From NCBI RefSeq assembly GCF_024704835.1, contig NZ_JAMXBE010000004.1:124001-188000 (forward strand): a stretch of 64,000 bases of DNA. The letters run 5' to 3'. The stretch's first letter is position 1; each line of letters opens with the position of its first letter. The position numbers and the translations under genes are program-made. Below the pieces are notes generated by a model that saw only the letters and a program-made list of their open reading frames with translations, searched no databases and was not told the origin of the DNA. Shown in pieces: positions 1 to 64,000 of this stretch. The DNA comes from Parapedobacter tibetensis. Lineage in GTDB: Bacteria > Bacteroidota > Bacteroidia > Sphingobacteriales > Sphingobacteriaceae.

Positions 1-1
1 T

Positions 2-535
2 GATAATGTAGGGCAACTTTTGTCGCTTATCAAATTATACCTCTCTCGCCCAGGCACCGAGCAAAAAACGGATGTGAAGCAACTAATTAACCAGGCGATC
101 ATGGACATCCGCAAGTTGTCCCAAGACTTGAATATCAATCGGGTGGAGCAATATTCGTTGAGTGATTTCATCGAACAAGAACTAAACAAGGTGCACAAAG
201 CGGGTATTGTGAAGACCTGGTTCGACAACGAAGGGTTTTGCGAACCTTCAAATGCTCAAAACCGATTGATGATAAGCCGTATTTTTCAAGAATGCATCAA
301 TAATATCCTTAAACATGCGGAAGCTAAGAATATATTTGTTAAGTTAGTGGCAGAAAACAGCGGCTGTATGTTACACATTGCCGATGACGGTGCGGGATTC
401 CAAATAGATGCAGCGCATATGGGCTCAGGACTTATAAATATATATGACCGTGTCAAACTTATAGGAGGAGATATTCAAATAGCTTCCACCATAGATAACG
501 GAACAACAATCAAACTTCGTATCCCACATATTTAA
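2..535 (+). CDS. Sensor histidine kinase, C-terminal part (5' end outside window)
   Basis: The reading frame is open from base 2, so only the 3' part of the gene is present. The visible part is the end of a HisKA_3-type dimerisation helix (DNVGQLLS directly at the edge) followed by an HATPase_c domain. The N box is ECINNILKHAE, the G1 box is DDGAGF and the G2 box is GSGLINIYDR. In this NarL-partner kinase family the phospho-accepting His normally precedes D-N/G-V-G-Q-L, so it should lie in the codon split by the window start. The cognate response regulator begins 23 bp downstream on the same strand, which indicates a two-gene signalling operon. The sensed signal cannot be told because the sensor domain is missing. 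Confidence 0.88.
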   Translation, partial: DNVGQLLSLIKLYLSRPGTEQKTDVKQLINQAIMDIRKLSQDLNINRVEQYSLSDFIEQELNKVHKAGIVKTWFDNEGFCEPSNAQNRLMISRIFQECINNILKHAEAKNIFVKLVAENSGCMLHIADDGAGFQIDAAHMGSGLINIYDRVKLIGGDIQIASTIDNGTTIKLRIPHI

Positions 536-558
536 ACATTTTCCCAAATGATTGATCT

Positions 559-1179
559 ATGATAACGATTGCAATAGCCGATGACCATAAGCTGATGTCT
601 GAAGGGATTGCGTCCATTTTGCAGTCCGATCCTGAGTTAACGGTTGCAAAAATCTGTTCGAATGGAAAAGAATTAGCGGAATACCTGAAAAACAATACCG
701 TTGATTTGGCATTGGTCGATCTGAACATGCCTGTTATGGATGGTCCAAACACGATCCGTATTTTGAAAAACAACCAGGCAGCCTGCAAGATCGTCGTGTT
801 AAGCATGTATGCCGATGAAAACGTTTATGCAAAATGCAGAGAGATGGACATTAACGGCTATTTGCATAAAGACTCGGATGCCCAACATTTGATAGACACT
901 ATAAAGGCGATATACAGCGGCGAAAACCAGTATGACTATGACCAGGCTCAGAAACCAGGGGAATCAGACGCAATTTTTGAGGATAAGTTTCTGAATAAAT
1001 TCAAACTATCTCGGCGGGAGCTTGAAATTGTCGGGTTGGTGCGTAATGGCCATACCAACCAAGAGATAGCTGACCTGTTGTTTTTATCCATCCATACCGT
1101 GATGACACACCGCAAAAACATCCTTCATAAACTGGATGTGCGCAATACGGCTGAAATGCTTGCCTTAATTAATGGGTAA
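559..1179 (+). CDS. NarL/FixJ-family response regulator
   Basis: This 206-residue protein has an N-terminal receiver domain and a C-terminal LuxR-type helix-turn-helix. The receiver has an acidic pocket in IADDHK, the phospho-acceptor Asp in VDLNMPVMDG and a conserved Lys in the HKDSD segment. The output domain reads LSRRELEIVGLV then NQEIADLLFLSIHTVMTH, which is the DNA-recognition helix pattern. It follows the truncated histidine kinase by 23 bp and is almost certainly its partner. The target genes are not evident. The next genes (lysA, lysC) are on the opposite strand and convergent. Confidence 0.92.
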   Translation: MITIAIADDHKLMSEGIASILQSDPELTVAKICSNGKELAEYLKNNTVDLALVDLNMPVMDGPNTIRILKNNQAACKIVVLSMYADENVYAKCREMDINGYLHKDSDAQHLIDTIKAIYSGENQYDYDQAQKPGESDAIFEDKFLNKFKLSRRELEIVGLVRNGHTNQEIADLLFLSIHTVMTHRKNILHKLDVRNTAEMLALING

Positions 1180-1197
1180 CCAGGAAGCGCTCAACCG

Positions 1198-2370
1198 TTA
1201 TACAATTTCATCGCTATATACATAGCGTATTTCATCACGAAGGTTATAATGTGATGCCATCACTTCTCCGTAAGCACCTGTGGTTCGGATGGATATAAGG
1301 TCGCCACGCGCTGACCGGGGCAGCAATACTTCCTTGCCGAAGCAGTCACTGCTTTCACAGATCGGACCCACAACATCATAATGCACCTGTTCTTCATTGT
1401 CCACAGCTGCTATTGGACTGAGTCTTTCGATTTTATGATATGCTTGGTATAGGGCTGGGCGCATCAATTCGGTCATTCCTGCATCGAGAATCAGAAAATT
1501 TTTCTTGATTCCATTTTTCACATATAATATGCGACTTATCAGGCTTCCGCATTGCGATACCAATGCCCTCCCCAATTCAAAATGTACTTCCTGGCCGGGT
1601 TTGCGTTCTAGGAAATTAGCGAAGATTTCAAAATAAGATTGAAAATTAGGAACATGCTTGATGTCTGGTTGATGATAGTCAACCCCCAATCCCCCACCTA
1701 CATTGAGAACCTGCAAGCGGAAACCACGTTCATCAAACCAATTGTTCATTTCATTGACCTTAATACAAAGACTCTTAAATACATTGAGGTCGGTTATCTG
1801 CGAACCGATATGGAAGTGTATCCCAATCAATTCGATATAATCACTCTCCCGCAACGCCTCTATAGCATCGCCCAGTTCCCAATATGAAATACCAAATTTA
1901 TTCTCATCTAATCCGGTGGTAATGTAGTGGTGAGTCTGTGCATCCACATTGGGGTTGATGCGAAGAGCCACATTCGCTTTTTTCCCAAGCTTGGCTGCCA
2001 ACCCATCAATTACTCGCAATTCCTGAACGGATTCCACATTGAAGGCAAAAATATCATGCCTTAGTGCATAATCAATCTCCCTATCGGATTTGCCAACCCC
2101 AGCAAACACAATTTTACTCGGATCAAAGCCCATTTCTATGGCCTTCTTTACTTCATTGCCACTTACACAATCCGCACCAAACCCTGTGTCACGGATATAC
2201 TCGAGCACGCGACCATTAAAATTAGCCTTGAGTGCATAATGCACATGGAAGCCATGTGATTCAGCAGCCGTTTTTGCCGCATTCAAAGTACGTCCCAACA
2301 AGGCCAAATCATAATAATAGAAAGGGGTTTCTTTCCTATAAAATGCTGCAATGAGCTCTGCGTCAAACAT
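1198..2370 (-). CDS. lysA: Diaminopimelate decarboxylase
   Basis: This 390-residue PLP enzyme of the fold-III (alanine racemase/ODC) decarboxylase family performs the last step of lysine synthesis, meso-DAP to L-lysine plus CO2. Visible landmarks are the PLP-lysine motif HYALKAN, the glycine-rich phosphate-binding motif NVGGGLGVDYH, EPGR-like residues in ELGRALV, and the CESSDCFGK segment, which carries the active-site cysteine of the C-terminal barrel. It is encoded 23 bp downstream of the aspartokinase gene on the same strand, so first and last steps of the lysine pathway are co-transcribed. Its stop codon lies 18 bp from the convergent response-regulator gene. Confidence 0.93.
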   Translation of the reverse strand: MFDAELIAAFYRKETPFYYYDLALLGRTLNAAKTAAESHGFHVHYALKANFNGRVLEYIRDTGFGADCVSGNEVKKAIEMGFDPSKIVFAGVGKSDREIDYALRHDIFAFNVESVQELRVIDGLAAKLGKKANVALRINPNVDAQTHHYITTGLDENKFGISYWELGDAIEALRESDYIELIGIHFHIGSQITDLNVFKSLCIKVNEMNNWFDERGFRLQVLNVGGGLGVDYHQPDIKHVPNFQSYFEIFANFLERKPGQEVHFELGRALVSQCGSLISRILYVKNGIKKNFLILDAGMTELMRPALYQAYHKIERLSPIAAVDNEEQVHYDVVGPICESSDCFGKEVLLPRSARGDLISIRTTGAYGEVMASHYNLRDEIRYVYSDEIV

Positions 2371-2393
2371 AATCGGTCATTTCACTTATTTGT

Positions 2394-3710
2394 TCAAAAA
2401 AGCCTGTTGTGCAATGACCGCAAGGCTTCCACTTTGTATTCTGTCTGCAACAACATGGATATATTGTAATTGCTCCCTCCATATGAAATCATCCGCACGG
2501 GAATATGCTTTACGGCATCCAATACCCGGGAGGCATATCCATGGGTATCCAGCCCAAAATCCCCTACCACGCATATGATGGTTTGGTCCCTATCTATATG
2601 AACTGAACCGAAATCCCCGAGCTCCTTTTCAATCTCAGGTAGGTATTTCGTCTCATCTATCGTCAATGAAATCGCCACTTCTGATGTGGTGATCATATCT
2701 ATCGGGGTTTTGTAACGTTCGAATACTTCGAATACCCTACGCAAGAATCCGTAAGCGAGCAACATCCGCGATGAGTGGATTCGAATAGCTGTGATACCGT
2801 CCTTTGCCGCAATGGATCGTACCACACCTTTTGCAGCTCCGCTCTTACTGATCAGCGTACCGGGTGCTTGTGGCTCCATGGTATTGAGCAGACGTACAGG
2901 CACATTAAAGCGTTGCGCCGGAAATACGCTTTGTGGATGCAGTATCTTCGCGCCGAAATAAGCCAGTTCCGCGGCCTCATCAAAACTAAGATTAGCGATG
3001 GGGTTGGTGCCCTTGACAATACGGGGGTCATTATTATGCATTCCATCAATATCGGTCCATATCTGGATTTCATCTGCACCTATGGATGCCCCTATGAGTG
3101 ATGCTGTATAATCACTTCCACCCCTACGGAGGTTATCAATTTCGCCGAATGAATTCCTGCATATATATCCTTGGGTAATAAAGAGATTATGGTCACTTGA
3201 TTGAAGTAACAATTCGTTCAGGCTATCCCGAATGAAGTCTATTTTCGGCTCGTTGTCCTCATCGATTTTCATAAAATCCAATGCGGGCAACAGCTTCGAG
3301 CGTACGCCTATTTCTGTCAAATAAAAATGGAATAGCGTAGTCGAAATCAATTCGCCTTGGGCCAGAATTATTTTTTCCTCGATGGGGGTGAATAAATGGC
3401 TGGAAAAGGAAGCAATCAGGTTAAAGTGATAGTCAATCAACTCCTTGCCATTTTGTTGACCCTCGTCTGTCGCGAAAAGTTCAGCAATCAATGCATCGTA
3501 CTGGCCGTGGAGCATCTCGATCGATGCAGAAGCCTTATCCTTATCCCCTCCGGCGAAGGCTTGGGAAATTTCGACTAATGAATTGGTGGTGCCAGCTACA
3601 GCGGATAGCACGACGATTTGCCGCTCCTGTGGATTGATGATGTTGAATAGGGCTTTGATGCGCCCCGCATTCCCTACAGATGTACCCCCAAATTTCAGTA
3701 TTTTCATCAT
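2394..3710 (-). CDS. lysC: Aspartate kinase (monofunctional)
   Basis: This 438-residue aspartokinase catalyses ATP-dependent phosphorylation of aspartate, the first step to lysine, threonine and methionine. The amino-acid-kinase domain starts with the KFGGTSV motif and includes RRGGSDYTA and the TDIDGMHNNDPR substrate loop. The C-terminal third (from about residue 290) contains two ACT regulatory folds, which suggests lysine or threonine feedback control. There is no homoserine dehydrogenase fusion. Two adjacent Met codons are possible starts (3710 or 3707). It is upstream of lysA in the same operon. A strong hairpin separates it from serA. Confidence 0.93.
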   Translation of the reverse strand: MMKILKFGGTSVGNAGRIKALFNIINPQERQIVVLSAVAGTTNSLVEISQAFAGGDKDKASASIEMLHGQYDALIAELFATDEGQQNGKELIDYHFNLIASFSSHLFTPIEEKIILAQGELISTTLFHFYLTEIGVRSKLLPALDFMKIDEDNEPKIDFIRDSLNELLLQSSDHNLFITQGYICRNSFGEIDNLRRGGSDYTASLIGASIGADEIQIWTDIDGMHNNDPRIVKGTNPIANLSFDEAAELAYFGAKILHPQSVFPAQRFNVPVRLLNTMEPQAPGTLISKSGAAKGVVRSIAAKDGITAIRIHSSRMLLAYGFLRRVFEVFERYKTPIDMITTSEVAISLTIDETKYLPEIEKELGDFGSVHIDRDQTIICVVGDFGLDTHGYASRVLDAVKHIPVRMISYGGSNYNISMLLQTEYKVEALRSLHNRLF

Positions 3711-3718
3711 TATTCATT

Positions 3719-3754
3719 AAAACCTCATAAATTTTGAAAAACCTATGAGGTTTA
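3719..3754. terminator. Hairpin between serA and lysC, shared stem sequence
   Basis: AAACCTCATA (3720-3729) pairs perfectly with TATGAGGTTT (3744-3753) around a 14-nt loop. It follows the serA stop (3764) and precedes the lysC start (3710), so it could end serA transcripts or attenuate readthrough into lysC. The same stem core occurs at 16812-16854 and 38629-38682, and one arm alone lies at 6035-6047. Confidence 0.6.
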
Positions 3755-3763
3755 GTAAGCGAA

Positions 3764-4711
3764 TTACTTCTTCAAATGCCCTATAATCAAATTGGCCAAC
3801 TCTTCCCCAATACGTTCTTGGGCTTCACCCGTTGCCGCACCGATATGCGGGGTAAGCGATACCTTGGGATGTGCAAGCAATTCCCTTCGTGGGGTTGGTT
3901 CGTTGTCAAATACATCCAAGCCTGCAAAGGCTACCTTACCGCTATCTAACGCCTCGATAAGCGCCAGTTCATCGATGACTCCGCCACGTGAGGCGTTCAC
4001 AATACCCACCCCCGGCTTCAGCAATTCAAATTCGGCTTTTCCGATAATCGGTCTATCCGTAAATGGAACATGCAATGAGATGAAATCCGAACGTTGCAAT
4101 AATTCATCAACAGCTACTTGACTGATGGGTACATCCACGGTGATACCGCCAGAAAGAGTCAAAGGCAGGCTTTTAGGTGCTTCAGCTAGATCACTTACAA
4201 TGACATCCATGCCTAGACCCAATCCTACTTTAGCAGTCTCGCGGCCAATACGCCCAATCCCAATAATACCTAAGGTTTTTCCATGCAGTTCCATACCCTT
4301 CGCATAAGCCTTTTTTAGGCCACCAAAATTCGTGTTGCCTTCCACGGGCATTCTACGTTGGGAATCATAGAGAAACCGCACACCCCCTAGCAAATGTGCA
4401 AACACCAATTCAGCTACGGATAAGGAAGATGCGGCAGGTGTATTCACCACCGCAATACCTTTGGAGCGGGCATACTCCACATCAATGTTGTCCATACCCA
4501 CTCCTCCCCTGCCAATCAATTTCAGGTTAGGACATACGTCAATCAATTCTTTTCTCACTTTAGTGGCACTGCGTACAGTGATGGCCTCATAAGCTTGCAG
4601 CTTCTCAGCTAACTCGCCTTGGGGTATGTGGTTGGTGTCTACAGTAAAACCTACATTTTCGAGCAATTGCTTGCCCAATGGATCTATTCCGTCGTTTGCT
4701 AATATGTTCAT
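3764..4711 (-). CDS. serA: D-3-phosphoglycerate dehydrogenase-type D-2-hydroxyacid dehydrogenase
   Basis: This 315-residue NAD-dependent 2-hydroxyacid dehydrogenase contains the Rossmann motif GIIGIGRIGRETAKVG. It also has the catalytic Arg segment (NASRGGVIDE), Glu (DNEPTP) and His (LTPHIGAAT). The protein is the short SerA form without a C-terminal ACT domain. It lies 74 bp downstream of serC on the same strand, which supports the assignment to serine synthesis (3-phosphoglycerate to 3-phosphohydroxypyruvate) over other members of this broad family. The lack of the ACT domain means that serine feedback inhibition of the usual kind is not expected. Confidence 0.85.
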   Translation of the reverse strand: MNILANDGIDPLGKQLLENVGFTVDTNHIPQGELAEKLQAYEAITVRSATKVRKELIDVCPNLKLIGRGGVGMDNIDVEYARSKGIAVVNTPAASSLSVAELVFAHLLGGVRFLYDSQRRMPVEGNTNFGGLKKAYAKGMELHGKTLGIIGIGRIGRETAKVGLGLGMDVIVSDLAEAPKSLPLTLSGGITVDVPISQVAVDELLQRSDFISLHVPFTDRPIIGKAEFELLKPGVGIVNASRGGVIDELALIEALDSGKVAFAGLDVFDNEPTPRRELLAHPKVSLTPHIGAATGEAQERIGEELANLIIGHLKK

Positions 4712-4728
4712 TTTCTTGTTTTAGATAT

Positions 4729-4754
4729 GAGACATGAGATGCGAGACATGAGAT
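4729..4754. repeat. Short tandem repeat, two copies of a 12-mer
   Basis: GAGACATGAGAT occurs at 4729-4740 and again at 4743-4754 with a 14-nt period, inside the 74-bp gap between serC and serA. The second copy is followed by AAGTCTC, so a weak GAGAC/GTCTC hairpin is also possible. The function is unknown; it could be a mRNA spacer structure. Confidence 0.5.
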
Positions 4755-4785
4755 AAGTCTCAATTCATCGCTAGTTTCCTCAAGC

Positions 4786-5853
4786 CTATGTATTTTTCTC
4801 TTCGAATTCCTGCATGGCATCCACCAAGGCATTTACACCGGTAATGCTCAATGCATTGTATATGGAGGCTCTGAAACCACCAACACTCCTGTGTCCTTTG
4901 AGGCCAATTAGTTCGCGTTCCTTGGCCAAATCTAAGAATGCTGTCTCATGTGCCTTGTTTTCCGTCACGAACGTCACGTTCATCCTTGACCGATCCTCGG
5001 TTATTGCTGTTCCCTTGAATAAAGGGTTACGTTCGATTTCGTCATACAGGGTCCTTGATTTAATGATGTTTTCCTGTTCGATCACGTCTATGCCTCCCTT
5101 TTTCTTCAACCAACGCAAGTTGAGCATGGATACGAAAATAGAATATACAGGGGGGGTGTTGTACATTGACCCCGCAGCGATATGAGATTGGTAATCAAAG
5201 ATACTGGGCAATGTGCGTCCCGTTTTACCCAGCAACTCGTCCTTTACGATGACCAACGTCACGCCAGCCGGCCCCATATTTTTCTGTGCTCCAGCATAGA
5301 TAAGGCCATAATCTGACACCTTGATTTTACGGCTTAGGATATCCGATGACATATCGGATACGATGGGTACTACTGAGGCAGGTGTTTCAAAAATCTCCGT
5401 TCCAAAAATCGTATTATTTGAAGTATAATGAAAATAGGCGGCGTCCGTTGGGATTTCATAATCCTTGGGGACATAGGTATAGTTCGCATCATTGGAAGAT
5501 GCCACCACGGTTACCTGTCCAATCCTTTTTGCTTCCTTGATAGCTTTACTCGCCCAAGTGCCGGTATCCAAATAAGCGGCTTTACTGCCTTCGGGCAACA
5601 GATTCATCGGCGCCATGGCAAATTGTGTGCTCGCCCCACCCTGTAAGAACAAGATGGAGTAGCCTAGCGGTACAGAAAGTAATTCCCTTACCAGGCTTTC
5701 GGTTTCAGCTATTACGCCTTCAAATTCTTTGCTCCGATGCGATATTTCCAAAATAGACAGTCCAGTATCGTTGAAATTCAATACAGCTTGGGAAGCTTTC
5801 TGGAAAACTTCCTGAGGCAAAATACAGGGTCCTGCTCCAAAATTATGTTTCAT
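4786..5853 (-). CDS. serC: Phosphoserine aminotransferase
   Basis: This 355-residue class-V aminotransferase opens with the SerC hallmark HNFGAGPCILP. It carries the LFLQGGAS phosphate-binding segment and the PLP-lysine region YAGAQKNMGPAG, and it ends with GGFRASIYNALS, which holds phosphate-binding Arg residues. It converts 3-phosphohydroxypyruvate plus glutamate to phosphoserine, and in vitamin B6 synthesis it acts on the 4-phosphoerythronate branch. It is the promoter-proximal gene of the serC-serA operon. Confidence 0.95.
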   Translation of the reverse strand: MKHNFGAGPCILPQEVFQKASQAVLNFNDTGLSILEISHRSKEFEGVIAETESLVRELLSVPLGYSILFLQGGASTQFAMAPMNLLPEGSKAAYLDTGTWASKAIKEAKRIGQVTVVASSNDANYTYVPKDYEIPTDAAYFHYTSNNTIFGTEIFETPASVVPIVSDMSSDILSRKIKVSDYGLIYAGAQKNMGPAGVTLVIVKDELLGKTGRTLPSIFDYQSHIAAGSMYNTPPVYSIFVSMLNLRWLKKKGGIDVIEQENIIKSRTLYDEIERNPLFKGTAITEDRSRMNVTFVTENKAHETAFLDLAKERELIGLKGHRSVGGFRASIYNALSITGVNALVDAMQEFEEKNT

Positions 5854-5950
5854 CAGTTTATCGTTTATTTTTTTAAATGGTCTATCGGCTAACCGACGTT
5901 TTTATTGGCCATTCCCCATTCAGACAATGGTCATGCGATTTTTATGGCCG

Positions 5951-5958
5951 CAAAATTA
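5951..5958 (-). promoter_or_regulatory. Candidate -7 element for serC-serA
   Basis: The minus-strand sequence TAATTTTG matches the Bacteroidota -7 consensus TAnnTTTG and lies about 100 bp before the serC start. A TTG at the ideal 19-bp distance was not found, so support is partial. The 241-bp gap around it (5854-6094) holds no other gene; it also carries one arm of the recurrent hairpin at 6035-6047. Confidence 0.4.
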
Positions 5959-6034
5959 ACAATTAATTATTGTAATTTGTTTAATGATTTCAATATTTTA
6001 TTACAAAATATTCAATAATAAATACAGAAATATG

Positions 6035-6047
6035 AAAACCTCATAGG
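6035..6047. repeat. Single arm of the recurrent AACCTCATAGG hairpin
   Basis: AAAACCTCATAGG is identical to the left arm of the hairpins at 16812 and 38629, but the complementary arm is not present nearby. It lies 47 bp from the stop of the flavin reductase gene. It may be a degraded copy of the element. Confidence 0.45.
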
Positions 6048-6094
6048 GCAATCATCAAACTTTCCATTTCTGAAAAGCCAAGGGGGGTTCTATA

Positions 6095-6982
6095 CTATAC
6101 CAATAACAATACCCTCCATGCCTTGTACACCTCCCCCATATCGAGCAATTCAGCCGCCTTACGGTGCAGGTGGATTTGGAGGGCAGCCTTGTCGCCTATG
6201 AAAGCGTTGATTATATCGCGGATTTCCTCGTCTCCACGGAGTGCTGCCACCTCTTCTTCCGAAGGAAGTGTTTCCACGTTGCCCAATTTCCCAAGGTGGT
6301 TACCCGTAAGGATAGACGACAAGCGAATATGCCGCGGTAATTGGTCTATCCCCATTCCCAAGTTACGCAATGGTTTGGCCACTTGGAACAAACTGTCAGC
6401 AGTAACACGGCAATACCAATCACCTCCCAACCTGGCTACTAAATCGAGCTTAGCTTGGTCAATGTGATTGTTTTCATCAAGTAGTGTTTTATGTACGTGC
6501 ATTCTCAACACCTCAGCTAACACCAGATTGCCCGCCCCTGGAGCGTCAGATAGTTCAATGACTTCCCGCACCTTGCATTCTAATTGGACGGGCGACTCAG
6601 CCACCCGCGGTGGAGTCACTAATTCCGATGGAACCGGAGTAAGGCCCGATTTATGGAACTCATTGATACCCTTGGGATATTCCGTGCTCGCCAACGATTG
6701 TTGTTGCACCATGGCATAATTTACGATGTTAATAACGACTTCGGGTACTTCCTTGATATTTTCTATTGTATGCTTGGTACTTCCGTCCCGCATCCGCCGC
6801 AAGGGTGAGAAAACACAGATGGCGGGATTGTGGGACATGAAATTGAAATAGCTAAATGGACTGAGGTTTATATTGCCAGTCTTGTCAACCGTACTTGCAA
6901 AACAAATAGGTCGTGGTGCGATGGCATATTTGATTAAATTATCAAATTGGGGATGAATATTCGGATCAATGGTCTTTGTCAT
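6095..6982 (-). CDS. Flavin reductase-like FMN-binding protein
   Basis: This 295-residue protein has the flavin reductase/FMN-binding split-barrel fold. Family signatures are AIAPRPICFASTVD near the N-terminus, followed by NLSPFSYFNFMSHNPAICVFS and a central VINIVNYAM segment. Such proteins bind FMN and either reduce flavin with NAD(P)H for a partner monooxygenase or act as FMN-dependent oxidoreductases. It sits downstream of an FAH-family hydrolase on the same strand, a neighbourhood common in aromatic amino-acid catabolism, but no monooxygenase is present. It has its own candidate promoter. The exact substrate is unknown. Confidence 0.8.
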   Translation of the reverse strand: MTKTIDPNIHPQFDNLIKYAIAPRPICFASTVDKTGNINLSPFSYFNFMSHNPAICVFSPLRRMRDGSTKHTIENIKEVPEVVINIVNYAMVQQQSLASTEYPKGINEFHKSGLTPVPSELVTPPRVAESPVQLECKVREVIELSDAPGAGNLVLAEVLRMHVHKTLLDENNHIDQAKLDLVARLGGDWYCRVTADSLFQVAKPLRNLGMGIDQLPRHIRLSSILTGNHLGKLGNVETLPSEEEVAALRGDEEIRDIINAFIGDKAALQIHLHRKAAELLDMGEVYKAWRVLLLV

Positions 6983-7022
6983 TGGCCTGTATTAACATTT
7001 GAAAAATTTTACTAGGTGGGAG

Positions 7023-7054
7023 CAAAAATACACAACTATTTATCAATAAGACAA
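7023..7054 (-). promoter_or_regulatory. Promoter of the flavin reductase gene
   Basis: On the minus strand TTG (7052-7054) and TATTTTTG (7023-7030) are separated by 21 bp, close to the Bacteroidota TTG/TTTG-N19-TAnnTTTG pattern. The -7 box lies 41 bp before the start codon at 6982. Confidence 0.5.
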
Positions 7055-7151
7055 TAAATATCCAAGACATTATTGCGCTTTAAGTCCATACGCAAAAAAG
7101 GTTTACTCTCTATCTCTGTGCTAAACGCGTAGCATCGCCATTATTAGGGGG

Positions 7152-8123
7152 TCAATCATCGTTCGCCATTTTTACGGTATTGCTAAGCACCCCCAATCCG
7201 GTCACCTCCATCTCTACCGTATCACCGGGTTCCAACCATTGCGCTTGGTAATTCGGATCCCGGCGCATGCCTGTGCCATTCAATTCGAGGAAACAACCCG
7301 TACCTACAGTACCCGAACCGATAACATCGCCAGGGTATACATCCACGCCATAGGACACCCGTTCAATGATTTCGGCAAATGTCCAATGCATATCGGCAAA
7401 ATTACCTTTTGATACTTGGACGCCATTGACTCTGCAGGTCATTTCGAGATTATAGGCATTGCCTACGTGCCCGTAAGATGGAGGCACTTTATGGGGTTCC
7501 AATTCATCGGGCGTCACCAAATAAGGACCAAGCACCGTAGCGAAATCTTTCCCTTTGGCAGGCCCTAAGTTGAGCTTCATTTCTTCCAGCTGAAGCTGGC
7601 GGGCGCTGAGGTCATTCATAACCATATAGCCCGCTATATAGGTGTCTGCATCCTTAGCCTTAATATTCCTTCCCTTTTTGTTAAGCACGATCGCCACCTC
7701 TAGTTCAAAATCCAACTGCCTGAAATGCTCAGGCATACAATAAACATCACCTGGGCCAAAAACAGCCTGATGGTTGGTAAAATAGAACACAGGGAATTGA
7801 TCAAATTCAGGAATCATCGGCACTGCCCTGTTACGCCTTGATGTTTCTACATGTTGCCTGAATGCATAGGCATCCCGGAAAGATGATGGTTCCGGCACTG
7901 GTGCCAGCAAGTCTATGTGGGTTAGTGGTTGGGGGGCAATAGCACCGGTTTTCAACGCTAGATTGGTCTCTTTAGCTATAGCCATTGCATTTTCACCAGC
8001 TAGGAGAAATTCCGACATCGTATCGGGCAATTGTGGATTTGCCGTATGCAGGTCATACATCAAATCTCCAATAGCGATACCCAGTTTGGTTATTTGGTCA
8101 TGCCGATAGGAAAACAACTTCAT
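7152..8123 (-). CDS. Fumarylacetoacetate hydrolase (FAH) family protein
   Basis: This 323-residue FAH-fold protein carries the metal-binding acidic cluster (DFELEVAIV), the family segment YIAGYMVMNDLSARQ, and the C-terminal GDVIGSGTVGTGC loop. Family members cleave C-C bonds of beta-diketo acids or decarboxylate and isomerise catechol degradation products. The gene lies 78 bp downstream of an NtrC-type regulator and upstream of a flavin reductase. That context and the length suit fumarylacetoacetase-like hydrolysis in tyrosine breakdown, but hmgA and hppD are not in the window, so the substrate remains open. Confidence 0.83.
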   Translation of the reverse strand: MKLFSYRHDQITKLGIAIGDLMYDLHTANPQLPDTMSEFLLAGENAMAIAKETNLALKTGAIAPQPLTHIDLLAPVPEPSSFRDAYAFRQHVETSRRNRAVPMIPEFDQFPVFYFTNHQAVFGPGDVYCMPEHFRQLDFELEVAIVLNKKGRNIKAKDADTYIAGYMVMNDLSARQLQLEEMKLNLGPAKGKDFATVLGPYLVTPDELEPHKVPPSYGHVGNAYNLEMTCRVNGVQVSKGNFADMHWTFAEIIERVSYGVDVYPGDVIGSGTVGTGCFLELNGTGMRRDPNYQAQWLEPGDTVEMEVTGLGVLSNTVKMANDD

Positions 8124-8201
8124 CGAATTGGTTTATCAGTTGGAACGTATTCCATGCAGTTTATCGCCAGTTATCATACGAATATCATTCGCCATCCCTA
8201 C

Positions 8202-9566
8202 TCACTCAATCCCATACTTTTCCATTTTATTATACAGGGTCTTACGGTCTATATTGAGCATTTGCGCCGCTTTACTCTTGTTATACTTAGCTTTTTGCAA
8301 CACATCCATGATCAATTTACGCTCATGCGCCTCACTATGCAAGCGTAGATCGGGATTATTACTAGGTGGCGTTGCTTCGGGCCTCTCTTGGTTCCTTATG
8401 GCAAACACCATTTCTTCAGGCAAAGCCGATGCCTCCGCAATGGAATTTGGCGAAAGTAACACCATGCGCTTGATTACATTCTTGAGCTCTCTGAGGTTGC
8501 CTGGCCAATCGTAGGTTTCGAATATTTCCTTTACCTCATCCGATAGTCCAAGCACTTTCCGACCCAACTCTTCATTGGCACGATCCACAAAAAAATCAAC
8601 GAATTGCTGAAAATCATCTCGCCGGTCACGGAGGGCAGGAACAATGACTTCAAACTCATTGATCCGGTGGTAAAGGTCTTCCCTAAACTTACCTGTACCC
8701 AATAGATCCTCATTTGTGGCTGCTATAACCCGCACATCTACATTGATGGTTTTATTGGCGCCCACCGGTTGGATCACTTTCTCCTGCAAAGCCCGGAGTA
8801 ACTTTACTTGCACATCATATGTGAGATTGCCTATTTCATCGAGAAATAGGGTTCCGCCCGATGCTTCCACAAATTGCCCTATCTTATCGTTCAAGGCGCC
8901 GGTGAAAGAACCTTTGATATGGCCAAAAAGCTCGCTGGATGCCAATTCCTTGGAAAGGGTACCGCAGTCGATGGAAACAAACGGTTTGTCCGCCCTTTTA
9001 CTCATCCGATGGATGGACCGGGCCACATATTCTTTGCCGGTACCGCTCTCGCCACGGATGAGTACAGACATATCCGTAGGCGCCACCAATGCAATATATT
9101 CATGGAGCTTCCGAGCCACAGGGCTGCTGCCTTCCACAAAATCCATCTTTGCTGTATTTTCTCGCGTGGCTTTCGTGTGTGAAACAATATACCCTTTTTC
9201 GGCTGACTTGCCCTCCAATGCCTCATTCACCACCATCAGCAATTCATCCGGGTTTACGGGTTTAGTGATGTAATCAAATACCCCTTGACGGATGGCTTTC
9301 ACCGCAGTGCGGACGTCATTAAAGCTGGTCATGATAATCGAGGGAATAACCTTGCCTTGCTTGCGAAGTGCTTCTAAAACATCCAGCCCGATGCCGTCTC
9401 CCAATCGGTAGTCCAACAAAATCAAGTGGAATGTTTCATTTTTAATGGCTTCTATCCCACTTTTTACACTATATTTTACAACCACTTCAAACCCCTTTTT
9501 CTTTAGGAAGTTTTCAAGAATCGCGGCAAACGTGGTATCGTCTTCTACCAACAGAATATTGGCCAT
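8202..9566 (-). CDS. Sigma-54-dependent response regulator (NtrC family)
   Basis: This 454-residue protein has three domains. The N-terminal receiver carries a phospho-acceptor Asp in LLDYRLGDG. The central AAA+ sigma-54 interaction domain has Walker A GESGTGKE, the sigma-54 loop as GSFTGA in place of GAFTGA, and Walker B LFLDEIGNL. The Fis-type C-terminal HTH includes NKSKAAQMLNIDRKTLYNKM. It would activate sigma-54 promoters when phosphorylated. No histidine kinase is adjacent, so it is an orphan here. Its position just ahead of the FAH gene may mean it shares a transcript; regulatory targets cannot be told. Confidence 0.92.
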   Translation of the reverse strand: MANILLVEDDTTFAAILENFLKKKGFEVVVKYSVKSGIEAIKNETFHLILLDYRLGDGIGLDVLEALRKQGKVIPSIIMTSFNDVRTAVKAIRQGVFDYITKPVNPDELLMVVNEALEGKSAEKGYIVSHTKATRENTAKMDFVEGSSPVARKLHEYIALVAPTDMSVLIRGESGTGKEYVARSIHRMSKRADKPFVSIDCGTLSKELASSELFGHIKGSFTGALNDKIGQFVEASGGTLFLDEIGNLTYDVQVKLLRALQEKVIQPVGANKTINVDVRVIAATNEDLLGTGKFREDLYHRINEFEVIVPALRDRRDDFQQFVDFFVDRANEELGRKVLGLSDEVKEIFETYDWPGNLRELKNVIKRMVLLSPNSIAEASALPEEMVFAIRNQERPEATPPSNNPDLRLHSEAHERKLIMDVLQKAKYNKSKAAQMLNIDRKTLYNKMEKYGIE

Positions 9567-9651
9567 GGGTCAATGATTAAAAAGTTGAGTGTATGTCTTA
9601 GTTATCGAACGGTCAAAGCCTGTTTTTATTTTACGTGTGGGGTATTACCTT

Positions 9652-10935
9652 TTAACGGCTACTCGCGCTTTCCATATTATAAATGATTGCAGATGCAAAA
9701 TCACTTGTCTTCAACAATTTGCCGTCCTCCATTTGGTTAAAAAAGTCAATGGTGACGGCCTTTTGCAAAATCGTTTCCTGCAATGCGGCAACGATAAGGG
9801 AAGCAGCCTCGTTCCATCCAATATATTCAAGCAACATCACCCCACTGAGAATTATGGATGAAGGATTCATGCTGTCTGTATCCGCAAACCGAGGAGCTGT
9901 ACCGTGCGTCGCTTCAAATACGGCATGACCAGTCTTGTAGTTGATGTTGGCGCCTGGAGCGATCCCAATGCCACCCACAATGGCCGCCAATGCATCAGAA
10001 ATGTAATCCCCGTTCAGGTTCAATGTGGCAATAACGGAATAATCTTTAGGATTCAGCAATATTTGTTGCAAAAAATTATCTGCAATGACATCCTTGATAA
10101 TGATTTTACCGTTGCGCTGGGCTTCCTTGAGCGCTGTATTAGCTTGCTGCTCACCTACAGCCACCTTTGTTTTTTCCCATTGCGCCCATGTGTAGGTATG
10201 GTCGGCAAATTCGGTTTCGGCTACTTCATACCCCCAGTTTTTAAATGCACCCTCGGTATATTTCATAATATTTCCCTTGTGTACTAAAGTGACCGAAGGA
10301 AATCCATGGAAAATGGCATGTTCGATGGCCGACCTAACCAATCGTTTGGATCCTTTTTCGGAAACCGTTTTAATACCAATGGCCGTGCCTTCCGTGAAAT
10401 CGTAATCTACCGCCATTTCCTTTCTCAGGAAGTCCTTTACCCGTGTGCCGTCAGCCGAGCCCGCGGCAAATTCGATACCGGTGTAGATATCTTCCGTATT
10501 TTCCCTAAAAATGACCATGTTTACATATTCAGGGTGTTTCACAGGCGAAGGTACACCTTCAAACCATCGAGTTGGTCGTTGGCAGACATACAGGTCGAGG
10601 GCCTTCCGAATTGCTACATTGAGCGAACGTATCCCCTCGCCTATTGGCGTAGTCAACGGCCCCTTAATGGCCACAAGGTGTTCCCTTATGGTAGCTAAGG
10701 TCTCACTGGGGAGCCATTCACCAGTCTGTTGGTAAGCTTTTTCACCTGCGAATACTTCCAGCCAATTCACTTTGCGCACTCCAGCATAAGCCTTTTCCAC
10801 GGCAGCATCAAATACCCTCACAGAGGCGCGCCAAATGTCTGGTCCAATGCCATCCCCTATAATGAATGGGATTTCCACATGATCTGGCACATCCAACGTC
10901 CCATCATGTTTCTTCGTTATTTTTCTAATTGCCAT
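9652..10935 (-). CDS. icd: NADP-dependent isocitrate dehydrogenase
   Basis: This 427-residue TCA-cycle enzyme performs oxidative decarboxylation of isocitrate to 2-oxoglutarate. The start at 10935 (MAIRKITKK) was chosen because the longer frame would run into the upstream antiporter gene; this leaves a 7-bp gap. Landmarks are [11 protein letters not shown] near the N-terminus, the isocitrate-binding serine segment [23 protein letters not shown], and the metal-binding Asp in NLNGDYISD. The GTAPRFA segment near the cofactor site is typical of the prokaryotic NADP homodimer class. Confidence 0.94.
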
Positions 10936-10942
10936 GAGGTTA

Positions 10943-13075
10943 TCAATGTTTACCTTTAGTAAATATGTTACCAATTCCTCTACCTATGCGCTGGAATATC
11001 GGTGTGGTAGGTACTTCTTCAAATTCATCAAGGGAGTGCCCGCTCCTCCTTTTTGGAAATACCAAGATGCGATTATATTGGTTGTATACTTTTCCTAGTT
11101 TTTTAGGTATTCTGTCAAAAGAATGCCGGTATGATACGCCACCTTGCCTTGCGGAAACAAATACAATAAGGTCATTATCTTTTACAAATTCTCGCAATCC
11201 GGTCAGATCATCCCATTCGTCATAATTAGCAAACAACACCTTGGTGTTGGTTTTGTTTCGTTTCATATATTCGGTTAAGGCTTTCTTAGTCCGCATGTCG
11301 CAGACATATAGGATGGGCATACTCAGTTCACCTGAAAGCCGCAACACTTTTTCTATGCAATAATCAAAGCCAAGTTCAGATTCGGATAGCGGGGGGCAGA
11401 ATAACACAAGACGTTTTTGCAGCACCAACGGTTTTTCCACATGGCACATAAATAGATTCGTGTCGGTTTGGTTCAGGATACTTTCTGTCTTTTCCCCTAC
11501 CATTTTCTCAATGATGCCGGGCCTACTGGGCCATCCTAACAAGATGCCGTCTGCCCCTACTTCACGCGCCGCTCTACTGATGCCATTAGCGATATTATGG
11601 TCTATGGTGGCCATCATGCTTACTTCCGTTTCACTACCTGAAGCATATTTCGCTGTGGAATCAAGGTTCTTCCGTGCCCGCTGTAGGTTTTGCTCAGCCT
11701 GCTCATTATTGGGCACTACCGTCAATACCGTAACGGGGTGTGGCGATTGCTTGCTTTTGATCAATATGGCGAAATCCAGTAAGGATTCCATGTTGTTCAA
11801 ATTGGCGATAGGTAGCACCAATTGTTCTTCTTTGGCTATATCTCGTTTAGTAGAGATAATATCCTGTTCACCAGCCACGACGATTTTCTTCGATGCGGAT
11901 TCCGTAACGAGTGAAGCTACAATACAGCTTACCAAAATCAATAAGATTGTCCCGTTCAGCGCATTTTCACCGATAATACCATATTCATGGCCTACCATAA
12001 TAATGGCCAACGTAGCTGCTGCATGCGCACCGCTTAGCCCATAAATGACCTGTCTTTGGGTATTTGAATAGCGAAAAAACAGCTGGGTGATGAAAGCTGC
12101 ACTCCACTTACTGAACATAGAAATCCCTATCAGTGTCCCCGCAATGATCAAAGCGTCTCGGCTCTCTATGAGTATCCTCATGTCCACAATCATGCCCACA
12201 CTGATCAAGAAAAAAGGAATGAAAATTGCATTTCCTATAAATTCTATTCTATTCATCAATGCGGATGAATGGGGAATAAGTCTATTAAGTGCGAGCCCGG
12301 CCAAGAATGCTCCAATGATTGGTTCCAAACCGCATAACTCTGAAAGGAATGCGGCAAAGAATACCACTGAAAGGACAAAAATATAATGTGATGTCTTTTC
12401 GCTTTCAATTTTTTCGAAAAACCATTTGGCCACACGGGGTATAACGCCGAACATGATGAACAGAAAAGCAGCAAAGGAAATTCCAAATTCTAACCAAAAC
12501 TGTTGATTCAAATTGTCATAAAATGCTGCTACTATCACAGCGAGTATAACCAATACGGCTGTGTCAGTCAAAATTGTTCCGCCAATAGCAATCGCTACCG
12601 CTTCATTCTTGGAAATTCCATATTTATTTACGATGGGATAGGCTACCAATGTATGCGTTGCTAGCATACTGGCTATTAAAATGCTTGGCACCTCATCATA
12701 GCCAAGCAAATAGTAACATGTTGGATAGCCCACGGCAATGGGAACCGAAAACGTGAAAAAACCAAACAGGATGCTCTTATGCCGTGTCTTCCGAAATTCG
12801 TTCATATCCAATTCCAACCCGGCAATAAACATGATATAAAGCAAGCCAATGGTTGAAAAAAGGTCTACCGCCGAATTTTTTTCAAGCAAGTTCAACCCAT
12901 TCGGGCCGATTGCTACGCCAGATAGGATAAGACCGATAATGCCTGGTATCTTAATCCTGCGAAGCAAAATGGGAGACAAAAGGATAATGAAAAGTATAAG
13001 TGAAAAGATAAGCACGGGGTTGCTCAATGGCGTTTCAAACGCATGGCTTAAATGGTCGAAAATACTATTGGCCAT
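10943..13075 (-). CDS. Cation:proton antiporter (CPA2 family) with C-terminal cytoplasmic region
   Basis: This 710-residue membrane protein has an N-terminal Na+/H+ exchanger domain of about twelve hydrophobic segments (residues about 20-400). It is followed by about 300 soluble residues that resemble one or two universal-stress-like folds ([37 protein letters not shown]). The segment [15 protein letters not shown] and the paired helices with acidic residues fit the KefB/NapA-like CPA2 exchangers. It probably exchanges Na+ or K+ for H+ at the inner membrane. The stop lies 7 bp before icd, so the two genes are likely co-transcribed, an odd pairing. Confidence 0.87.
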
Positions 13076-13122
13076 AAAATTACTTTAATACATTCGTTTA
13101 CGTCATTCACTTAAGCTTGCCT

Positions 13123-13130
13123 CAAAGATA
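13123..13130 (-). promoter_or_regulatory. Candidate -7 element of the antiporter-icd operon
   Basis: The minus strand reads TATCTTTG, identical to the -7 boxes at 39795-39802, 61726-61733 and 27273-27280. It is 48 bp before the antiporter start. No good TTG is found 19-21 bp upstream, which lowers confidence. Confidence 0.42.
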
Positions 13131-13177
13131 GCAAAATAAGCCGTTTTAGTGGGTTCCTTAGCTAAAAATTCGTTGAC

Positions 13178-14398
13178 TTATCGGAATTGGATGGCTTTGA
13201 TGGGACTAATTCTGCTGATGAGGTATGATGGAATCAACAAGACAATCAACGCGATGATGGCTATTCCAATATTGAGCAGAACGACTTCAAAGGCATTGAT
13301 ACTTACGGGAATATAGGACACATAATAAGATGCTTCATCCAGCTTGAAATAATGTGTGTGGCTTTGGAAAAAATAGAAACCCAACCCCAAGGCATTGCCA
13401 AATAACAATCCTAAGCCAATTAAGTAGGTTGCATTGTATAAAAACACACTCCGGATACCCCCGTCTGTATAACCCAGGGCCTTCAAGACACCGATCATGG
13501 AGGTACGCTCCAAGATGATGATCAGCAATGCAGATACCATATTCACTACAGCTACCACCATCATCAAGATCAGAATAACCACCGTGTTGACATCCAACAA
13601 ATCCAACCATTTAAATATCTCAGGCAATTGGTCTCTCACATTAACGGCATCTACCTCTATAGGCAATACATCTTGTATCTCTTCAGTAAGTTCGTATAAT
13701 TTCCCGAAGTCGTCAATGGACACTTCATATCCACCCACTTCGCTTTCACTCCAGTCGTTCAGCCTCCTAATTAATGGAAGGGCCCCGATTACATATACCT
13801 TATCGAGTTCTTCTGCTCCAGTATGGTAGATGCCTTTCAGTTGGAATTTGCGCGGCCTAATGCGTTCCTGCACGAAATACATGATAAAATCGTCATCCAC
13901 GGAAAGATTCAGCCGACTGGCTGTATATTGGGATACCAAGATTTGACCGATGGCCTTTGTACTGTCTGAAAAATCAATCGCATGCCCAGCAACCAGCACA
14001 TCTTCTATGAAACGCTGATTATAGGTTGAATCTATCCCCTTGAACAATACCCCCTCTACCTCGTCGTTCACATTGATGATACCTGCTTTTGTCGCATAGT
14101 ACTGGATTGACGACACTCCCTTTATATCCTTCAATTCCGCCATTTTATCTGGTTTCAGTCGGAAAGGTGAATATTCATACGATGCATTCAGGTCATATTT
14201 ATTCAGGGTGATATCTCCAAAGAAACCGCGTTGTTTAGTCGTTACTTCAGCCTTAAATCCTTTGAGTACCGCAATGGAAAGCATCATGGCGGCTACACCA
14301 AGCGCGATGGCCCCGATAGCCACGCGTACGATGAGCTTGGAGAATGTTCGTTTGCCACTAATGGCAATCCTTTTCGCTAAAAAATAAGGGAAGTTCAA
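13178..14398 (-). CDS. ABC transporter permease, FtsX/LolC-LolE type
   Basis: This 406-residue protein starts with a transmembrane helix at about 22-45 (VRVAIGAIALGVAAMMLSIA) and continues with a large periplasmic MacB-PCD-like domain. Three C-terminal hydrophobic segments (from about residue 270) follow, the FtsX domain. The topology matches lipoprotein-releasing system permeases that extract lipoproteins from the inner membrane. No ATPase gene is adjacent. It ends in the motif SRISPIKAIQFR, a usual FtsX C-terminus. The function as lipoprotein release is inferred from the family. Confidence 0.87.
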   Translation of the reverse strand: MNFPYFLAKRIAISGKRTFSKLIVRVAIGAIALGVAAMMLSIAVLKGFKAEVTTKQRGFFGDITLNKYDLNASYEYSPFRLKPDKMAELKDIKGVSSIQYYATKAGIINVNDEVEGVLFKGIDSTYNQRFIEDVLVAGHAIDFSDSTKAIGQILVSQYTASRLNLSVDDDFIMYFVQERIRPRKFQLKGIYHTGAEELDKVYVIGALPLIRRLNDWSESEVGGYEVSIDDFGKLYELTEEIQDVLPIEVDAVNVRDQLPEIFKWLDLLDVNTVVILILMMVVAVVNMVSALLIIILERTSMIGVLKALGYTDGGIRSVFLYNATYLIGLGLLFGNALGLGFYFFQSHTHYFKLDEASYYVSYIPVSINAFEVVLLNIGIAIIALIVLLIPSYLISRISPIKAIQFR

Positions 14399-14460
14399 GC
14401 CTTTCGATATAATTTGTACCTTCGCAAAGGTAAGGAATAGTTAAGTAAATTGAATGGAAT

Positions 14461-14501
14461 GAAACACAGATATACATGGATTGCACAGATTTTCCACCGA
14501 T
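14461..14501 (-). repeat. Dispersed intergenic repeat, copy 1
   Basis: Read on the minus strand this stretch starts ATCGGTGGAAAATCTGTG and continues CAATCC, TGT and ATCTGTG. It aligns with 22884-22920 on the plus strand and partly with 61691-61708 on the minus strand. It lies in the 184-bp gap between the FtsX-type gene and fmt. Such 'ATCAGTG..ATCTGTG' stretches are frequent between genes of Bacteroidota genomes, from general knowledge. Confidence 0.5.
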
Positions 14502-14582
14502 ATTCCTTTTAATTTTGGGGGAATCATCCATGTATACCCACACAATACCAGCATCGTCCGTTCTATCAAATAAAATAGAAAT

Positions 14583-15500
14583 ATGCGTATCATCTTCATG
14601 GGCACACCCGAATTTGCCGTGGCATCGTTAGCTGCACTGATTGAGGAGGGAAAGCACATTGTTGCGGTGGTTACGGCACCCGACAAGCCAGCTGGACGAG
14701 GGCAAAGACTGCACCAATCGGCTGTAAAGCAATATGCAACAACACAAGGCATTCCCGTATTGCAGCCGGAAAAGTTGCGGAATACAGAGTTTTTAGCCAA
14801 ACTACGATTATTTGCAGCTGATTTACAGGTGGTGGTAGCTTTCCGTATGTTGCCCGAAGTGGTTTGGGACATGCCCCCTTTGGGAACCGTCAATCTACAT
14901 GCTTCCCTCCTGCCCCAATATCGGGGAGCTGCACCTATCAACCATGCCATCATCAATGGGGACACTGAAAGCGGTGTCAGCACCTTCCTTCTACGACATG
15001 AAATCGACACCGGCAACATCCTGTTTTCGGAAAAGGTGGAGATCGGGCCAAATGATACGGCGGGCGACCTACATGACAAACTAATGGTTGTTGGGGCGGA
15101 TTTATTGGTCAAGACCGTAAAGGCCATAGCGGAAGGTAAAACGAATCCCATCCCGCAGGAACGCGTAGTGAGGGATGGAGAGCTTAAACATGCGCCAAAA
15201 ATTTTTAAAGAGGATTGCCTGATAGATTGGCATAAGCCTGTTGGCCAAGTGTATAATTTGATCAGGGGACTCAGCCCCTATCCTGCCGCATACACATTGT
15301 TGGAAGGAAAGACATTAAAGCTCATCAAAGCGGATATGGAAGTAGCGACAATGCAACATGCACCGGGCACTTTTCACACGGATGGTAAATCGTTTTTGAA
15401 ATTTGCCTGTCTAGATGGTTATATAAATGTCCAGGAATTGCAACTTGAAGGCAAACGGAGGATGGGTGTGGAGGAGTTTCTCAGAGGATATCGGTTTTAA
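14583..15500 (+). CDS. fmt: Methionyl-tRNA formyltransferase
   Basis: This 305-residue protein formylates initiator Met-tRNA using 10-formyl-THF. The formyltransferase signature HASLLPQYRGAAPINHAI is present, with the catalytic Asn/His/Asp set (N-L-H-A-S and DTGNI regions). The C-terminal OB-like tRNA-binding domain runs from about residue 205. The start is at MRIIFMGTPEFA, a canonical Fmt N-terminus. A TAATTTTG box at 14510-14517 is a candidate -7 element. The usual neighbour def is not here. Confidence 0.95.
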   Translation: MRIIFMGTPEFAVASLAALIEEGKHIVAVVTAPDKPAGRGQRLHQSAVKQYATTQGIPVLQPEKLRNTEFLAKLRLFAADLQVVVAFRMLPEVVWDMPPLGTVNLHASLLPQYRGAAPINHAIINGDTESGVSTFLLRHEIDTGNILFSEKVEIGPNDTAGDLHDKLMVVGADLLVKTVKAIAEGKTNPIPQERVVRDGELKHAPKIFKEDCLIDWHKPVGQVYNLIRGLSPYPAAYTLLEGKTLKLIKADMEVATMQHAPGTFHTDGKSFLKFACLDGYINVQELQLEGKRRMGVEEFLRGYRF

Positions 15501-15718
15501 ATAGTTAACCTATTGCCGGCATTATCATCTCTAGGGTTGTGATAACACAACGCCAAATGGCTGATTTTTCATCTATTGCTTATTATTTTCCGTTTATTGA
15601 TTCATTTTGAATATGTTAAGTCAATTAGATTAAAGTTGTTCTGTCACAATTATTTCATAATCATGGCACAAATATATACTACAAACACTCGTATAACAAT
15701 CCAATTATCTTATTAACA

Positions 15719-15808
15719 ATGCTTTACGATGATATATTACCACATTTGCTAAAAGCTGCCAAAAACTACTTTGGAACGCTTTTTGATGGTGTTAAGTGCG
15801 CAAAATAA
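15719..15808 (+). CDS. Possible 29-residue peptide upstream of rpoD
   Basis: The frame starts at ATG 15719 and stops at TAA 15806-15808. The peptide reads MLYDDILPHLL then KAAKNYFGTLFDGVK and ends CAK. It has a balanced, amphipathic composition in an otherwise AT-rich spacer. There is no recognisable family and no ribosome binding site, so this may be chance. Confidence 0.15.
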   Translation: MLYDDILPHLLKAAKNYFGTLFDGVKCAK

Positions 15809-15876
15809 TCTGATAATTTCCTCAAAATCAGACAACTTTTTCCCCACAATACAGTTATATGTAGTAGAAAATTTTG

Positions 15877-15884
15877 TAGTTTTG
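15877..15884 (+). promoter_or_regulatory. Candidate -7 element of rpoD
   Basis: TAGTTTTG fits TAnnTTTG and is 37 bp before the rpoD start codon. At the -33 position only GTTA is found, a poor match, so the assignment rests on the -7 box and position. Confidence 0.45.
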
Positions 15885-15920
15885 CAAACTTTTTAGGAAG
15901 AAAGGCACTTAATTGATTCA

Positions 15921-16781
15921 ATGAGACAGCTCAAAATTACACAATCCATTACCAATCGGGAATCGCAGTCGTTAGATAAATACCTGCACGAGATTGGTAA
16001 AGTAGACTTAATCACAGCCGAAGAAGAGGTTATCCTCGCCCAAAAAATACGGGAAGGTGACCAAGCGGCATTGGAACGTTTGACCAAAACCAATTTGCGT
16101 TTTGTGGTATCCGTGGCCAAACAATACCAAAACCAAGGGCTTACGCTTGGTGACTTGATTAATGAGGGAAACCTTGGCTTAATCAAAGCGGCAAAGCGAT
16201 TCGATGAGACCAAGGGCTTTAAGTTCATTTCATATGCCGTGTGGTGGATTCGTCAGTCCATCCTGCAGGCGATTGCCGAGCAATCGCGTATTGTTCGTTT
16301 GCCCCTAAACCAAGTGGGTTCGTTGAGCAAAATCAGCAAGGCTTTTTCCAAATTGGAGCAGGAGTATGAACGTGAACCTTCACCTGAGGAATTGGCAGAT
16401 ATCTTGGAGACAACGGTAGACAAGGTGTCCGATACATTGAGTAATTCCGGTCGCCATGTATCCATGGACGCACCTTTCGTACAAGGTGAGGAAAACACCT
16501 TGTTGGATGTCTTGGAAAACAGTGATCCGGATACAGATAGCTCCTTAATCGATGAATCGCTTTCAGAGGAAATCAAACGTTCTTTGGCTACATTGACGGA
16601 AAGAGAGCGCGAGATTATCGTGTTGTTCTTTGGCCTTGGTTCTAATCATCAGCTATCGTTGGAGGAAATCGGTGAAAAGTTCAACCTTACTCGTGAGCGA
16701 GTGCGCCAGATCAAAGATAAGGCCCTGCAACGGCTTCGTCATACTTCACGTAGCCGCATATTGAAATCTTATTTAGGCTAA
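15921..16781 (+). CDS. rpoD: Primary RNA polymerase sigma factor, RpoD/SigA family
   Basis: This 286-residue sigma-70 protein begins [19 protein letters not shown], the typical N-terminus of the short Bacteroidota housekeeping sigma factor without region 1.1. Region 2 contains [26 protein letters not shown] and AVWWIRQSI, the -10 recognition helix. Region 4.2 contains [10 protein letters not shown] then [15 protein letters not shown], the -35 HTH. This protein should recognise the TTTG-N19-TAnnTTTG promoters annotated throughout the window. The gene is monocistronic and ends at a bidirectional hairpin. Confidence 0.95.
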
Positions 16782-16811
16782 TTGATTATATTATAGCCAT
16801 AATGCAATAAA

Positions 16812-16854
16812 AAACCTCATAGGTTTACGCAAATGTGAAAAACCTATGAGGTTT
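16812..16854. terminator. Bidirectional terminator between rpoD and M16 peptidase gene
   Basis: AAACCTCATAGGTTT (16812-16826) and AAACCTATGAGGTTT (16840-16854) form a perfect 15-bp stem with a 13-nt loop between convergent genes. A-rich sequence on one side and T-rich sequence on the other would serve termination in both directions. It has the same stem as the hairpin at 38629-38682. Confidence 0.8.
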
Positions 16855-16879
16855 CTTTCTTATTATTGATCAGGTGCTA

Positions 16880-19726
16880 TTATTCCTCAGGCATCAGGAT
16901 AAACTTGAACAACCTTTCTTCTATCAAATATTTATTGGCCACCACTTTCACACTTTCTACGGTTACTTTTTTCAATTCGTCTAAAAAAGATAAGATATAG
17001 GCAGGGTCCTCCTCGTTTTGGTACGATCCCGAAAGATGTCCCAACCAGAAGCCATTTTCTTTCAACCTCAGTTCCAAGCTCCGTTTCTGCTCACTGATAA
17101 ATTTTTCTACGTCAGCCTGTTCCGGGCCGTTTTCCTTGATTTTGTTCACCTCATCCATCGCGGAGGCCATCAGTGGTTCCACTTTATCCGGACTGGTGCC
17201 ATAGCCAATGCTAAACGAATACCGGTGGCGTGGATATTTAGCATAGGAAGCACCAGCCGATACGCCGTAAACACCACTTTCCGCCTCCCTGAGACGCTCA
17301 AGCAATTTGATGCTCAGGATACTTTCCAACGCATCCATTTGCATGTTTTCGTCTTCGGAATAGTCATAATCCCCGAAGTAATATAAACGTACGCTTGATT
17401 TCTGTTCCTTACCACGATGTACAGTACGTTGTAGTCCTTTCGTCGGTGGGTAGATACCAAGGTCATAGGCCCTCTCTCCCCTATTTGTACTGGGCAACCC
17501 ACCCAAATATTGCGTTATCAAAGGGAGTATTTCCGCTTCGGTAAAGTTCCCAACAATGGTCACTGTGAAATCTGATGCATCGGCAAAGCGTTCCTTGTAG
17601 ATTTCATAGGCACGCTGGGGATTGATATTGGCCACTTGATCTACCGTCATGCTCATCCGCCGGGGATTGTTATTGTAGAGCACGGCATTTATCGTGTCGG
17701 AAAATACGGCATTAGGGTCATCCAATCGGTTGGCCAATGACGCCTTTATTCGCTCCATGGTACCCTTGAACACTTCTAGGTCCAATCTGGGGTCGGTGAA
17801 GTAAGCATACACCAGCTCAAAAGCGGTTTGCAGATCTTTCTTGCCACTGGAGGCATTGAAGCCTTCCGATCGTTCACCAATGTAGGGTGATACAGATATT
17901 TTCTTGCCACTCAGGTATTTGGTGAATTGTGTGGCATCATATGCACCCAGACCGCTCCCTCCTATCACCGTAGTGGCATATGCTGCCGACAAGAAGTCTG
18001 TATCGCTGTACAATGAGGTGCCACCCGGACTGAAGGCTGTCATCTGGATTTCGTCATTCTTGAAATCCGTGGGTTTGAGCAATACCTTTACGTCGTTGCT
18101 CAGGGTAAGCACGGTGAGACCTAACTCGGGTTGCTCAACCCTGTTTTCAACGGTTCCTGCTTGTGGTTGCTGCTTCAACAAGGGTTCATCCAACACATTG
18201 TCATCATATGGTGTTATTTCAGTGTCCTTGATTGTTGCTAACCATCCATTCACCGTGCTTTCATCTGGCAAACTGTCCTGCTCCTTGTCGGGAGCCATCA
18301 CCAGCACATCACGGTTATTGTCTACATAGTAGCGTGTACCTAGCCCGCTCACATCTTCCAGCGTGATGGTGCCTATAAGCTGCTTGCCTAACCTATACCG
18401 ATCTTCGTTACTTAGTACTTTGGTCCCCTCAAGAAAATGGTTGAGATAAGATCCCACATAGCTTTCTGATTTCCGCTTGTCACGCTCGGCATATGAAGAC
18501 TCCACGCTGGTAAGGTAGTTGCTTTTGGCACGCTCCATTTCCGTTGACGTGAAGCCATATCGTTTTATTCGCTCGAATTCGGTTACTACGGCGTTCAATC
18601 CGCGTTCTATCTCCCTTGGTTTAGCTACCAAATACATAGTGAATGCATCCAGTCCACGCATGAACCCGCCGATGCTGCCCCCTCCTTGTATAAATGGGGG
18701 GTCAGACTGCCTGGATAGTTCCGCAAAGCGCGCCCCAGCCATTTGGTTGAAAAGTGATTTGGCTATCTGTACCTTATAGTCCGCTATGGTTTCCGCTTTT
18801 GATTCGGGATGTTTGACGATTACCTGTACCACCGTATTAGTCATCTCAGGGTCGGTCACGGTCATGAATTGATTCTTTCCATTCAGGGGTATATTATATT
18901 CATTACGAGCTGGCGCATTATCCGGAGTTTTCAGATCGGCAAATAATGTCTTGATCTGCATTTCCATCTCGGTCACATCAATATCACCTACCACAATGAT
19001 GGCCTGCAAATTTGGCCGGTACCACATGCGATGGAAGTTGCGAAGCGTCTCATACCCAAAGCCTTCAATGTTTTCCTTGGTGCCGATAGGCAGACGGTTC
19101 GCATACCTTGAATGGTTGAATATCATGGGGAGGTATTGATCGCGCATCCGTTGCTGCGCTCCCCGTCCTCCTAGCATCTCATTGAGTACAACCCCCCGTT
19201 CCTTGTCTATTTCCTCCCCATCCAGCAGTGCATCCTGCGCCCAATCGCGCATCACTTGCAAACCGTTTTTCAGCAACTCGGGGTCATCCGAGGGAATAGG
19301 CAATTGGTATACCGTTTCATCAAACGACGTATAGGCATTTAGGTCGGAGCCGAAGCGCACACCGGCACGTTGTAGGTAATCCACCAGTTGATTTTTCGGG
19401 AAATGCTTGGTTCCGTTGAACTGCATATGCTCAAGAAAATGGGCCAGACCTACCTCATCTTCGGTTTCTAGTATCGAGCCTACCTTGGTGGCCAGATACA
19501 TCACCACGCGGTCCTTGGGTTCCACATTGCGGCGGATGTAGTATTCGAAGCCATTGGCCAGCTGGCCGCGGATTACCCCAGTATCCATGGCCAATGTATC
19601 GGTCAGCTGTATGGTATCTATCGGTATACGGGGTTGGTCTTTGTTGATTGTCGGTTTGCTGGATGCGAGCAATAGCAACACCAAAGGCAAGGTTATTGCA
19701 CAAATAAATCGTTTGTTGAAGTGCAT
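16880..19726 (-). CDS. Secreted M16-family zinc metallopeptidase
   Basis: This 948-residue pitrilysin/insulinase-type protease has an N-terminal hydrophobic signal segment (residues 8-22). The inverted zinc motif is H96-FLE-H100, with a downstream Glu in the ERGVVLNEM segment. Four M16 domains in tandem (two halves) fit the usual length for Bacteroidota periplasmic M16 proteins. The second half lacks the HxxEH motif, as usual. The enzyme probably degrades peptides in the periplasm. It is monocistronic, with a good promoter upstream at 19783-19812 and a shared terminator downstream. Confidence 0.92.
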   Translation of the reverse strand: MHFNKRFICAITLPLVLLLLASSKPTINKDQPRIPIDTIQLTDTLAMDTGVIRGQLANGFEYYIRRNVEPKDRVVMYLATKVGSILETEDEVGLAHFLEHMQFNGTKHFPKNQLVDYLQRAGVRFGSDLNAYTSFDETVYQLPIPSDDPELLKNGLQVMRDWAQDALLDGEEIDKERGVVLNEMLGGRGAQQRMRDQYLPMIFNHSRYANRLPIGTKENIEGFGYETLRNFHRMWYRPNLQAIIVVGDIDVTEMEMQIKTLFADLKTPDNAPARNEYNIPLNGKNQFMTVTDPEMTNTVVQVIVKHPESKAETIADYKVQIAKSLFNQMAGARFAELSRQSDPPFIQGGGSIGGFMRGLDAFTMYLVAKPREIERGLNAVVTEFERIKRYGFTSTEMERAKSNYLTSVESSYAERDKRKSESYVGSYLNHFLEGTKVLSNEDRYRLGKQLIGTITLEDVSGLGTRYYVDNNRDVLVMAPDKEQDSLPDESTVNGWLATIKDTEITPYDDNVLDEPLLKQQPQAGTVENRVEQPELGLTVLTLSNDVKVLLKPTDFKNDEIQMTAFSPGGTSLYSDTDFLSAAYATTVIGGSGLGAYDATQFTKYLSGKKISVSPYIGERSEGFNASSGKKDLQTAFELVYAYFTDPRLDLEVFKGTMERIKASLANRLDDPNAVFSDTINAVLYNNNPRRMSMTVDQVANINPQRAYEIYKERFADASDFTVTIVGNFTEAEILPLITQYLGGLPSTNRGERAYDLGIYPPTKGLQRTVHRGKEQKSSVRLYYFGDYDYSEDENMQMDALESILSIKLLERLREAESGVYGVSAGASYAKYPRHRYSFSIGYGTSPDKVEPLMASAMDEVNKIKENGPEQADVEKFISEQKRSLELRLKENGFWLGHLSGSYQNEEDPAYILSFLDELKKVTVESVKVVANKYLIEERLFKFILMPEE

Positions 19727-19782
19727 AAAATTTAAATTAATACAAATGGATGAAATGCCAGTTTTGGAGATTAGTCATGTGC

Positions 19783-19812
19783 CAAATGTAGTATTATTTT
19801 CACTAAACCAAA
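19783..19812 (-). promoter_or_regulatory. Promoter of the M16 peptidase gene
   Basis: On the minus strand TTTG (19809-19812) is followed after 18 bp by TACATTTG (19783-19790), a full match to the Bacteroidota -33/-7 pattern. The -7 box is 57 bp before the start codon. Confidence 0.65.
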
Positions 19813-19933
19813 CGTTAAATAGTGTTAAGGAAATACACTGATGGGTGGAATGGTATAGCATAAAACATAAACTTTTCCTATTATTCCATAAAACATCTTA
19901 TCGATTTAGCCCGACATTTGTATTGTCCAATCA

Positions 19934-22420
19934 ATGAAAAATATGGAAAACATAAATGAAACAACACCGATAAGCGAGGGGAGTCTTATCCCTATCAAGA
20001 ATAATGAGCATCCTGTCGCTTACATTCCACTTGAAGGCGTGGAAAGTGAACATTGTGCCCTCATTGTAGATAAAGGGCTTGACGAAGTGCCAACCATCAT
20101 GAAGCATCAGGTGGAGCTCAATAATAAACGGGCGATGATCGCTTCAGACAACCTAACATCCGCTATTCCGGAGGCTGTGGATAAGATCCGTGGCCTGGGA
20201 TATGCGGTGCCCACGGTCAAAAAAACGTTCCCCGTGCTCAACCTCTCGTGTGCTTCCTGTGCCAATAGCACCGAAACTATGCTGACGGCACAACCCGGCG
20301 TACTGTCCGCTACCGTAAACTATGCCAACGCAACGGCGAAGGTAGAATACATCCCCGGCATCGCCGACGCCCAGCAATTAAAAACAGCCATACAATCCAT
20401 CGGCTATGATTTGATGGTTGATGAATCTGCGGAAGCCTCCGAATCATTGGAAGCCGTGCATAAACAGCACTTTCTTTCTTTAAAACGGAGAACCGTTGGC
20501 GCCATTTTATTGGCCATCCCGTTGGTCATCATGGGCATGACCCCGGCTTTGATGGATTGGTCATATACCAACTACCTCATGTGGGCATTGGCCACACCCA
20601 TCGTCTTTGTTTTCGGTAGGCAATTTTATATCGGGGCATACAAACAGGCTAAGCACCGCTCGGCTAATATGGACACCTTGGTGGCCCTAAGCACCGGTGT
20701 AGCCTATCTTTTCAGCGTATATAATACATTATTCCCTGATTTTTGGCATAACAGGGGACTGCATGCTCATGTCTATTTTGAATCGGCAGGCGTAGTCATT
20801 GCTTTCATTTTGTTGGGCAAATTGTTGGAAGAGCGGGCAAAGGGAAGTACCTCGTCTGCCATCAAGAAGCTGATGGGACTTCAACCCAAAACAGTGACCA
20901 TCGTACACCATGGTGGCCATCAGATGGAAATCCCCATCTCTAAGGTCAATGTTGGCGATACAATATTGGTAAAACCTGGTGAAAAAATTGCGGTAGACGG
21001 CACCGTAGTTTCCGGCAATTCCTATGTGGATGAAAGCATGATTAGCGGTGAACCTGTACCAGTAGCGAAAACAAAGGACGCTACCGTATTTGCTGGTACG
21101 ATCAATCAAAAGGGAAGCTTCCAATTTAAAGCGGAAAAAGTGGGTGGCGAAACATTGCTTGGGCAAATCATCAAAATGGTGCAGGATGCCCAAGGCAGTA
21201 AGGCCCCTGTACAAAAGCTAGTCGACAAGATATCGGGCATATTTGTGCCAATCGTTATCGGCATCGCACTATTGAGTTTTGTGCTCTGGATGTTCTTGGA
21301 TACACAGGAGGGCTTCACCCATGGTTTACTGGCCTTGGTCACCGTGTTGGTCATCGCATGTCCTTGTGCATTGGGATTGGCCACGCCTACGGCCATTATG
21401 GTTGGTGTGGGCAAGGGGGCGGAGCAAGGTATTCTCATCAAAGATGCTGAAAGCCTTGAACTGGCAAAAAAATTGAACGCCATTGTCCTCGACAAAACGG
21501 GTACCATAACGGAAGGTAAGCCGGAGGTGGTTGCGTTGAAATGGTTTGTAAATGAAACAGACCAGCTGCGTAATATCCTGTATAGCATCGAAAAATCATC
21601 CGAGCATCCCTTGGCAGATGCCGTGGTTAAATCTCTCAAGGAAAAATCGAGCTTCATTGATACCTTGGATATCGAAAACATTAGCGGACAGGGCATACAT
21701 GGCCAATATCAAGGAAAAGGCTACATCATCGGTAATGCCGTATTAGCGCGCAAAAAGGGGATTTCAATTGGTGCAGAAGCCAAGCAATGGATAGACGAAA
21801 AATTGGACCGCGCCCATACGGTTATCCATTTTGCCGATGAGGGTACCCTATTAGCAGCAATAGCCATTGCCGACAGGATTAAACCCTCTTCCATTGAAGC
21901 GGTTAGGCAGCTCCAATCTAACGGTATTGAAGTATATATGCTTACCGGAGACAACGAGCAGACCGCACGGGCCGTCGCTAAGCAAACGGGTATCAAACAA
22001 TATAAGGCCAATGTATTACCGGCCGAAAAGGCTGCATTTGTCAAGGATTTACAGGCTCAAAATAAGATAGTGGGCATGGTGGGTGATGGCATCAATGACA
22101 GCAATGCACTTGCCCAAGCTAATGTGGGCATCGCCATGGGCAAAGGGAGTGATATTGCCATGGATGTGGCCAAAATGACCATTATTTCCAGTGAACTCAC
22201 CAAAATCCCGCAGGCCATACAGCTTTCAAGGAAAACGGTCACCGCCATCCGGCAGAATCTTTTCTGGGCATTTATCTACAATATAATTGGTATCCCGATT
22301 GCTGCGGGTTTGTTATACTCGATTAACGGATTTTTGCTCGACCCCATGTGGGCCGGCGCAGCTATGGCATTGAGTAGCGTGAGCGTGGTGTCCAATAGTT
22401 TGCGGTTGAAATGGAGTTAA
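19934..22420 (+). CDS. copA: Copper-translocating P1B-type ATPase
   Basis: This 828-residue heavy-metal ATPase has a degenerate N-terminal HMA-like fold (residues about 28-95) that lacks CxxC. A normal HMA domain with C106-A-S-C109 follows. The membrane CPC motif is at 476-478, the phosphorylated Asp in DKTGT is at about 520, and GDGINDSNALAQA is near the C-terminus. The CPC motif with SEHPLADA and the HMA CxxC indicate Cu(I) export from the cytoplasm. A small CopZ-like gene lies 167 bp downstream. No CueR or CsoR regulator is adjacent. Confidence 0.93.
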   Translation: MKNMENINETTPISEGSLIPIKNNEHPVAYIPLEGVESEHCALIVDKGLDEVPTIMKHQVELNNKRAMIASDNLTSAIPEAVDKIRGLGYAVPTVKKTFPVLNLSCASCANSTETMLTAQPGVLSATVNYANATAKVEYIPGIADAQQLKTAIQSIGYDLMVDESAEASESLEAVHKQHFLSLKRRTVGAILLAIPLVIMGMTPALMDWSYTNYLMWALATPIVFVFGRQFYIGAYKQAKHRSANMDTLVALSTGVAYLFSVYNTLFPDFWHNRGLHAHVYFESAGVVIAFILLGKLLEERAKGSTSSAIKKLMGLQPKTVTIVHHGGHQMEIPISKVNVGDTILVKPGEKIAVDGTVVSGNSYVDESMISGEPVPVAKTKDATVFAGTINQKGSFQFKAEKVGGETLLGQIIKMVQDAQGSKAPVQKLVDKISGIFVPIVIGIALLSFVLWMFLDTQEGFTHGLLALVTVLVIACPCALGLATPTAIMVGVGKGAEQGILIKDAESLELAKKLNAIVLDKTGTITEGKPEVVALKWFVNETDQLRNILYSIEKSSEHPLADAVVKSLKEKSSFIDTLDIENISGQGIHGQYQGKGYIIGNAVLARKKGISIGAEAKQWIDEKLDRAHTVIHFADEGTLLAAIAIADRIKPSSIEAVRQLQSNGIEVYMLTGDNEQTARAVAKQTGIKQYKANVLPAEKAAFVKDLQAQNKIVGMVGDGINDSNALAQANVGIAMGKGSDIAMDVAKMTIISSELTKIPQAIQLSRKTVTAIRQNLFWAFIYNIIGIPIAAGLLYSINGFLLDPMWAGAAMALSSVSVVSNSLRLKWS

Positions 22421-22587
22421 TAAGGAACCGGCAGATGCGATCTTCGCTAATTCGCCGTTCGTGGCCATGCAAATCAGCGGATAAGCAAAACCCGACGCAG
22501 GAGGGTTCATTGATGCCTTTAAAAACAAACAGGGAATCAATAATAAACGAATCGGCAAATAAGTAAATAAATAAATGACTCAATAAC

Positions 22588-22806
22588 ATGAAAGCACAAC
22601 TGAAATTCAAAACAACTATCAATTGCAGTGGATGCGTAGCATCCGTTACCCCATCACTTGACCATGTGGTCGGGGAAGGCCATTGGCAGGTAGATACTGT
22701 AAATCCGGACAAGATTTTGTCGGTGGAAAGCGATAACGCCACTGCAGAAGAAATCGTGGAAGCCGTAAAGAAAGCTGGATATCATATTGAACCTGTTGGT
22801 TCATAA
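22588..22806 (+). CDS. Small HMA-domain metal-binding protein (CopZ-like)
   Basis: This 72-residue single HMA-fold protein has the metal-binding motif C-S-G-C in the INCSGCVASV segment, followed by a predicted beta-alpha-beta-beta-alpha-beta pattern. It is encoded just after copA in the same direction, which suggests a copper chaperone that hands Cu(I) to the ATPase. The sequence is atypical in the first strand (KAQLKFKTT), common in Bacteroidota HMA proteins. The 167-bp gap holds no other gene or clear terminator. Confidence 0.85.
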   Translation: MKAQLKFKTTINCSGCVASVTPSLDHVVGEGHWQVDTVNPDKILSVESDNATAEEIVEAVKKAGYHIEPVGS

Positions 22807-22883
22807 AGGCATTCGCGTTAGGTAAATTTCTTTGGATGCGAGCACCGTTAAGCGGAAGTTCATAGCTGTTATACTAATAAAAA

Positions 22884-22920
22884 ATCAGTGAAAGTCTGTT
22901 CAATCCGTGTCATCTGCGCC
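22884..22920 (+). repeat. Dispersed intergenic repeat, copy 2
   Basis: The sequence starts ATCAGTGAAAGTCTGTTC and continues AATCCGTGT and CATCTGCG. It matches the minus-strand copy at 14461-14501 at most positions. It sits in the 136-bp gap between the CopZ-like gene and the HAD phosphatase gene. Confidence 0.55.
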
Positions 22921-22942
22921 CAAAAAAATTTACCTTTGACGC

Positions 22943-23611
22943 ATGGAAAAACTAGCGGTCATCTTTGACATGGATGGGGTCATCGCCCATACCAACCCTT
23001 ACCACACTGAAGCCTTCAGGCAATTTTTTGACAAATACAAGGTGTCCTATACCGAACTGGAGTTTGAAGACCACATGTATGGCAAGCACAACAGCTATAT
23101 CATGAACTACTTTTTCAAACGCGAAATCAAGGGCGATGAGTTTAAGCGATTGGAAGATGAAAAAGAGGCTCTTTTCCGCGAAATATACCAGCACATCATG
23201 AAACCGATAGCTGGGTTTTTGGAATTCCTTGCCGCCCTCAAGAATTCGGGCTTCCATACCGGGGTAGCTACCTCCGCACCACGTGCCAACTTGGATTTGA
23301 TCATGGATGGCTTGGGGTTCGCTGCACAGATGGAATCCGTCTTGGCTAGTGAGGATGTACAGGCGCATAAGCCAAACCCAGAAATCTATTTAAAGTCAGC
23401 CGACAATTTGGGAGTAAGCCCCATAAACTGTGTGGTTTTCGAAGATTCCTACTCGGGTGTATCGGCCGCTATCAACGCTGGAACCAAGGTAATCGGTGTT
23501 CTCTCTTCACATACCAAGGACCAGCTTCCCCCTTGCCAATACTACATCAGAAACTACCATGATGTGGATATAGCTATCGTAAAACGGATATTGGCATTGC
23601 CTCATGCCTGA
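22943..23611 (+). CDS. HAD-superfamily phosphatase (beta-phosphoglucomutase-like)
   Basis: This 222-residue subfamily-I HAD hydrolase has motif I DMDGVIAHTN with nucleophile Asp, motif II around VATSAPR, a Lys in AHKPNPEIY (motif III) and motif IV FEDSYSGV. The cap is alpha-helical, as in beta-phosphoglucomutase and sugar-phosphate phosphatases. Its 3' end overlaps the TauE-type gene by 8 bp, which implies co-translation. A TACCTTTG box ends only 4 bp before the start codon, so a leaderless transcript is conceivable. The substrate is unknown. Confidence 0.87.
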   Translation: MEKLAVIFDMDGVIAHTNPYHTEAFRQFFDKYKVSYTELEFEDHMYGKHNSYIMNYFFKREIKGDEFKRLEDEKEALFREIYQHIMKPIAGFLEFLAALKNSGFHTGVATSAPRANLDLIMDGLGFAAQMESVLASEDVQAHKPNPEIYLKSADNLGVSPINCVVFEDSYSGVSAAINAGTKVIGVLSSHTKDQLPPCQYYIRNYHDVDIAIVKRILALPHA

Positions 23612-24359
23612 TCTCTCTCATCTAATCCATGGCGTGTCTGAATGGACGCTCTTTTTTATATGCGCCATGTTTATAGGCATGTCAAAAACAGGCATACAAA
23701 ATATCGGCACATTTACTATTCCGGTATTTGCTTTGCTTTTTGGTGCTAAGCATTCCACAGGGATTGTACTTCCTTTGCTTTGCATGGCAGACGCCATCGC
23801 GGTAGTCTACTATCGAAAAAAATTTCACCGCTCACATATCCTAAAGCTGCTGCCATGGGGTATAGCCGGTTTGTTGGTTGCCTTGATGGCAGGACATGTG
23901 GTACCCGAATCCGGCTTTAAAATCATGATGGGAGCGTCAATATTGTTGGGCATGGTGGTGATGCTTTGTATGGAACGCAGCGGCAAAATGATAGAGATGA
24001 CTACTTCGGTGTGGTTTTCACCGGTGTTCGGTTTCTTCGTTGGTTTTTCTACGATGATCGGCAATGCCGCAGGTCCATTACTTACGGTGTACCTCCTATC
24101 TACGCGGCTGCCAAAATATGCCTTTGTGGCAACAGGGGCATGGTTTATAATGATTTTGAACTACCTTAAAATCCCTTTACAGCTATTCGTTTGGGACAAT
24201 ATCTCCTGGGATGGATTTCTGCTTGACTTGATGGCCTTACCTTTTATTATCATTGGAGGCCTCATTGGTATCCGGATAGTGAATGTCCTGCCGGAAAAGC
24301 AATTTAAGACGTTGATGATCGCGTTGATCGTGGTATCTACGTTATTTTTGTTGGTATAA
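23604..24359 (+). CDS. TauE/SafE-family sulfite exporter-like membrane protein
   Basis: This 251-residue integral membrane protein has about eight hydrophobic segments in two repeats, with the family hallmark GMSKTGIQNIGTF near the N-terminus and GFFVGFSTMIGNAAGP in the middle. TauE/SafE proteins are proposed exporters of sulfite, sulfoacetate or other organic anions. The start overlaps the HAD gene by 8 bp. Sulfur metabolism genes are absent here, so the substrate is not supported by context. Confidence 0.88.
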   Translation: MPDLSHLIHGVSEWTLFFICAMFIGMSKTGIQNIGTFTIPVFALLFGAKHSTGIVLPLLCMADAIAVVYYRKKFHRSHILKLLPWGIAGLLVALMAGHVVPESGFKIMMGASILLGMVVMLCMERSGKMIEMTTSVWFSPVFGFFVGFSTMIGNAAGPLLTVYLLSTRLPKYAFVATGAWFIMILNYLKIPLQLFVWDNISWDGFLLDLMALPFIIIGGLIGIRIVNVLPEKQFKTLMIALIVVSTLFLLV

Positions 24360-24385
24360 AGGCTCCTGAATTAAACCATAGATTC

Positions 24386-25612
24386 TTATACCAACTGTTC
24401 TAAAGCGATCTCATAGGCCCTTGAAGAAATATTCGTTTTCTCCGGCGAAACCCGATAGATATTGGCCAATGCCCTTTGGATTACATTGGATACATCCGAA
24501 AAAATGGCATCATCACTCATCTCCACGTTGCGCTGCATCAAGTAGGCAAATACGCGTGCCATGCCACAATTGGCAATGAAGTCGGGGATGAGCGAAAGCT
24601 GCTGGTCCGCGTATTCCATCACCGGGCCATAGAAGATTTCTCGATCCGAAAACGGCACGTTTGCGCCTGAAGAAATGACCTTCAGGCCATTGTCCACCAA
24701 TTGGGTTACGTGCTCCTTGGATATCAGTCGGGAGGCTGCCGCTGGGATAAGGATTTCGGCGGGCACATCCCATATACGCGCATTCGTTTCTTCAAATGAC
24801 AATAGCTCAGCTGCATGCAGGCTATTCCCCTTTCTACTAAGATATAACGATTTGATTTCATCGGCATCAAATCCCGAAGCATTGATGAGCCCTCCCACCC
24901 TATCAATGATGCCCACAATTTTTACACCCATCTGAGAGAGGTAATACCCGGCAGCCGCAGCCACATTGCCCCAACCTTGAATGATGGCACGTTTACCGGC
25001 GGCTTGCCCATTAAACAACGCATAATAATGCTTGATGGATTCGGCCACGCCATATCCCGTAATCATATCGGCCACTTTGTATTTTCGCTTTAAGTCCGGT
25101 GTATATTGAAGGTCTTCTAACACCTTAGATACCCCGTAACGCAATTGCCCGATTTGGTGTATGCGTTCATTTTCCCGAACATTGAAATGCCCGCTCAATA
25201 CGCCTTCCTGTGGATGCCAAAGTCCGTAGTTTTCGGTGATTGGAATCACCTCATGTATCTCATCCACATTTAGGTCGCCACCCGTGCCGTAGTAATTCTT
25301 GAGCAATGGGGTAACCACTTTATACCAACGGTCTAAAACACCCTGTTTACGAGGATCGGATGGGTCGAAATTGATGCCTGATTTTGCCCCTCCTATGGGC
25401 GGCCCAGAAACTGTGAATTTCACTTCCATGGTTTTGGCTAGCGATTCCACCTCATTGCGATCCAACCCTACGCGCATGCGGGTACCCCCTCCAGCAGCAC
25501 CTCCTCGCAATGAATTGATAACCACCCAGCCCTCGGCCTCGGTCTCAGGGTCATTCCATTCAAATACAATTTCAGGTGTTTTTTCCTCAAAGCGCTTCAG
25601 TAGATCCTTCAT
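24386..25612 (-). CDS. Glu/Leu/Phe/Val dehydrogenase family protein
   Basis: This 408-residue protein has the dimerisation/catalytic domain with Lys in IGGAKSGI and a second Lys/Asp region in GTGGDLNVDEIH. A Rossmann domain GWGNVAAAAGYYLSQMG follows. It catalyses reversible NAD(P)-dependent oxidative deamination of an amino acid. It is shorter than classical glutamate dehydrogenases (about 445), and the segment GGGTRMRVGL resembles branched-chain/aromatic amino acid dehydrogenases. Glutamate versus leucine specificity cannot be told by eye. It is monocistronic with a strong promoter. Confidence 0.88.
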   Translation of the reverse strand: MKDLLKRFEEKTPEIVFEWNDPETEAEGWVVINSLRGGAAGGGTRMRVGLDRNEVESLAKTMEVKFTVSGPPIGGAKSGINFDPSDPRKQGVLDRWYKVVTPLLKNYYGTGGDLNVDEIHEVIPITENYGLWHPQEGVLSGHFNVRENERIHQIGQLRYGVSKVLEDLQYTPDLKRKYKVADMITGYGVAESIKHYYALFNGQAAGKRAIIQGWGNVAAAAGYYLSQMGVKIVGIIDRVGGLINASGFDADEIKSLYLSRKGNSLHAAELLSFEETNARIWDVPAEILIPAAASRLISKEHVTQLVDNGLKVISSGANVPFSDREIFYGPVMEYADQQLSLIPDFIANCGMARVFAYLMQRNVEMSDDAIFSDVSNVIQRALANIYRVSPEKTNISSRAYEIALEQLV

Positions 25613-25632
25613 AACGGGTTATAATTTGGGCG

Positions 25633-25664
25633 CAAACTTACCTAAACTTATGTGTATAAGCAAA
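25633..25664 (-). promoter_or_regulatory. Promoter of the Glu/Leu dehydrogenase gene
   Basis: On the minus strand TTTG (25661-25664) and TAAGTTTG (25633-25640) are 20 bp apart, matching the Bacteroidota consensus. The -7 box is 21 bp before the start codon, giving a very short leader. Confidence 0.62.
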
Positions 25665-25883
25665 AATTGTCTGGCGCCCGCTATTGCCGTGTAAACAACA
25701 ATACAACGCGAGTCCAATCATTGTCAAGAATGGTCACCTGTTCATTTCAATCAGTGAAGGGTAAATCCTTAGGAAAACTTGTCCTGAAAACGGATTTTTG
25801 CCATATAAATTATTTAATCGCACGCCATGAACCAACAACTCTGTTCAATCTAATCTTATGGAAATGATATGCAATGGACGAGC

Positions 25884-26543
25884 CTACCGCTCAAGGTATC
25901 CATTGATGAAATCTTCGCCAAACTCGATTTCCAACTGCTCACGGTAATTATCGAGTATGCGAATCAATTCCACCCAGGAATACCGGCCATCAATGGAAAG
26001 CTTGGCTTCGGGATAATCTACAATCGGAATATAGCTGGGGCGATCCGGGTCTTGCAGCTCCATAAAACTCATTTCCAAACCAGGTACCTCCACTAAGCGG
26101 GTAGCTGAGGGATGCCTGTTTATGGCTTGCACGAATTTCTTCATACCGATGGTGCTTTGTATCCATGAATCGTCCGCCCGCTCTACACTGATTCCAATCT
26201 TGGTGGTTTTTTCACTGCCCAAACCATACCAATACGCATCATCTGATGAAATACGGGCCGTGTCTTTGAGCTGGTCTATCGAGAGGTAGGTAATGGGTAC
26301 CGCGGCTTGGGTGCTAAGCTGCTTGATCTCTTCATCGGATGATAGCCCAAATACTTGGCGTTGATTTTCATTGATAATCAGATGCAAATTTTCCTGCGCC
26401 TGCCTGAGGGCCTCTTCTGGACTGTCGAACTTATTTTCAATGGGTTTCATGTCATCATTTGGATCTTTGATGCCATCGCATTGGCAACCTTGCATCAGCA
26501 AAACTATGCCCAATATATAACTTGCGAATAACGTTTTCATCAT
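25884..26543 (-). CDS. Lipoprotein of unknown function, companion of papain-like protease
   Basis: This 219-residue protein has a lipoprotein signal peptide with lipobox LLMQGC (Cys20). The mature part is soluble, acidic and has no recognised domain; WIQSTIGMKKFVQAI and YSWVELIRILDNYREQLEIEFG suggest alternating strands and helices. It is encoded 7 bp downstream of a lipoprotein cysteine protease, so they are co-expressed and may act at the same membrane face. It could be an inhibitor, chaperone or substrate adaptor of the protease; this is inference from position only. Confidence 0.75.
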   Translation of the reverse strand: MMKTLFASYILGIVLLMQGCQCDGIKDPNDDMKPIENKFDSPEEALRQAQENLHLIINENQRQVFGLSSDEEIKQLSTQAAVPITYLSIDQLKDTARISSDDAYWYGLGSEKTTKIGISVERADDSWIQSTIGMKKFVQAINRHPSATRLVEVPGLEMSFMELQDPDRPSYIPIVDYPEAKLSIDGRYSWVELIRILDNYREQLEIEFGEDFINGYLER

Positions 26544-26550
26544 GTGTTTA

Positions 26551-27165
26551 TTAATTATTATCTATAAATTGATATAACGTGCGTCGATGGACCCTGCCGG
26601 GCCCGCTAGTATTGGCATAGGTTTCGTAGGATATCTGGTCGTCACTGCCTTCGCATGGCCCCCATGGGTCGGAAAGCGATATCCACCGCTGGCCACCTAC
26701 GTCTACATAGCCATAGATAACCCTTACGTGGCCAACACCGCCACTGGCCGCACCATCGCCAAAGACCAACGGTTTCTTGCGGCAATAGATTTCCTTACGG
26801 AGGTCATCCCATGCCAAAGGCGCATCGGATTGGGTAACGGTATAACCCAATGATTCGATAGCCGCCCGAGTATTGCCGGGGGTGTTGCAATTGTTGGTCT
26901 TTGGGCACGATCCATCCCCTTGCGGTGTGCAGCAATCACTGCGTCCCAGCCGCGCATTGGCTAAGACACATTGGCTTATGGTGTGTCCAAAATAGGCATG
27001 GACCATCTGCGAACAGGCTATCCAGCACCAATTGTTGGTCTCTTGCGGGCGGATGGGTACCGTGACCGAGCCGAGGTTCTGGCAATCGCCAGGGCACTTG
27101 CAGCATCCTGCAATCCCTAATATGACCAGGATTGCCAATCCAATAAATTTACTTTTGCCTCTCAT
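26551..27165 (-). CDS. Papain-like cysteine protease lipoprotein (C39/C70-like)
   Basis: This 204-residue protein has a lipoprotein signal (lipobox LGIAGC, Cys21) and then a Cys-rich CCKCPGDC stretch. The papain-like core has NNWCWIAC with catalytic Cys47, GHVRVIYGY with His146 and SLSDPWGP with Asp166. The NWCW start and the short His/Asp spacing are typical of the AvrRpt2-like (C70)/C39-like group. It is therefore probably a surface- or periplasm-anchored protease or bacteriocin-type peptidase. Several extra cysteines (SDCCTPQ, SCPKTNNC) suggest disulfides. A good promoter precedes it by about 100 bp. Confidence 0.85.
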   Translation of the reverse strand: MRGKSKFIGLAILVILGIAGCCKCPGDCQNLGSVTVPIRPQETNNWCWIACSQMVHAYFGHTISQCVLANARLGRSDCCTPQGDGSCPKTNNCNTPGNTRAAIESLGYTVTQSDAPLAWDDLRKEIYCRKKPLVFGDGAASGGVGHVRVIYGYVDVGGQRWISLSDPWGPCEGSDDQISYETYANTSGPGRVHRRTLYQFIDNN

Positions 27166-27272
27166 TTTGGTTACTAATTAGATAAAGTTAATTGAATCTA
27201 TTCGTACATCACAGCACTGAGCGCAGGACATGAACCGGTACGCCTAAATGCTACATGGCATGACCATCAAGA

Positions 27273-27303
27273 CAAAGATACCTTGGGGTATAAGAAGTGG
27301 CAA
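27273..27303 (-). promoter_or_regulatory. Promoter of the protease-lipoprotein operon
   Basis: The minus strand has TTG (27301-27303), a 20-bp spacer, and TATCTTTG (27273-27280), a near-ideal Bacteroidota promoter. It lies 108 bp before the protease start and implies a leader of about 100 nt. Confidence 0.6.
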
Positions 27304-27356
27304 TACCTAAAATGGGGTAATTTAAGCAACTATACTTGGTACAGCACGGGAAAGGC

Positions 27357-27386
27357 AAAAAAGCCTGCTGGAATTTCCAGCAGGCT
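27357..27386 (-). terminator. Rho-independent terminator, minus strand
   Basis: AGCCTGCTGG pairs with CCAGCAGGCT around a small A/T loop. On the minus strand it is followed by a T-run (TTTTTTGCC). It would stop transcripts coming from the right, that is, anything initiated between it and the RND operon terminator, or readthrough of that operon. Confidence 0.75.
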
Positions 27387-27477
27387 CATAAACATAATTA
27401 ATCTAACTAATATTCGAATACATCACAATTGGACAGGCTCTTTCTTATATTCATTTTAGCTATGTTCATGTTGTTTT

Positions 27478-27615
27478 TTAGGCCCTATTTCTGATACCAT
27501 TGATGAAGATCGTGGCAGCCTGCTTTTGTTTTTCAATACTCTTTACCAGTTCTTTCTTATCTGCAAATGGGTGGGGTATTGAATGGTTCCAAAACATGGC
27601 CAATCCCCTGATCAT
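27478..27615 (-). CDS. Possible 45-residue protein between two terminators
   Basis: The frame runs from ATG at 27615 to TAA at 27478-27480. The peptide begins MIRGLAMFWNHSIPHPF and continues with a charged helix-like DKKELVKSIEKQKQAATIF and ends INGIRNRA. The spacer from 27166 to 27697 has no other gene on the minus strand except this frame. It is bounded by minus-strand terminators on each side, as an independent small gene would be. There is no known family and no clear promoter. A 57-codon plus-strand frame on the opposite strand (ATG at 27504) competes with it. Confidence 0.25.
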   Translation of the reverse strand: MIRGLAMFWNHSIPHPFADKKELVKSIEKQKQAATIFINGIRNRA

Positions 27616-27647
27616 GGCAACAGGCAAGACAATGCGCAAAAAACAAA

Positions 27648-27672
27648 AGAGGCCACAACGTGTGGCCCCTTT
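27648..27672 (-). terminator. Terminator of the RND efflux operon
   Basis: GGCCACA pairs with TGTGGCC around ACG, and the minus strand continues CTCTTTTGTTTTTTG. It is located 26-50 bp after the RND permease stop codon at 27698. Confidence 0.75.
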
Positions 27673-27697
27673 ACCTTAAATCAGTATTGATTCCGTT

Positions 27698-30600
27698 TTA
27701 AAGCAAGCTATCAGTGTTTCCTTGGGTTATCTGATTATTGGCCTGCTGTTCGTTCTTATGGTTGTTAAACCTGATTTTTGCCCGGTTCAACAAGTAAAAC
27801 ATGGTTGGCACGATAACCAATGTCAGGAATGTAGCAAAACTTAAACCGAAAATAATGGTCCACGACATGGGTTTCCAAAAGACATTGTTATCGCCACCAA
27901 TATAGATTTTGGGATCAAATTCCGTGAATAGTGTGAAGAAGTTCAAATTGAGTCCTATCGCCAACGGAATCAGGCCCAAGATGGTGGTGATAGCCGTCAG
28001 CAATACTGGACGTAGCCTATTAGTCCCTGCTGCAATGATAATATCCCGATACTGCTTTCTTGTGAGCAGTTCGTCACGGGGAATATTCGATTCATCCTTC
28101 TTTCGGTCAATCAGCAATTGCGTATAATCAATCAATACGATGGCGTTGTTTACTACAATTCCAGCAAGGGAAATGATGCCCATCATAGTCATAATGATGA
28201 CAAAATCCATCTGGAAGATGACCAGTCCGAAAAACACTCCGATGAAACTCAGAATGATGGCGACAAATATGATAATTGGCTTAGAAATCGAATTGAACTG
28301 ACTCACGATAATCAGCAGGATAAGCATTAATGCGATGATCAACGCATTGGATAAAAACTCCATGTTCTTTGCCATTTCCTCTTGTTCACCTGTAAATTCG
28401 AACGTGATGTCCCTGGGCAAGGGATGGCTCTCCATCGCTACCTGGATTTTCTGGACAATTTCCGTAGGGTTAAAGCCCTCCAATACGTTGGAATAAATAG
28501 TGATGACACGCTTGAGATCCTTTCGTTTGATGGCACTGAACGTAGCGATACTCTTCGTCTTCACTAAAGTAGAAAGCGGAATTTGCTTCAAGTTGCCCTG
28601 GTTATCCCTGAACGTGATGTTTTGGTTGAACAGGGCACTTTCATTGTACCGATTATCACCATCAAAGCGTACCATGATATCATGGTCGTCCTTTCCATCC
28701 TTGAACGTGGATGCGTCAAAGCCATAGATGGCCGAGCGCAATGCCCGCCCTACCTGAGCTGTGGTCACACCCAATTCCCCGGCTTTCTTCCTATCTACGA
28801 TGACCTCCATTTCGGGTTTATTCTGATTGACGTCCAGATTCAGGTCCTCAATTCCAGCAATATTCAATCCGTTGATATACGACTGGATATTTTTGGCTTC
28901 ATTGATGAGTTCAAAATAGTCATCTCCCTTCAACTCGATGTTAATAGGATACCCTGCTGGCGGGCCGTTTTGGTCCTTCTCGGCAATGATACTCACCCCA
29001 GGATGACCTTGTATGGCATTTCTGATTTCAGTAAGTACATCCGAACTGCTTATTTTGTCGCCCGCTTCATTGAAGCGGTATTTGTACTCTCTGAACAGCA
29101 CGGACACTTTTCCACGGTGCGGCATTTCGTTTTCCGAGGCGCCATCCGTCATTGGGTTTCCTGCGCCTTCACCCACCTGCGAAATGATCGACTCGGCCAT
29201 ATAGTTATAGGGCGCTCCATTTCTGGAATATTGGTATTTATCCAAAACGGAAAACACTTGTTCTTCTATGACTTTGGTAAGCTCATTGGTTTTCTCGATG
29301 TCTGTCCCTTCCGGATATTCAATATAAACAATGGCCTGATTAGGTTGGTTTTCCGGAAAGAAAAGCACGTTGGGTGTAAATATTCCAAACACAACAAGCG
29401 ACAATATCAACAGTCCAAACGTACCGAATACGAAACGATAGGCGTTCCCTCCTTTCAGTGCAGATCCCAAAAAATTCTTGTAGCCACGTTCAAGCCGCGG
29501 TAGGGTTTTATACTGGAAATGCCTCGATGCAGGAATCAACACGTATTTGAAGAACCATAATGCCACCGAGACAAAAATAAACAGGTTACCAAATCCGATA
29601 AGTGCTCCGGGGCCACCTATGAATCCCAAAATAGTGAACAAGATAGCCAAGGCAAACAGGCCTAACCCCCTTTTTAGCAGTGCCGTCTTGCGCCTGTTTT
29701 TCCATCCGATGTATATCATCACCAACGAAGCGATCAAAATAATAGGCCCTAAAATTTGGAAGATAATATGGGTGTTGAACAATCCAGAGATGATGAGCAG
29801 TAAGCCAAATATCAGTAATGAAATGCTAATCCTAATGAGTGATTTACGCGACATTTCCTCTTCTTCGGTCTGCATAAATACCGAAGTAAACATGGCGTTG
29901 ATGACCAAGGCTATGAAAAGGGAAGAAAATAGTACCGTAGCGAGCGTCAATGGGAAAAAAATCATGAATTTGCCCATGATGCCCGGCCAAAAACCAAGGG
30001 GCAAAAACGCGGCCAACGTGGTGGCCGTGGAAGCAATGATAGGCCATGCAATCTCGCTGACACCCTGCTTCGCCGCCTGTATACGGGGCATTCCCTCATC
30101 CATGAGCCGGTAGACGTTTTCGACCACCACAATGCCGTTATCCACTAACATACCCAATCCCATCACAGTAGCAAAAAGCACCATGGTATTCAGTGTCAGG
30201 TTAATTCCCACAAAATCACCCGCTATGGGCAAGATGAGAAACGACAAAAGGATGGAGAGCGGAATGGCTATCCCTACAAAAAGCGCGTTTCTGAATCCAA
30301 GGAAGAACATCAATACACCGACTACCAGCAGCACGCCAAAGATGATGCTGTTTTCCAATTCGGCTACTTGGTCTTCCGTTCTGGTAGACTCGTCGCTGGT
30401 AATAGAAATATCCAAATCACTCGGCAAATAGGTTTCCAAAGCTTCCGGTATATGGTTTTTGATTTTCTCCATTGCCGTAATCATGTTCTTACCACTTTTC
30501 TTTTTGATGCTTAGCATCACTACCGTACGGCCGTATTCCCTAGCATAGGTAGTAGCATCCTTGGCCCGGAAGTTTACCTTAGCGATATCCCGCAAATAGA

Positions 30601-31393
30601 CGGCGCCTTCATCCTCCTTCACAACAATTTGTTCAAGCTCCTCCGGATCTTCGATTTCGCCAATCACGCGAATATTCCTTCGCAGGCCGTTATCGATGAT
30701 ATTTCCACCGGAAATCGTGGTATTCTCATCTTGAATGGCACTGATAATCTGGTCGAAACTTACCTCGGCAGCCATCATCTTGTAAACGTCTACGGCAACT
30801 TCCACTTCTTTGTCTTGAACGCCTAAAAGCGTGGCCTCTTTAACTTCTGGAAATTCTTCCAAGCGATCCTGTAAATCCTCCGCATACTTCCTTAATTGAT
30901 CCTGCGTATAATCTCCTTTCAGGTTAAGTTGGGCGATGGGTACAATTTCTGAAATGTTGAGGTCGAACACGTTGGGTTCTACCTTGACACCACCATCCAA
31001 TGTGGGCCAATCTTGCTGTGCTTTTACCGCATCTATTTTGTCTTTTACCCTTGTCTTTGCCTCCTCAGTTGTCAACGTCTCTTCAAACTCAACGGTTATG
31101 ATGGAATAATCCTGTAGGGAATTGGAAGTAATCTTGACCACACCGGATATATCATTGATCTCTTCTTCCATCGGCTTGGTGATACGCTTTTCAACATCCT
31201 CGGCAGAGTTGCCCGGCAAGACGGAGCTCACATATATTTTATTCTCGATGACCTCTGGAAAAGATTCCCGTGGCAGGGTCAGGTATGATATTAATCCTCC
31301 AAACAGGACAATTCCAACCAGTACAAATACGGTCATCTTATTGTCGATGGCCCAATTGGAAAGTCCGAAATATTTTATTTTATTGTTTGCCAT
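27698..31393 (-). CDS. RND-family efflux permease (AcrB/MexB-like)
   Basis: This 1231-residue inner-membrane transporter has the RND N-terminal helix and the porter-domain segment GGNIIDNG. Transmembrane helix 4 carries the proton-relay acids (GLGMLVDNGIVVVENVYR), and the second half repeats the pattern (GIVVNNAIVLIDYTQ). It is about 180 residues longer than AcrB because of a hydrophobic insertion around residues 490-640 (LLIFGLLLIISGLFN, ILFTILGFIGGPG), a feature of some Bacteroidota RND pumps. It pairs with the adjacent MFP and TolC genes. The substrate is unknown. Confidence 0.92.
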   Translation of the reverse strand: MANNKIKYFGLSNWAIDNKMTVFVLVGIVLFGGLISYLTLPRESFPEVIENKIYVSSVLPGNSAEDVEKRITKPMEEEINDISGVVKITSNSLQDYSIITVEFEETLTTEEAKTRVKDKIDAVKAQQDWPTLDGGVKVEPNVFDLNISEIVPIAQLNLKGDYTQDQLRKYAEDLQDRLEEFPEVKEATLLGVQDKEVEVAVDVYKMMAAEVSFDQIISAIQDENTTISGGNIIDNGLRRNIRVIGEIEDPEELEQIVVKEDEGAVYLRDIAKVNFRAKDATTYAREYGRTVVMLSIKKKSGKNMITAMEKIKNHIPEALETYLPSDLDISITSDESTRTEDQVAELENSIIFGVLLVVGVLMFFLGFRNALFVGIAIPLSILLSFLILPIAGDFVGINLTLNTMVLFATVMGLGMLVDNGIVVVENVYRLMDEGMPRIQAAKQGVSEIAWPIIASTATTLAAFLPLGFWPGIMGKFMIFFPLTLATVLFSSLFIALVINAMFTSVFMQTEEEEMSRKSLIRISISLLIFGLLLIISGLFNTHIIFQILGPIILIASLVMIYIGWKNRRKTALLKRGLGLFALAILFTILGFIGGPGALIGFGNLFIFVSVALWFFKYVLIPASRHFQYKTLPRLERGYKNFLGSALKGGNAYRFVFGTFGLLILSLVVFGIFTPNVLFFPENQPNQAIVYIEYPEGTDIEKTNELTKVIEEQVFSVLDKYQYSRNGAPYNYMAESIISQVGEGAGNPMTDGASENEMPHRGKVSVLFREYKYRFNEAGDKISSSDVLTEIRNAIQGHPGVSIIAEKDQNGPPAGYPINIELKGDDYFELINEAKNIQSYINGLNIAGIEDLNLDVNQNKPEMEVIVDRKKAGELGVTTAQVGRALRSAIYGFDASTFKDGKDDHDIMVRFDGDNRYNESALFNQNITFRDNQGNLKQIPLSTLVKTKSIATFSAIKRKDLKRVITIYSNVLEGFNPTEIVQKIQVAMESHPLPRDITFEFTGEQEEMAKNMEFLSNALIIALMLILLIIVSQFNSISKPIIIFVAIILSFIGVFFGLVIFQMDFVIIMTMMGIISLAGIVVNNAIVLIDYTQLLIDRKKDESNIPRDELLTRKQYRDIIIAAGTNRLRPVLLTAITTILGLIPLAIGLNLNFFTLFTEFDPKIYIGGDNNVFWKPMSWTIIFGLSFATFLTLVIVPTMFYLLNRAKIRFNNHKNEQQANNQITQGNTDSLL

Positions 31394-31395
31394 CG

Positions 31396-32577
31396 TTAAG
31401 ACTGATTTTCATTTTGAATGGAAATTCTGCTGCCATCTTTCAGGGTCAATGCTCCGTCTTTTACGATAACATCTCCACTGGAGAGCCCGTCCAGCACTTC
31501 CACATACCCTTCGTTTTTATTTCCTGTTTGAATCTGTGTACGCACCACTTTTGCTTTGTCGTTATTCATGTCCGTAAGCACATAGACATATTTCTCCCCA
31601 GCTGCATTTTCTTGAATGCAATTTGAAGGAATGGTAAACGCCTCCTGATTGCTATAATTGTTGATCTGGAGATTTGCAATCAAATTTGGTTTGATTTTCG
31701 CTTCCGTATTGGGTATGGCCACTTCGATCTGGAATGTGCGATTCGTAGGATTGATGTAACTGCCCACACTCGATATTTTTCCATCTACCGTGGTTTGGAT
31801 AGCTGGGAAAGTAACTTTCGTTGTCGTCCCCGTGGTTACGCTTTGCAGATAAGTCTCAGGCACTGATGCCTTTACACGCATTTTATTTAGATTCACAAGG
31901 CGCATCAGTGCCTGTCCGCCAGGTGACACCACTTGACCTTGTTCTGTAATGATATCATCGATAACTCCTGAAAAAGGCGCGCGTATGGACGTCTTGTCCA
32001 ATTGTGAGCGCATTTGGAGCACGGCACTCTCTGCGGCTTCCATATTCGCCTTTGCTTGGAGAAACTGGATCTCGCTACCTATTTTCTGAGTCCACAGTCT
32101 ATCTTGACGCTCAAATGTTGTTTTTGCCAAATTGTATTGGGTCTCCAATTGAGCCAATTGGCTAGATAGGCCACCGTCATCAATCCGGGCTAGTAGCTGC
32201 CCCTTGCTAACTTGCTGGCCCTGCTTTACATAAACCCCCGAAAGTATGCCCTGATATTCAGGATAAACCAGGATATTCTCCGATGTTTCTACATTCCCCT
32301 GTATGGAAACGAAATTATTGAATGTGGTATCCTTTACTTGATATACCGTCACTAATGGGTATTTGAGTGTGGAGTCTTTCTCCGCTATGGCGAGTTCCAA
32401 CTGCGCCAGAATCTTGCTGATGCTATCGGAAGAGGCTAAAACCTCGGCCCGTTTCCGCTGCATGGCCGAAAGGTCGCCTGATTCAATGACAACTTCTACG
32501 CGCTCCTCTGAGCCTGTATTATTGGAGCAGGCATACGTTAGTGCCAGCATAAGAAATACGATTACTGTCCTGTTCAT
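31396..32577 (-). CDS. RND efflux periplasmic adaptor (membrane fusion protein)
   Basis: This 393-residue HlyD/AcrA-type adaptor has a lipoprotein signal (lipobox LTYAC). The hairpin coiled coil runs from about residue 75 to 175 (QLETQYNLAKTTFERQ), flanked by the lipoyl halves VYVKQGQQVSKGQLLARID and IRAPFSGVIDDIITEQGQVV. The beta-barrel and membrane-proximal domains follow. It bridges the RND permease (2 bp downstream) and the TolC-type channel (10 bp upstream). Confidence 0.93.
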   Translation of the reverse strand: MNRTVIVFLMLALTYACSNNTGSEERVEVVIESGDLSAMQRKRAEVLASSDSISKILAQLELAIAEKDSTLKYPLVTVYQVKDTTFNNFVSIQGNVETSENILVYPEYQGILSGVYVKQGQQVSKGQLLARIDDGGLSSQLAQLETQYNLAKTTFERQDRLWTQKIGSEIQFLQAKANMEAAESAVLQMRSQLDKTSIRAPFSGVIDDIITEQGQVVSPGGQALMRLVNLNKMRVKASVPETYLQSVTTGTTTKVTFPAIQTTVDGKISSVGSYINPTNRTFQIEVAIPNTEAKIKPNLIANLQINNYSNQEAFTIPSNCIQENAAGEKYVYVLTDMNNDKAKVVRTQIQTGNKNEGYVEVLDGLSSGDVIVKDGALTLKDGSRISIQNENQS

Positions 32578-32587
32578 GGTATGGTGA

Positions 32588-33928
32588 TTAATTATGGGTA
32601 TTAAGGATTCGTTCTAATTCTGCTTTGTTGTTTATTACATCTAGCATGGCCTGTAAAAATTCTTGCTGTGCAGTGTAAAGCTGCAGCTGGGCTTGCCGGA
32701 GATCGAAACTGCTGCTAAGCCCTTCAAAAAATTTGATTTGGTTCTTGTTCTCGATGCGCGTTGCCAACGCGAGATTATTTTTTGCATTCCCGTATTTTTC
32801 TATTGAAAACTGATAGTCGTTTCTCGCTGTGGTGACTTCCATTTTTACTTGCTGAATGGTAGATTCCAGATCTGTTTTCGCCTGATCAAAAGCTATTGCC
32901 GTCTGTTGGGTCTTTGCCCTACGCGAAAAGGAACTAAAGATTGGCACATGCAGCCTAAAGCCGAGTACCGATGATTGAAACCAGTCCTGGTTGCTCTTGA
33001 AGAAGTCAAAGTTGTTGCCATAGGATGCTGTGCCGTAATTGATAAAAGCACTTAGCGTGGGTAATGACTTCACCTTTTCCAATTTGTGTTCAAGCCTCCG
33101 TTGTTCGGTAAAATTATAGGCAATCTTGTAGTCTACATTCCTTATCAAATTCAGCTCCTCAGACAACAGCTCTAAATCGATATTTTCCCCAATAAGTGTT
33201 TCCAGATTCTGCGTCAAATCAACCGAAGCTTCCAAATCAATACCCAAGGTAACGTTGAAAAGTTGTTTAGACAATTGCAGTACACGTTTAGCATTTTCCA
33301 ATTGGATTTCCATATTGGAAAGCGTAATCTGCAGCTGTTCTACATCCTCCTCTTCGCCCATTCCGTTGTCGAAAATTGCCTGCGTTTCCTTTAGGTTTTT
33401 CTCCAGTGTCTGCCTGTTACTTTCCAAAATATCAATATTCTCCTCAGCCAGCAACACATTGCCATAAGCGTTTATCACTTCTTTCCGTATCGTTGATGCC
33501 GTTTTTTCCTCCGTGTTTCTTGAATATTCCAAGAACGTTTTGGAAGCCTGTAAAGCCACAATGTACGAACCATCAAAAATAAGTTGGTCCAAGGTAGCGG
33601 TGGCAGTCATGGTTTGGGGCACACCGAAAATCACGGGGATGAATGTGCCGGGCTCCCCCCCTGAAAATTCTGCTGGGATCAATGAAACAGGTTGTTTAAG
33701 CTGGTTTTGGTACTCCACATTGGCATTGACTTGTGGCAATCCCGTTGCAGTGGTTTCCCATTTCTTCTTCAAGGCTGCCAGCACATCGCGTCTGGCGTTG
33801 ATTGCTGTCCGGTTACTGTCCATGGCAAAATCAATGGCTTCCTGCAGAGAAAACGAAAAGGATTTGTTGTCTTGTGAAAACCCCCAGCTCGACGCAGAAA
33901 GTAATAAAATGACAAATAGATAGCGCAT
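32588..33928 (-). CDS. TolC-family outer membrane efflux channel
   Basis: The start at 33928 (MRYLFVILLLSASSWGFS) was chosen because it gives a clean signal peptide. The longer frame up to 34087 would overlap tetR. The 446-residue product shows the duplicated outer-membrane efflux protein fold with coiled-coil helices (ILESNRQTLEKNLKETQAI, and TARNDYQFSIEKYGNAKNNL in the second half). It forms the outer-membrane conduit for the downstream adaptor and RND pump. TetR lies 34 bp upstream in the same direction. Confidence 0.92.
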   Translation of the reverse strand: MRYLFVILLLSASSWGFSQDNKSFSFSLQEAIDFAMDSNRTAINARRDVLAALKKKWETTATGLPQVNANVEYQNQLKQPVSLIPAEFSGGEPGTFIPVIFGVPQTMTATATLDQLIFDGSYIVALQASKTFLEYSRNTEEKTASTIRKEVINAYGNVLLAEENIDILESNRQTLEKNLKETQAIFDNGMGEEEDVEQLQITLSNMEIQLENAKRVLQLSKQLFNVTLGIDLEASVDLTQNLETLIGENIDLELLSEELNLIRNVDYKIAYNFTEQRRLEHKLEKVKSLPTLSAFINYGTASYGNNFDFFKSNQDWFQSSVLGFRLHVPIFSSFSRRAKTQQTAIAFDQAKTDLESTIQQVKMEVTTARNDYQFSIEKYGNAKNNLALATRIENKNQIKFFEGLSSSFDLRQAQLQLYTAQQEFLQAMLDVINNKAELERILNTHN

Positions 33929-33962
33929 GTTGATGTATAATATATTTATGTAATTCAGTTCA

Positions 33963-34580
33963 TTATAATGTACTGGCCTTAACTTTGATGACTCCATGAA
34001 GAAAAACCTTAGTGGCCAATTTTTGCTTTTCAAAAATCTTTTCCAGGAACGCCTGGTCCAAAAATCCTGACGGTAGACATGCATCACAAAACAGGGCTAA
34101 GCCACGCTGAATCGCAACATATAACTCTGACATCAGTCCGATATCAAATGTTACAAGTTCACTCTTTTCTATGCCTCGTTCAAAAATGTTGCTGATGGTC
34201 CTTTTTTCTCTTTCAAACACGTCTTTGGATATTTCCTTTGCTTTTTCGTTGCTGAAATTTCCTTCTACCAGGTCACGCATCAACATGTAGTGTTTACTGA
34301 ACAAATCGTATTTAATCCGGAGTACTTGTTCCAAAAGCTCAAGCGTTGTGGCATCGTCTCGAAATACATTATCCATCAAATCCGTTGCCTCGGCAGACAA
34401 CCACTCTACGATTGACTCTACCAAGGCTAATTTATCCGGATAGTAGTAATACAGATTCGCTTTGGAAATATTTATATCCTCCGCTATCTCACTCAATGCT
34501 GTTTTGGCTATGCCAAAGTGCGAAAATCGCTTTAACGCTGCCGTTATGATTTGATTCCGTTTGTCATCTACAATCTGCAT
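33963..34580 (-). CDS. TetR/AcrR-family transcriptional regulator
   Basis: This 205-residue protein has an N-terminal TetR HTH (FSHFGIAKTALSEIAEDI then NISKANLYYYYPDK) and a variable helical ligand-binding domain. It is the first gene of the tetR-tolC-MFP-RND transcription unit, so it probably autoregulates the operon and responds to a pump substrate. An inverted repeat overlapping the -7 box upstream is a candidate operator. Confidence 0.9.
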   Translation of the reverse strand: MQIVDDKRNQIITAALKRFSHFGIAKTALSEIAEDINISKANLYYYYPDKLALVESIVEWLSAEATDLMDNVFRDDATTLELLEQVLRIKYDLFSKHYMLMRDLVEGNFSNEKAKEISKDVFEREKRTISNIFERGIEKSELVTFDIGLMSELYVAIQRGLALFCDACLPSGFLDQAFLEKIFEKQKLATKVFLHGVIKVKASTL

Positions 34581-34596
34581 TTTTGCTTTTCTACTA

Positions 34597-34623
34597 TTTG
34601 ACTATTTTTTTTATTTGGTCAAA
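34597..34623. promoter_or_regulatory. Candidate TetR operator
   Basis: The inverted repeat TTTGAC (34597-34602) and GTCAAA (34618-34623) has 15 nt between arms and overlaps the -7 box. Occlusion of RNA polymerase by the repressor would fit. Within it, TTTGGTCAAA is a near-palindrome. Confidence 0.45.
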
Positions 34624-34650
34624 AGTAAAACTAAGAATTTACGATGCAAA
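34620..34650 (-). promoter_or_regulatory. Promoter of the tetR-RND efflux operon
   Basis: On the minus strand TTTG (34647-34650), a 19-bp spacer and TACTTTTG (34620-34627) match the Bacteroidota consensus perfectly. The -7 box is 40 bp before the tetR start. Confidence 0.7.
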
Positions 34651-34823
34651 TTTTTTTTTTGCACATTTTATTCATGAAGCATTTTATGACATACATATTA
34701 CTTTATATTTCCTTTTCAGCTGCTGCAAAGGAAATAACGGGCAATGACAACCCTATGGCAGTGCGCCATAAACGGATTTAAGATTTTTGATTGCGGATTT
34801 TGAAGGTAATTTGAAGAATTTTC

Positions 34824-35552
34824 CTATCTGCTGAATGTCAGCTCGTTCTGGAACACCTTGGCGTATTTGCGTTTATCGAGCTTGTACAGTCTTGCTGCGC
34901 GATATGAAACCCCTCGTTGGAATTCCGGCAATTCCTTTAGGATATTATAATTAAGCATCTTCTTACGGAAATTACGCTTATCCAATTTCCTTCCCCAAAT
35001 CGCTTCATAAAGTTGTTGCAATTGCGTGAGGGTAAACTTTTCAGGCAACAGTTCAAAGGCAATCGGACTATAGCTTATCTTTCGTCTTACTTTCTGGATA
35101 CTTTTATCAATAATATGTCTATGGTCAAAGGCCAGTTCGGGCAAGTTCTTCAATGGGTGCCACACGGCCTGCCGCGCATAGTCGGTCACCGGCGCAGGTT
35201 GGCTCTTGAGGTCGTCCAAACGTAGCAATGCATAATAGGCCACCGTAATGATACGTCCTTGAGGATGGCGTTTCAGGTTACCAAATGTATACAATTGTTC
35301 CATGAAGATCCCCCTCAGGCCGGTATGCTCATATAATATCCGTTTCACAGCATCGTCAATGGTTTCATTATGTTCAACGAAAAAGCCCGGGAGGGCCCAC
35401 CAACCTTTAAAAGGGTATTCGTTGCGTTCAATAAGAAGCACCTTTAATTCCCCTTCGTGGAAACCAAAAATCACGCAGTCCGTGGTAAACGTAGATTGTA
35501 AATGTGGTAAGTTTGATTGCAAAGCGTTGCCTGTTTGTTGAATACAGTCCAA
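34824..35552 (-). CDS. NrtR-like Nudix-winged-helix transcriptional regulator
   Basis: This 242-residue protein has a Nudix fold (residues about 22-150) followed by a winged-helix domain (about 155-235, ALNYN-like NFRKKMLNYNILKEL segment). The Nudix box is degenerate: F57 replaces the first Gly, I72 the catalytic Glu and H76 another Glu, so it is most likely a non-catalytic ligand sensor. NrtR-family regulators in Bacteroidota bind NAD intermediates or sugars. The gene is divergent from pfkA, and a palindrome lies between them, so glycolysis control is plausible by position. Confidence 0.85.
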   Translation of the reverse strand: MDCIQQTGNALQSNLPHLQSTFTTDCVIFGFHEGELKVLLIERNEYPFKGWWALPGFFVEHNETIDDAVKRILYEHTGLRGIFMEQLYTFGNLKRHPQGRIITVAYYALLRLDDLKSQPAPVTDYARQAVWHPLKNLPELAFDHRHIIDKSIQKVRRKISYSPIAFELLPEKFTLTQLQQLYEAIWGRKLDKRNFRKKMLNYNILKELPEFQRGVSYRAARLYKLDKRKYAKVFQNELTFSR

Positions 35553-35682
35553 ATTGTAGGCTCCAAAAAACTCAGGCTCAAACGATTTGAATTATACTCA
35601 TGTTGTTTACTAATTGATTTTAATTCACTAAGTTTGCCCACTTAAACCTTCCAAAGTGGAAAAATATTTCTTGAAAAATTTA

Positions 35683-35705
35683 ATAGTGTAGTAAATACAC
35701 ACTAT
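35683..35705. promoter_or_regulatory. Candidate NrtR-type operator between regulator and pfkA
   Basis: The stretch contains a perfect inverted repeat GTGTA-N5-TACAC (35686-35700) and a wider ATAGTGT/ACACTAT pair (35683-35689 and 35699-35705). It lies 131 bp from the regulator start and 37 bp upstream of the pfkA start. It overlaps a TATATTCG sequence that may be a -7 element. Confidence 0.5.
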
Positions 35706-35741
35706 ATTCGTGCTGCTAAATTACAAAAGATTATTAGAAAA

Positions 35742-36725
35742 GTGCAAAGCATAAAAAAAGTAGGTATATTTACTTCCGGTGGTGACGCACCGGGTATGAA
35801 CGCCTGTATCCGGGCATCAGTGCGAACAGCGTTACACGCTGGCAAATCTGTGGTAGGTGTATACCATGGTTATCAAGGGATGATCGACAGCAATTTCGAG
35901 GAGATGAGCAGTCGCTCGGTAAGTAACATCATTCAATTAGGCGGCACGATCCTCAAAACTGCCAGATGCAAAGCTTTCCGGACGAAGGAAGGCCGACAAC
36001 AAGCTTATGACAACATTAAAACAGCGGGTATTGACGGCCTTATTGCCATTGGCGGCGACGGCACATTTACTGGGGCTGAAATCTTTTCGCGCGAACACAA
36101 CATTCCCGTGGTATGTATTCCCGGCACAATAGACAACGACCTATATGGTTCGGATTTTACATTGGGGTATGATACGGCCACCAATACCGTTATTGAGGCC
36201 ATAGACAAAATACGGGATACAGCAGCCTCACACGACCGGCTTTTCTTCGTGGAAGTGATGGGGCGTGATTCGGGCTGCATTGCCTTGAATGCCGGCATCG
36301 CTGGTGGCGCGGAAGCCATCTTGCTACCGGAAAAGGCTACGGCAATTCAGGATCTTTGCAGCCAATTGGAGATTGCCGCAAAGGGAAATAAGGCTTCTAC
36401 CATTGTTATTGTAGCCGAGGGAGAAAAAAATGGGGGTGCGTATAATGTCGCAAAGGCGGTCAAGGACCGGTTTGACTTTTATGATACCAAGGTTACGATA
36501 TTGGGCCACTTGCAGCGCGGCGGGTCGCCAAGCAGTTTTGACCGGGTATTGGCGAGTAGACTAGGCTTTGCAGCCGTGAGGCATTTGCTTGCAGGTTCCA
36601 CCCGGGTAATGGTAGGATTATGGGGCAATGAAATTAGGACAACTCCGCTGGAAGAAGCGTTGAACAACAAAGCGTTTAAACTGAGTGAGGATATGCTTGA
36701 AATGGTGGAAGTATTGTCCATATAA
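35742..36725 (+). CDS. pfkA: ATP-dependent 6-phosphofructokinase
   Basis: This 327-residue protein phosphorylates fructose 6-phosphate. Landmarks are TSGGDAPGMN (nucleotide binding), IGGDGTFTGAE, the catalytic segment PGTIDND and VEVMGRDSGCIA. The Gly in GGDGT indicates ATP over PPi dependence. The start codon is GTG at 35742; no ATG fits upstream of the conserved N-terminus. A divergent NrtR-like regulator and a palindrome suggest local control. The next gene starts 24 bp downstream. Confidence 0.93.
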   Translation: MQSIKKVGIFTSGGDAPGMNACIRASVRTALHAGKSVVGVYHGYQGMIDSNFEEMSSRSVSNIIQLGGTILKTARCKAFRTKEGRQQAYDNIKTAGIDGLIAIGGDGTFTGAEIFSREHNIPVVCIPGTIDNDLYGSDFTLGYDTATNTVIEAIDKIRDTAASHDRLFFVEVMGRDSGCIALNAGIAGGAEAILLPEKATAIQDLCSQLEIAAKGNKASTIVIVAEGEKNGGAYNVAKAVKDRFDFYDTKVTILGHLQRGGSPSSFDRVLASRLGFAAVRHLLAGSTRVMVGLWGNEIRTTPLEEALNNKAFKLSEDMLEMVEVLSI

Positions 36726-36749
36726 CTTCATGTTTGGGTTTGATTATTG

Positions 36750-38601
<1,852 letters not shown>

Positions 38602-38628
38602 TTTGCCCCATTTTAATAGCTATAATCA

Positions 38629-38682
38629 AAAACCTCATAGGTCTGCATGGGAGCTTCCATACAACTACACCTATGAGGTTTT
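38629..38682. terminator. Bidirectional terminator between gapA and mnmA
   Basis: AAAACCTCATAGGT (38629-38642) is complementary to ACCTATGAGGTTTT (38669-38682), a 14-bp stem between convergent genes with T-runs on both sides. The 11-nt core AACCTCATAGG equals that at 16812 and 6035. Confidence 0.8.
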
Positions 38683-38688
38683 GTTTGT

Positions 38689-39777
38689 TTACATCAAAAA
38701 ACCACCACCCAACAAATCGTCGCCTTCATAGAACACAGCCGATTGTCCGGGCGCAATACCTTTCACGGCATGATGGAAATCCACCTTAACCTTATCGTCC
38801 GCTTGCATGATGGTACTTGCCATACCTGCATCTTTATAGCGTATTTTAGTCACGGCTTCCAGGGGTTGTTCAATGGAAGCGTATTTCACTAAATTTACAT
38901 TTTTTACGTAGGCTTCCCCGCGTTGCAGTTCATGTTCGTCACCAAGCACCACCGTATTGCTTTGTGGCAATATCTCGGTTACGAAAATCGGGCGGCCTAA
39001 GGCAATACCCAAGCCCTTGCGTTGGCCTACGGTATAATAAGGATAACCTTGATGCTGACCCACTATGGTGCCATCAGTCAACACAAAATTCCCCTGCCCT
39101 ACCCGTTCGTCGATATCTTCCACGCGGTGGCGTAGAAACCCTCGGTAGTCGTTGTCGGGCACGAAGCAAATCTCGTAGCTTTCAGATTTGTCGGCTAATT
39201 CCATTTGCCCCATATCTGCGGCCATTTGGCGAATCTCTGCCTTGGTATAGCTACCTAAAGGGAATTGAGTTCGGGCAAGATTTTCCTGCGATACCCCCCA
39301 TAGTACATATGACTGGTCCTTATGAGCGTCTTTTCCTTTGGAAATTACATATCGACCGTTGTCTTGCAGGCGGATATTGGCATAATGGCCCGTGGCAATG
39401 AATTCACAATCCAGCTTATCTGCACGTTTGAGGAGTGCTTCCCACTTGATGTGGGTATTGCAGAGCACACATGGATTAGGTGTACGTCCGGCCAGATATT
39501 CATCCACGAAATTGTCAATCACAAAATCGCCAAACTCCCCCCTGATGTCCAGTATATAATGAGGAAAACCGTAAGACACGGCCAATGCACGCGCATCGTT
39601 GATGCTATCAAGGCTGCAACAGCCCGTTTCCTTGGATGACCCACCTGATGAAGCATAATCCCATGTTTTCATGGTCAGCCCGATAACCTCATATCCTTGT
39701 TCATGGAGCATCACGGCGGCTACAGAACTGTCTACACCACCACTCATGGCAACCAATACTCTTCCTCTTTTGCTCAT
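38689..39777 (-). CDS. mnmA: tRNA-specific 2-thiouridylase
   Basis: This protein of about 362 residues adenylates and thiolates U34 of Lys, Glu and Gln tRNAs. The PP-loop is VAMSGGVDSSVAA, the catalytic cysteine pair lies in NPCVLCN and ESYEICF, and the C-terminal beta-barrel runs from about residue 275. An upstream Met at 39786 is also possible; the start at 39777 (MSKRGRVLVAMSGG) matches the family. The -7 box TATCTTTG lies 18 bp upstream, close to the start codon. Confidence 0.94.
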   Translation of the reverse strand: MSKRGRVLVAMSGGVDSSVAAVMLHEQGYEVIGLTMKTWDYASSGGSSKETGCCSLDSINDARALAVSYGFPHYILDIRGEFGDFVIDNFVDEYLAGRTPNPCVLCNTHIKWEALLKRADKLDCEFIATGHYANIRLQDNGRYVISKGKDAHKDQSYVLWGVSQENLARTQFPLGSYTKAEIRQMAADMGQMELADKSESYEICFVPDNDYRGFLRHRVEDIDERVGQGNFVLTDGTIVGQHQGYPYYTVGQRKGLGIALGRPIFVTEILPQSNTVVLGDEHELQRGEAYVKNVNLVKYASIEQPLEAVTKIRYKDAGMASTIMQADDKVKVDFHHAVKGIAPGQSAVFYEGDDLLGGGFLM

Positions 39778-39794
39778 TTCCAACAATTAAATCG

Positions 39795-39802
39795 CAAAGA
39801 TA
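39795..39802 (-). promoter_or_regulatory. Candidate -7 element of mnmA
   Basis: The minus strand reads TATCTTTG, the same octamer seen for the antiporter, protease and FAD dehydrogenase promoters. No TTG is found at 19-21 bp upstream. Confidence 0.45.
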
Positions 39803-39921
39803 CAGCTATTTTTTTTGACCATATGTTTTTGCCTCGTCATTTTATCCTTAACACAATCAAGCGCTTGCTCGTGTCTTTCGAATAATTTTCAAAAAAAATT
39901 TTCTGAAATGAAAAAAGACGC

Positions 39922-39929
39922 TACATTTG
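39922..39929 (+). promoter_or_regulatory. Candidate promoter of tRNA-Phe
   Basis: TACATTTG matches TAnnTTTG and ends 33 bp before the tRNA 5' end. The -33 position holds only T-rich sequence. Confidence 0.5.
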
Positions 39930-39962
39930 CAGTCCCAAAACAATCAGAAACGGTTGAGATAG

Positions 39963-40035
39963 GGTACCATAGCTCAGTTGGTAGAGCAAAGGACTGAAAA
40001 TCCTTGTGTCCCTGGTTCGAATCCAGGTGGTACCA
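39963..40035 (+). tRNA. tRNA-Phe (anticodon GAA)
   Basis: The 73-nt cloverleaf folds cleanly. The acceptor GGTACCA pairs with TGGTACC, the D-stem is GCTC/GAGC, the anticodon stem is AAGGA/TCCTT with loop CTGAAAA (anticodon GAA), and the T-stem CCTGG/CCAGG has loop TTCGAAT. The discriminator is A, and CCA is not encoded. It is followed by a hairpin with a T-run. Confidence 0.96.
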
Positions 40036-40042
40036 CAATATG

Positions 40043-40078
40043 AAAAAAGGTGCTATAGCTCTGCTAAGCGCTTTTTTT
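40043..40078 (+). terminator. Terminator of tRNA-Phe
   Basis: AAAAAAGGTGCT pairs with AGCGCTTTTTTT (two G-U pairs, loop of 12 nt) and ends in seven T. It starts 7 nt after the tRNA. Confidence 0.7.
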
Positions 40079-40305
40079 GCGTTTTTATATCATCCAAACG
40101 GGTCGAACCCTGGGGCAGCGGAACGACAACGCCTCCATCACTTGCCTATAAAACTGGCTACTCCGGCATGGGAGCCGTCCGGTAAGTCAACACTGGTAAA
40201 ATTTACAACATATATGAATAGGGCGTTCTATTTAAAAAATTATTCTAGACCTCGGCAATGTCAAATAAATATTATAACGCTATCTTTACCCCAAGAACAG
40301 GAAAC

Positions 40306-40686
40306 ATGGTTGCGGAAAGGCAGGACATCCAAACATTGGAGGACATCAAACTAATGGTGGATTCATTCTATGCAAAAATGAAGGATGACCCACTTATCGG
40401 CCCGATTTTCACTGATAAAATACAGGATCATTGGCCGGAACATTTAGACAAGATGTACCGGTTTTGGCAGGGGTTATTACTAGGCGAGCATACCTACCAT
40501 GGCAGACCTTTCCCCCCGCATACCCAGCTACCTATTGGCATCGAGCATTTTGAGCGCTGGCTGGTACTCTTCCGGGGCACGGTGGACGAACTGTACGTCG
40601 GGCCGATAGCTGATGAGGCAAAGCTCAGGGCAAACAGCATCGCCAATGTATTCTATAACAAGCTAAAGTATACCAAGGAGTCTTAG
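40306..40686 (+). CDS. Group III truncated haemoglobin
   Basis: This 126-residue globin starts at Met 40306, chosen because the family N-terminus begins about ten residues before EDIKLMVDSFY. It has the group III pattern with PLIGPIF, WPEHLDKMYRFW, a gap, and GIEHFERW with the proximal His at residue 81. The longer frame from 40258 adds 16 unlikely residues. It probably binds O2 or NO and may protect against nitrosative stress. It is flanked by tRNA-Phe and a broken sulfatase gene. Confidence 0.87.
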   Translation: MVAERQDIQTLEDIKLMVDSFYAKMKDDPLIGPIFTDKIQDHWPEHLDKMYRFWQGLLLGEHTYHGRPFPPHTQLPIGIEHFERWLVLFRGTVDELYVGPIADEAKLRANSIANVFYNKLKYTKES

Positions 40687-40798
40687 TTTACACACTACTA
40701 ACTCCTCTTCGTCATTCTTACCTGCGAACGAATAAATTTACGCTGTATGAAACCTGCATGAATTGCTACTCACAAAACGATGCCATAAAGGCCATAAA

Positions 40799-41185
40799 GT
40801 GAAATCAATACTTATACGGACGAAAAAAGAAACTTTATTTATTATCAGATTGGCACAGTCGACATTTTACATCCTGGTGGTGCTTTTATTTACGATGAAA
40901 GCTTTTGGACAAGCGGAGAAACTGGATCGACCCAATATCATTTTTATCTTCAGTGATGATCATGCCAACCGCACCATCAGCAGTTATGGAGCAGGCATCA
41001 ACAATACACCGAATATAGATCGGATTGCGGAAGAAGGCGCCATTTTTCAAAACAACTTTTGTGGTAACTCAATATACGGGCCAAGCCGAGCAACGATCCT
41101 CACCGGACAACATAGTCATAAAAATAGCGTTACAGAAACGCTTCTGGATGGGATAGCACGCAACAAATACTGTTTCCCCGAATAA
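40799..41185 (+). pseudogene. Sulfatase N-terminal remnant, catalytic residue lost
   Basis: The frame starts with GTG 40799 and carries a signal peptide ([15 protein letters not shown]) followed by the sulfatase N-terminal fold: [15 protein letters not shown] (metal-binding Asp pair) and [10 protein letters not shown]. The formylglycine motif, normally C/S-x-P-x-R, reads Y-G-P-S-R, so the precursor Cys is Tyr. A stop codon truncates the product at about 128 of the usual 450-500 residues, soon after [11 protein letters not shown]. No further sulfatase sequence was recognised downstream before tRNA-Val. It is best read as a decayed gene. Confidence 0.8.
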
Positions 41186-41349
41186 TGAAAAATGAAGGAT
41201 ATCACATAAGAATGAAGAAATGAAGGAATATTACAAATTGAAAGCCGAGGCGAAATTAATAAATTACAACACTGAATAGTTTACCGTTTATTCGGGATTC
41301 CTTGTGAACCGTGGTATTACTTGTGATGGTAATATACTTTAAAAAATGA

Positions 41350-41380
41350 TTTGCATCATCATCAAAAAAATCTATTTTTG
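41350..41380 (+). promoter_or_regulatory. Promoter of tRNA-Val
   Basis: TTTG (41350-41353), a 19-bp spacer and TATTTTTG (41373-41380) form a perfect Bacteroidota promoter that ends 11 bp before the tRNA. Confidence 0.75.
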
Positions 41381-41391
41381 TGCCATATCAA

Positions 41392-41466
41392 GGGAAATTA
41401 GCTCAGTTGGTTTAGAGCACTACCTCGACAAGGTAGGAGTCACAGGTTCGAGCCCTGTATTTCCCA
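41392..41466 (+). tRNA. tRNA-Val (anticodon GAC)
   Basis: The 75-nt cloverleaf has acceptor GGGAAAT/ATTTCCC, D-stem GCTC/GAGC, anticodon stem CTACC/GGTAG with loop TCGACAA (anticodon GAC) and T-stem ACAGG/CCTGT. CCA is not encoded. It is the nearest gene to the 3' end of the megasynthase operon. Confidence 0.96.
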
Positions 41467-41476
41467 CATAAAGCAT

Positions 41477-41504
41477 AACCCTGATTGATCAATCAGGGTT
41501 TTTT
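41477..41504 (+). terminator. Terminator of tRNA-Val, overlapping the end of the megasynthase operon
   Basis: AACCCTGATTGA/TCAATCAGGGTT is a perfect palindrome (41477-41500) followed by TTTT, 11 nt after the tRNA. The last gene of the minus-strand operon has its stop codon (TGA, 41493-41495) inside the right arm. The stem could also end the convergent transcript, though no T-tract exists in that direction. Confidence 0.8.
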
Positions 41505-42029
41505 GTTCACCTCAACGACTCCCCTTAATTTTTTAATCGATAGCCATACAAACGCTGCAGCCAATAAAGCAGCCAAGAAGCCCAGTATCACAGCTAATAC
41601 CCGCCCATCATAGGGCCTTTCGGCAGGAAGCAGCAACAAAACGAGGCCTATCGGAACACTTGCCATCAAGGTATGTACCGTGGCAATTTTGGTAATGAAC
41701 CGATACTTGGCAAAGGGTTGTGGCAGTTGAAAACCAACATCTTCCTTTTCGGCCATATCGATTGTTTTTTTAAGAATATCAAACGAAATGATAAATGGGA
41801 GCAACAACGCCATCGGCAATAGGAAACGTGCAAAATGTTGCTCCCCTCGAAACAGGTATACGGCTGTTGGATCCTCGAAATTAAAATAAGCAACCAACGT
41901 ATTGAAAACTAGATTCGTGGGTATATAAAGCCACAGATTCCTGCGGATTAACTTTCCTATCCGCACTCCGGGCCATGGTTCAGTCGCTTGTGTTTTGGAA
42001 CAGTCCATTACTGCTTCTTCCCGCTTCAT
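41493..42029 (-). CDS. Four-helix membrane protein, last gene of megasynthase operon
   Basis: This 178-residue protein has an N-terminal cytoplasmic segment of about 28 residues and four hydrophobic stretches (about 31-50, 69-86, 117-134, 144-165). The short helices are linked by charged loops (KKTIDMAEKEDVGFQLPQPFAKYR). No family is recognised. It is co-transcribed with the acyltransferase gene (4-bp gap), so a role in export, anchoring or tailoring of the product at the inner membrane is a reasonable guess, not shown by the sequence. Confidence 0.75.
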   Translation of the reverse strand: MKREEAVMDCSKTQATEPWPGVRIGKLIRRNLWLYIPTNLVFNTLVAYFNFEDPTAVYLFRGEQHFARFLLPMALLLPFIISFDILKKTIDMAEKEDVGFQLPQPFAKYRFITKIATVHTLMASVPIGLVLLLLPAERPYDGRVLAVILGFLAALLAAAFVWLSIKKLRGVVEVNKKP

Positions 42030-42033
42030 AACC

Positions 42034-43323
42034 TTAATTTTCTTGATGAACCGACATGGCCGAAATCAACTGATGCATGACCTGTTCCTTTATCGCTTCT
42101 GCTTCTGCTTCTGTAACCAGTGCCGTATTTGACATAAGAGAAAAATCCATCATACCTCGGTACGTGCTTAGCACTAGTGTGTTGGGATTGCGCCACGGGA
42201 ACCCTACGGTGGGACTGAAAATGGACTCCACATCGAAATGATCATAGTGCTCGGGAATGGCTAACCGCCCCATATTCGAAAAAGTCACATCATGGTCGCC
42301 GACAGATTGCAGCAAAAGTTTGACGATAAAGCCAACAAGCCCATGGAATCGCTCGCCCCGTACAAGCAGCTTAGGTACGTCCATGGCTTCAATACGTGTG
42401 GCCAAATCAGCTTTTACGTTCCTTGCCCTTTCCCAAAACGCTCCGGCAGGAGGCTTGGCGATATCGGTAATGGGCGCAAAGGCAAATAGCTGGTCGTCCT
42501 TAATAGCCGGTATGAACCGGCGGATGTCTACCGGACAGATTAGTTTCCCTTTGGCCCGCGTGCCCAACACTTGTGCAAACGCATCTAATACCGCGGTGCA
42601 GCATGCGGCGTACACCGTTGTCTGCTCGGCTTTGCAGGTGGCTACAATCGCGTCTGACAAAGCCCTGTCCAGTTTCCAATGGATAAAATAGCTTTCCCCT
42701 GATGCAGCTTGTTTTTGACTGCCTGTTTTGAACCACAGAAAGCCTCTGGCGATCAACATATATAGGTTGGATTTCAGTCGGGTGCCCAAACGTTGTGCAG
42801 CATCTACTTTACCTAGAAGATCTCCGACTTCTCCAAATAGCTGGTAAGCATCCAATTCCAAACTGGGGTTATCCAGCAAAAGCAGCAATTCACGCATCAA
42901 TGCCGTGCAACTTACCCCATCTACAAGACTATGCGGACACACCCATATCAATTCAGACACCTCATCGACACCGTGAAGCAAAACAACGTGCACAAGTGGT
43001 CCGTTTTCCTTGTCAAATGTCCTTGCCCATTCTTTCATCGATATCCGTTTCCAGTCGTCATCGGTATATCGAATGAGCTGCGTCAATAGGATTGGGGGCG
43101 GAGATTCCAACTCCACAAAATGGGGCAACCCACTTTGATCCTCACGTATGCCCATCCTCAATACCGGGTGCTTACCTTGAATTTTCTTCAAGGCCAGTTT
43201 TACATCTTCAGCTTTGATTTGTCCGCGAATTTTTGCGGCAAATATGCAATTGATGGAAGTATGAGCATCCACATGCAGGATGCGCTCTCCCATGGTCAGC
43301 TTTCTGGCAAATGTTGTTGTCAT
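42034..43323 (-). CDS. Condensation-fold acyltransferase, copy 2
   Basis: This 429-residue protein has the NRPS-condensation/PapA-type fold. The catalytic motif is H131-S-L-V-D135-G in CPHSLVDGVS, with one His where the family often has HHxxxDG. The conserved CPVDIRRFIP and FSNMGRLAIPEHY segments follow. The protein is a paralogue of the next gene (42% by impression, not measured), placed in tandem with a 9-bp gap. Such enzymes transfer an acyl group from ACP or CoA to a hydroxyl or amine. In this operon a glycosyl hydroxyl or an alcohol on the lipid is the likely acceptor. Confidence 0.82.
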   Translation of the reverse strand: MTTTFARKLTMGERILHVDAHTSINCIFAAKIRGQIKAEDVKLALKKIQGKHPVLRMGIREDQSGLPHFVELESPPPILLTQLIRYTDDDWKRISMKEWARTFDKENGPLVHVVLLHGVDEVSELIWVCPHSLVDGVSCTALMRELLLLLDNPSLELDAYQLFGEVGDLLGKVDAAQRLGTRLKSNLYMLIARGFLWFKTGSQKQAASGESYFIHWKLDRALSDAIVATCKAEQTTVYAACCTAVLDAFAQVLGTRAKGKLICPVDIRRFIPAIKDDQLFAFAPITDIAKPPAGAFWERARNVKADLATRIEAMDVPKLLVRGERFHGLVGFIVKLLLQSVGDHDVTFSNMGRLAIPEHYDHFDVESIFSPTVGFPWRNPNTLVLSTYRGMMDFSLMSNTALVTEAEAEAIKEQVMHQLISAMSVHQEN

Positions 43324-43332
43324 AACATCATA

Positions 43333-44622
43333 TTATGCGGTGGCTACGGCCAATTCAAGATTGGCTATCGCTTCATTTCTAATGGACTCGGCATCAGACC
43401 TCTGGATAAACCCTTCGTTACATACAAAAGAAAAATCAAGTTGGCCCTTATAGGTCGATGTAATCACCGTTGTCGGGTTGGCAAAAGGGCCAATAACGGT
43501 GGGACTGAAAATAGTATCGACTTCAAAATCAGTATAGGTTTGCGGTATTTGCAACTTTCCGATGTTTGAAAACATCAGGTCGTTACTTACCTTCCCATAG
43601 GTAAGTACTTTCAGCATGTTATCCAAGGCGCCATGGAGATTTTCCATGACCATGAGAAAATCATACGGTTTCATACCGTTAACCTGCTTATCCGATTGCG
43701 TTTGCAGCGCCTTTGCCTGTTGCCAAAAGTCCTTTGTACCATTTTTGGTCAATTGGAATTTGAGCACCAAGCCAAATGAAAACAGGCTGTCCTTATCAAT
43801 ACCCGGCACAAATCGACGAATATCCACCGGACATGTGAGCCGACCATGCGCCTGTCGCCCCCTCACCTGCTTAAAGGCCAATAGAAACGCTAGGGAAAGC
43901 ACCGTATTGACGGTAACCCCTTTTGCTGAGCAGGCGGAAAACAGTTTGGCCGAAAATGCCTGAGAGCACTTCCAATGTATCAGGTAATCGTCTACCCTGC
44001 TGATTTTTGGTTTGTTTTTGGTGGAGACAAACGCCACGGAAGTACTAAGCGCTACGCGAAGTAACCTGGCCAATAGTCGGGTACGCCTCCGCTGCTTGCT
44101 GCTACCCTGTACTTTCGACGGAATGATCGCCTCCAATCCGGGCAACCCTTGTGCAGGGCCCATGGAATGGTTAGGATTATCCAGCAGCTTCAACAATTCG
44201 GACATCAATACCACACCCCCACCCCCATCACAAATACAATGATGAAAAGCAAATATTAGATCAGCTCCGTCTGTATCCAATAGCATTTCCAATTGGGCCA
44301 ATGGTCCTATTCGGATATCAAATATGGTGCCCCATGCCTTTTTCACGGCATCTTTCCATGTCGTATCGCCCTTTCGTTTGCCCACTATTAATGGGATTTC
44401 AGGGCCTTGTTCAGCCACGCGGAAAGCCGGCAGTCCCTTGGCGCTGTTTACCACATATGCCTTTAATATCGGGTGCTTGGCCTGCACTTTCTGCAAGGCT
44501 TGCCTTAGTCGACCCTCATCTACCTGTCCCTTTATCCGCAAGGCAAAAACACCGTTAAAGGCTGCTGTGCCATCTCCATAGAGCACCCGCTCCAAAAACA
44601 ACAGGTCCCTTTCCTTAATCAT
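43333..44622 (-). CDS. Condensation-fold acyltransferase, copy 1
   Basis: This 429-residue protein has the complete H127-H128-C-I-C-D132-G motif (FAFHHCICDGGG) of condensation/PapA-type acyltransferases, and CPVDIRRFVPGI and FSNIGKLQIPQTY as in copy 2. The N-terminus LRIKGQVDEGRLRQALQKVQAKHPIL is the domain's first helix. The start codon overlaps the preceding glycosyltransferase stop by 4 bp (ATGA), which indicates translational coupling. Its likely role is O-acylation of the lipid or glycolipid product. Confidence 0.85.
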   Translation of the reverse strand: MIKERDLLFLERVLYGDGTAAFNGVFALRIKGQVDEGRLRQALQKVQAKHPILKAYVVNSAKGLPAFRVAEQGPEIPLIVGKRKGDTTWKDAVKKAWGTIFDIRIGPLAQLEMLLDTDGADLIFAFHHCICDGGGGVVLMSELLKLLDNPNHSMGPAQGLPGLEAIIPSKVQGSSKQRRRTRLLARLLRVALSTSVAFVSTKNKPKISRVDDYLIHWKCSQAFSAKLFSACSAKGVTVNTVLSLAFLLAFKQVRGRQAHGRLTCPVDIRRFVPGIDKDSLFSFGLVLKFQLTKNGTKDFWQQAKALQTQSDKQVNGMKPYDFLMVMENLHGALDNMLKVLTYGKVSNDLMFSNIGKLQIPQTYTDFEVDTIFSPTVIGPFANPTTVITSTYKGQLDFSFVCNEGFIQRSDAESIRNEAIANLELAVATA

Positions 44623-45824
44623 ACTACTAACTCTCCATTTTCAGGCGATGCTATGGCGAAATCCTCCAATAGCTGCACCGCTCGCTCATTGCCGCCTGCA
44701 GCTGTAAAAGACTGCCCAATACGCATGGCGTTTTGCCGGTAAGCATCATTTGCGATCAGCTGCCAAAGCGCATAACGTAAATCAGCGATACGCAGCCTTT
44801 TGTAGCGTATTTTAATACCGCACCCCGCTTTTTCAATCAGCCCGGCCGTATGGAAATGATCATAAGCAATGGGCGTGATTAACATGGGCAAGCCATTTGC
44901 GAAAGCATCATTCACGGTATTGAAACCGCCATGGCAAATTACCACATCCATATGTGGCATGAGCTGCGCCTGTGGAACAAACCCTTGCACGATGAAATTG
45001 GCGGGCCATGAATCCCTGATTTTCGGGTTGGTTGCGGCAATGATAGTAACGGGTTCATTGGCAAAAGCTTCTACCAATTTGGCAAAATAGGCTTCCCGGA
45101 TATCTTCCAACAATGTACCTAAGGAAACAAACACTTTAGGCCCCGTGGCATTTTCCAATCGCTGCCAATCGAAAGGCACGTCATTGGGCCTACCCTTCAC
45201 CGGACCCACAAACCGCATATGGGGTTCAGGGTTTTCAATGGCAGCGAATTCAGATGAGGTAAACACGATGTTGAGCTTCTGCGAATGGATCACCAGATTT
45301 GGTGCGTCTATCCCCACCGACCGTTGCAGATCATACATTAGCTTGCTCTGCCATTCCATCACGCGTAGAGCATCTATATGTTGTCCTCCGATATCAGGAG
45401 GTACCGGTGTGCTGGTTACGTAAGGAATTTGCTTCTTATAGGCGCATAACCCGCCGGCAAAAGTAATGCAATCACTGATGATGACATCGGGTGCGTAATC
45501 ATCCACTACCCGCTCCAATCCGTTCATCATGATGCGGCAAAAGGGGATATATGTTTCTTCCAGGGCCAGCTTCCACGTTTCGGCGCCAGATAACCGAGGG
45601 CCATCATCTTGTCGCCTTAGGATTCGGGTAATCTCCTCCTGATGCATGGCCAATTCATCCGTTGGCAAGATGTATTCCCCCCCTTTTGGGATATGAGAAT
45701 CATCCAAGGGAATGAGCCCTGTCCACGCCACTTGATGCCCTCGCTGCAGCAAACTGGCTCCTACACTCAGCGTTGGGCTAATGTGGCCAAAAAAAGGCGG
45801 CACTACAAATAGATACTTATGCAT
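44619..45824 (-). CDS. MGT-type UDP-glycosyltransferase (GT1), second copy
   Basis: This 401-residue GT-B enzyme of the macrolide/UGT family starts VVPPFFGHISPTLSVGASLLQRG. It carries the donor-binding C-terminal signature CHGGFNTVNDAFANGLPMLITPIAYDHF. It lies 7 bp downstream of its paralogue. Enzymes of this family use UDP- or dTDP-sugars and act on hydrophobic acceptors, which suits glycosylation of the operon's lipid product. The donor sugar is unknown. The gene ends 4 bp inside the next gene. Confidence 0.87.
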   Translation of the reverse strand: MHKYLFVVPPFFGHISPTLSVGASLLQRGHQVAWTGLIPLDDSHIPKGGEYILPTDELAMHQEEITRILRRQDDGPRLSGAETWKLALEETYIPFCRIMMNGLERVVDDYAPDVIISDCITFAGGLCAYKKQIPYVTSTPVPPDIGGQHIDALRVMEWQSKLMYDLQRSVGIDAPNLVIHSQKLNIVFTSSEFAAIENPEPHMRFVGPVKGRPNDVPFDWQRLENATGPKVFVSLGTLLEDIREAYFAKLVEAFANEPVTIIAATNPKIRDSWPANFIVQGFVPQAQLMPHMDVVICHGGFNTVNDAFANGLPMLITPIAYDHFHTAGLIEKAGCGIKIRYKRLRIADLRYALWQLIANDAYRQNAMRIGQSFTAAGGNERAVQLLEDFAIASPENGELVV

Positions 45825-45831
45825 ACAACTG

Positions 45832-47073
45832 TTATCCTTTATGGGTTACTTCAAATGGCTTTTTGTCTGCCTTTGTCCGGTATCCCCCTGACTGCGACAA
45901 TTCCTCAAGCCGCGAAGCGGCATCATCGGTACCACCCAAACCGGCAAAAGCCTTTTGTATGGTGGCGGCCTTTTGACGATAAGTATCATCCAGCAGCACG
46001 GTTTCCACGGCGTCTTTCAAATGTTGCGACTTGAAACGTTTATAATTGAGTCGTATTCCACATCCGGTTTCCACCACACGGCCCGCCACATAGGATTGGT
46101 CATAGGCAATGGGTATCACCACCAACGGCAATCCATTGGCCAAGCTTTCGCATACGGTATTTTGTCCGCCATGGCACACTACGGCATCCAGATGTGGTAG
46201 CAACTCCACCTGAGGTATCTTTTCGCAAACCATAAAATTGGGCGGCCATTCGGTGAATAGCTTGGGATCGGTTACCACCACCACCTGCATAGGCTGCCCG
46301 GCAAACGCCGTCACAACTTTAGCAAAAAACTCTTTTTTGTAAGCATGGTCAAACGTGGTGCCGATGGAAACCAGCACTCTTGGAGCTCCGGGCTCCATGG
46401 TTTCAAAGCGCTTCCAATCGAATGGCGCAAGTGATCGGCGGTGCTGCATCACCGGCCCTGTGAACCGGTAATGGGGAGGAAGCGCCATATCTCCAAAAAA
46501 AGCGGCAATGCTAGTAATCAGCACCAGTTGGGGCGAAAGGGTGATATCAGCTGAACTAAGCAATCCCAATTCACGCTGCAGGGCAAGCACCTGCTTATGC
46601 TCCCAAGCATATACCCCTGGCAAATCATATTTCAACCGAATGGCCGCCGGAGCGGTGACCAATGTGGCATACTGGATATCCAATAGGTTTGCTGCAAATG
46701 CACCGGCAAATAGCTCGTGGTCATGGATCACTACATCCGGTTGGAATGCGTTGAGGCAACCTACAATGCCTTTAAACATATACCGGTTGAGTGGCATAAG
46801 CACATCTTCATATAAGAACTTCACGCTCTCAATGCCCGTAAAGTGATTTTGGGTGATGTGGTTTTGATAATCGGACTGGTCATGCTGTGTCACCAAACTA
46901 CCGGCTTCCTGTACCAAGAGCGATTTCCCTCCTACTGGAAGCTGTGCTGGTAAGGATTCGTCGAGGCTAATCCATGCCACTTCATGGCCCCGCCTCAGCA
47001 GTTCGGCACCGATGCTCAATGTGGGATTCACATGGCCGGTAAACGGTGGAACAGTAAAAGCAAATTTGGCCAT
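45832..47073 (-). CDS. MGT-type UDP-glycosyltransferase (GT1), first copy
   Basis: This 413-residue GT-B enzyme begins FTVPPFTGHVNPTLSIGAELL and has the donor motif CHGGQNTVCESLANGLPLVVIPIAYDQ with the usual C-terminal Asp/Gln that contacts the sugar. It is encoded 3 bp after the alpha/beta-hydrolase stop. Two GT1 enzymes in tandem imply either two sugars on one acceptor or one sugar at two positions. Similar pairings of GTs with acyltransferases are known in phenolic glycolipid loci of mycobacteria. Confidence 0.88.
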   Translation of the reverse strand: MAKFAFTVPPFTGHVNPTLSIGAELLRRGHEVAWISLDESLPAQLPVGGKSLLVQEAGSLVTQHDQSDYQNHITQNHFTGIESVKFLYEDVLMPLNRYMFKGIVGCLNAFQPDVVIHDHELFAGAFAANLLDIQYATLVTAPAAIRLKYDLPGVYAWEHKQVLALQRELGLLSSADITLSPQLVLITSIAAFFGDMALPPHYRFTGPVMQHRRSLAPFDWKRFETMEPGAPRVLVSIGTTFDHAYKKEFFAKVVTAFAGQPMQVVVVTDPKLFTEWPPNFMVCEKIPQVELLPHLDAVVCHGGQNTVCESLANGLPLVVIPIAYDQSYVAGRVVETGCGIRLNYKRFKSQHLKDAVETVLLDDTYRQKAATIQKAFAGLGGTDDAASRLEELSQSGGYRTKADKKPFEVTHKG

Positions 47074-47076
47074 ACC

Positions 47077-47841
47077 TTATCTTTTTTCTATAAAATACTT
47101 CACAAGTGCGGATCCTACGGCATCCGGTTGTTGGATGGGGATGTTATGGTCGCCATCCAGCAACTGCAAGGTGGAGTCGCCCAGTCGCTCTTGCAACTTC
47201 TTGGCTGCATGGAGGCAGTTTGACTGCTTTCCATAAATTAGCAAAGCGTGCCGGATGGCACCTAGGTTTTCCGCTTCCATAAAATGCTGGTCACGGAGCA
47301 TATCGGCTTTCATGGTGGTTTGATGGAACAGAAATTCGTATTTCCGGTGGTTTTTCTCCAACTGTCGTTTGCCCATGCTGAACCGCGTGGTATCCGTATA
47401 ATTGGCAATGTAATTTTCCAGAAACTCCCTGCTATAAACATTGATCACATCCCTAGTTTGCTGGTCAGCGGGGTCAGGAGTATCGATGATGGCCAATCGT
47501 TTCACACGGTCTGGAAACCTTAGCGCGCTTTTCAGGGCTATCAGGCCGCCGAAGCTATAACCCACCACATAGACCTCGGGGAGATGGAGATAATCCAGCA
47601 GACCCTTGAAATCATCAGACATATCCGCTAAACCATAACCAGAATTTACCTCTTCGCTCAAGCCATGGCTCCGCAAATCATACATCAGCACATGGAAATG
47701 CTGGGCCAGCAACGCGGCAATGTTGAAATAATAAACGGACAAATTGCTGAACATGCCATGAATAAGTACCACCGTAAGCGTACCTTGCGGGTTTAGCTCC
47801 TGCATATGTATAGCAAGGCCGTTTACCTTAATGACGGGCAT
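47077..47841 (-). CDS. Alpha/beta-hydrolase, probable chain-release or editing enzyme
   Basis: This 254-residue protein with start at 47841 (MPVIKVNGLAIHMQEL) overlaps the ACP stop by 14 bp; the longer frame from 47889 lies inside the ACP gene. The fold shows VVLIHGMFSN (oxyanion loop), nucleophile G-Y-S-F-G-G at about residue 93, and LDGDHNIP with the catalytic His near the C-terminus. The megasynthases have no thioesterase domain, so it is the only candidate for hydrolytic release of the chain or trans-editing of the ACP. It could instead act on a later ester. Confidence 0.85.
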   Translation of the reverse strand: MPVIKVNGLAIHMQELNPQGTLTVVLIHGMFSNLSVYYFNIAALLAQHFHVLMYDLRSHGLSEEVNSGYGLADMSDDFKGLLDYLHLPEVYVVGYSFGGLIALKSALRFPDRVKRLAIIDTPDPADQQTRDVINVYSREFLENYIANYTDTTRFSMGKRQLEKNHRKYEFLFHQTTMKADMLRDQHFMEAENLGAIRHALLIYGKQSNCLHAAKKLQERLGDSTLQLLDGDHNIPIQQPDAVGSALVKYFIEKR

Positions 47842-48133
47842 GCTGGATATAGCTAATGATGTCATCCAAATTGAGTGCGATGAGCTCATCCAAATCCATG
47901 CTGGATAGCCATCCTGTGAAATCGATCTGCTCCCCGAAATGGGTTTTCACCTTTTCGGAAAAAGCCACGATTTCGATGCTATCCATTTCCAAATCTTTGG
48001 TAAAGGAGCTTTGCGGGGTAATATCCAGGTCTTCCATGAATTCTTCGCCGATGACTTCGGTGATAAAGCCTTTCAATGTGTCAAATACATCTGAATTGCC
48101 CGATGAGACAGGCTGAGTAGTTATAATGTCCAT
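47828..48133 (-). CDS. Stand-alone acyl carrier protein
   Basis: This 101-residue protein has a carrier fold with FTKDLEMDSIEIVAF, where the Ser of DSI (about residue 56) is the predicted phosphopantetheine site. Helix 1 (FDTLKGFITEVIGE) and a C-terminal helix (LDDIISYIQ) match the carrier fold. Its start overlaps the second megasynthase stop by 13 bp, which indicates coupled translation. Beyond the two ACPs in the first megasynthase it may serve as release or loading carrier for the hydrolase and acyltransferases. Confidence 0.85.
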   Translation of the reverse strand: MDIITTQPVSSGNSDVFDTLKGFITEVIGEEFMEDLDITPQSSFTKDLEMDSIEIVAFSEKVKTHFGEQIDFTGWLSSMDLDELIALNLDDIISYIQHARH

Positions 48134-51100
48134 CCGATTATATAATTTTTGTAGCTAATGGTATGAATAATGGTTTGATTTATCGTCAAGTTAAAACCTT
48201 CAATGTCGCTTACTTCATAAGCTTTGGGATTGCCTTTCAATCCCATGCCAAGGTATTTTCCATAAGCTTCCTTGGCCACCCAAAACCGGGTGTACCATTC
48301 GGCGAGATCCCTTCCTGCCAACAGCTTTTTCTCAGACACTGTGAATACCATGTTGGCAAAACCTTCGTCCCGCTCCAGAATTTCCTCCATATCAATTCCC
48401 ACCGGAATGCCGAATCGGGCAATGGCCACGCTGTCCTTGTTCTTGTGCGATAAGGAAACTTCCACGCCATCTGCTGGGCCATGCCCCACCACCATAGGCT
48501 TGCCATAAGGGTTAGAGGCGATTTCCAATTCAATGGGGTAGCAAGCTTCAGCGCCGCCGTTACGCATCGCCAGCCGAACGGCATCTTTGGCAGCCACACG
48601 GCTGATGATACGCTCCCGTTGTTTCCGTGGGTTCAATGATTTCACCTGTTTCTTTTCAGTCTGGTTGAGGTATCTTTTGATAATGAAATCCCAAGAGACC
48701 ACGCGCTGGTAGGCATTATGAAAGAAACACACGCCTGGGGCTATTTCTTCAGACAACAAGTTATTTAGCGGATCCATCGATACATTCCACAGGCGTTCAT
48801 CAATTTCCAGCCGCCGGTTTTGCCAGCCCCGAATATAAGCCCATAGGTGCCCACTCTTTTCTATGATGATATCGGCTGAGGCAAATTCGTCATTGAGTTG
48901 CGTGGAGAGGCAGGTACAGGTAAAATTTCCTTGCTGGTCATGGCGGTCGGCATAGAACTGCACCTCATCTATTTTGACGGGGAAAGCCACCTTGTCTTGA
49001 TCAAGTGTGAGCTGCAGCCAGAGGCCAAACAATTGCCCGGCATTATCCAATAATGAGCCTTTGCCGGCTGCTCCCACTATGATGCCGCGGATACCGCCTT
49101 GTCCCACGGATAATACCTGCTGTATGCCCTGGTAGGCTAATCCGTGAAACATATGATGCGTATAAATCTGCTCCGGTGTGATGGTTATGGGTAGCGTTGC
49201 CCCAATTTCCGTAGTATACAAAGGCACCTCTTCATACCGGGTTGATAGATCCACCGACGCACTGGCGTAGTCGCTTAGTATGACGCTGACCGTATGTCCG
49301 TTATCATCTTTTGTTGCCTTCAACGTATCCCGGAAAGGATTGGCTACATTGAGCCATTTATGCACCTTTATCTGTTTGATTTTATGCACCATCTGCCCTT
49401 CTTCAGACAATGATTCCCCCATTTCAGCAAACAGCTCCAGAATCATGGTCATTGGTATCACCGGATCCGTATCTTCCGGATGGGGCCAGCCCTCCCGTTG
49501 ACGGATTAACGCGTGGTCTGTCAGATACGGGGTGTTTTGCAGGGAAATGTCCAATTCCCTGACAACCGATTTCAGTTTTTGGGGGGATGTTACGCTGGTT
49601 TTAAGCCGTTGAATAATGGTCGCCTGCGCTTCCTGTAGTTCATTAATGTTGGCCACATAGGCGTCCACCAGCGGATGTACCGTACCCAGCTGGGTATAGG
49701 TATCATACGGCAAAGCATACTTGGGCACATTTGCCCTTCCTTTCAAGGTATCCAGTTCTTTTACGAAAGGAGAACCGAGTTGCAGCGTAATGGATGTTGA
49801 CTGCTGCGCCGTCCGTGGTGGTTCAATCCCCAACAAGGTAAGATCGGTATTTTTCCCCTCCACAAATAAGGCGGCCAGCACCCGTTTCAACTGATCCAGT
49901 CCACGCCGATGCGGCGAGTTTGCCGCTATTGCGCTATAATTCTTTCCCTTCAGCGTATCATCTACAAAACCAACCAAACCACCCGATCCCACCTGAATGA
50001 AACAGCGTACCTCTTCCTCCCTGTACAGTTTAGCAATCAACTCCCGGAAACGCACAGGTTTTACGAGATGTGCAATGCTGAGCTCCTTGATGGCTTCATT
50101 GTCGTCCGGATAAGTGGTTAACGTGGTGGCCGACCAAAGCGGTGTGGTCAACTTGCGGAATTCCATCTGGTTCATGCCCAACATCAAGTAGTCGAGTTGT
50201 TCGTGCATAAACGGGGAATGGAACCCCGACTGGAATGGCATAGATTGGTGGAAAATCTGCTTTTGACGCAGCACAGCAACAAATTGGTCCACGGCCTCAT
50301 TGGTACCGCATAAGATTACCTGCTGCGGGCAATTGTCTATGGCTAGGTAAACATCAGGGGTGTTTTGCAGTAGTGGCAGCAAAGTATCTGCTCCGGCGCC
50401 CACGGCTAAAAACCGGGTATGGAGCTGTTCAAAAGAGTCAGGGTTGAGCCGTTGCAACAAGTTTGCCACGGAGGCTTCTGTAGCCAAGCCCGATGCGCGC
50501 CCGGCTAGCCATTCGCCTAAACTATGCCCGGCATTGAGGTCGGGAACAACCCCCAGCAACTTCAACGCCGAATCAATGATCCGGCTGCGTTCCAGGACTT
50601 CAATGGCTGTGCCAAAAACGCCCTCCCCATTACCTTGCTTGTTTGTGGCTTCGCCCAATGGCAAATCAAAATAAGTAACCAGGCTTTCCACTTCGCCTCC
50701 AGCGAGCGCATCAAGCCCAGGAAACAGGAAGGCAATTTTGCCGCCACGTGTCAACAGGGGTTCATTGGAAAACCAAATGTCCTGCCGATTACGCCATGGT
50801 TTACCCCGCTGCACGATTTTGATGGCTTTCTGTATACGCTCGGGGCTGGGGTCAAATAAGGCTATCCTGTAATCTCCGTGGCCTAGGTCTTGCTGCCCTT
50901 CCTCCAGTGCTTTAATGAGCGATGCCGCTGAGGATCGGGCCAGCAACCGAGCTTTATCCTGCATTGGAAAAGCAGGGATATCGTTAGGATGGTCAAAGGC
51001 TTCGAGCACCACATGGGCATTTATCCCACCAAATCCGAACGCATTCACTCCAGCCACCAAGGGCAGTCCGCTTTCCGGCCAACTTCGAGCTTGACGGATA

Positions 51101-52374
51101 GGCTCAAAGCAGCTTTCCTTCAACGCCGGTAAGGGCTCTTCGCAGTGCAGGGTGGGCGGCAGTAGCTTATGGTGTAAAGCCAGTGCCATTTTGATGAGTC
51201 CGGCTATACCGGCGGCGGGCATGGTGTGGCCGATCATGGATTTGATGGTACCGATACCGGCTTTAGGTTCGTCGGTAGCCTTGCTGAAAAGTATGTTGAG
51301 CGTCTCTAATTCCGTTTTATCGCCAAGTGGCGTACCTGTGCCATGGGCCTCAAGGTATCCAATGTCTGACCGATCCATCCCGGCATGCTGCCATGCTTCT
51401 TCGATGGCTTTTTGCTGGCCTTTGATCGATGGGCTCATCACACTGGTGCCTGCCCCATCGCTGGATACCCCCACCCCTTTGATCACGGCATAGATGCGCT
51501 GGCCCGCCAGTTGGGCGTCCTCAAGCCTGCGCAAAACGACCACGCCACAGCCTTCGCCGATAAGCAGGCCATCGGCCCGTTGGTCAAACGGACGGATTTG
51601 TTGGTCGCGTGACAGTGCTCCCAATTGCGTGAATATGCTCCAAAATGGTGCATTCTGGCTCACATGCATACCTCCTGCAAGCACCATGTCCGCATGCCCG
51701 CTCCGCAATTCCCGAACAGCATGATCAACCGCTATCAATGAACTGGCACATGCGGCATCCACTGTATAGGCGGCTCCCCCCAGATTCAGCCTATTGGCCA
51801 CCAAGGAGGCCACCATGTTTGGGATGAGCCCCATCGCAGTATCTGCTGCGAACCGGCCTTTTTTTTGCTGAAATTCCCGTTTGGCGCGGAGCAAGGTTTC
51901 CTCATCCATATCAGGAAGCAATGTCCTTAGCAGCTGTATAATTTGCTCGCCTGTACGTACAATTTCAATGGCCCGTGTTGCACCTGGTCCGGCATAGTTG
52001 CCTTTGCCAATAATGATGGCGGTGCGGTCTAAGTATGGGGCCTGATCCCCAACATCTGCATCTTCCAATGCGGTTTTGGCCAACGACAGCATCAGCAAAT
52101 GTTCAGGCTCGGTACCGGCCACGGCTACGGGTAATAGACCAAACGGGATGGGATCAAACTGAACAAAATCATCAATAAAGCCACCCCTTCGGCAATAAAA
52201 CCGGTCGACAGCCGGGCCATCGTTCCCGAAAAAGCAGGTTTCCATGCGATGTTCAGGAACGGTTTGTATGGCATCCTTGCCCTGCCGGATGTTGCGCCAA
52301 AAGGCCTCGACATCCCCGGCACCGGGAAAGATTCCGGCCATACCTACGATGGCTATGTCTACCCCTTTCTTCAT
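48121..52374 (-). CDS. Type I megasynthase, KS-AT-DH-PPTase
   Basis: This 1417-residue protein has the domain order KS (5-455; catalytic C209, H344, H383), AT (546-805; GHSLGE with S618, H719), PKS-type dehydratase (about 940-1190; H954 in TDHAL and D1110 in LLDNAGQ) and Sfp-type phosphopantetheinyl transferase (about 1205-1400; GIDME at 1326-1330, K1368-E1369 in WVAKEA, K1373). The AT motif FHSP is consistent with malonyl selection. It lacks KR, ACP and TE, so it must work with the upstream megasynthase. The built-in PPTase can activate the ACPs of both proteins, as in enediyne synthases. The start ATG overlaps the previous stop (ATGA). The KS is fully catalytic, not a chain-length factor. 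Confidence 0.93.
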   Translation of the reverse strand: MKKGVDIAIVGMAGIFPGAGDVEAFWRNIRQGKDAIQTVPEHRMETCFFGNDGPAVDRFYCRRGGFIDDFVQFDPIPFGLLPVAVAGTEPEHLLMLSLAKTALEDADVGDQAPYLDRTAIIIGKGNYAGPGATRAIEIVRTGEQIIQLLRTLLPDMDEETLLRAKREFQQKKGRFAADTAMGLIPNMVASLVANRLNLGGAAYTVDAACASSLIAVDHAVRELRSGHADMVLAGGMHVSQNAPFWSIFTQLGALSRDQQIRPFDQRADGLLIGEGCGVVVLRRLEDAQLAGQRIYAVIKGVGVSSDGAGTSVMSPSIKGQQKAIEEAWQHAGMDRSDIGYLEAHGTGTPLGDKTELETLNILFSKATDEPKAGIGTIKSMIGHTMPAAGIAGLIKMALALHHKLLPPTLHCEEPLPALKESCFEPIRQARSWPESGLPLVAGVNAFGFGGINAHVVLEAFDHPNDIPAFPMQDKARLLARSSAASLIKALEEGQQDLGHGDYRIALFDPSPERIQKAIKIVQRGKPWRNRQDIWFSNEPLLTRGGKIAFLFPGLDALAGGEVESLVTYFDLPLGEATNKQGNGEGVFGTAIEVLERSRIIDSALKLLGVVPDLNAGHSLGEWLAGRASGLATEASVANLLQRLNPDSFEQLHTRFLAVGAGADTLLPLLQNTPDVYLAIDNCPQQVILCGTNEAVDQFVAVLRQKQIFHQSMPFQSGFHSPFMHEQLDYLMLGMNQMEFRKLTTPLWSATTLTTYPDDNEAIKELSIAHLVKPVRFRELIAKLYREEEVRCFIQVGSGGLVGFVDDTLKGKNYSAIAANSPHRRGLDQLKRVLAALFVEGKNTDLTLLGIEPPRTAQQSTSITLQLGSPFVKELDTLKGRANVPKYALPYDTYTQLGTVHPLVDAYVANINELQEAQATIIQRLKTSVTSPQKLKSVVRELDISLQNTPYLTDHALIRQREGWPHPEDTDPVIPMTMILELFAEMGESLSEEGQMVHKIKQIKVHKWLNVANPFRDTLKATKDDNGHTVSVILSDYASASVDLSTRYEEVPLYTTEIGATLPITITPEQIYTHHMFHGLAYQGIQQVLSVGQGGIRGIIVGAAGKGSLLDNAGQLFGLWLQLTLDQDKVAFPVKIDEVQFYADRHDQQGNFTCTCLSTQLNDEFASADIIIEKSGHLWAYIRGWQNRRLEIDERLWNVSMDPLNNLLSEEIAPGVCFFHNAYQRVVSWDFIIKRYLNQTEKKQVKSLNPRKQRERIISRVAAKDAVRLAMRNGGAEACYPIELEIASNPYGKPMVVGHGPADGVEVSLSHKNKDSVAIARFGIPVGIDMEEILERDEGFANMVFTVSEKKLLAGRDLAEWYTRFWVAKEAYGKYLGMGLKGNPKAYEVSDIEGFNLTINQTIIHTISYKNYIIGWTL

Positions 52375-55300
52375 GTCTGTGCCATTAACTCCGCTGTTTT
52401 CTGCCCAGCCATAATAAGCACCTGACTATCTTGGCCATATTTCAATTCCTGTAAAAACCACGCTTTCCCTTGCTCCAGGGGGATTAGTTTGATGCCACGA
52501 CGTTTGTAGGTTCTTTCCAAACCCGGGGAGACCATTCCCGCACCTTTCCATGGCCCCCAATTAATGGCCATCACCTTGCCGTCAATCCGCTTGTTTTGGA
52601 TATGTGCAAATTCATCCAGCACACTGTTGGCCGCCGCATAATCCGTTTGGCCACGATTCCCAAAGACTGATGCCACACTGGAAAACAATACCATGAATTT
52701 GAGTCCATCCCAGCGCAACCGATCAATGAGAATATTCAGCGGGGCTACTTTCGTATCATACACCCGCTCAAATGATTCAATTGATTTTTGCTGGAATAAT
52801 TTATCTTCGAGCAACCCGGCACCATGGACAACACCATCTATGCGCCCATAAGTAGCATACAATTCATCAATGAACGCGGCCAAAGCTACTCCGTCTTGTA
52901 AATCCAAGCTATGGTAGGAAACTTCAGCACCACATTGGCCAAATGCAGCCAATGATTCCCGAATTTGGTTGGTCTTGAAAATCTCATTGGCCCGACGGGT
53001 TATTTCTGCAGGGCTTGTATAACGGCCACTATCAATCAGCGTCTTTTTTATCGTCTCGAAATCCATAAGGCTCGCAAACTCCTCTTCGATGGTTATAAGC
53101 GGTGTACGGCCGACTAACACATAACGGCAGGGGCTATCATTAGCCACATGCTGCATGAGCTGGGCGGTGATCCCCTGGGCACCTCCAAAGACTAAGATCA
53201 CATCCTCTTCGTCCAATGCCAATGATGCCGAATGCCCTGTTTCCAAATCCTCAGGAACGTGTTGCCATACATGGCGTAGTCCCTCTTTGTATACAATCTC
53301 CATTGTGCCCTCCGGATGGGCTAGCTCATCCAATACCCAGGCAGCCATTTGCTCAATACCTGTTGCGGATTCCACATGGATGACCCGGCAGCTGGTTTGT
53401 TCCCATTCATGTCCCAAACTTTTCAACAAACCTGCAAATCCTTGCGATTGCTCGGGTAAACTGGGGCTTTCCAATAGTGCATAAACCCACTTTGTCTTAT
53501 CGGGAGCCAAGCCCTTGAGTATAGGCAATGCAGCTTTGAGCGATATCGAATCAGCCGGTACCGATAACAGATTAGGAAATATCAAGCCATCATATGCAGG
53601 AAGATTGTCGACCGCGCCGTTATGGATGAGGTCTACCGTCGCTCCTTTTTCTTCAAGCATACCCTTCATCATATCACTCCATGTACCTGATCCCAAGATA
53701 GCTATATGCTCTCCGTCAAATGTCAAGCTGGTATTGTCAGGCAGGGGCACGGATAACGCTCCAAAGCGAAAACGTGACAAGCCATTTTGATCGGTATCTT
53801 CATCGGACAGCGACCTATCGTCATCCAATATCTTTTTGGCCTCGGCGACGGTTTCAAGGCCACCCGAAACCGCATTTTTCACCCATTCCACCAAGCCATT
53901 TAATGATTTGATGGACGCCATCTGCTCCATCAGCCTTTCATCGTCGGTTTCGCTGTTTTTATCAAACAGGCCCATCTGCGTCTTCACTTCCCCCATGATT
54001 TCCATGCGTTTGATGGAGTCAATGCTGAGGTCGGCCTCTAAATCCAAATCCATACCCAGCATATCCGCTGGATAGCCTGTTTTATCGCTCACTACCGTTA
54101 GCAAAATAGTTTTGATTTGCGATTCAGTCAGTCGGGTGGACGCTTCGGGAAGCGTCACTGGAGTGCCTTCATGCGCAGGTGCATCCGTAGTAGGCCTGTA
54201 TTGGGTAATCCATTCCAATAACGCGCTGAGGGTTTTTATACCGGCCAGATCCTCCATCAATGCTTCATCTTCTACGCCATCCGGTTTTGAAAAGCCCCCT
54301 AGCTGGAGACGGAGTTCACCAATGATTTCCATACGCTTGATGGAATCGATGCTAAGGTCGGCCTCCAAATCTAAATCCATGCCTAGCATATCCGCTGGAT
54401 AGCCTGTTTTGTCACTCACAATATGTAACAGGATATCCTTAAGCGGTAATGCTGCGGTGGCAGCCGGTGGTAATACCTCGGTGGTTGCCGCAGGAACAAC
54501 ATCTATTGTTCTCCCCGTGCCCAACTCGGCGATCGGTCGATCTGCCACGCTTGGTTGCTGGCCAGGGTTTTGACCCAAATAGCCGAGCATCACATCCCGT
54601 TGCGACTGTGCCAGTTGGCGCATGCCCTCCAAATACTCCGCTATCAATTGCACAGGCTCGGCATTGCGCCCCGGTGTGGCCTGGTGAGGTATGCTGGAAA
54701 AGGTAGACAACGGCGTTATCACGGGCAGGGCCGCATAGCTAGGTATCTTACCGTTTTCCGGCATGGCCAGTTGCCCATTGACCCACCATGTACTTTTGCT
54801 GTGGCTGTACTGTTCGATATTATGTAGGTCCAACAGCCGCGCTTCCCTTCCATCAAACAATAATTGCAGCTTGAGGTCCCTTCCGGTGGCCATGTAGCTC
54901 GCAATAGCTCCCAAGAAATGGGCAATACCCGCTTGGTTACGGTCCTCGGTATGAATAATGTGGGCATCCGTCCCCACGATGGATCGGGTGAGACCGGAAA
55001 GTACGTTGCCGGGCCCAACTTCGATGAATATACGGGTGCCCTGTGCATATAGTTGTTCGATTTCTTCAACAAACCGCACGGGTTTGACTAAATGTTCAGC
55101 CAACTGCTCCTTGATACCGACTGCTGTTTGGGGATAGGGTTGCGCTGTCGTGTTTGACCACACCGTAACGCCTGCCGGTTTAAAATCAACCGCATCCAGC
55201 ATCTCGCGGTACGTTGATTTGGCTCCAGCAATCAGCGGGCTGTGGAAGGCACAGGCCACGTCCAATGCTTTGCAGGGGATACCGGCCGATTTCAGCCGTT

Positions 55301-58300
55301 GCATAGCGGCTGTGATAGCCTCGGTACCACCAGCCAACACCCATTGCTGGGGTGAATTGTGATTCACGGCATACACACCTTGTTCAGCATTGGCTAGCTC
55401 GGAAAACGCATCTTGTGAAGCGTTGACCGCGAGCATCATCCCTTTGTCGTCTCCTACGGCATCGAGGATGGCTTTGGCCCTCCACTCACTCAGCGGCACC
55501 AACAAGTCTTCGCTAAATACACCGGCGAAACAAAGCGCAGGCAATTCACCGTAGCTGTGGCCCACCAACACATCAGGCACCACACCCAGATTACGCAGCA
55601 AATCTGCCAAGGCATAATCTACGATACCCAATAATGGCTGGGCCATCCGGGTATCCTTCATCCTTTCCCTCTGCCGTACGGATTCAGCAGGGTCAAAAGT
55701 GGCGGGAGGAAATAAAACATCCGCATAGGCGGGATACCGTTCAAGCCAATTGCGTAAGCTGGGAAATGCAAGGAAAAGTTGCCTTGCCATGCCAATACGC
55801 TGGCTTCCCTGGCCGGAAAAAAGCAACGCTACCTGGCCCGCTTGCGGTTGGGTATAATGGATTACCTTATCAACAGCACCTGTACGGGCCAGCGCCATCT
55901 TGTTCAATAATTCTTCCATAGAAGTGGCTACAATGGAATACTGAACCGGATGATCGCTGTACATGGCCAAGCTATAGGCAATGTCCTTGAATGGGAGACT
56001 ATGGTTTACCGCCATCAGCTTTTCGGCCAATGTCATTACCTCCAGGGCTTCTGTGCTAGACGTACCCCGGAATACAAACAGCTCCGCGGGCCAAACCTTC
56101 ATCACAGCTTCATTTCTTGTTTCCGTTGAAGGATGTTCCAGTATGGCGTGGAAATTCGTGCCGCCAAATCCAAAAGCACTTACCCCGGCCCGGCGTTTCT
56201 CTTCAAGCCATGGTGTAGCTGCCACATGGAATACAAACGGGCTAAAGCGCTCCCTATAATATGGATTTGGTGTGTTGAGGTGTAAAGTTGGTGGTTTGAT
56301 ACCATGGTAGACCGATAAGGCCGCTTTGATAACACCGGCAAGACCGGCTGCACATTTTGTATGACCAATCTGAGTCTTTACTGACCCCAGCAAGGTACTT
56401 TTATTTGCAGCACCGGCAGCCAACCACATATCGCTGAGCGCGCTCATTTCCGTGCGGTCGCCCACCACTGTACCGGTACCATGGGCCTCTACCATTCCCA
56501 CGTCTGCGGCTGATATGCCAGCCTGCCAATAAGCCCTTTCCAGCGCCCTAAGCTGTCCGGTTTTTCGGGGTGCGGTAAGCCCCAGGCTTTTCCCGTCGCT
56601 TGATCCGCCAATGCCTTTAATTACCGCATATATCTTATCTTTATCGGCTATGGCATCTTCATGGCGCTTCAGCACCACCATGGCAATGCCTTCGCCCAAT
56701 GCAATGCCATCTGCCTCGCTGTCAAATGTAGCGCACCTCCCTTTTCGGGAAAGGGCGTGGGTGCTAGCAAACAGTAAATAATCGTTGATGCTATTATGGA
56801 GATCAGCCGCTCCGGCAAGAACCATGTCGGATTTACCTAGTAGCAATTCCTGGCATGCCAGATCCAGCGCGGCCAGTGAAGACGCACATGCGGCATCGAC
56901 CGTATAATTCCGTCCTCCGAGATTGAGTCTATTGGTGATACGGCCCGCAATCACATTGGCCAGTACTCCGGGAAACGAGTCTTCCGTAAGCCTAGGCAAC
57001 GCCTCATCAAGTTCTGAAGGCATTTGCCCAAAAAGTTGTGGAAATAGGGCCCGGAATCCATAGTTATTGGCCAGGTCGTGGCCGCCCTCGGCACCGATAA
57101 TAACCGAGACATCATCGCCATTGAACGCATCGCCGCCATAACCAGCATCATCAAGTGCCTGCTTGGCCACGAGCAGGCTCAGCAATTGGGTGGGATCAAT
57201 GGCGGCAAGCGACTGGGGTGGTATGCCGAATGCCAAGGGATCAAAAGCGACTTTAGGGATAAACCCTCCCCATTTGGATGGCGATTTCTCGCCATGCTGA
57301 GCATCGGGATCGTAATAGACCGCTTTGTTCCAACGCTCATCCGGCACTTCGGTGATGCAGTCCTTTGCCAACAAGACGTTGGTCCAGAATTCATCCATGT
57401 TTGATGCCCCGGGGTAAATACAGGCCATGCCAACAATGGCGATATCCAAGCCTGCTGTTTCATGAGTTTCGGGATTTATGGGTTTCGACATCGCCTCAAT
57501 CAATTTTTGGCTACCCGTGGATACCTCGCTATGCAGTTGTGCCATGGTCACAATCTCATGCCGCAGCGATACCACCTGCCCGATCATAAACATGCCCATT
57601 TCAGCCCTTTGCTCGGCGGTGAGTGCTACCAATTGTGGACCTTTCCTCATCTTACCCTTGCTGGCAATGCGTAGTCGGCCTACATTAAGTGCCTCCAATT
57701 TGGCCCATATTTCCTTCTTGTCTGTTGTTTCCGAGGCCATTTTCCGTTTTTCCATTTCGAAAAACCCAGCGAATGGCGAATCTAGGCACCGGGTTTCATG
57801 ACCCGGTGCGGTTTCGAGCAGTACCGTTTCCGAGTGCATAAGTGCATGGTCTTGGAACTGCTTGAGGATAGCTCCGGTTTCAACCGCCTCTTGCGTGTAG
57901 AGGTAGGCTGTACCCATCAGCACCCCCACTTTGCCTCCCCTTGCTGCCAGCGGGGCCGCCATTACCGCTACAAACGACGCGGATAGCGCATCGTGTATGC
58001 CTCCGGCAAAAAATACATGTAACCGCTCCGCCTGCTCCTCATCCAGCAACCGGGTAAGCTGCATTTCCCATAGTACAAGACTAGATAATGGTCCCACATG
58101 TCCTCCGCATTCCCGGCCTTCGAATACAAATTTGGCTGCGCCTTCCTTCAGGAATAAATCCAGCAGCGCCATCGCAGGGACATGCAGAAATGCGCTGATG
58201 CCCATTTTTTCCAGTGCGGCCGACTGGCTTGGCCGACCCCCAGCAATCAGCGCAAAGGGTGGCTTTTCTGCCATGATGTAGGCCATTTGCTCATCTCGCA

Positions 58301-59384
58301 ACTCTTGAGGCACAAAACCTAATATCCCAACTCCCCAAGGCTTATCCGCTACCCGCGCCTTGGTCTCAGTAATCAGCGCTTTCGCATCTTCGCCTTTCAT
58401 CAACGACAAAGCCACGAAGGGTAATGCTCCAGCTTCGGCAACGGCATGGGCAAAAGCTGGCACATCACTCACTCGGGTCATCGGTCCTTGCGCGATGGGG
58501 TAATCGGTGCCCAAATCCTTGGCCATCGTATTGCCCATACCCAATACATTCACCGCCTTGGCCTGCCTAATATGCCCTTGGATGGCATCATACAACGCAT
58601 GGATGAGGTTTGTTATTTTTCCATACCGTTTGGCCATACCCCCAGCAAAGGCAATATCTTGCCCCATTGGCACGTAAGCCTCATTAAGGTCTAATTCACC
58701 CAGTAATGGTTGCAATTTGTGCCATCCGGCCCCTTCGGTCAACGCCGGTGAGTTGGGACGTACCAAAACCCTGAATCCGTCGATGATGCGGGTTTCGTTG
58801 CCGCTTAATTTTTCGCACAACTGTTTCAAAGGCGTTGGCACGCTGCATTCTGCAAAAAGTGCCACTTGGCTATCCAGCACCACCCCTTTGGCCCCGAGGG
58901 CTACCAAACCCGCCGTGGTATGGACGCCGGCACCACCTTGCACCCATACATCTATATCAGGTAGCTCTTGTTTAATCCGTTGGAAAAGGATAAATGCAGA
59001 ATCATTTCCCACTTTCCCTGCACTTTCACTGCCTTTGACAATGATGCGTTGGAATCCCGCCGATTTGGCTGCCATGGCATCGGTCACCGACGTCACTTGG
59101 TACAACACTTCACCCGTATAAGAAACGGGTATGGGCTTGCCCCAGGGCAAAATGAGCAGATTTACCTGTGATGGGATGGATGATGGATATGGGCTATCAT
59201 CGGCGAGACAAATCCCAAAAGGTTTGCCCTCATATCGACTTACCTGTATCAATGCCGCATTGGCTTCATCAGCATCACGGCCAACGTGCAATACCGGGAA
59301 GGCAGTCGTTTTTCGCAGCCGGTTTACCAGGGCTGTATCTGGTTTTTCAAAAGGGGTAATAATGATAATTTGAGCCGAATTCAT
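52371..59384 (-). CDS. Type I megasynthase, NMO-NMO-KS-AT-ACP-ACP-KR
   Basis: The start at 59384 (MNSAQIIIITPF) gives 2337 residues; an upstream Met at 59438 adds 18. The order is an N-terminal nitronate-monooxygenase-like half (about 3-200, VQGGAGVHTT region, probably degenerate) and a complete NMO/PfaD-like TIM barrel (about 287-545). KS follows (646-1082; C833, H968, H1008), then AT (1185-1472; GHSYGE S1277, H1381), two ACPs (S1681 and S1790 in DSIKRM) and KR (2060-2282; FGGAQGI, Ser 2235/2236 and Y2249 in TDYAAAN). The ACP motif LDLEADLSIDSIKRMEI and KR type belong to the PUFA synthase superfamily. The NMO barrel stands where PfaD would be, suggesting an enoyl reductase in cis. Confidence 0.94.
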   Translation of the reverse strand: MNSAQIIIITPFEKPDTALVNRLRKTTAFPVLHVGRDADEANAALIQVSRYEGKPFGICLADDSPYPSSIPSQVNLLILPWGKPIPVSYTGEVLYQVTSVTDAMAAKSAGFQRIIVKGSESAGKVGNDSAFILFQRIKQELPDIDVWVQGGAGVHTTAGLVALGAKGVVLDSQVALFAECSVPTPLKQLCEKLSGNETRIIDGFRVLVRPNSPALTEGAGWHKLQPLLGELDLNEAYVPMGQDIAFAGGMAKRYGKITNLIHALYDAIQGHIRQAKAVNVLGMGNTMAKDLGTDYPIAQGPMTRVSDVPAFAHAVAEAGALPFVALSLMKGEDAKALITETKARVADKPWGVGILGFVPQELRDEQMAYIMAEKPPFALIAGGRPSQSAALEKMGISAFLHVPAMALLDLFLKEGAAKFVFEGRECGGHVGPLSSLVLWEMQLTRLLDEEQAERLHVFFAGGIHDALSASFVAVMAAPLAARGGKVGVLMGTAYLYTQEAVETGAILKQFQDHALMHSETVLLETAPGHETRCLDSPFAGFFEMEKRKMASETTDKKEIWAKLEALNVGRLRIASKGKMRKGPQLVALTAEQRAEMGMFMIGQVVSLRHEIVTMAQLHSEVSTGSQKLIEAMSKPINPETHETAGLDIAIVGMACIYPGASNMDEFWTNVLLAKDCITEVPDERWNKAVYYDPDAQHGEKSPSKWGGFIPKVAFDPLAFGIPPQSLAAIDPTQLLSLLVAKQALDDAGYGGDAFNGDDVSVIIGAEGGHDLANNYGFRALFPQLFGQMPSELDEALPRLTEDSFPGVLANVIAGRITNRLNLGGRNYTVDAACASSLAALDLACQELLLGKSDMVLAGAADLHNSINDYLLFASTHALSRKGRCATFDSEADGIALGEGIAMVVLKRHEDAIADKDKIYAVIKGIGGSSDGKSLGLTAPRKTGQLRALERAYWQAGISAADVGMVEAHGTGTVVGDRTEMSALSDMWLAAGAANKSTLLGSVKTQIGHTKCAAGLAGVIKAALSVYHGIKPPTLHLNTPNPYYRERFSPFVFHVAATPWLEEKRRAGVSAFGFGGTNFHAILEHPSTETRNEAVMKVWPAELFVFRGTSSTEALEVMTLAEKLMAVNHSLPFKDIAYSLAMYSDHPVQYSIVATSMEELLNKMALARTGAVDKVIHYTQPQAGQVALLFSGQGSQRIGMARQLFLAFPSLRNWLERYPAYADVLFPPATFDPAESVRQRERMKDTRMAQPLLGIVDYALADLLRNLGVVPDVLVGHSYGELPALCFAGVFSEDLLVPLSEWRAKAILDAVGDDKGMMLAVNASQDAFSELANAEQGVYAVNHNSPQQWVLAGGTEAITAAMQRLKSAGIPCKALDVACAFHSPLIAGAKSTYREMLDAVDFKPAGVTVWSNTTAQPYPQTAVGIKEQLAEHLVKPVRFVEEIEQLYAQGTRIFIEVGPGNVLSGLTRSIVGTDAHIIHTEDRNQAGIAHFLGAIASYMATGRDLKLQLLFDGREARLLDLHNIEQYSHSKSTWWVNGQLAMPENGKIPSYAALPVITPLSTFSSIPHQATPGRNAEPVQLIAEYLEGMRQLAQSQRDVMLGYLGQNPGQQPSVADRPIAELGTGRTIDVVPAATTEVLPPAATAALPLKDILLHIVSDKTGYPADMLGMDLDLEADLSIDSIKRMEIIGELRLQLGGFSKPDGVEDEALMEDLAGIKTLSALLEWITQYRPTTDAPAHEGTPVTLPEASTRLTESQIKTILLTVVSDKTGYPADMLGMDLDLEADLSIDSIKRMEIMGEVKTQMGLFDKNSETDDERLMEQMASIKSLNGLVEWVKNAVSGGLETVAEAKKILDDDRSLSDEDTDQNGLSRFRFGALSVPLPDNTSLTFDGEHIAILGSGTWSDMMKGMLEEKGATVDLIHNGAVDNLPAYDGLIFPNLLSVPADSISLKAALPILKGLAPDKTKWVYALLESPSLPEQSQGFAGLLKSLGHEWEQTSCRVIHVESATGIEQMAAWVLDELAHPEGTMEIVYKEGLRHVWQHVPEDLETGHSASLALDEEDVILVFGGAQGITAQLMQHVANDSPCRYVLVGRTPLITIEEEFASLMDFETIKKTLIDSGRYTSPAEITRRANEIFKTNQIRESLAAFGQCGAEVSYHSLDLQDGVALAAFIDELYATYGRIDGVVHGAGLLEDKLFQQKSIESFERVYDTKVAPLNILIDRLRWDGLKFMVLFSSVASVFGNRGQTDYAAANSVLDEFAHIQNKRIDGKVMAINWGPWKGAGMVSPGLERTYKRRGIKLIPLEQGKAWFLQELKYGQDSQVLIMAGQKTAELMAQT
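53997..54089 (-). repeat. Duplicated ACP segment, second copy
   Basis: Encodes 31 residues identical to those of the first ACP (54324-54416), from SDKTGY to KRMEI. The two 93-bp stretches differ at 11 positions, all synonymous by my reading of each codon. It reflects a tandem carrier duplication kept under strong purifying selection. Confidence 0.9.
54324..54416 (-). repeat. Duplicated ACP segment, first copy
   Basis: Partner of the stretch at 53997-54089, with identical protein sequence and 11 synonymous changes. It carries the phosphopantetheine Ser of the first ACP. Confidence 0.9.
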
Positions 59385-59481
59385 CGATAACGTTGTATAG
59401 ATAAGTTGATAAACAAGATTTTCATCCGCATGTGGCAATTGCCCGTTACTACTTTCGCTATGCCGTTGCCAAGTTTAGGGG

Positions 59482-59489
59482 CAAACATA
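59482..59489 (-). promoter_or_regulatory. Candidate proximal -7 box of the megasynthase operon
   Basis: The minus-strand octamer TATGTTTG fits TAnnTTTG, 97 bp before the start at 59384. No TTG was found 18-21 bp upstream, so it may be a secondary promoter. Confidence 0.35.
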
Positions 59490-59611
59490 TGACGACGCAA
59501 CTTGATATAGCTAACATCTTAAAATTTGAATTGGCGTACCATTTTTCAAAACATCTTCACCAAGATAAATTTGAATGTAAAGGAACTCATTTTATGCTCC
59601 ATGATACGAAA

Positions 59612-59625
59612 GCAAGTTAACTTGC
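59612..59625. promoter_or_regulatory. Perfect palindrome in megasynthase leader
   Basis: GCAAGTTAACTTGC is a perfect 14-bp palindrome about 230 bp upstream of the first megasynthase codon. It may be a binding site of a dimeric regulator; no regulator gene lies next to the operon. Confidence 0.5.
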
Positions 59626-59754
59626 ATCGTTAAAGAGTTAATATCATATTGTTTCACGGCCAATTGAACAAGAAACGGGAAGCAAAAACATGTTTTCATA
59701 GACAACATAGCATAAGGTATTAGAAAATTGCCTGACTTTTGGGTAGATGAATAA

Positions 59755-59773
59755 AAATCAAACGTTTTGATTT
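59755..59773. promoter_or_regulatory. Imperfect palindrome in megasynthase leader
   Basis: AAATCAAA (59755-59762) and TTTGATTT (59766-59773) form an inverted repeat with a 3-nt loop (CGT). It lies about 120 bp downstream of the putative promoter and may be an operator or RNA hairpin. Confidence 0.4.
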
Positions 59774-59892
59774 GTAAAACAACCAACAATGGGTATAGCA
59801 ATGAGATTTTTAAAGGATAGCATCAAGCAAAATTAATACAACACGTCAACATCTCCTACAAATCTTAAATAAAATGCTTACAAATCACTCTA

Positions 59893-59922
59893 CAAAGCTA
59901 CTAAATAGCCACCCTTAGGCAA
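59893..59922 (-). promoter_or_regulatory. Promoter of the megasynthase operon
   Basis: On the minus strand TTG (59920-59922), a 19-bp spacer and TAGCTTTG (59893-59900) match the Bacteroidota consensus. Transcription from here would start near 59886 and give a leader of about 450-500 nt before the first megasynthase codon. Confidence 0.6.
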
Positions 59923-60034
59923 CCGAAAATCTACAATTGAATGAGATGAACAAGCCGTTAATTACCCTTCTTTATCTATACAACGACTTCAATTTAGGGA
60001 ATATACGCCTCACTGATTACCAAACACAACGCTA

Positions 60035-61687
60035 TCAGTTCCCCTTTGCGATAGCCAGTCCGCAAGCCCTGCCTGAAAAAATACATCCACCCAAAAATGT
60101 CCCTTCCAATGCCCGGTATCCATGCATACCCCCACCGCCAAAGCCTGCCACCTCTCCTGCTGCATATAAGCCGGGAATAGGCGTTCCCGAAGCATGAAGC
60201 ACCTGTCCGTCGAGGTTGGTTTCCAGCCCGCCGAGTGTCTTTCTCGTGAGGATGTTCAACCGGACGGCAATCAGCGGCCCGTTTCGGGTGTCGAGGATCT
60301 TATGGGGTTTGGCCGTACGGATAAGTTTATCACCCAGGTAATTACGGGCTGAACGGATAGCATTTATCTGAGCATCTTTCGAAAAGGTATTGTCGATTTC
60401 CCGATCGCGTGCTGTAATTTCGGCTAGGATGCGGGCATGGTCAAGCAAATTATTCCCAGCTAGCTCATTCATCGCCCCGACCAACTCCCAGAGGTTGTCG
60501 CGCACGATAAAATCCTCTCCCTGGCTCTTGAAACGCTCCACCGGTGGAGTGGCTAGTTTTCCAAAGGCGCGTTTAAGCACTTGCGACCATTTTTTGTCTG
60601 TCAGGTCAGGATTCTGTTCGGAGCCGGAGAGGGCGAACTCCTTTTTCAATATTTTTTGGGTAAGTATAAACCAGCTGTAATCGTAGCCCGTATCCATCAG
60701 GTATTGGAGCGTGCCTAATGTATCAAAACCCGGGTATAATGGTACGGGCAAGCGTTTTCCGGTGGCATCAAACCACATGGATGATGGTCCGGGAAGGATG
60801 CGAATGCCATGATTGGTCCAAATGGGGCTCCAGTTTTTCAGTCCTTCGGTGTAGTGCCACATCCGATCGGGATGGATGATATTTCCTCCTATTTCGCCTA
60901 CGATACCCAACATGCGGCCGTCAACATGGTCAGGTACCCCACATACCATGTTTTTGGGCACTTTTCCCAGCCTATCGGGCCAATTTTCCTTCACCAAATC
61001 CATGTTGGCACCGATACCACCGGAAGTGACCAGCACTACAGGGGCTTTTAATTCAAACGATGCTTTCACTATCCTGTTGCTTTTTATGCCGCGTGCCACC
61101 TGACTGTCTTCGAGGATATCACCCGCCACGCCTATCACCATTCCATTGTTTGTAAGCAATCGATTTACCCGATGCCGAAACTTCAGGTTGACCAATCTAT
61201 CCCGTTGGCCTTTGTAGACTGCCTCCACAAACGGCATCACCACACCAGGCCCCGTACCCCAGGTAACATGGAAGCGGGGCACGGAATTGCCATGGCCGAT
61301 TGCTCCATATCCTCCACGCTCAGCCCAGCCTACCACAGGAAAAAACCGGAGACCGAATGATCGGACATAATCCCGTTTCTCAAATGTGGCAAACCGTACA
61401 TAAGCCTCCGCCCATTTCCTAGGCCAGTAGTCATCTTCCCTATCGAAATCGGCACTTCCCATCCAATCCTGCAACGCCAATTCATAACTATCCTTGATCC
61501 CCATGCGTCGTTGTTCGGATGAATTGACCAAAAACAACCCTCCAAAAGACCAAAAAGCTTGCCCGCCAATGGATTGTTCGGGTTCCTGATCAAGTATAAC
61601 AACCTGTTTGCCCGCTTTCACCAATTCGGCAGCGGCCACCAATCCAGCAAGCCCAGCACCGATGATAATCACTTCACATTGTTCCAT
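60035..61687 (-). CDS. FAD-binding dehydrogenase (flavocytochrome c/3-ketosteroid dehydrogenase type)
   Basis: This 550-residue flavoprotein starts with the FAD-binding motif IIIGAGLAGLVAAAELVKAG and has GGQAFWSFGG, VLVTSGGIGANMDLV and the C-terminal GEVAGFGGGGMHG motif of the fumarate reductase/KstD-type family. It is of the 'FAD-binding dehydrogenase' class that introduces double bonds or oxidises ketosteroid-like substrates. The electron acceptor is not shown. It is divergent from pxpB, with its own promoter, and sits 600 bp from the megasynthase operon on the same strand. A role in that pathway is possible, not established. Confidence 0.87.
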   Translation of the reverse strand: MEQCEVIIIGAGLAGLVAAAELVKAGKQVVILDQEPEQSIGGQAFWSFGGLFLVNSSEQRRMGIKDSYELALQDWMGSADFDREDDYWPRKWAEAYVRFATFEKRDYVRSFGLRFFPVVGWAERGGYGAIGHGNSVPRFHVTWGTGPGVVMPFVEAVYKGQRDRLVNLKFRHRVNRLLTNNGMVIGVAGDILEDSQVARGIKSNRIVKASFELKAPVVLVTSGGIGANMDLVKENWPDRLGKVPKNMVCGVPDHVDGRMLGIVGEIGGNIIHPDRMWHYTEGLKNWSPIWTNHGIRILPGPSSMWFDATGKRLPVPLYPGFDTLGTLQYLMDTGYDYSWFILTQKILKKEFALSGSEQNPDLTDKKWSQVLKRAFGKLATPPVERFKSQGEDFIVRDNLWELVGAMNELAGNNLLDHARILAEITARDREIDNTFSKDAQINAIRSARNYLGDKLIRTAKPHKILDTRNGPLIAVRLNILTRKTLGGLETNLDGQVLHASGTPIPGLYAAGEVAGFGGGGMHGYRALEGTFLGGCIFSGRACGLAIAKGN

Positions 61688-61690
61688 GTT

Positions 61691-61708
61691 GGATAGATTT
61701 ACACTGAT
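61691..61708 (-). repeat. Dispersed intergenic repeat, partial copy 3
   Basis: On the minus strand the sequence ATCAGTGTAAATCTATCC matches the first half of the element at 22884-22920 (ATCAGTGAAAGTCTGTTC). The second half is absent. It lies between the FAD dehydrogenase start and its promoter. Confidence 0.35.
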
Positions 61709-61725
61709 TTCTGCTGAGTGTTACT

Positions 61726-61755
61726 CAAAGATAGCATTCGTTGGAAAGCAAACAA
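61726..61755 (-). promoter_or_regulatory. Promoter of the FAD dehydrogenase gene
   Basis: On the minus strand TTG (61753-61755), a 19-bp spacer and TATCTTTG (61726-61733) match the consensus. The -7 box is 39 bp before the start codon. Confidence 0.7.
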
Positions 61756-61827
61756 GGTTTTTTACGGTTTATTATTTTTTCACTATTATTGATGGACAAT
61801 ACACCCAATCAGATCTTTTAACCCATC

Positions 61828-62586
61828 ATGCAAAATATGCAAACATATACAGTTAATGACTTTACTATCTATCCGCTAAGTGAATATGCAGTTACGCTTG
61901 AGTTTAGCCATGAAATAAACGCCGATATATTGCAGCTAATCAGTAAGTTCAACACATTGTTGCACAGGAAACCATTTGATGGTTTCTGTACTACAGTTCC
62001 TGCGTATGCCACGTTGAGCGTATTTTTTGATCCGTTAGAAGTCATTCAATCACCTCATCTACGCGGCATCAATTGCTTTGAGCGGATTTCGAGTTATTTG
62101 AGTAGGCTGGAAGATGAAGAGAAAAATCAGATCATAACCGAAAATGGAACAATGACCATTCCCATTTGTTATGGCGGTAAATTTGGCCCGGATCTGGATG
62201 AAGTGGCACGGTTACATGGGATGACGGCCAACGAAGTAATCCATTTACATAGCACCGCCATTTACCATGTATACTTAATAGGCTTTACACCGGGGTTTGC
62301 TTACCTTGGGGGGATGCCGGGACAATTGGCCACACCGCGCAAGTCATTTCCCCGTAGCGTTGTACCTGCCGGTTCAGTAGGTATAGCGGGCAAGCAAACG
62401 GGAATATACTCGTTGGATACACCGGGTGGCTGGCAAATCATCGGTCGGACACCACTTCATCTCTTCAATCCCAACCGTGCCCAGCCCGCATTGCTGAAAG
62501 CCGGGGATAAAGTGGTCTTCAAGGCAATGGAATATGATAGGTTTGAACACTACAATGGCAGCAAAGATGCAGATACGTATCATTAA
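61828..62586 (+). CDS. pxpB: 5-Oxoprolinase subunit B (KipI-like)
   Basis: This 252-residue protein has the KipI/AHS1 fold. Conserved stretches are VTLEFSHEIN, CYGGKFGPDLDEVARLHG, IGFTPGFAYLGG and SVGIAGKQTGIYSLDTPGGWQIIGRTP. With PxpC and PxpA it makes the ATP-dependent 5-oxoprolinase that converts 5-oxoproline to glutamate. The gene overlaps pxpC and is the first of the pxpBCA operon. It is divergent from the FAD dehydrogenase. Met at 61837 is a possible alternative start. Confidence 0.93.
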   Translation: MQNMQTYTVNDFTIYPLSEYAVTLEFSHEINADILQLISKFNTLLHRKPFDGFCTTVPAYATLSVFFDPLEVIQSPHLRGINCFERISSYLSRLEDEEKNQIITENGTMTIPICYGGKFGPDLDEVARLHGMTANEVIHLHSTAIYHVYLIGFTPGFAYLGGMPGQLATPRKSFPRSVVPAGSVGIAGKQTGIYSLDTPGGWQIIGRTPLHLFNPNRAQPALLKAGDKVVFKAMEYDRFEHYNGSKDADTYH

Positions 62587-63571
62587 ACCCGGGTTATTGA
62601 GCACCATGCAGGATACAGGCCGCTGGAATTACCTATCACAGGGTATGCCTATCTCCGGGGCTATGGATACCTTGTCTTCCCGCATCGCCAATTTAGCAGT
62701 GGGGAATAATGCGCATGATGTGGTCATTGAATTCACCTATGGTGAAGCCGAGTTCCAAGCAGAAACCGACATCCTCCTTGCCTATTCAGGTGATGGGGCC
62801 ACATTAAGGGTGAATTCCCTACCCTTGCCTCCCGATAGACCGTTGTTTATCCCATCGGGTACGAACATCCATCTTGCCAATAACCCGCTGGGCAGCCGCA
62901 CTTACCTAGCTATTGCTGGTGGATGGGATGTCGCCGAAGTATTGGGCAGTAAAAGCACCTATGTCACCGCTGGGATAGGTGGATATAAGGGCAGGGCACT
63001 TGAGCCGGACGACCTATTGAACGCCTGCGGTCAACTGAACGAAACATCGGCAAGAATCCTCCAAAGCCTAAAAGGAACAACCATCAAACATTCGAAATGG
63101 GGTATTGCCCGCTGGCTTTTTTTGCCCAAGTACCGCAAAACCGTACACGTAATTCCAGCCCATGAGTTTACATGGTTTGCCGGCAAATCGGTGGTGGATT
63201 TCCTATCGACACCTTATACGGTAAGCATACAAAGTAATCGCATGGGATATCGATTGGAAGGCCCATCTATCCATCGATTTGTCAAGCAGGAATTATTATC
63301 TACCGCCGTTGTACCGGGCACGATACAGGTGACCGGGGACGGCAGTATCGTGCTATTAATGGCTGATTGCCAAACAACCGGAGGCTATCCGCGTATCGCC
63401 CAGGTAGCCGCTGTGGATATCCCATTATGCGCCCAGCTGAAGCCGGGTGATGCCGTCAATTTCAAAGAAATAAGCCGAACCGACGCTGAAAAGCTATATA
63501 TTCACCAAGAAAACCAGTTGGACAGATTGGCTATTGCCCTGAAAACCGACATGTTAACCGTTTTTAGATGA
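62567..63571 (+). CDS. pxpC: 5-Oxoprolinase subunit C (KipA-like)
   Basis: This 334-residue AHS2/KipA protein starts at 62567 ([19 protein letters not shown]), matching the family N-terminus. Other Met codons at 62534 and 62555 are less likely. It shows the family features [38 protein letters not shown] and [32 protein letters not shown]. It overlaps the pxpB 3' end by 20 bp and the pxpA start by 4 bp (ATGA). It is part of the 5-oxoprolinase complex. Confidence 0.93.
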
Positions 63572-64000
63572 TTTGCATAGACTTGAATTGCGATATGGGT
63601 GAGACTGCGGGAAACCAACCCGGCTCACCGGACGAGGCACTGCTTGATTACGTCTCTTCCGCCAATATTGCCTGTGGTTTCCATGCAGGGGATGCTCAAC
63701 GGATGCAACTTACCGTCCATGCGGCGCTAACAAAAGGTGTAGCCATTGGCGCCCATCCGGGATTGCCCGATTTGGATGGTTTTGGCAGGCAGGAAATACG
63801 AGTTACTGCCAATGAAGTATACCAACTGACCACCTACCAAATCGGCGCCTTATATGGTTTCGTCAAAGCCGCTGGCGGAAAACTTCACCATGTAAAACCT
63901 CATGGAGCCTTGTACAATATGGCTGCGCGGGATGCCGACTTGGCTGGGGGGCTGGTGACTGCGTTATATGATTTTGACCCCAAGCTGATACTTTACGCAC
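63568..64000 (+). CDS. pxpA: 5-Oxoprolinase subunit A (LamB/YcsF), 3' end outside window
   Basis: The frame starts at ATG 63568 and runs to the window edge with no stop (144 codons seen of about 250). It begins [15 protein letters not shown], then [14 protein letters not shown] and [10 protein letters not shown], and later [10 protein letters not shown], the LamB/YcsF signature. The start overlaps the pxpC stop, completing the pxpBCA order. PxpA probably provides the catalytic barrel of ATP-dependent 5-oxoprolinase. Confidence 0.92.

Follow-up and report, generated by a model that had tools for sequence, protein, structure and literature searches.

Nine open reading frames on the minus strand occupy positions 41493-59438 of the window, the 64,000-nucleotide stretch of Parapedobacter tibetensis contig NZ_JAMXBE010000004.1 that was analysed here. 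All nine had been listed in a preliminary description of this DNA, and Pfam and NCBIfam matches back the gene types assigned there: two KS-AT megasynthases, an ACP, an alpha/beta hydrolase, two MGT/UDPGT-type glycosyltransferases (GTs) and two condensation-fold acyltransferases. The coordinates below are those of the window, and every part of the operon lies on its minus strand. The operon adjoins a tRNA-Val gene on the plus strand (41392-41467), beside which lies a palindrome. No copy of the tRNA-Val end was found near 59-60 kb; beyond the palindrome next to the tRNA, only 11-12-base matches were seen. The operon was compared with 212 confirmed relative loci in named genomes, and the best 80 of the 212 were used for the PksB tree, the gene order and the residue counts. 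The residue alignments exclude fused GTs and proteins shorter than 85% of the window protein; they contain, window included, 79 rows for PksA, 80 for PksB, 81 each for the ACP and the hydrolase, 91 for PapA1, 85 for PapA2, 66 for GT1 and 65 for GT2. In these 80-locus alignments, the catalytic residues checked are invariant, except for the first His of PapA2.

The first megasynthase, PksA (52371-59384), has the Pfam- and NCBIfam-based domain order degenerate NMO copy-ER-KS1-AT1-ACP-ACP-KR. Its longest open reading frame opens at TTG 59438, the boundary given in the preliminary description. Since homologues from the compared loci align only from residue 8 to 19 onward, commonly from 18-19, translation probably starts at ATG 59384 instead. 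The preliminary description was also right about the megasynthase types but overlooked the N-terminal FabK-type pair, in which one enoyl reductase is intact and the other copy degenerate. The degenerate FabK/NMO-like domain comes first (58569-59384, approximate limits drawn by eye), and the FabK catalytic position carries no His in any row (0/79). The enoyl reductase of the FabK/PfaD type follows (57495-58553, limits approximate), with a Pfam NMO score of 69.1 bits, a match to a solved FabK structure at E 6.5e-17 and an invariant His447 (79/79). KS1 (56058-57446) retains C851, H986 and H1026, and the malonyl-type AT1 (54882-55829) retains S1295, R1320 and H1399, in all 79 rows. The two ACP domains (53889-54440, limits approximate) bear serines 1699 and 1808, again invariant in 79/79 rows; two DSIKR-type motifs were counted per PksA in 78 rows and three in the remaining one. 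The ketoreductase domain (52545-53198) has an invariant Tyr2267 (79/79).

The second megasynthase, PksB (48121-52374), was assigned by Pfam and alignment as KS2-AT2-DH-PPTase. C209, H344 and H383 of KS2 (50926-52374) are intact in all 80 rows, and KS2 is therefore no chain-length factor. AT2 (approximately 49840-50739) keeps Ser618 and His719 in 80/80 rows. By alignment, however, the position 25 residues past this Ser, where AT1 has its malonyl-binding Arg in 79/79 rows, is occupied by Leu in 80/80 rows of AT2. The dehydratase (48790-49554, limits approximate) is of the PKS type, with invariant H954 and D1110 (80/80); it scores 25.5 bits with the PS-DH model against a cut-off of 23.7, and 9/9 aligned members match this model at E up to 1. 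No FabA-type match was detected in the operon by Pfam, with the DH-PPTase part scanned up to E 1. The chain ends in an Sfp/AcpS-type phosphopantetheinyl transferase domain (approximately 48175-48612; Pfam and alignment). Across PksA and PksB, the KR-DH-ER set is complete and its catalytic residues are intact.

A discrete acyl carrier protein (47828-48133) with an invariant Ser52 (81/81) is followed by an alpha/beta hydrolase (47077-47841), a putative release enzyme by Pfam and homologue alignment. The longest open reading frame of the hydrolase opens at 47889, and we place its start at about 47841 because most homologues align from residue 16-17. Both GTs are of the MGT type. GT1 (45832-47073) carries the DQ donor motif in all 66 unfused rows, whereas DH replaces DQ in all 65 unfused rows of GT2 (44619-45824). 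In 15 of the 80 loci, the two are a single open reading frame of 801-812 aa with GT2 behind GT1, and all 15 fusions carry DQ in their N-terminal half and DH in their C-terminal half.

The two PapA-like acyltransferases differ in their HHxxxDG motif. PapA1 (43333-44622) has the full motif in 91/91 rows. PapA2 (42034-43323) keeps the second His and the Asp in 85/85 rows but the first His in only 7 of 85, with Pro in 73 and Ala in 5. In profile comparisons, the nearest solved structure for both is 8s6l, labelled phthiocerol dimycocerosyl transferase (E 4.5e-32 and 1.2e-28), while PapA5 (1q9j) matches the two profiles at E 7.8e-7 and 8.4e-9 and ranks much lower, behind several NRPS condensation domains. 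The NCBIfam PapA5 model gives at best 39 bits against a cut-off of 396, and Pfam PapA_C gives 26.7 and 23.2, under its cut-off of 30. Acyl transfer by PapA1 and PapA2 is thus a prediction from fold and motif, and the match to PapA5 is weak. At least two PapA-like genes are present in 80/80 loci, and 16 of the 80 have three full-length ones; this count does not include L066 and L116, in which PapA1 is split over two short open reading frames. In the mycobacterial phenolic glycolipid and PDIM pathway, PapA5-type acyltransferases and family-1 GTs act on the product of a long-chain synthase. The window operon likewise places PapA-type acyltransferases and family-1 GTs beside a long-chain synthase, but the architecture of the synthase is different and the acyltransferases are distant from PapA5. 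The last gene encodes a 178-aa membrane protein (41493-42029) of an unnamed family, with hydrophobic peaks in windows starting near residues 69, 115 and 144. The family has no Pfam or NCBIfam match at E 0.001, and further comparisons gave nothing convincing (best E 0.81 and 0.0029). It was detected in 68 of the 80 loci and not in the remaining 12; among the eight Dyadobacter loci, it was detected in none.

The gene unit is real and tightly conserved. The PksA-PksB-ACP-hydrolase-GT-PapA block is complete in 79 of the best 80 loci, and the 80th, L069, stops at a contig end; the downstream neighbours vary, none recurring in more than 12 of the 80. A search for the gene order in other Sphingobacteriales, suggested in the preliminary description, finds the block there and well outside the order. 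The carriers include Sphingobacteriaceae, Chitinophagaceae, Weeksellaceae, Flavobacteriaceae, Spirosomataceae and Siphonobacter, among them many soil, water and plant-associated Bacteroidota. Of 300 genomes sampled from the window's order, 60 have PksB, the window genome among them, as do 67 of 118 genomes sampled from a single genus, presumably Chryseobacterium. In the PksB tree, the window copy does not join its relatives, Pedobacter and Mucilaginibacter, in their clade (AU test p 9e-9). Since it also adjoins tRNA-Val, the window operon was probably acquired by horizontal transfer, and the operon is probably one that moves horizontally.

The operon core is also found in another phylum. Two Streptomyces plasmids (NBC_01243, NBC_00984) carry PksA-PksB-ACP-hydrolase-GT in the same order as the window operon. 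Compared with the window proteins, PksA matches at 46% over residues 2-1745 and at 30% over the KR part, PksB at 37%, the ACP at 27%, the hydrolase at 29% and the GT at 35% to GT1. Unlike the window operon, these clusters have a single GT and a SAM methyltransferase, with no second GT listed. Neither PapA, which was sought by tblastn, nor the membrane protein was found in them. Because synthase and GT are thus combined where tblastn finds no PapA, the plasmids suggest that the product of the synthase itself is the substrate of the GT.

Among systems whose product is known, the ars (Type P) type I fatty-acid synthase comes closest in domain order. Compared with the Beijerinckia and Methylosinus proteins, PksA has the ER-KS-AT-ACP-KR arrangement of the ars megasynthases, and the Beijerinckia sequence combines an ER-KS-AT-ACP-ACP-KR protein with a DH-PPTase protein. 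The PksA homologue on Beijerinckia indica pBIND02 matches at 42% over 1537 aligned positions, while the DH-PPTase (ArsD-type) protein there matches PksB weakly, at 27% over 527. In ars, the DH-PPTase is a separate protein; in the window, it is the C-terminal part of PksB, which has the KS2-AT2 that the ArsD-type protein lacks. The Beijerinckia locus has two genes annotated as KAS III C-terminal-domain proteins in place of the ars type III PKSs; in the window operon, GTs and acyltransferases take this position. A type III PKS was not found in the operon, and the best match in the window genome reaches 25.1 bits against a Pfam cut-off of 27. The likeness to ars is one of domain order, since a KS tree with eight of the 80 loci does not resolve, at its deep node, how the KS1 clade is related to the Type P pair and to the PUFA-like clade. 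This tree contains no authenticated PfaA, HglE or enediyne KS, and its PUFA-like clade is named after a Persicobacter locus. In the Persicobacter locus, ACPs are repeated and KS-like domains are arranged in tandem.

Type P makes the alkyl chains of phenolic lipids in Azotobacter vinelandii and is carried by Beijerinckia indica, in which phenolic lipids were not found (PMC3098273); the product is thus known from Azotobacter, and the sequence compared here is that of Beijerinckia. ArsA makes C23-C25 acids (PMC4824345), and the ars chains are also given as C22-C26 in Azotobacter. The operon class probably corresponds to Type N of Shulse and Allen 2011 (PMC3098273), an uncharacterised type to which we liken it by phylum and carrier genera. 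That paper describes Type N as a secondary lipid synthase cluster of Chitinophaga pinensis and Chryseobacterium gleum with an unknown product. Carriers from both genera were found here, in other strains. Tailoring genes of Type N are not mentioned in sections 6 and 7 of the paper, and its main text nowhere uses the word "glycosyltransferase". A literature search, within the parts of the sources available, gave no product for such an operon, in agreement with the earlier remark that no characterised locus of this kind is known from Bacteroidota; the Sphingobacterium detergens biosurfactant literature, to the same extent, held nothing useful on it. We know of no compound, expression or knock-out for the operon.

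The kinship with PUFA (Pfa) synthases is real at the level of KS-AT-ACP-KR, because the score of PksA with the NCBIfam PfaA model TIGR02813 nearly reaches the cut-off (999.5 against 1010.1 bits; in a search of the genome, the best stretch reaches 648.2). The KS-AT-ACP-KR backbone, the DSIKR-type ACPs and the FabK/PfaD-type ER are shared. The window synthase differs in having two ACPs, no CLF, a PS-DH rather than a FabA-type DH/I and an ER fused to PksA; Type A PUFA synthases have four to six tandem ACPs (PMC3098273). We set aside a PUFA synthase on account of the PKS-type DH, the two ACPs, the lack of a KS-CLF and of a FabA-type DH/isomerase pair, and the PfaA score under the cut-off. An enediyne PKS is one KS-AT-ACP-KR-DH-PPTase protein, and this type is set aside because of the division of the domains over two proteins and the presence of an ER and a second KS-AT.

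We consider it slightly better than an even bet (a probability of about 0.55) that the operon is a self-contained unit for an acylated glycolipid, made via an ars-like synthase that bears one more condensing unit and whose long, mostly reduced and probably hydroxylated chain is glycosylated twice and O-acylated. The single pathway to an acylated, glycosylated lipid proposed in the preliminary description is supported in that the genes are conserved as a block, the GTs are fused in a subset of loci and the acyltransferases are nearest to 8s6l. We infer the order of the steps, together with chain length and saturation, the place of the hydroxyl, sugar identity and the role of the membrane protein, in the following pathway. 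The PPTase of PksB would charge the ACPs, and PksA and PksB would form an ars-like iterative type I fatty-acid synthase, in which AT1 loads malonyl, KS1 condenses, and the KR and ER of PksA and the DH of PksB reduce, giving a long, mostly saturated chain. KS2-AT2 would add a single further condensation or a few, for which AT2 would handle a non-malonyl acyl group and the discrete ACP may serve this pair; one or more oxygen functions, such as a beta-hydroxyl, would probably be left on the chain. The hydrolase may then free the product, GT1 and GT2 may add two sugars, and PapA1 and PapA2 may esterify hydroxyls on the sugars or the chain. The small membrane protein, where present, may aid membrane assembly or export.

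The chain could also be an acyl donor rather than the aglycone. PapA5 takes the acyl chain from the synthase in mycobacteria, and PapA1 and PapA2 might similarly transfer the chain to a GT1/GT2 glycoside on another acceptor. The constant presence of at least two PapA-like genes, the three full-length ones in 16 of 80 loci and the PDIM transferase 8s6l as best structural match are consistent with such a role, but in the Streptomyces core, with synthase, GT and no PapA by tblastn, the chain probably goes straight to the GT or the hydrolase, and we consider the donor role unlikely. The polyunsaturated chain of the preliminary description finds no FabA-type DH/isomerase, no KS-CLF and no long ACP array, the ACPs numbering two in all PksA rows but one, and it is confronted with a complete KR-DH-ER set with intact catalytic residues, including the invariant ER His447. 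Iterative synthases can skip steps, so a polyunsaturated or polyene glycolipid could arise if enoyl reduction were omitted in some rounds, and the PfaA score of PksA is in keeping with it; even so, such a product seems quite improbable.

A third kind of product would be a sugar-bearing long diol or keto-ol, built as the heterocyst glycolipids of cyanobacteria are. The combination of an iterative synthase and a glycosyltransferase follows the same logic, and there too a second protein, HglC, brings a further KS and AT (PMC3098273). Islands of hgl genes with a close relationship to PUFA-type PKSs are reported, some of them in Bacteroidetes (PMC11804610). HglC is, however, KS-CLF-AT, whereas PksB has an intact KS2 followed by AT-DH-PPTase and no CLF, and a Pfam scan of the operon detected no thioester reductase domain; we regard a heterocyst-type lipid as very improbable.

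Returning to the acylated glycolipid, we propose tentatively, at a little under even odds, that the operons make a widespread, undescribed class of envelope or secreted lipids of Bacteroidota, namely diglycosides of a very-long hydroxy-acyl chain with two or three O-acyl groups, built by an ars-like synthase that carries a further condensing unit. The module would have passed from family to family and its core from phylum to phylum, with the enzymes for the head group exchanged: a type III PKS in ars, a GT and a methyltransferase in Streptomyces, and two GTs with PapAs in Bacteroidota. A lipid this common in environmental Bacteroidota could explain unidentified glycolipids of the carrier genera, and the head-group swaps on one synthase core would serve as a natural experiment on the transfer of a chain from a type I fatty-acid synthase to different partners.

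The operon occupies window positions 41493-59438 on the minus strand, and its nine ORFs all lie where the preliminary description had placed them. In transcriptional order, they encode PksA (2355 aa from a TTG, or 2337 aa from the likelier ATG at 59384), PksB (1417 aa), a discrete ACP (101 aa), a hydrolase (270 aa, or 254 aa from residue 17), the glycosyltransferases GT1 (413 aa) and GT2 (401 aa), PapA1 and PapA2 (429 aa each), and a membrane protein (178 aa), for which the searches made with it found no known relative. Pfam assigns NMO/FabK-type, KS, AT, ACP, and KR domains to PksA, and KS, AT, and PPTase domains to PksB; the enoyl reductase, an NMO/FabK-type domain of PksA, had been omitted from the earlier domain list. 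Between AT and PPTase, PksB contains a PKS-type dehydratase (PS-DH, 25.5 bits against a cut-off of 23.7). PS-DH matched 9 of 9 aligned members at E up to 1, and among solved structures the CurK (E 0.0037) and PksJ (E 0.0067) dehydratases gave weak matches. The closest solved structure to PapA1 and PapA2 is the PDIM transferase 8s6l, and PapA5 is a much weaker match. Outside the window, the genome carries another large KS-AT ORF (~2232 aa; locus L003, G000:C45:387266-391144).

A profile of the DH-PPTase part of PksB gave 243 pattern matches in named genomes, leading to 212 relatives; the analysis kept the best 80 of these. The 80 loci represent Pedobacter, Mucilaginibacter, Sphingobacterium, Chitinophaga, Niabella, Taibaiella, Flavihumibacter, Dyadobacter, Siphonobacter, Chryseobacterium, Flavobacterium, and a few records of unclear genus. 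The block PksA-PksB-ACP-HYD-GT-PapA is whole in 79 of the 80, and the remaining locus (L069) is truncated by a contig end. The 79 include three irregular loci, in which the hydrolase ORF was called from a start preceding the ACP (L105), PksA is split into two ORFs (L122), or two GT2 ORFs are present (L082). The membrane protein was detected in 68/80 loci; in the 12 others (all eight Dyadobacter, three Chitinophaga, and one Mucilaginibacter) it may have diverged or be missing altogether. In 16/80 loci there are three full-length PapA-like genes, and the most recurrent gene downstream of the unit occurs in at most 12/80. GT1 and GT2 form one ORF of 801‒812 aa in 15/80 loci, namely every Chryseobacterium (seven), Flavobacterium (five), and Sphingobacterium (three) locus among the 80. 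In Pedobacter panaciterrae O48, the operon occurs twice on one contig (L089, L090), with identical PksB proteins.

PksB-like proteins were found in 60/300 genomes sampled from the order (E 1e-100) and in 4/395 sampled from the phylum (E 1e-150), the genome of the window being counted in both, and seven same-genus relatives within the order sample gave no match at E 1e-100. In the genus of genome G504, 67 of 118 sampled genomes carry such a protein (E 1e-150), two of them (G783 and G744) only as a broken or partial copy. Since PksB of G504 shares ~87% identity with named copies from Chryseobacterium and G504 has fused GTs, this genus is taken to be Chryseobacterium.

In per-protein alignments of the 80 operon loci, window included, the catalytic residues are invariant in PksA (ER His, KS1 triad, AT1 Ser/Arg/His, both ACP serines, KR Tyr and Ser), PksB (KS2 triad, AT2 Ser/His, DH His/Asp, PPTase Asp/Lys), the hydrolase (Ser/His), the discrete ACP (serine), and PapA1 (HHxxxDG). 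Judged by its residues, KS2 is a catalytically intact KS and no chain-length factor. In the N-terminal NMO copy of PksA, the FabK catalytic His is found in 0/79 rows, so that this copy looks inactive as a reductase. Since the malonyl-binding Arg position is Leu in AT2 (80/80) whereas it is Arg in AT1 (79/79), AT2 probably does not accept malonyl. The donor motif is DQ in GT1 (66/66 rows) and DH in GT2 (65/65), and the fused GTs keep DQ in the first half and DH in the second (15/15). In plant enzymes, Gln favors glucose and His galactose, which for GT1 and GT2 is a lead only.

In a PksB tree of 82 rows built by a quick method, a 60-row clade (SH-aLRT 97) containing Pedobacter, Mucilaginibacter, Sphingobacterium, Chryseobacterium, Flavobacterium, and others leaves out the window. 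Chitinophaga rows are nearest to the window PksB by path, but the latter sits on a long branch, with no closer group shown for it. Grouping the window with Pedobacter and Mucilaginibacter (43 rows), which we infer to be in the same family, was rejected (AU p 9e-9), although this group was chosen with the tree already in view and the test may be affected by long branches. Three of nine genomes of the genus, counting that of the window, have the FAD-dehydrogenase gene; this gene lies 679 and 640 bp from tRNA-Val in two same-genus genomes and ~18.6 kb from it in the window, with the operon in between. No synteny beyond this pair was detected on either side in the stretches compared from these two genomes, where the dehydrogenase alone matched among 11 flanking ORFs tried, and a search for an att repeat at the operon found none. 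The G+C content is 50.2% in the operon and 44.8% in the remaining window. Taken together, the tree placement, the tRNA-Val/dehydrogenase spacing, and the G+C content are good evidence, short of proof, that the operon was gained horizontally.

The two same-genus genomes hold differing short stretches, and no operon, between tRNA-Val and the dehydrogenase (L147:1991-2669 and L149:1419-2058), suggesting a variable insertion spot. In three Sphingobacterium loci (L107, L134, L141), PksB groups with Flavobacterium (98), joined next by Chryseobacterium (100), rather than with Pedobacter, a member of the same family as Sphingobacterium; these loci also have a fused GT, as do those of Flavobacterium and Chryseobacterium, and a second transfer is likely. 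A perfect 24-bp palindrome at 41477-41500, which has T residues after it on the plus strand and overlaps the end of the membrane-protein gene, is probably the tRNA-Val terminator; a search of the two same-genus stretches did not find its core. Past the upstream end of the operon, 60035-63571 encodes the FAD-binding dehydrogenase (PRK12834 family, 948 bits) and a carboxyltransferase-domain pair (CT_C_D and CT_A_B). A candidate promoter at ~59893-59922 (minus strand), ~0.5 kb upstream of the PksA ATG, exactly matches the Bacteroidota consensus TTG-N19-TANNTTTG. Three adjoining minus-strand genes at 27698-34087 encode a tripartite RND efflux system (AcrB-type pump, HlyD-type adaptor, and outer-membrane factor).

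In a 41-row KS tree, the window KS1 groups with Bacteroidota KS1s (100/100) and next with Streptomyces KS1 (100/98), and KS2 likewise with Bacteroidota KS2s (100/99) and Streptomyces KS2 (100/99), with no resolved order among the KS1 clade, the Type P pair, and the PUFA-like clade. By tblastn against plasmids, two Streptomyces plasmids encode a KS1 62% identical to that of the window. They share PksA (46% over residues 2‒1745), PksB (37%), ACP, hydrolase, and a GT with the window. A SAM methyltransferase follows the GT, transposase genes lie close by, and tblastn gave no match there for PapA1, PapA2, or the membrane protein. The sequence pBIND02, from a Beijerinckia indica strain that PMC3098273 lists under Type P, encodes a PksA homologue (42%), a DH-PPTase protein (27% to PksB residues 913‒1392), and two proteins annotated as KAS III C-terminal-domain in the position of the ars type III PKSs; the layout in Methylosinus C49 is similar, with a single such protein. 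A Rhodobacteraceae SC52 plasmid (L168) carries a PksA-like synthase (KS1 47%) close to a dioxygenase, a methyltransferase, and a large protein bearing a PPTase; this may be a further head-group variant. PMC3098273 states that Type P makes the alkyl chains of phenolic lipids in Azotobacter and that phenolic-lipid production was not found in Beijerinckia, and it counts Type N (Chitinophaga pinensis, Chryseobacterium gleum) among the uncharacterised types. The acids made by ArsA are given as C23‒C25 (PMC4824345) and C22‒C26 (PMC13291983). Only 12 of 306 Bacteroidetes gene cluster families are described as grouping with known reference clusters (PMC9248904), and hgl islands, some in Bacteroidetes, are tied to PUFA-type PKSs (PMC11804610).

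The preliminary description proposed an acylated glycosyl lipid and leaned to a polyunsaturated chain. Its glycolipid logic stands, but the leaning to polyunsaturation does not, because the full KR-DH-ER set, the two ACPs, PS-DH, and the ars-like domain split favor a long, largely reduced chain over PUFA. KS2-AT2 and the discrete ACP, which the ArsD-type proteins seen here lack, may perform an additional condensation that would leave an oxygen function for the glycosyltransferases. Since the Streptomyces version has a GT and no PapA was found there, the GT seems to work on the synthase's own product, and acylation appears to be an addition made in Bacteroidota. The GT1-GT2 fusion suggests that both sugars are part of one product. 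The operon is a real, conserved, and common pathway whose product is probably a glycolipid, and within the secondary-lipid synthases it is most likely a tailored form of Type N.
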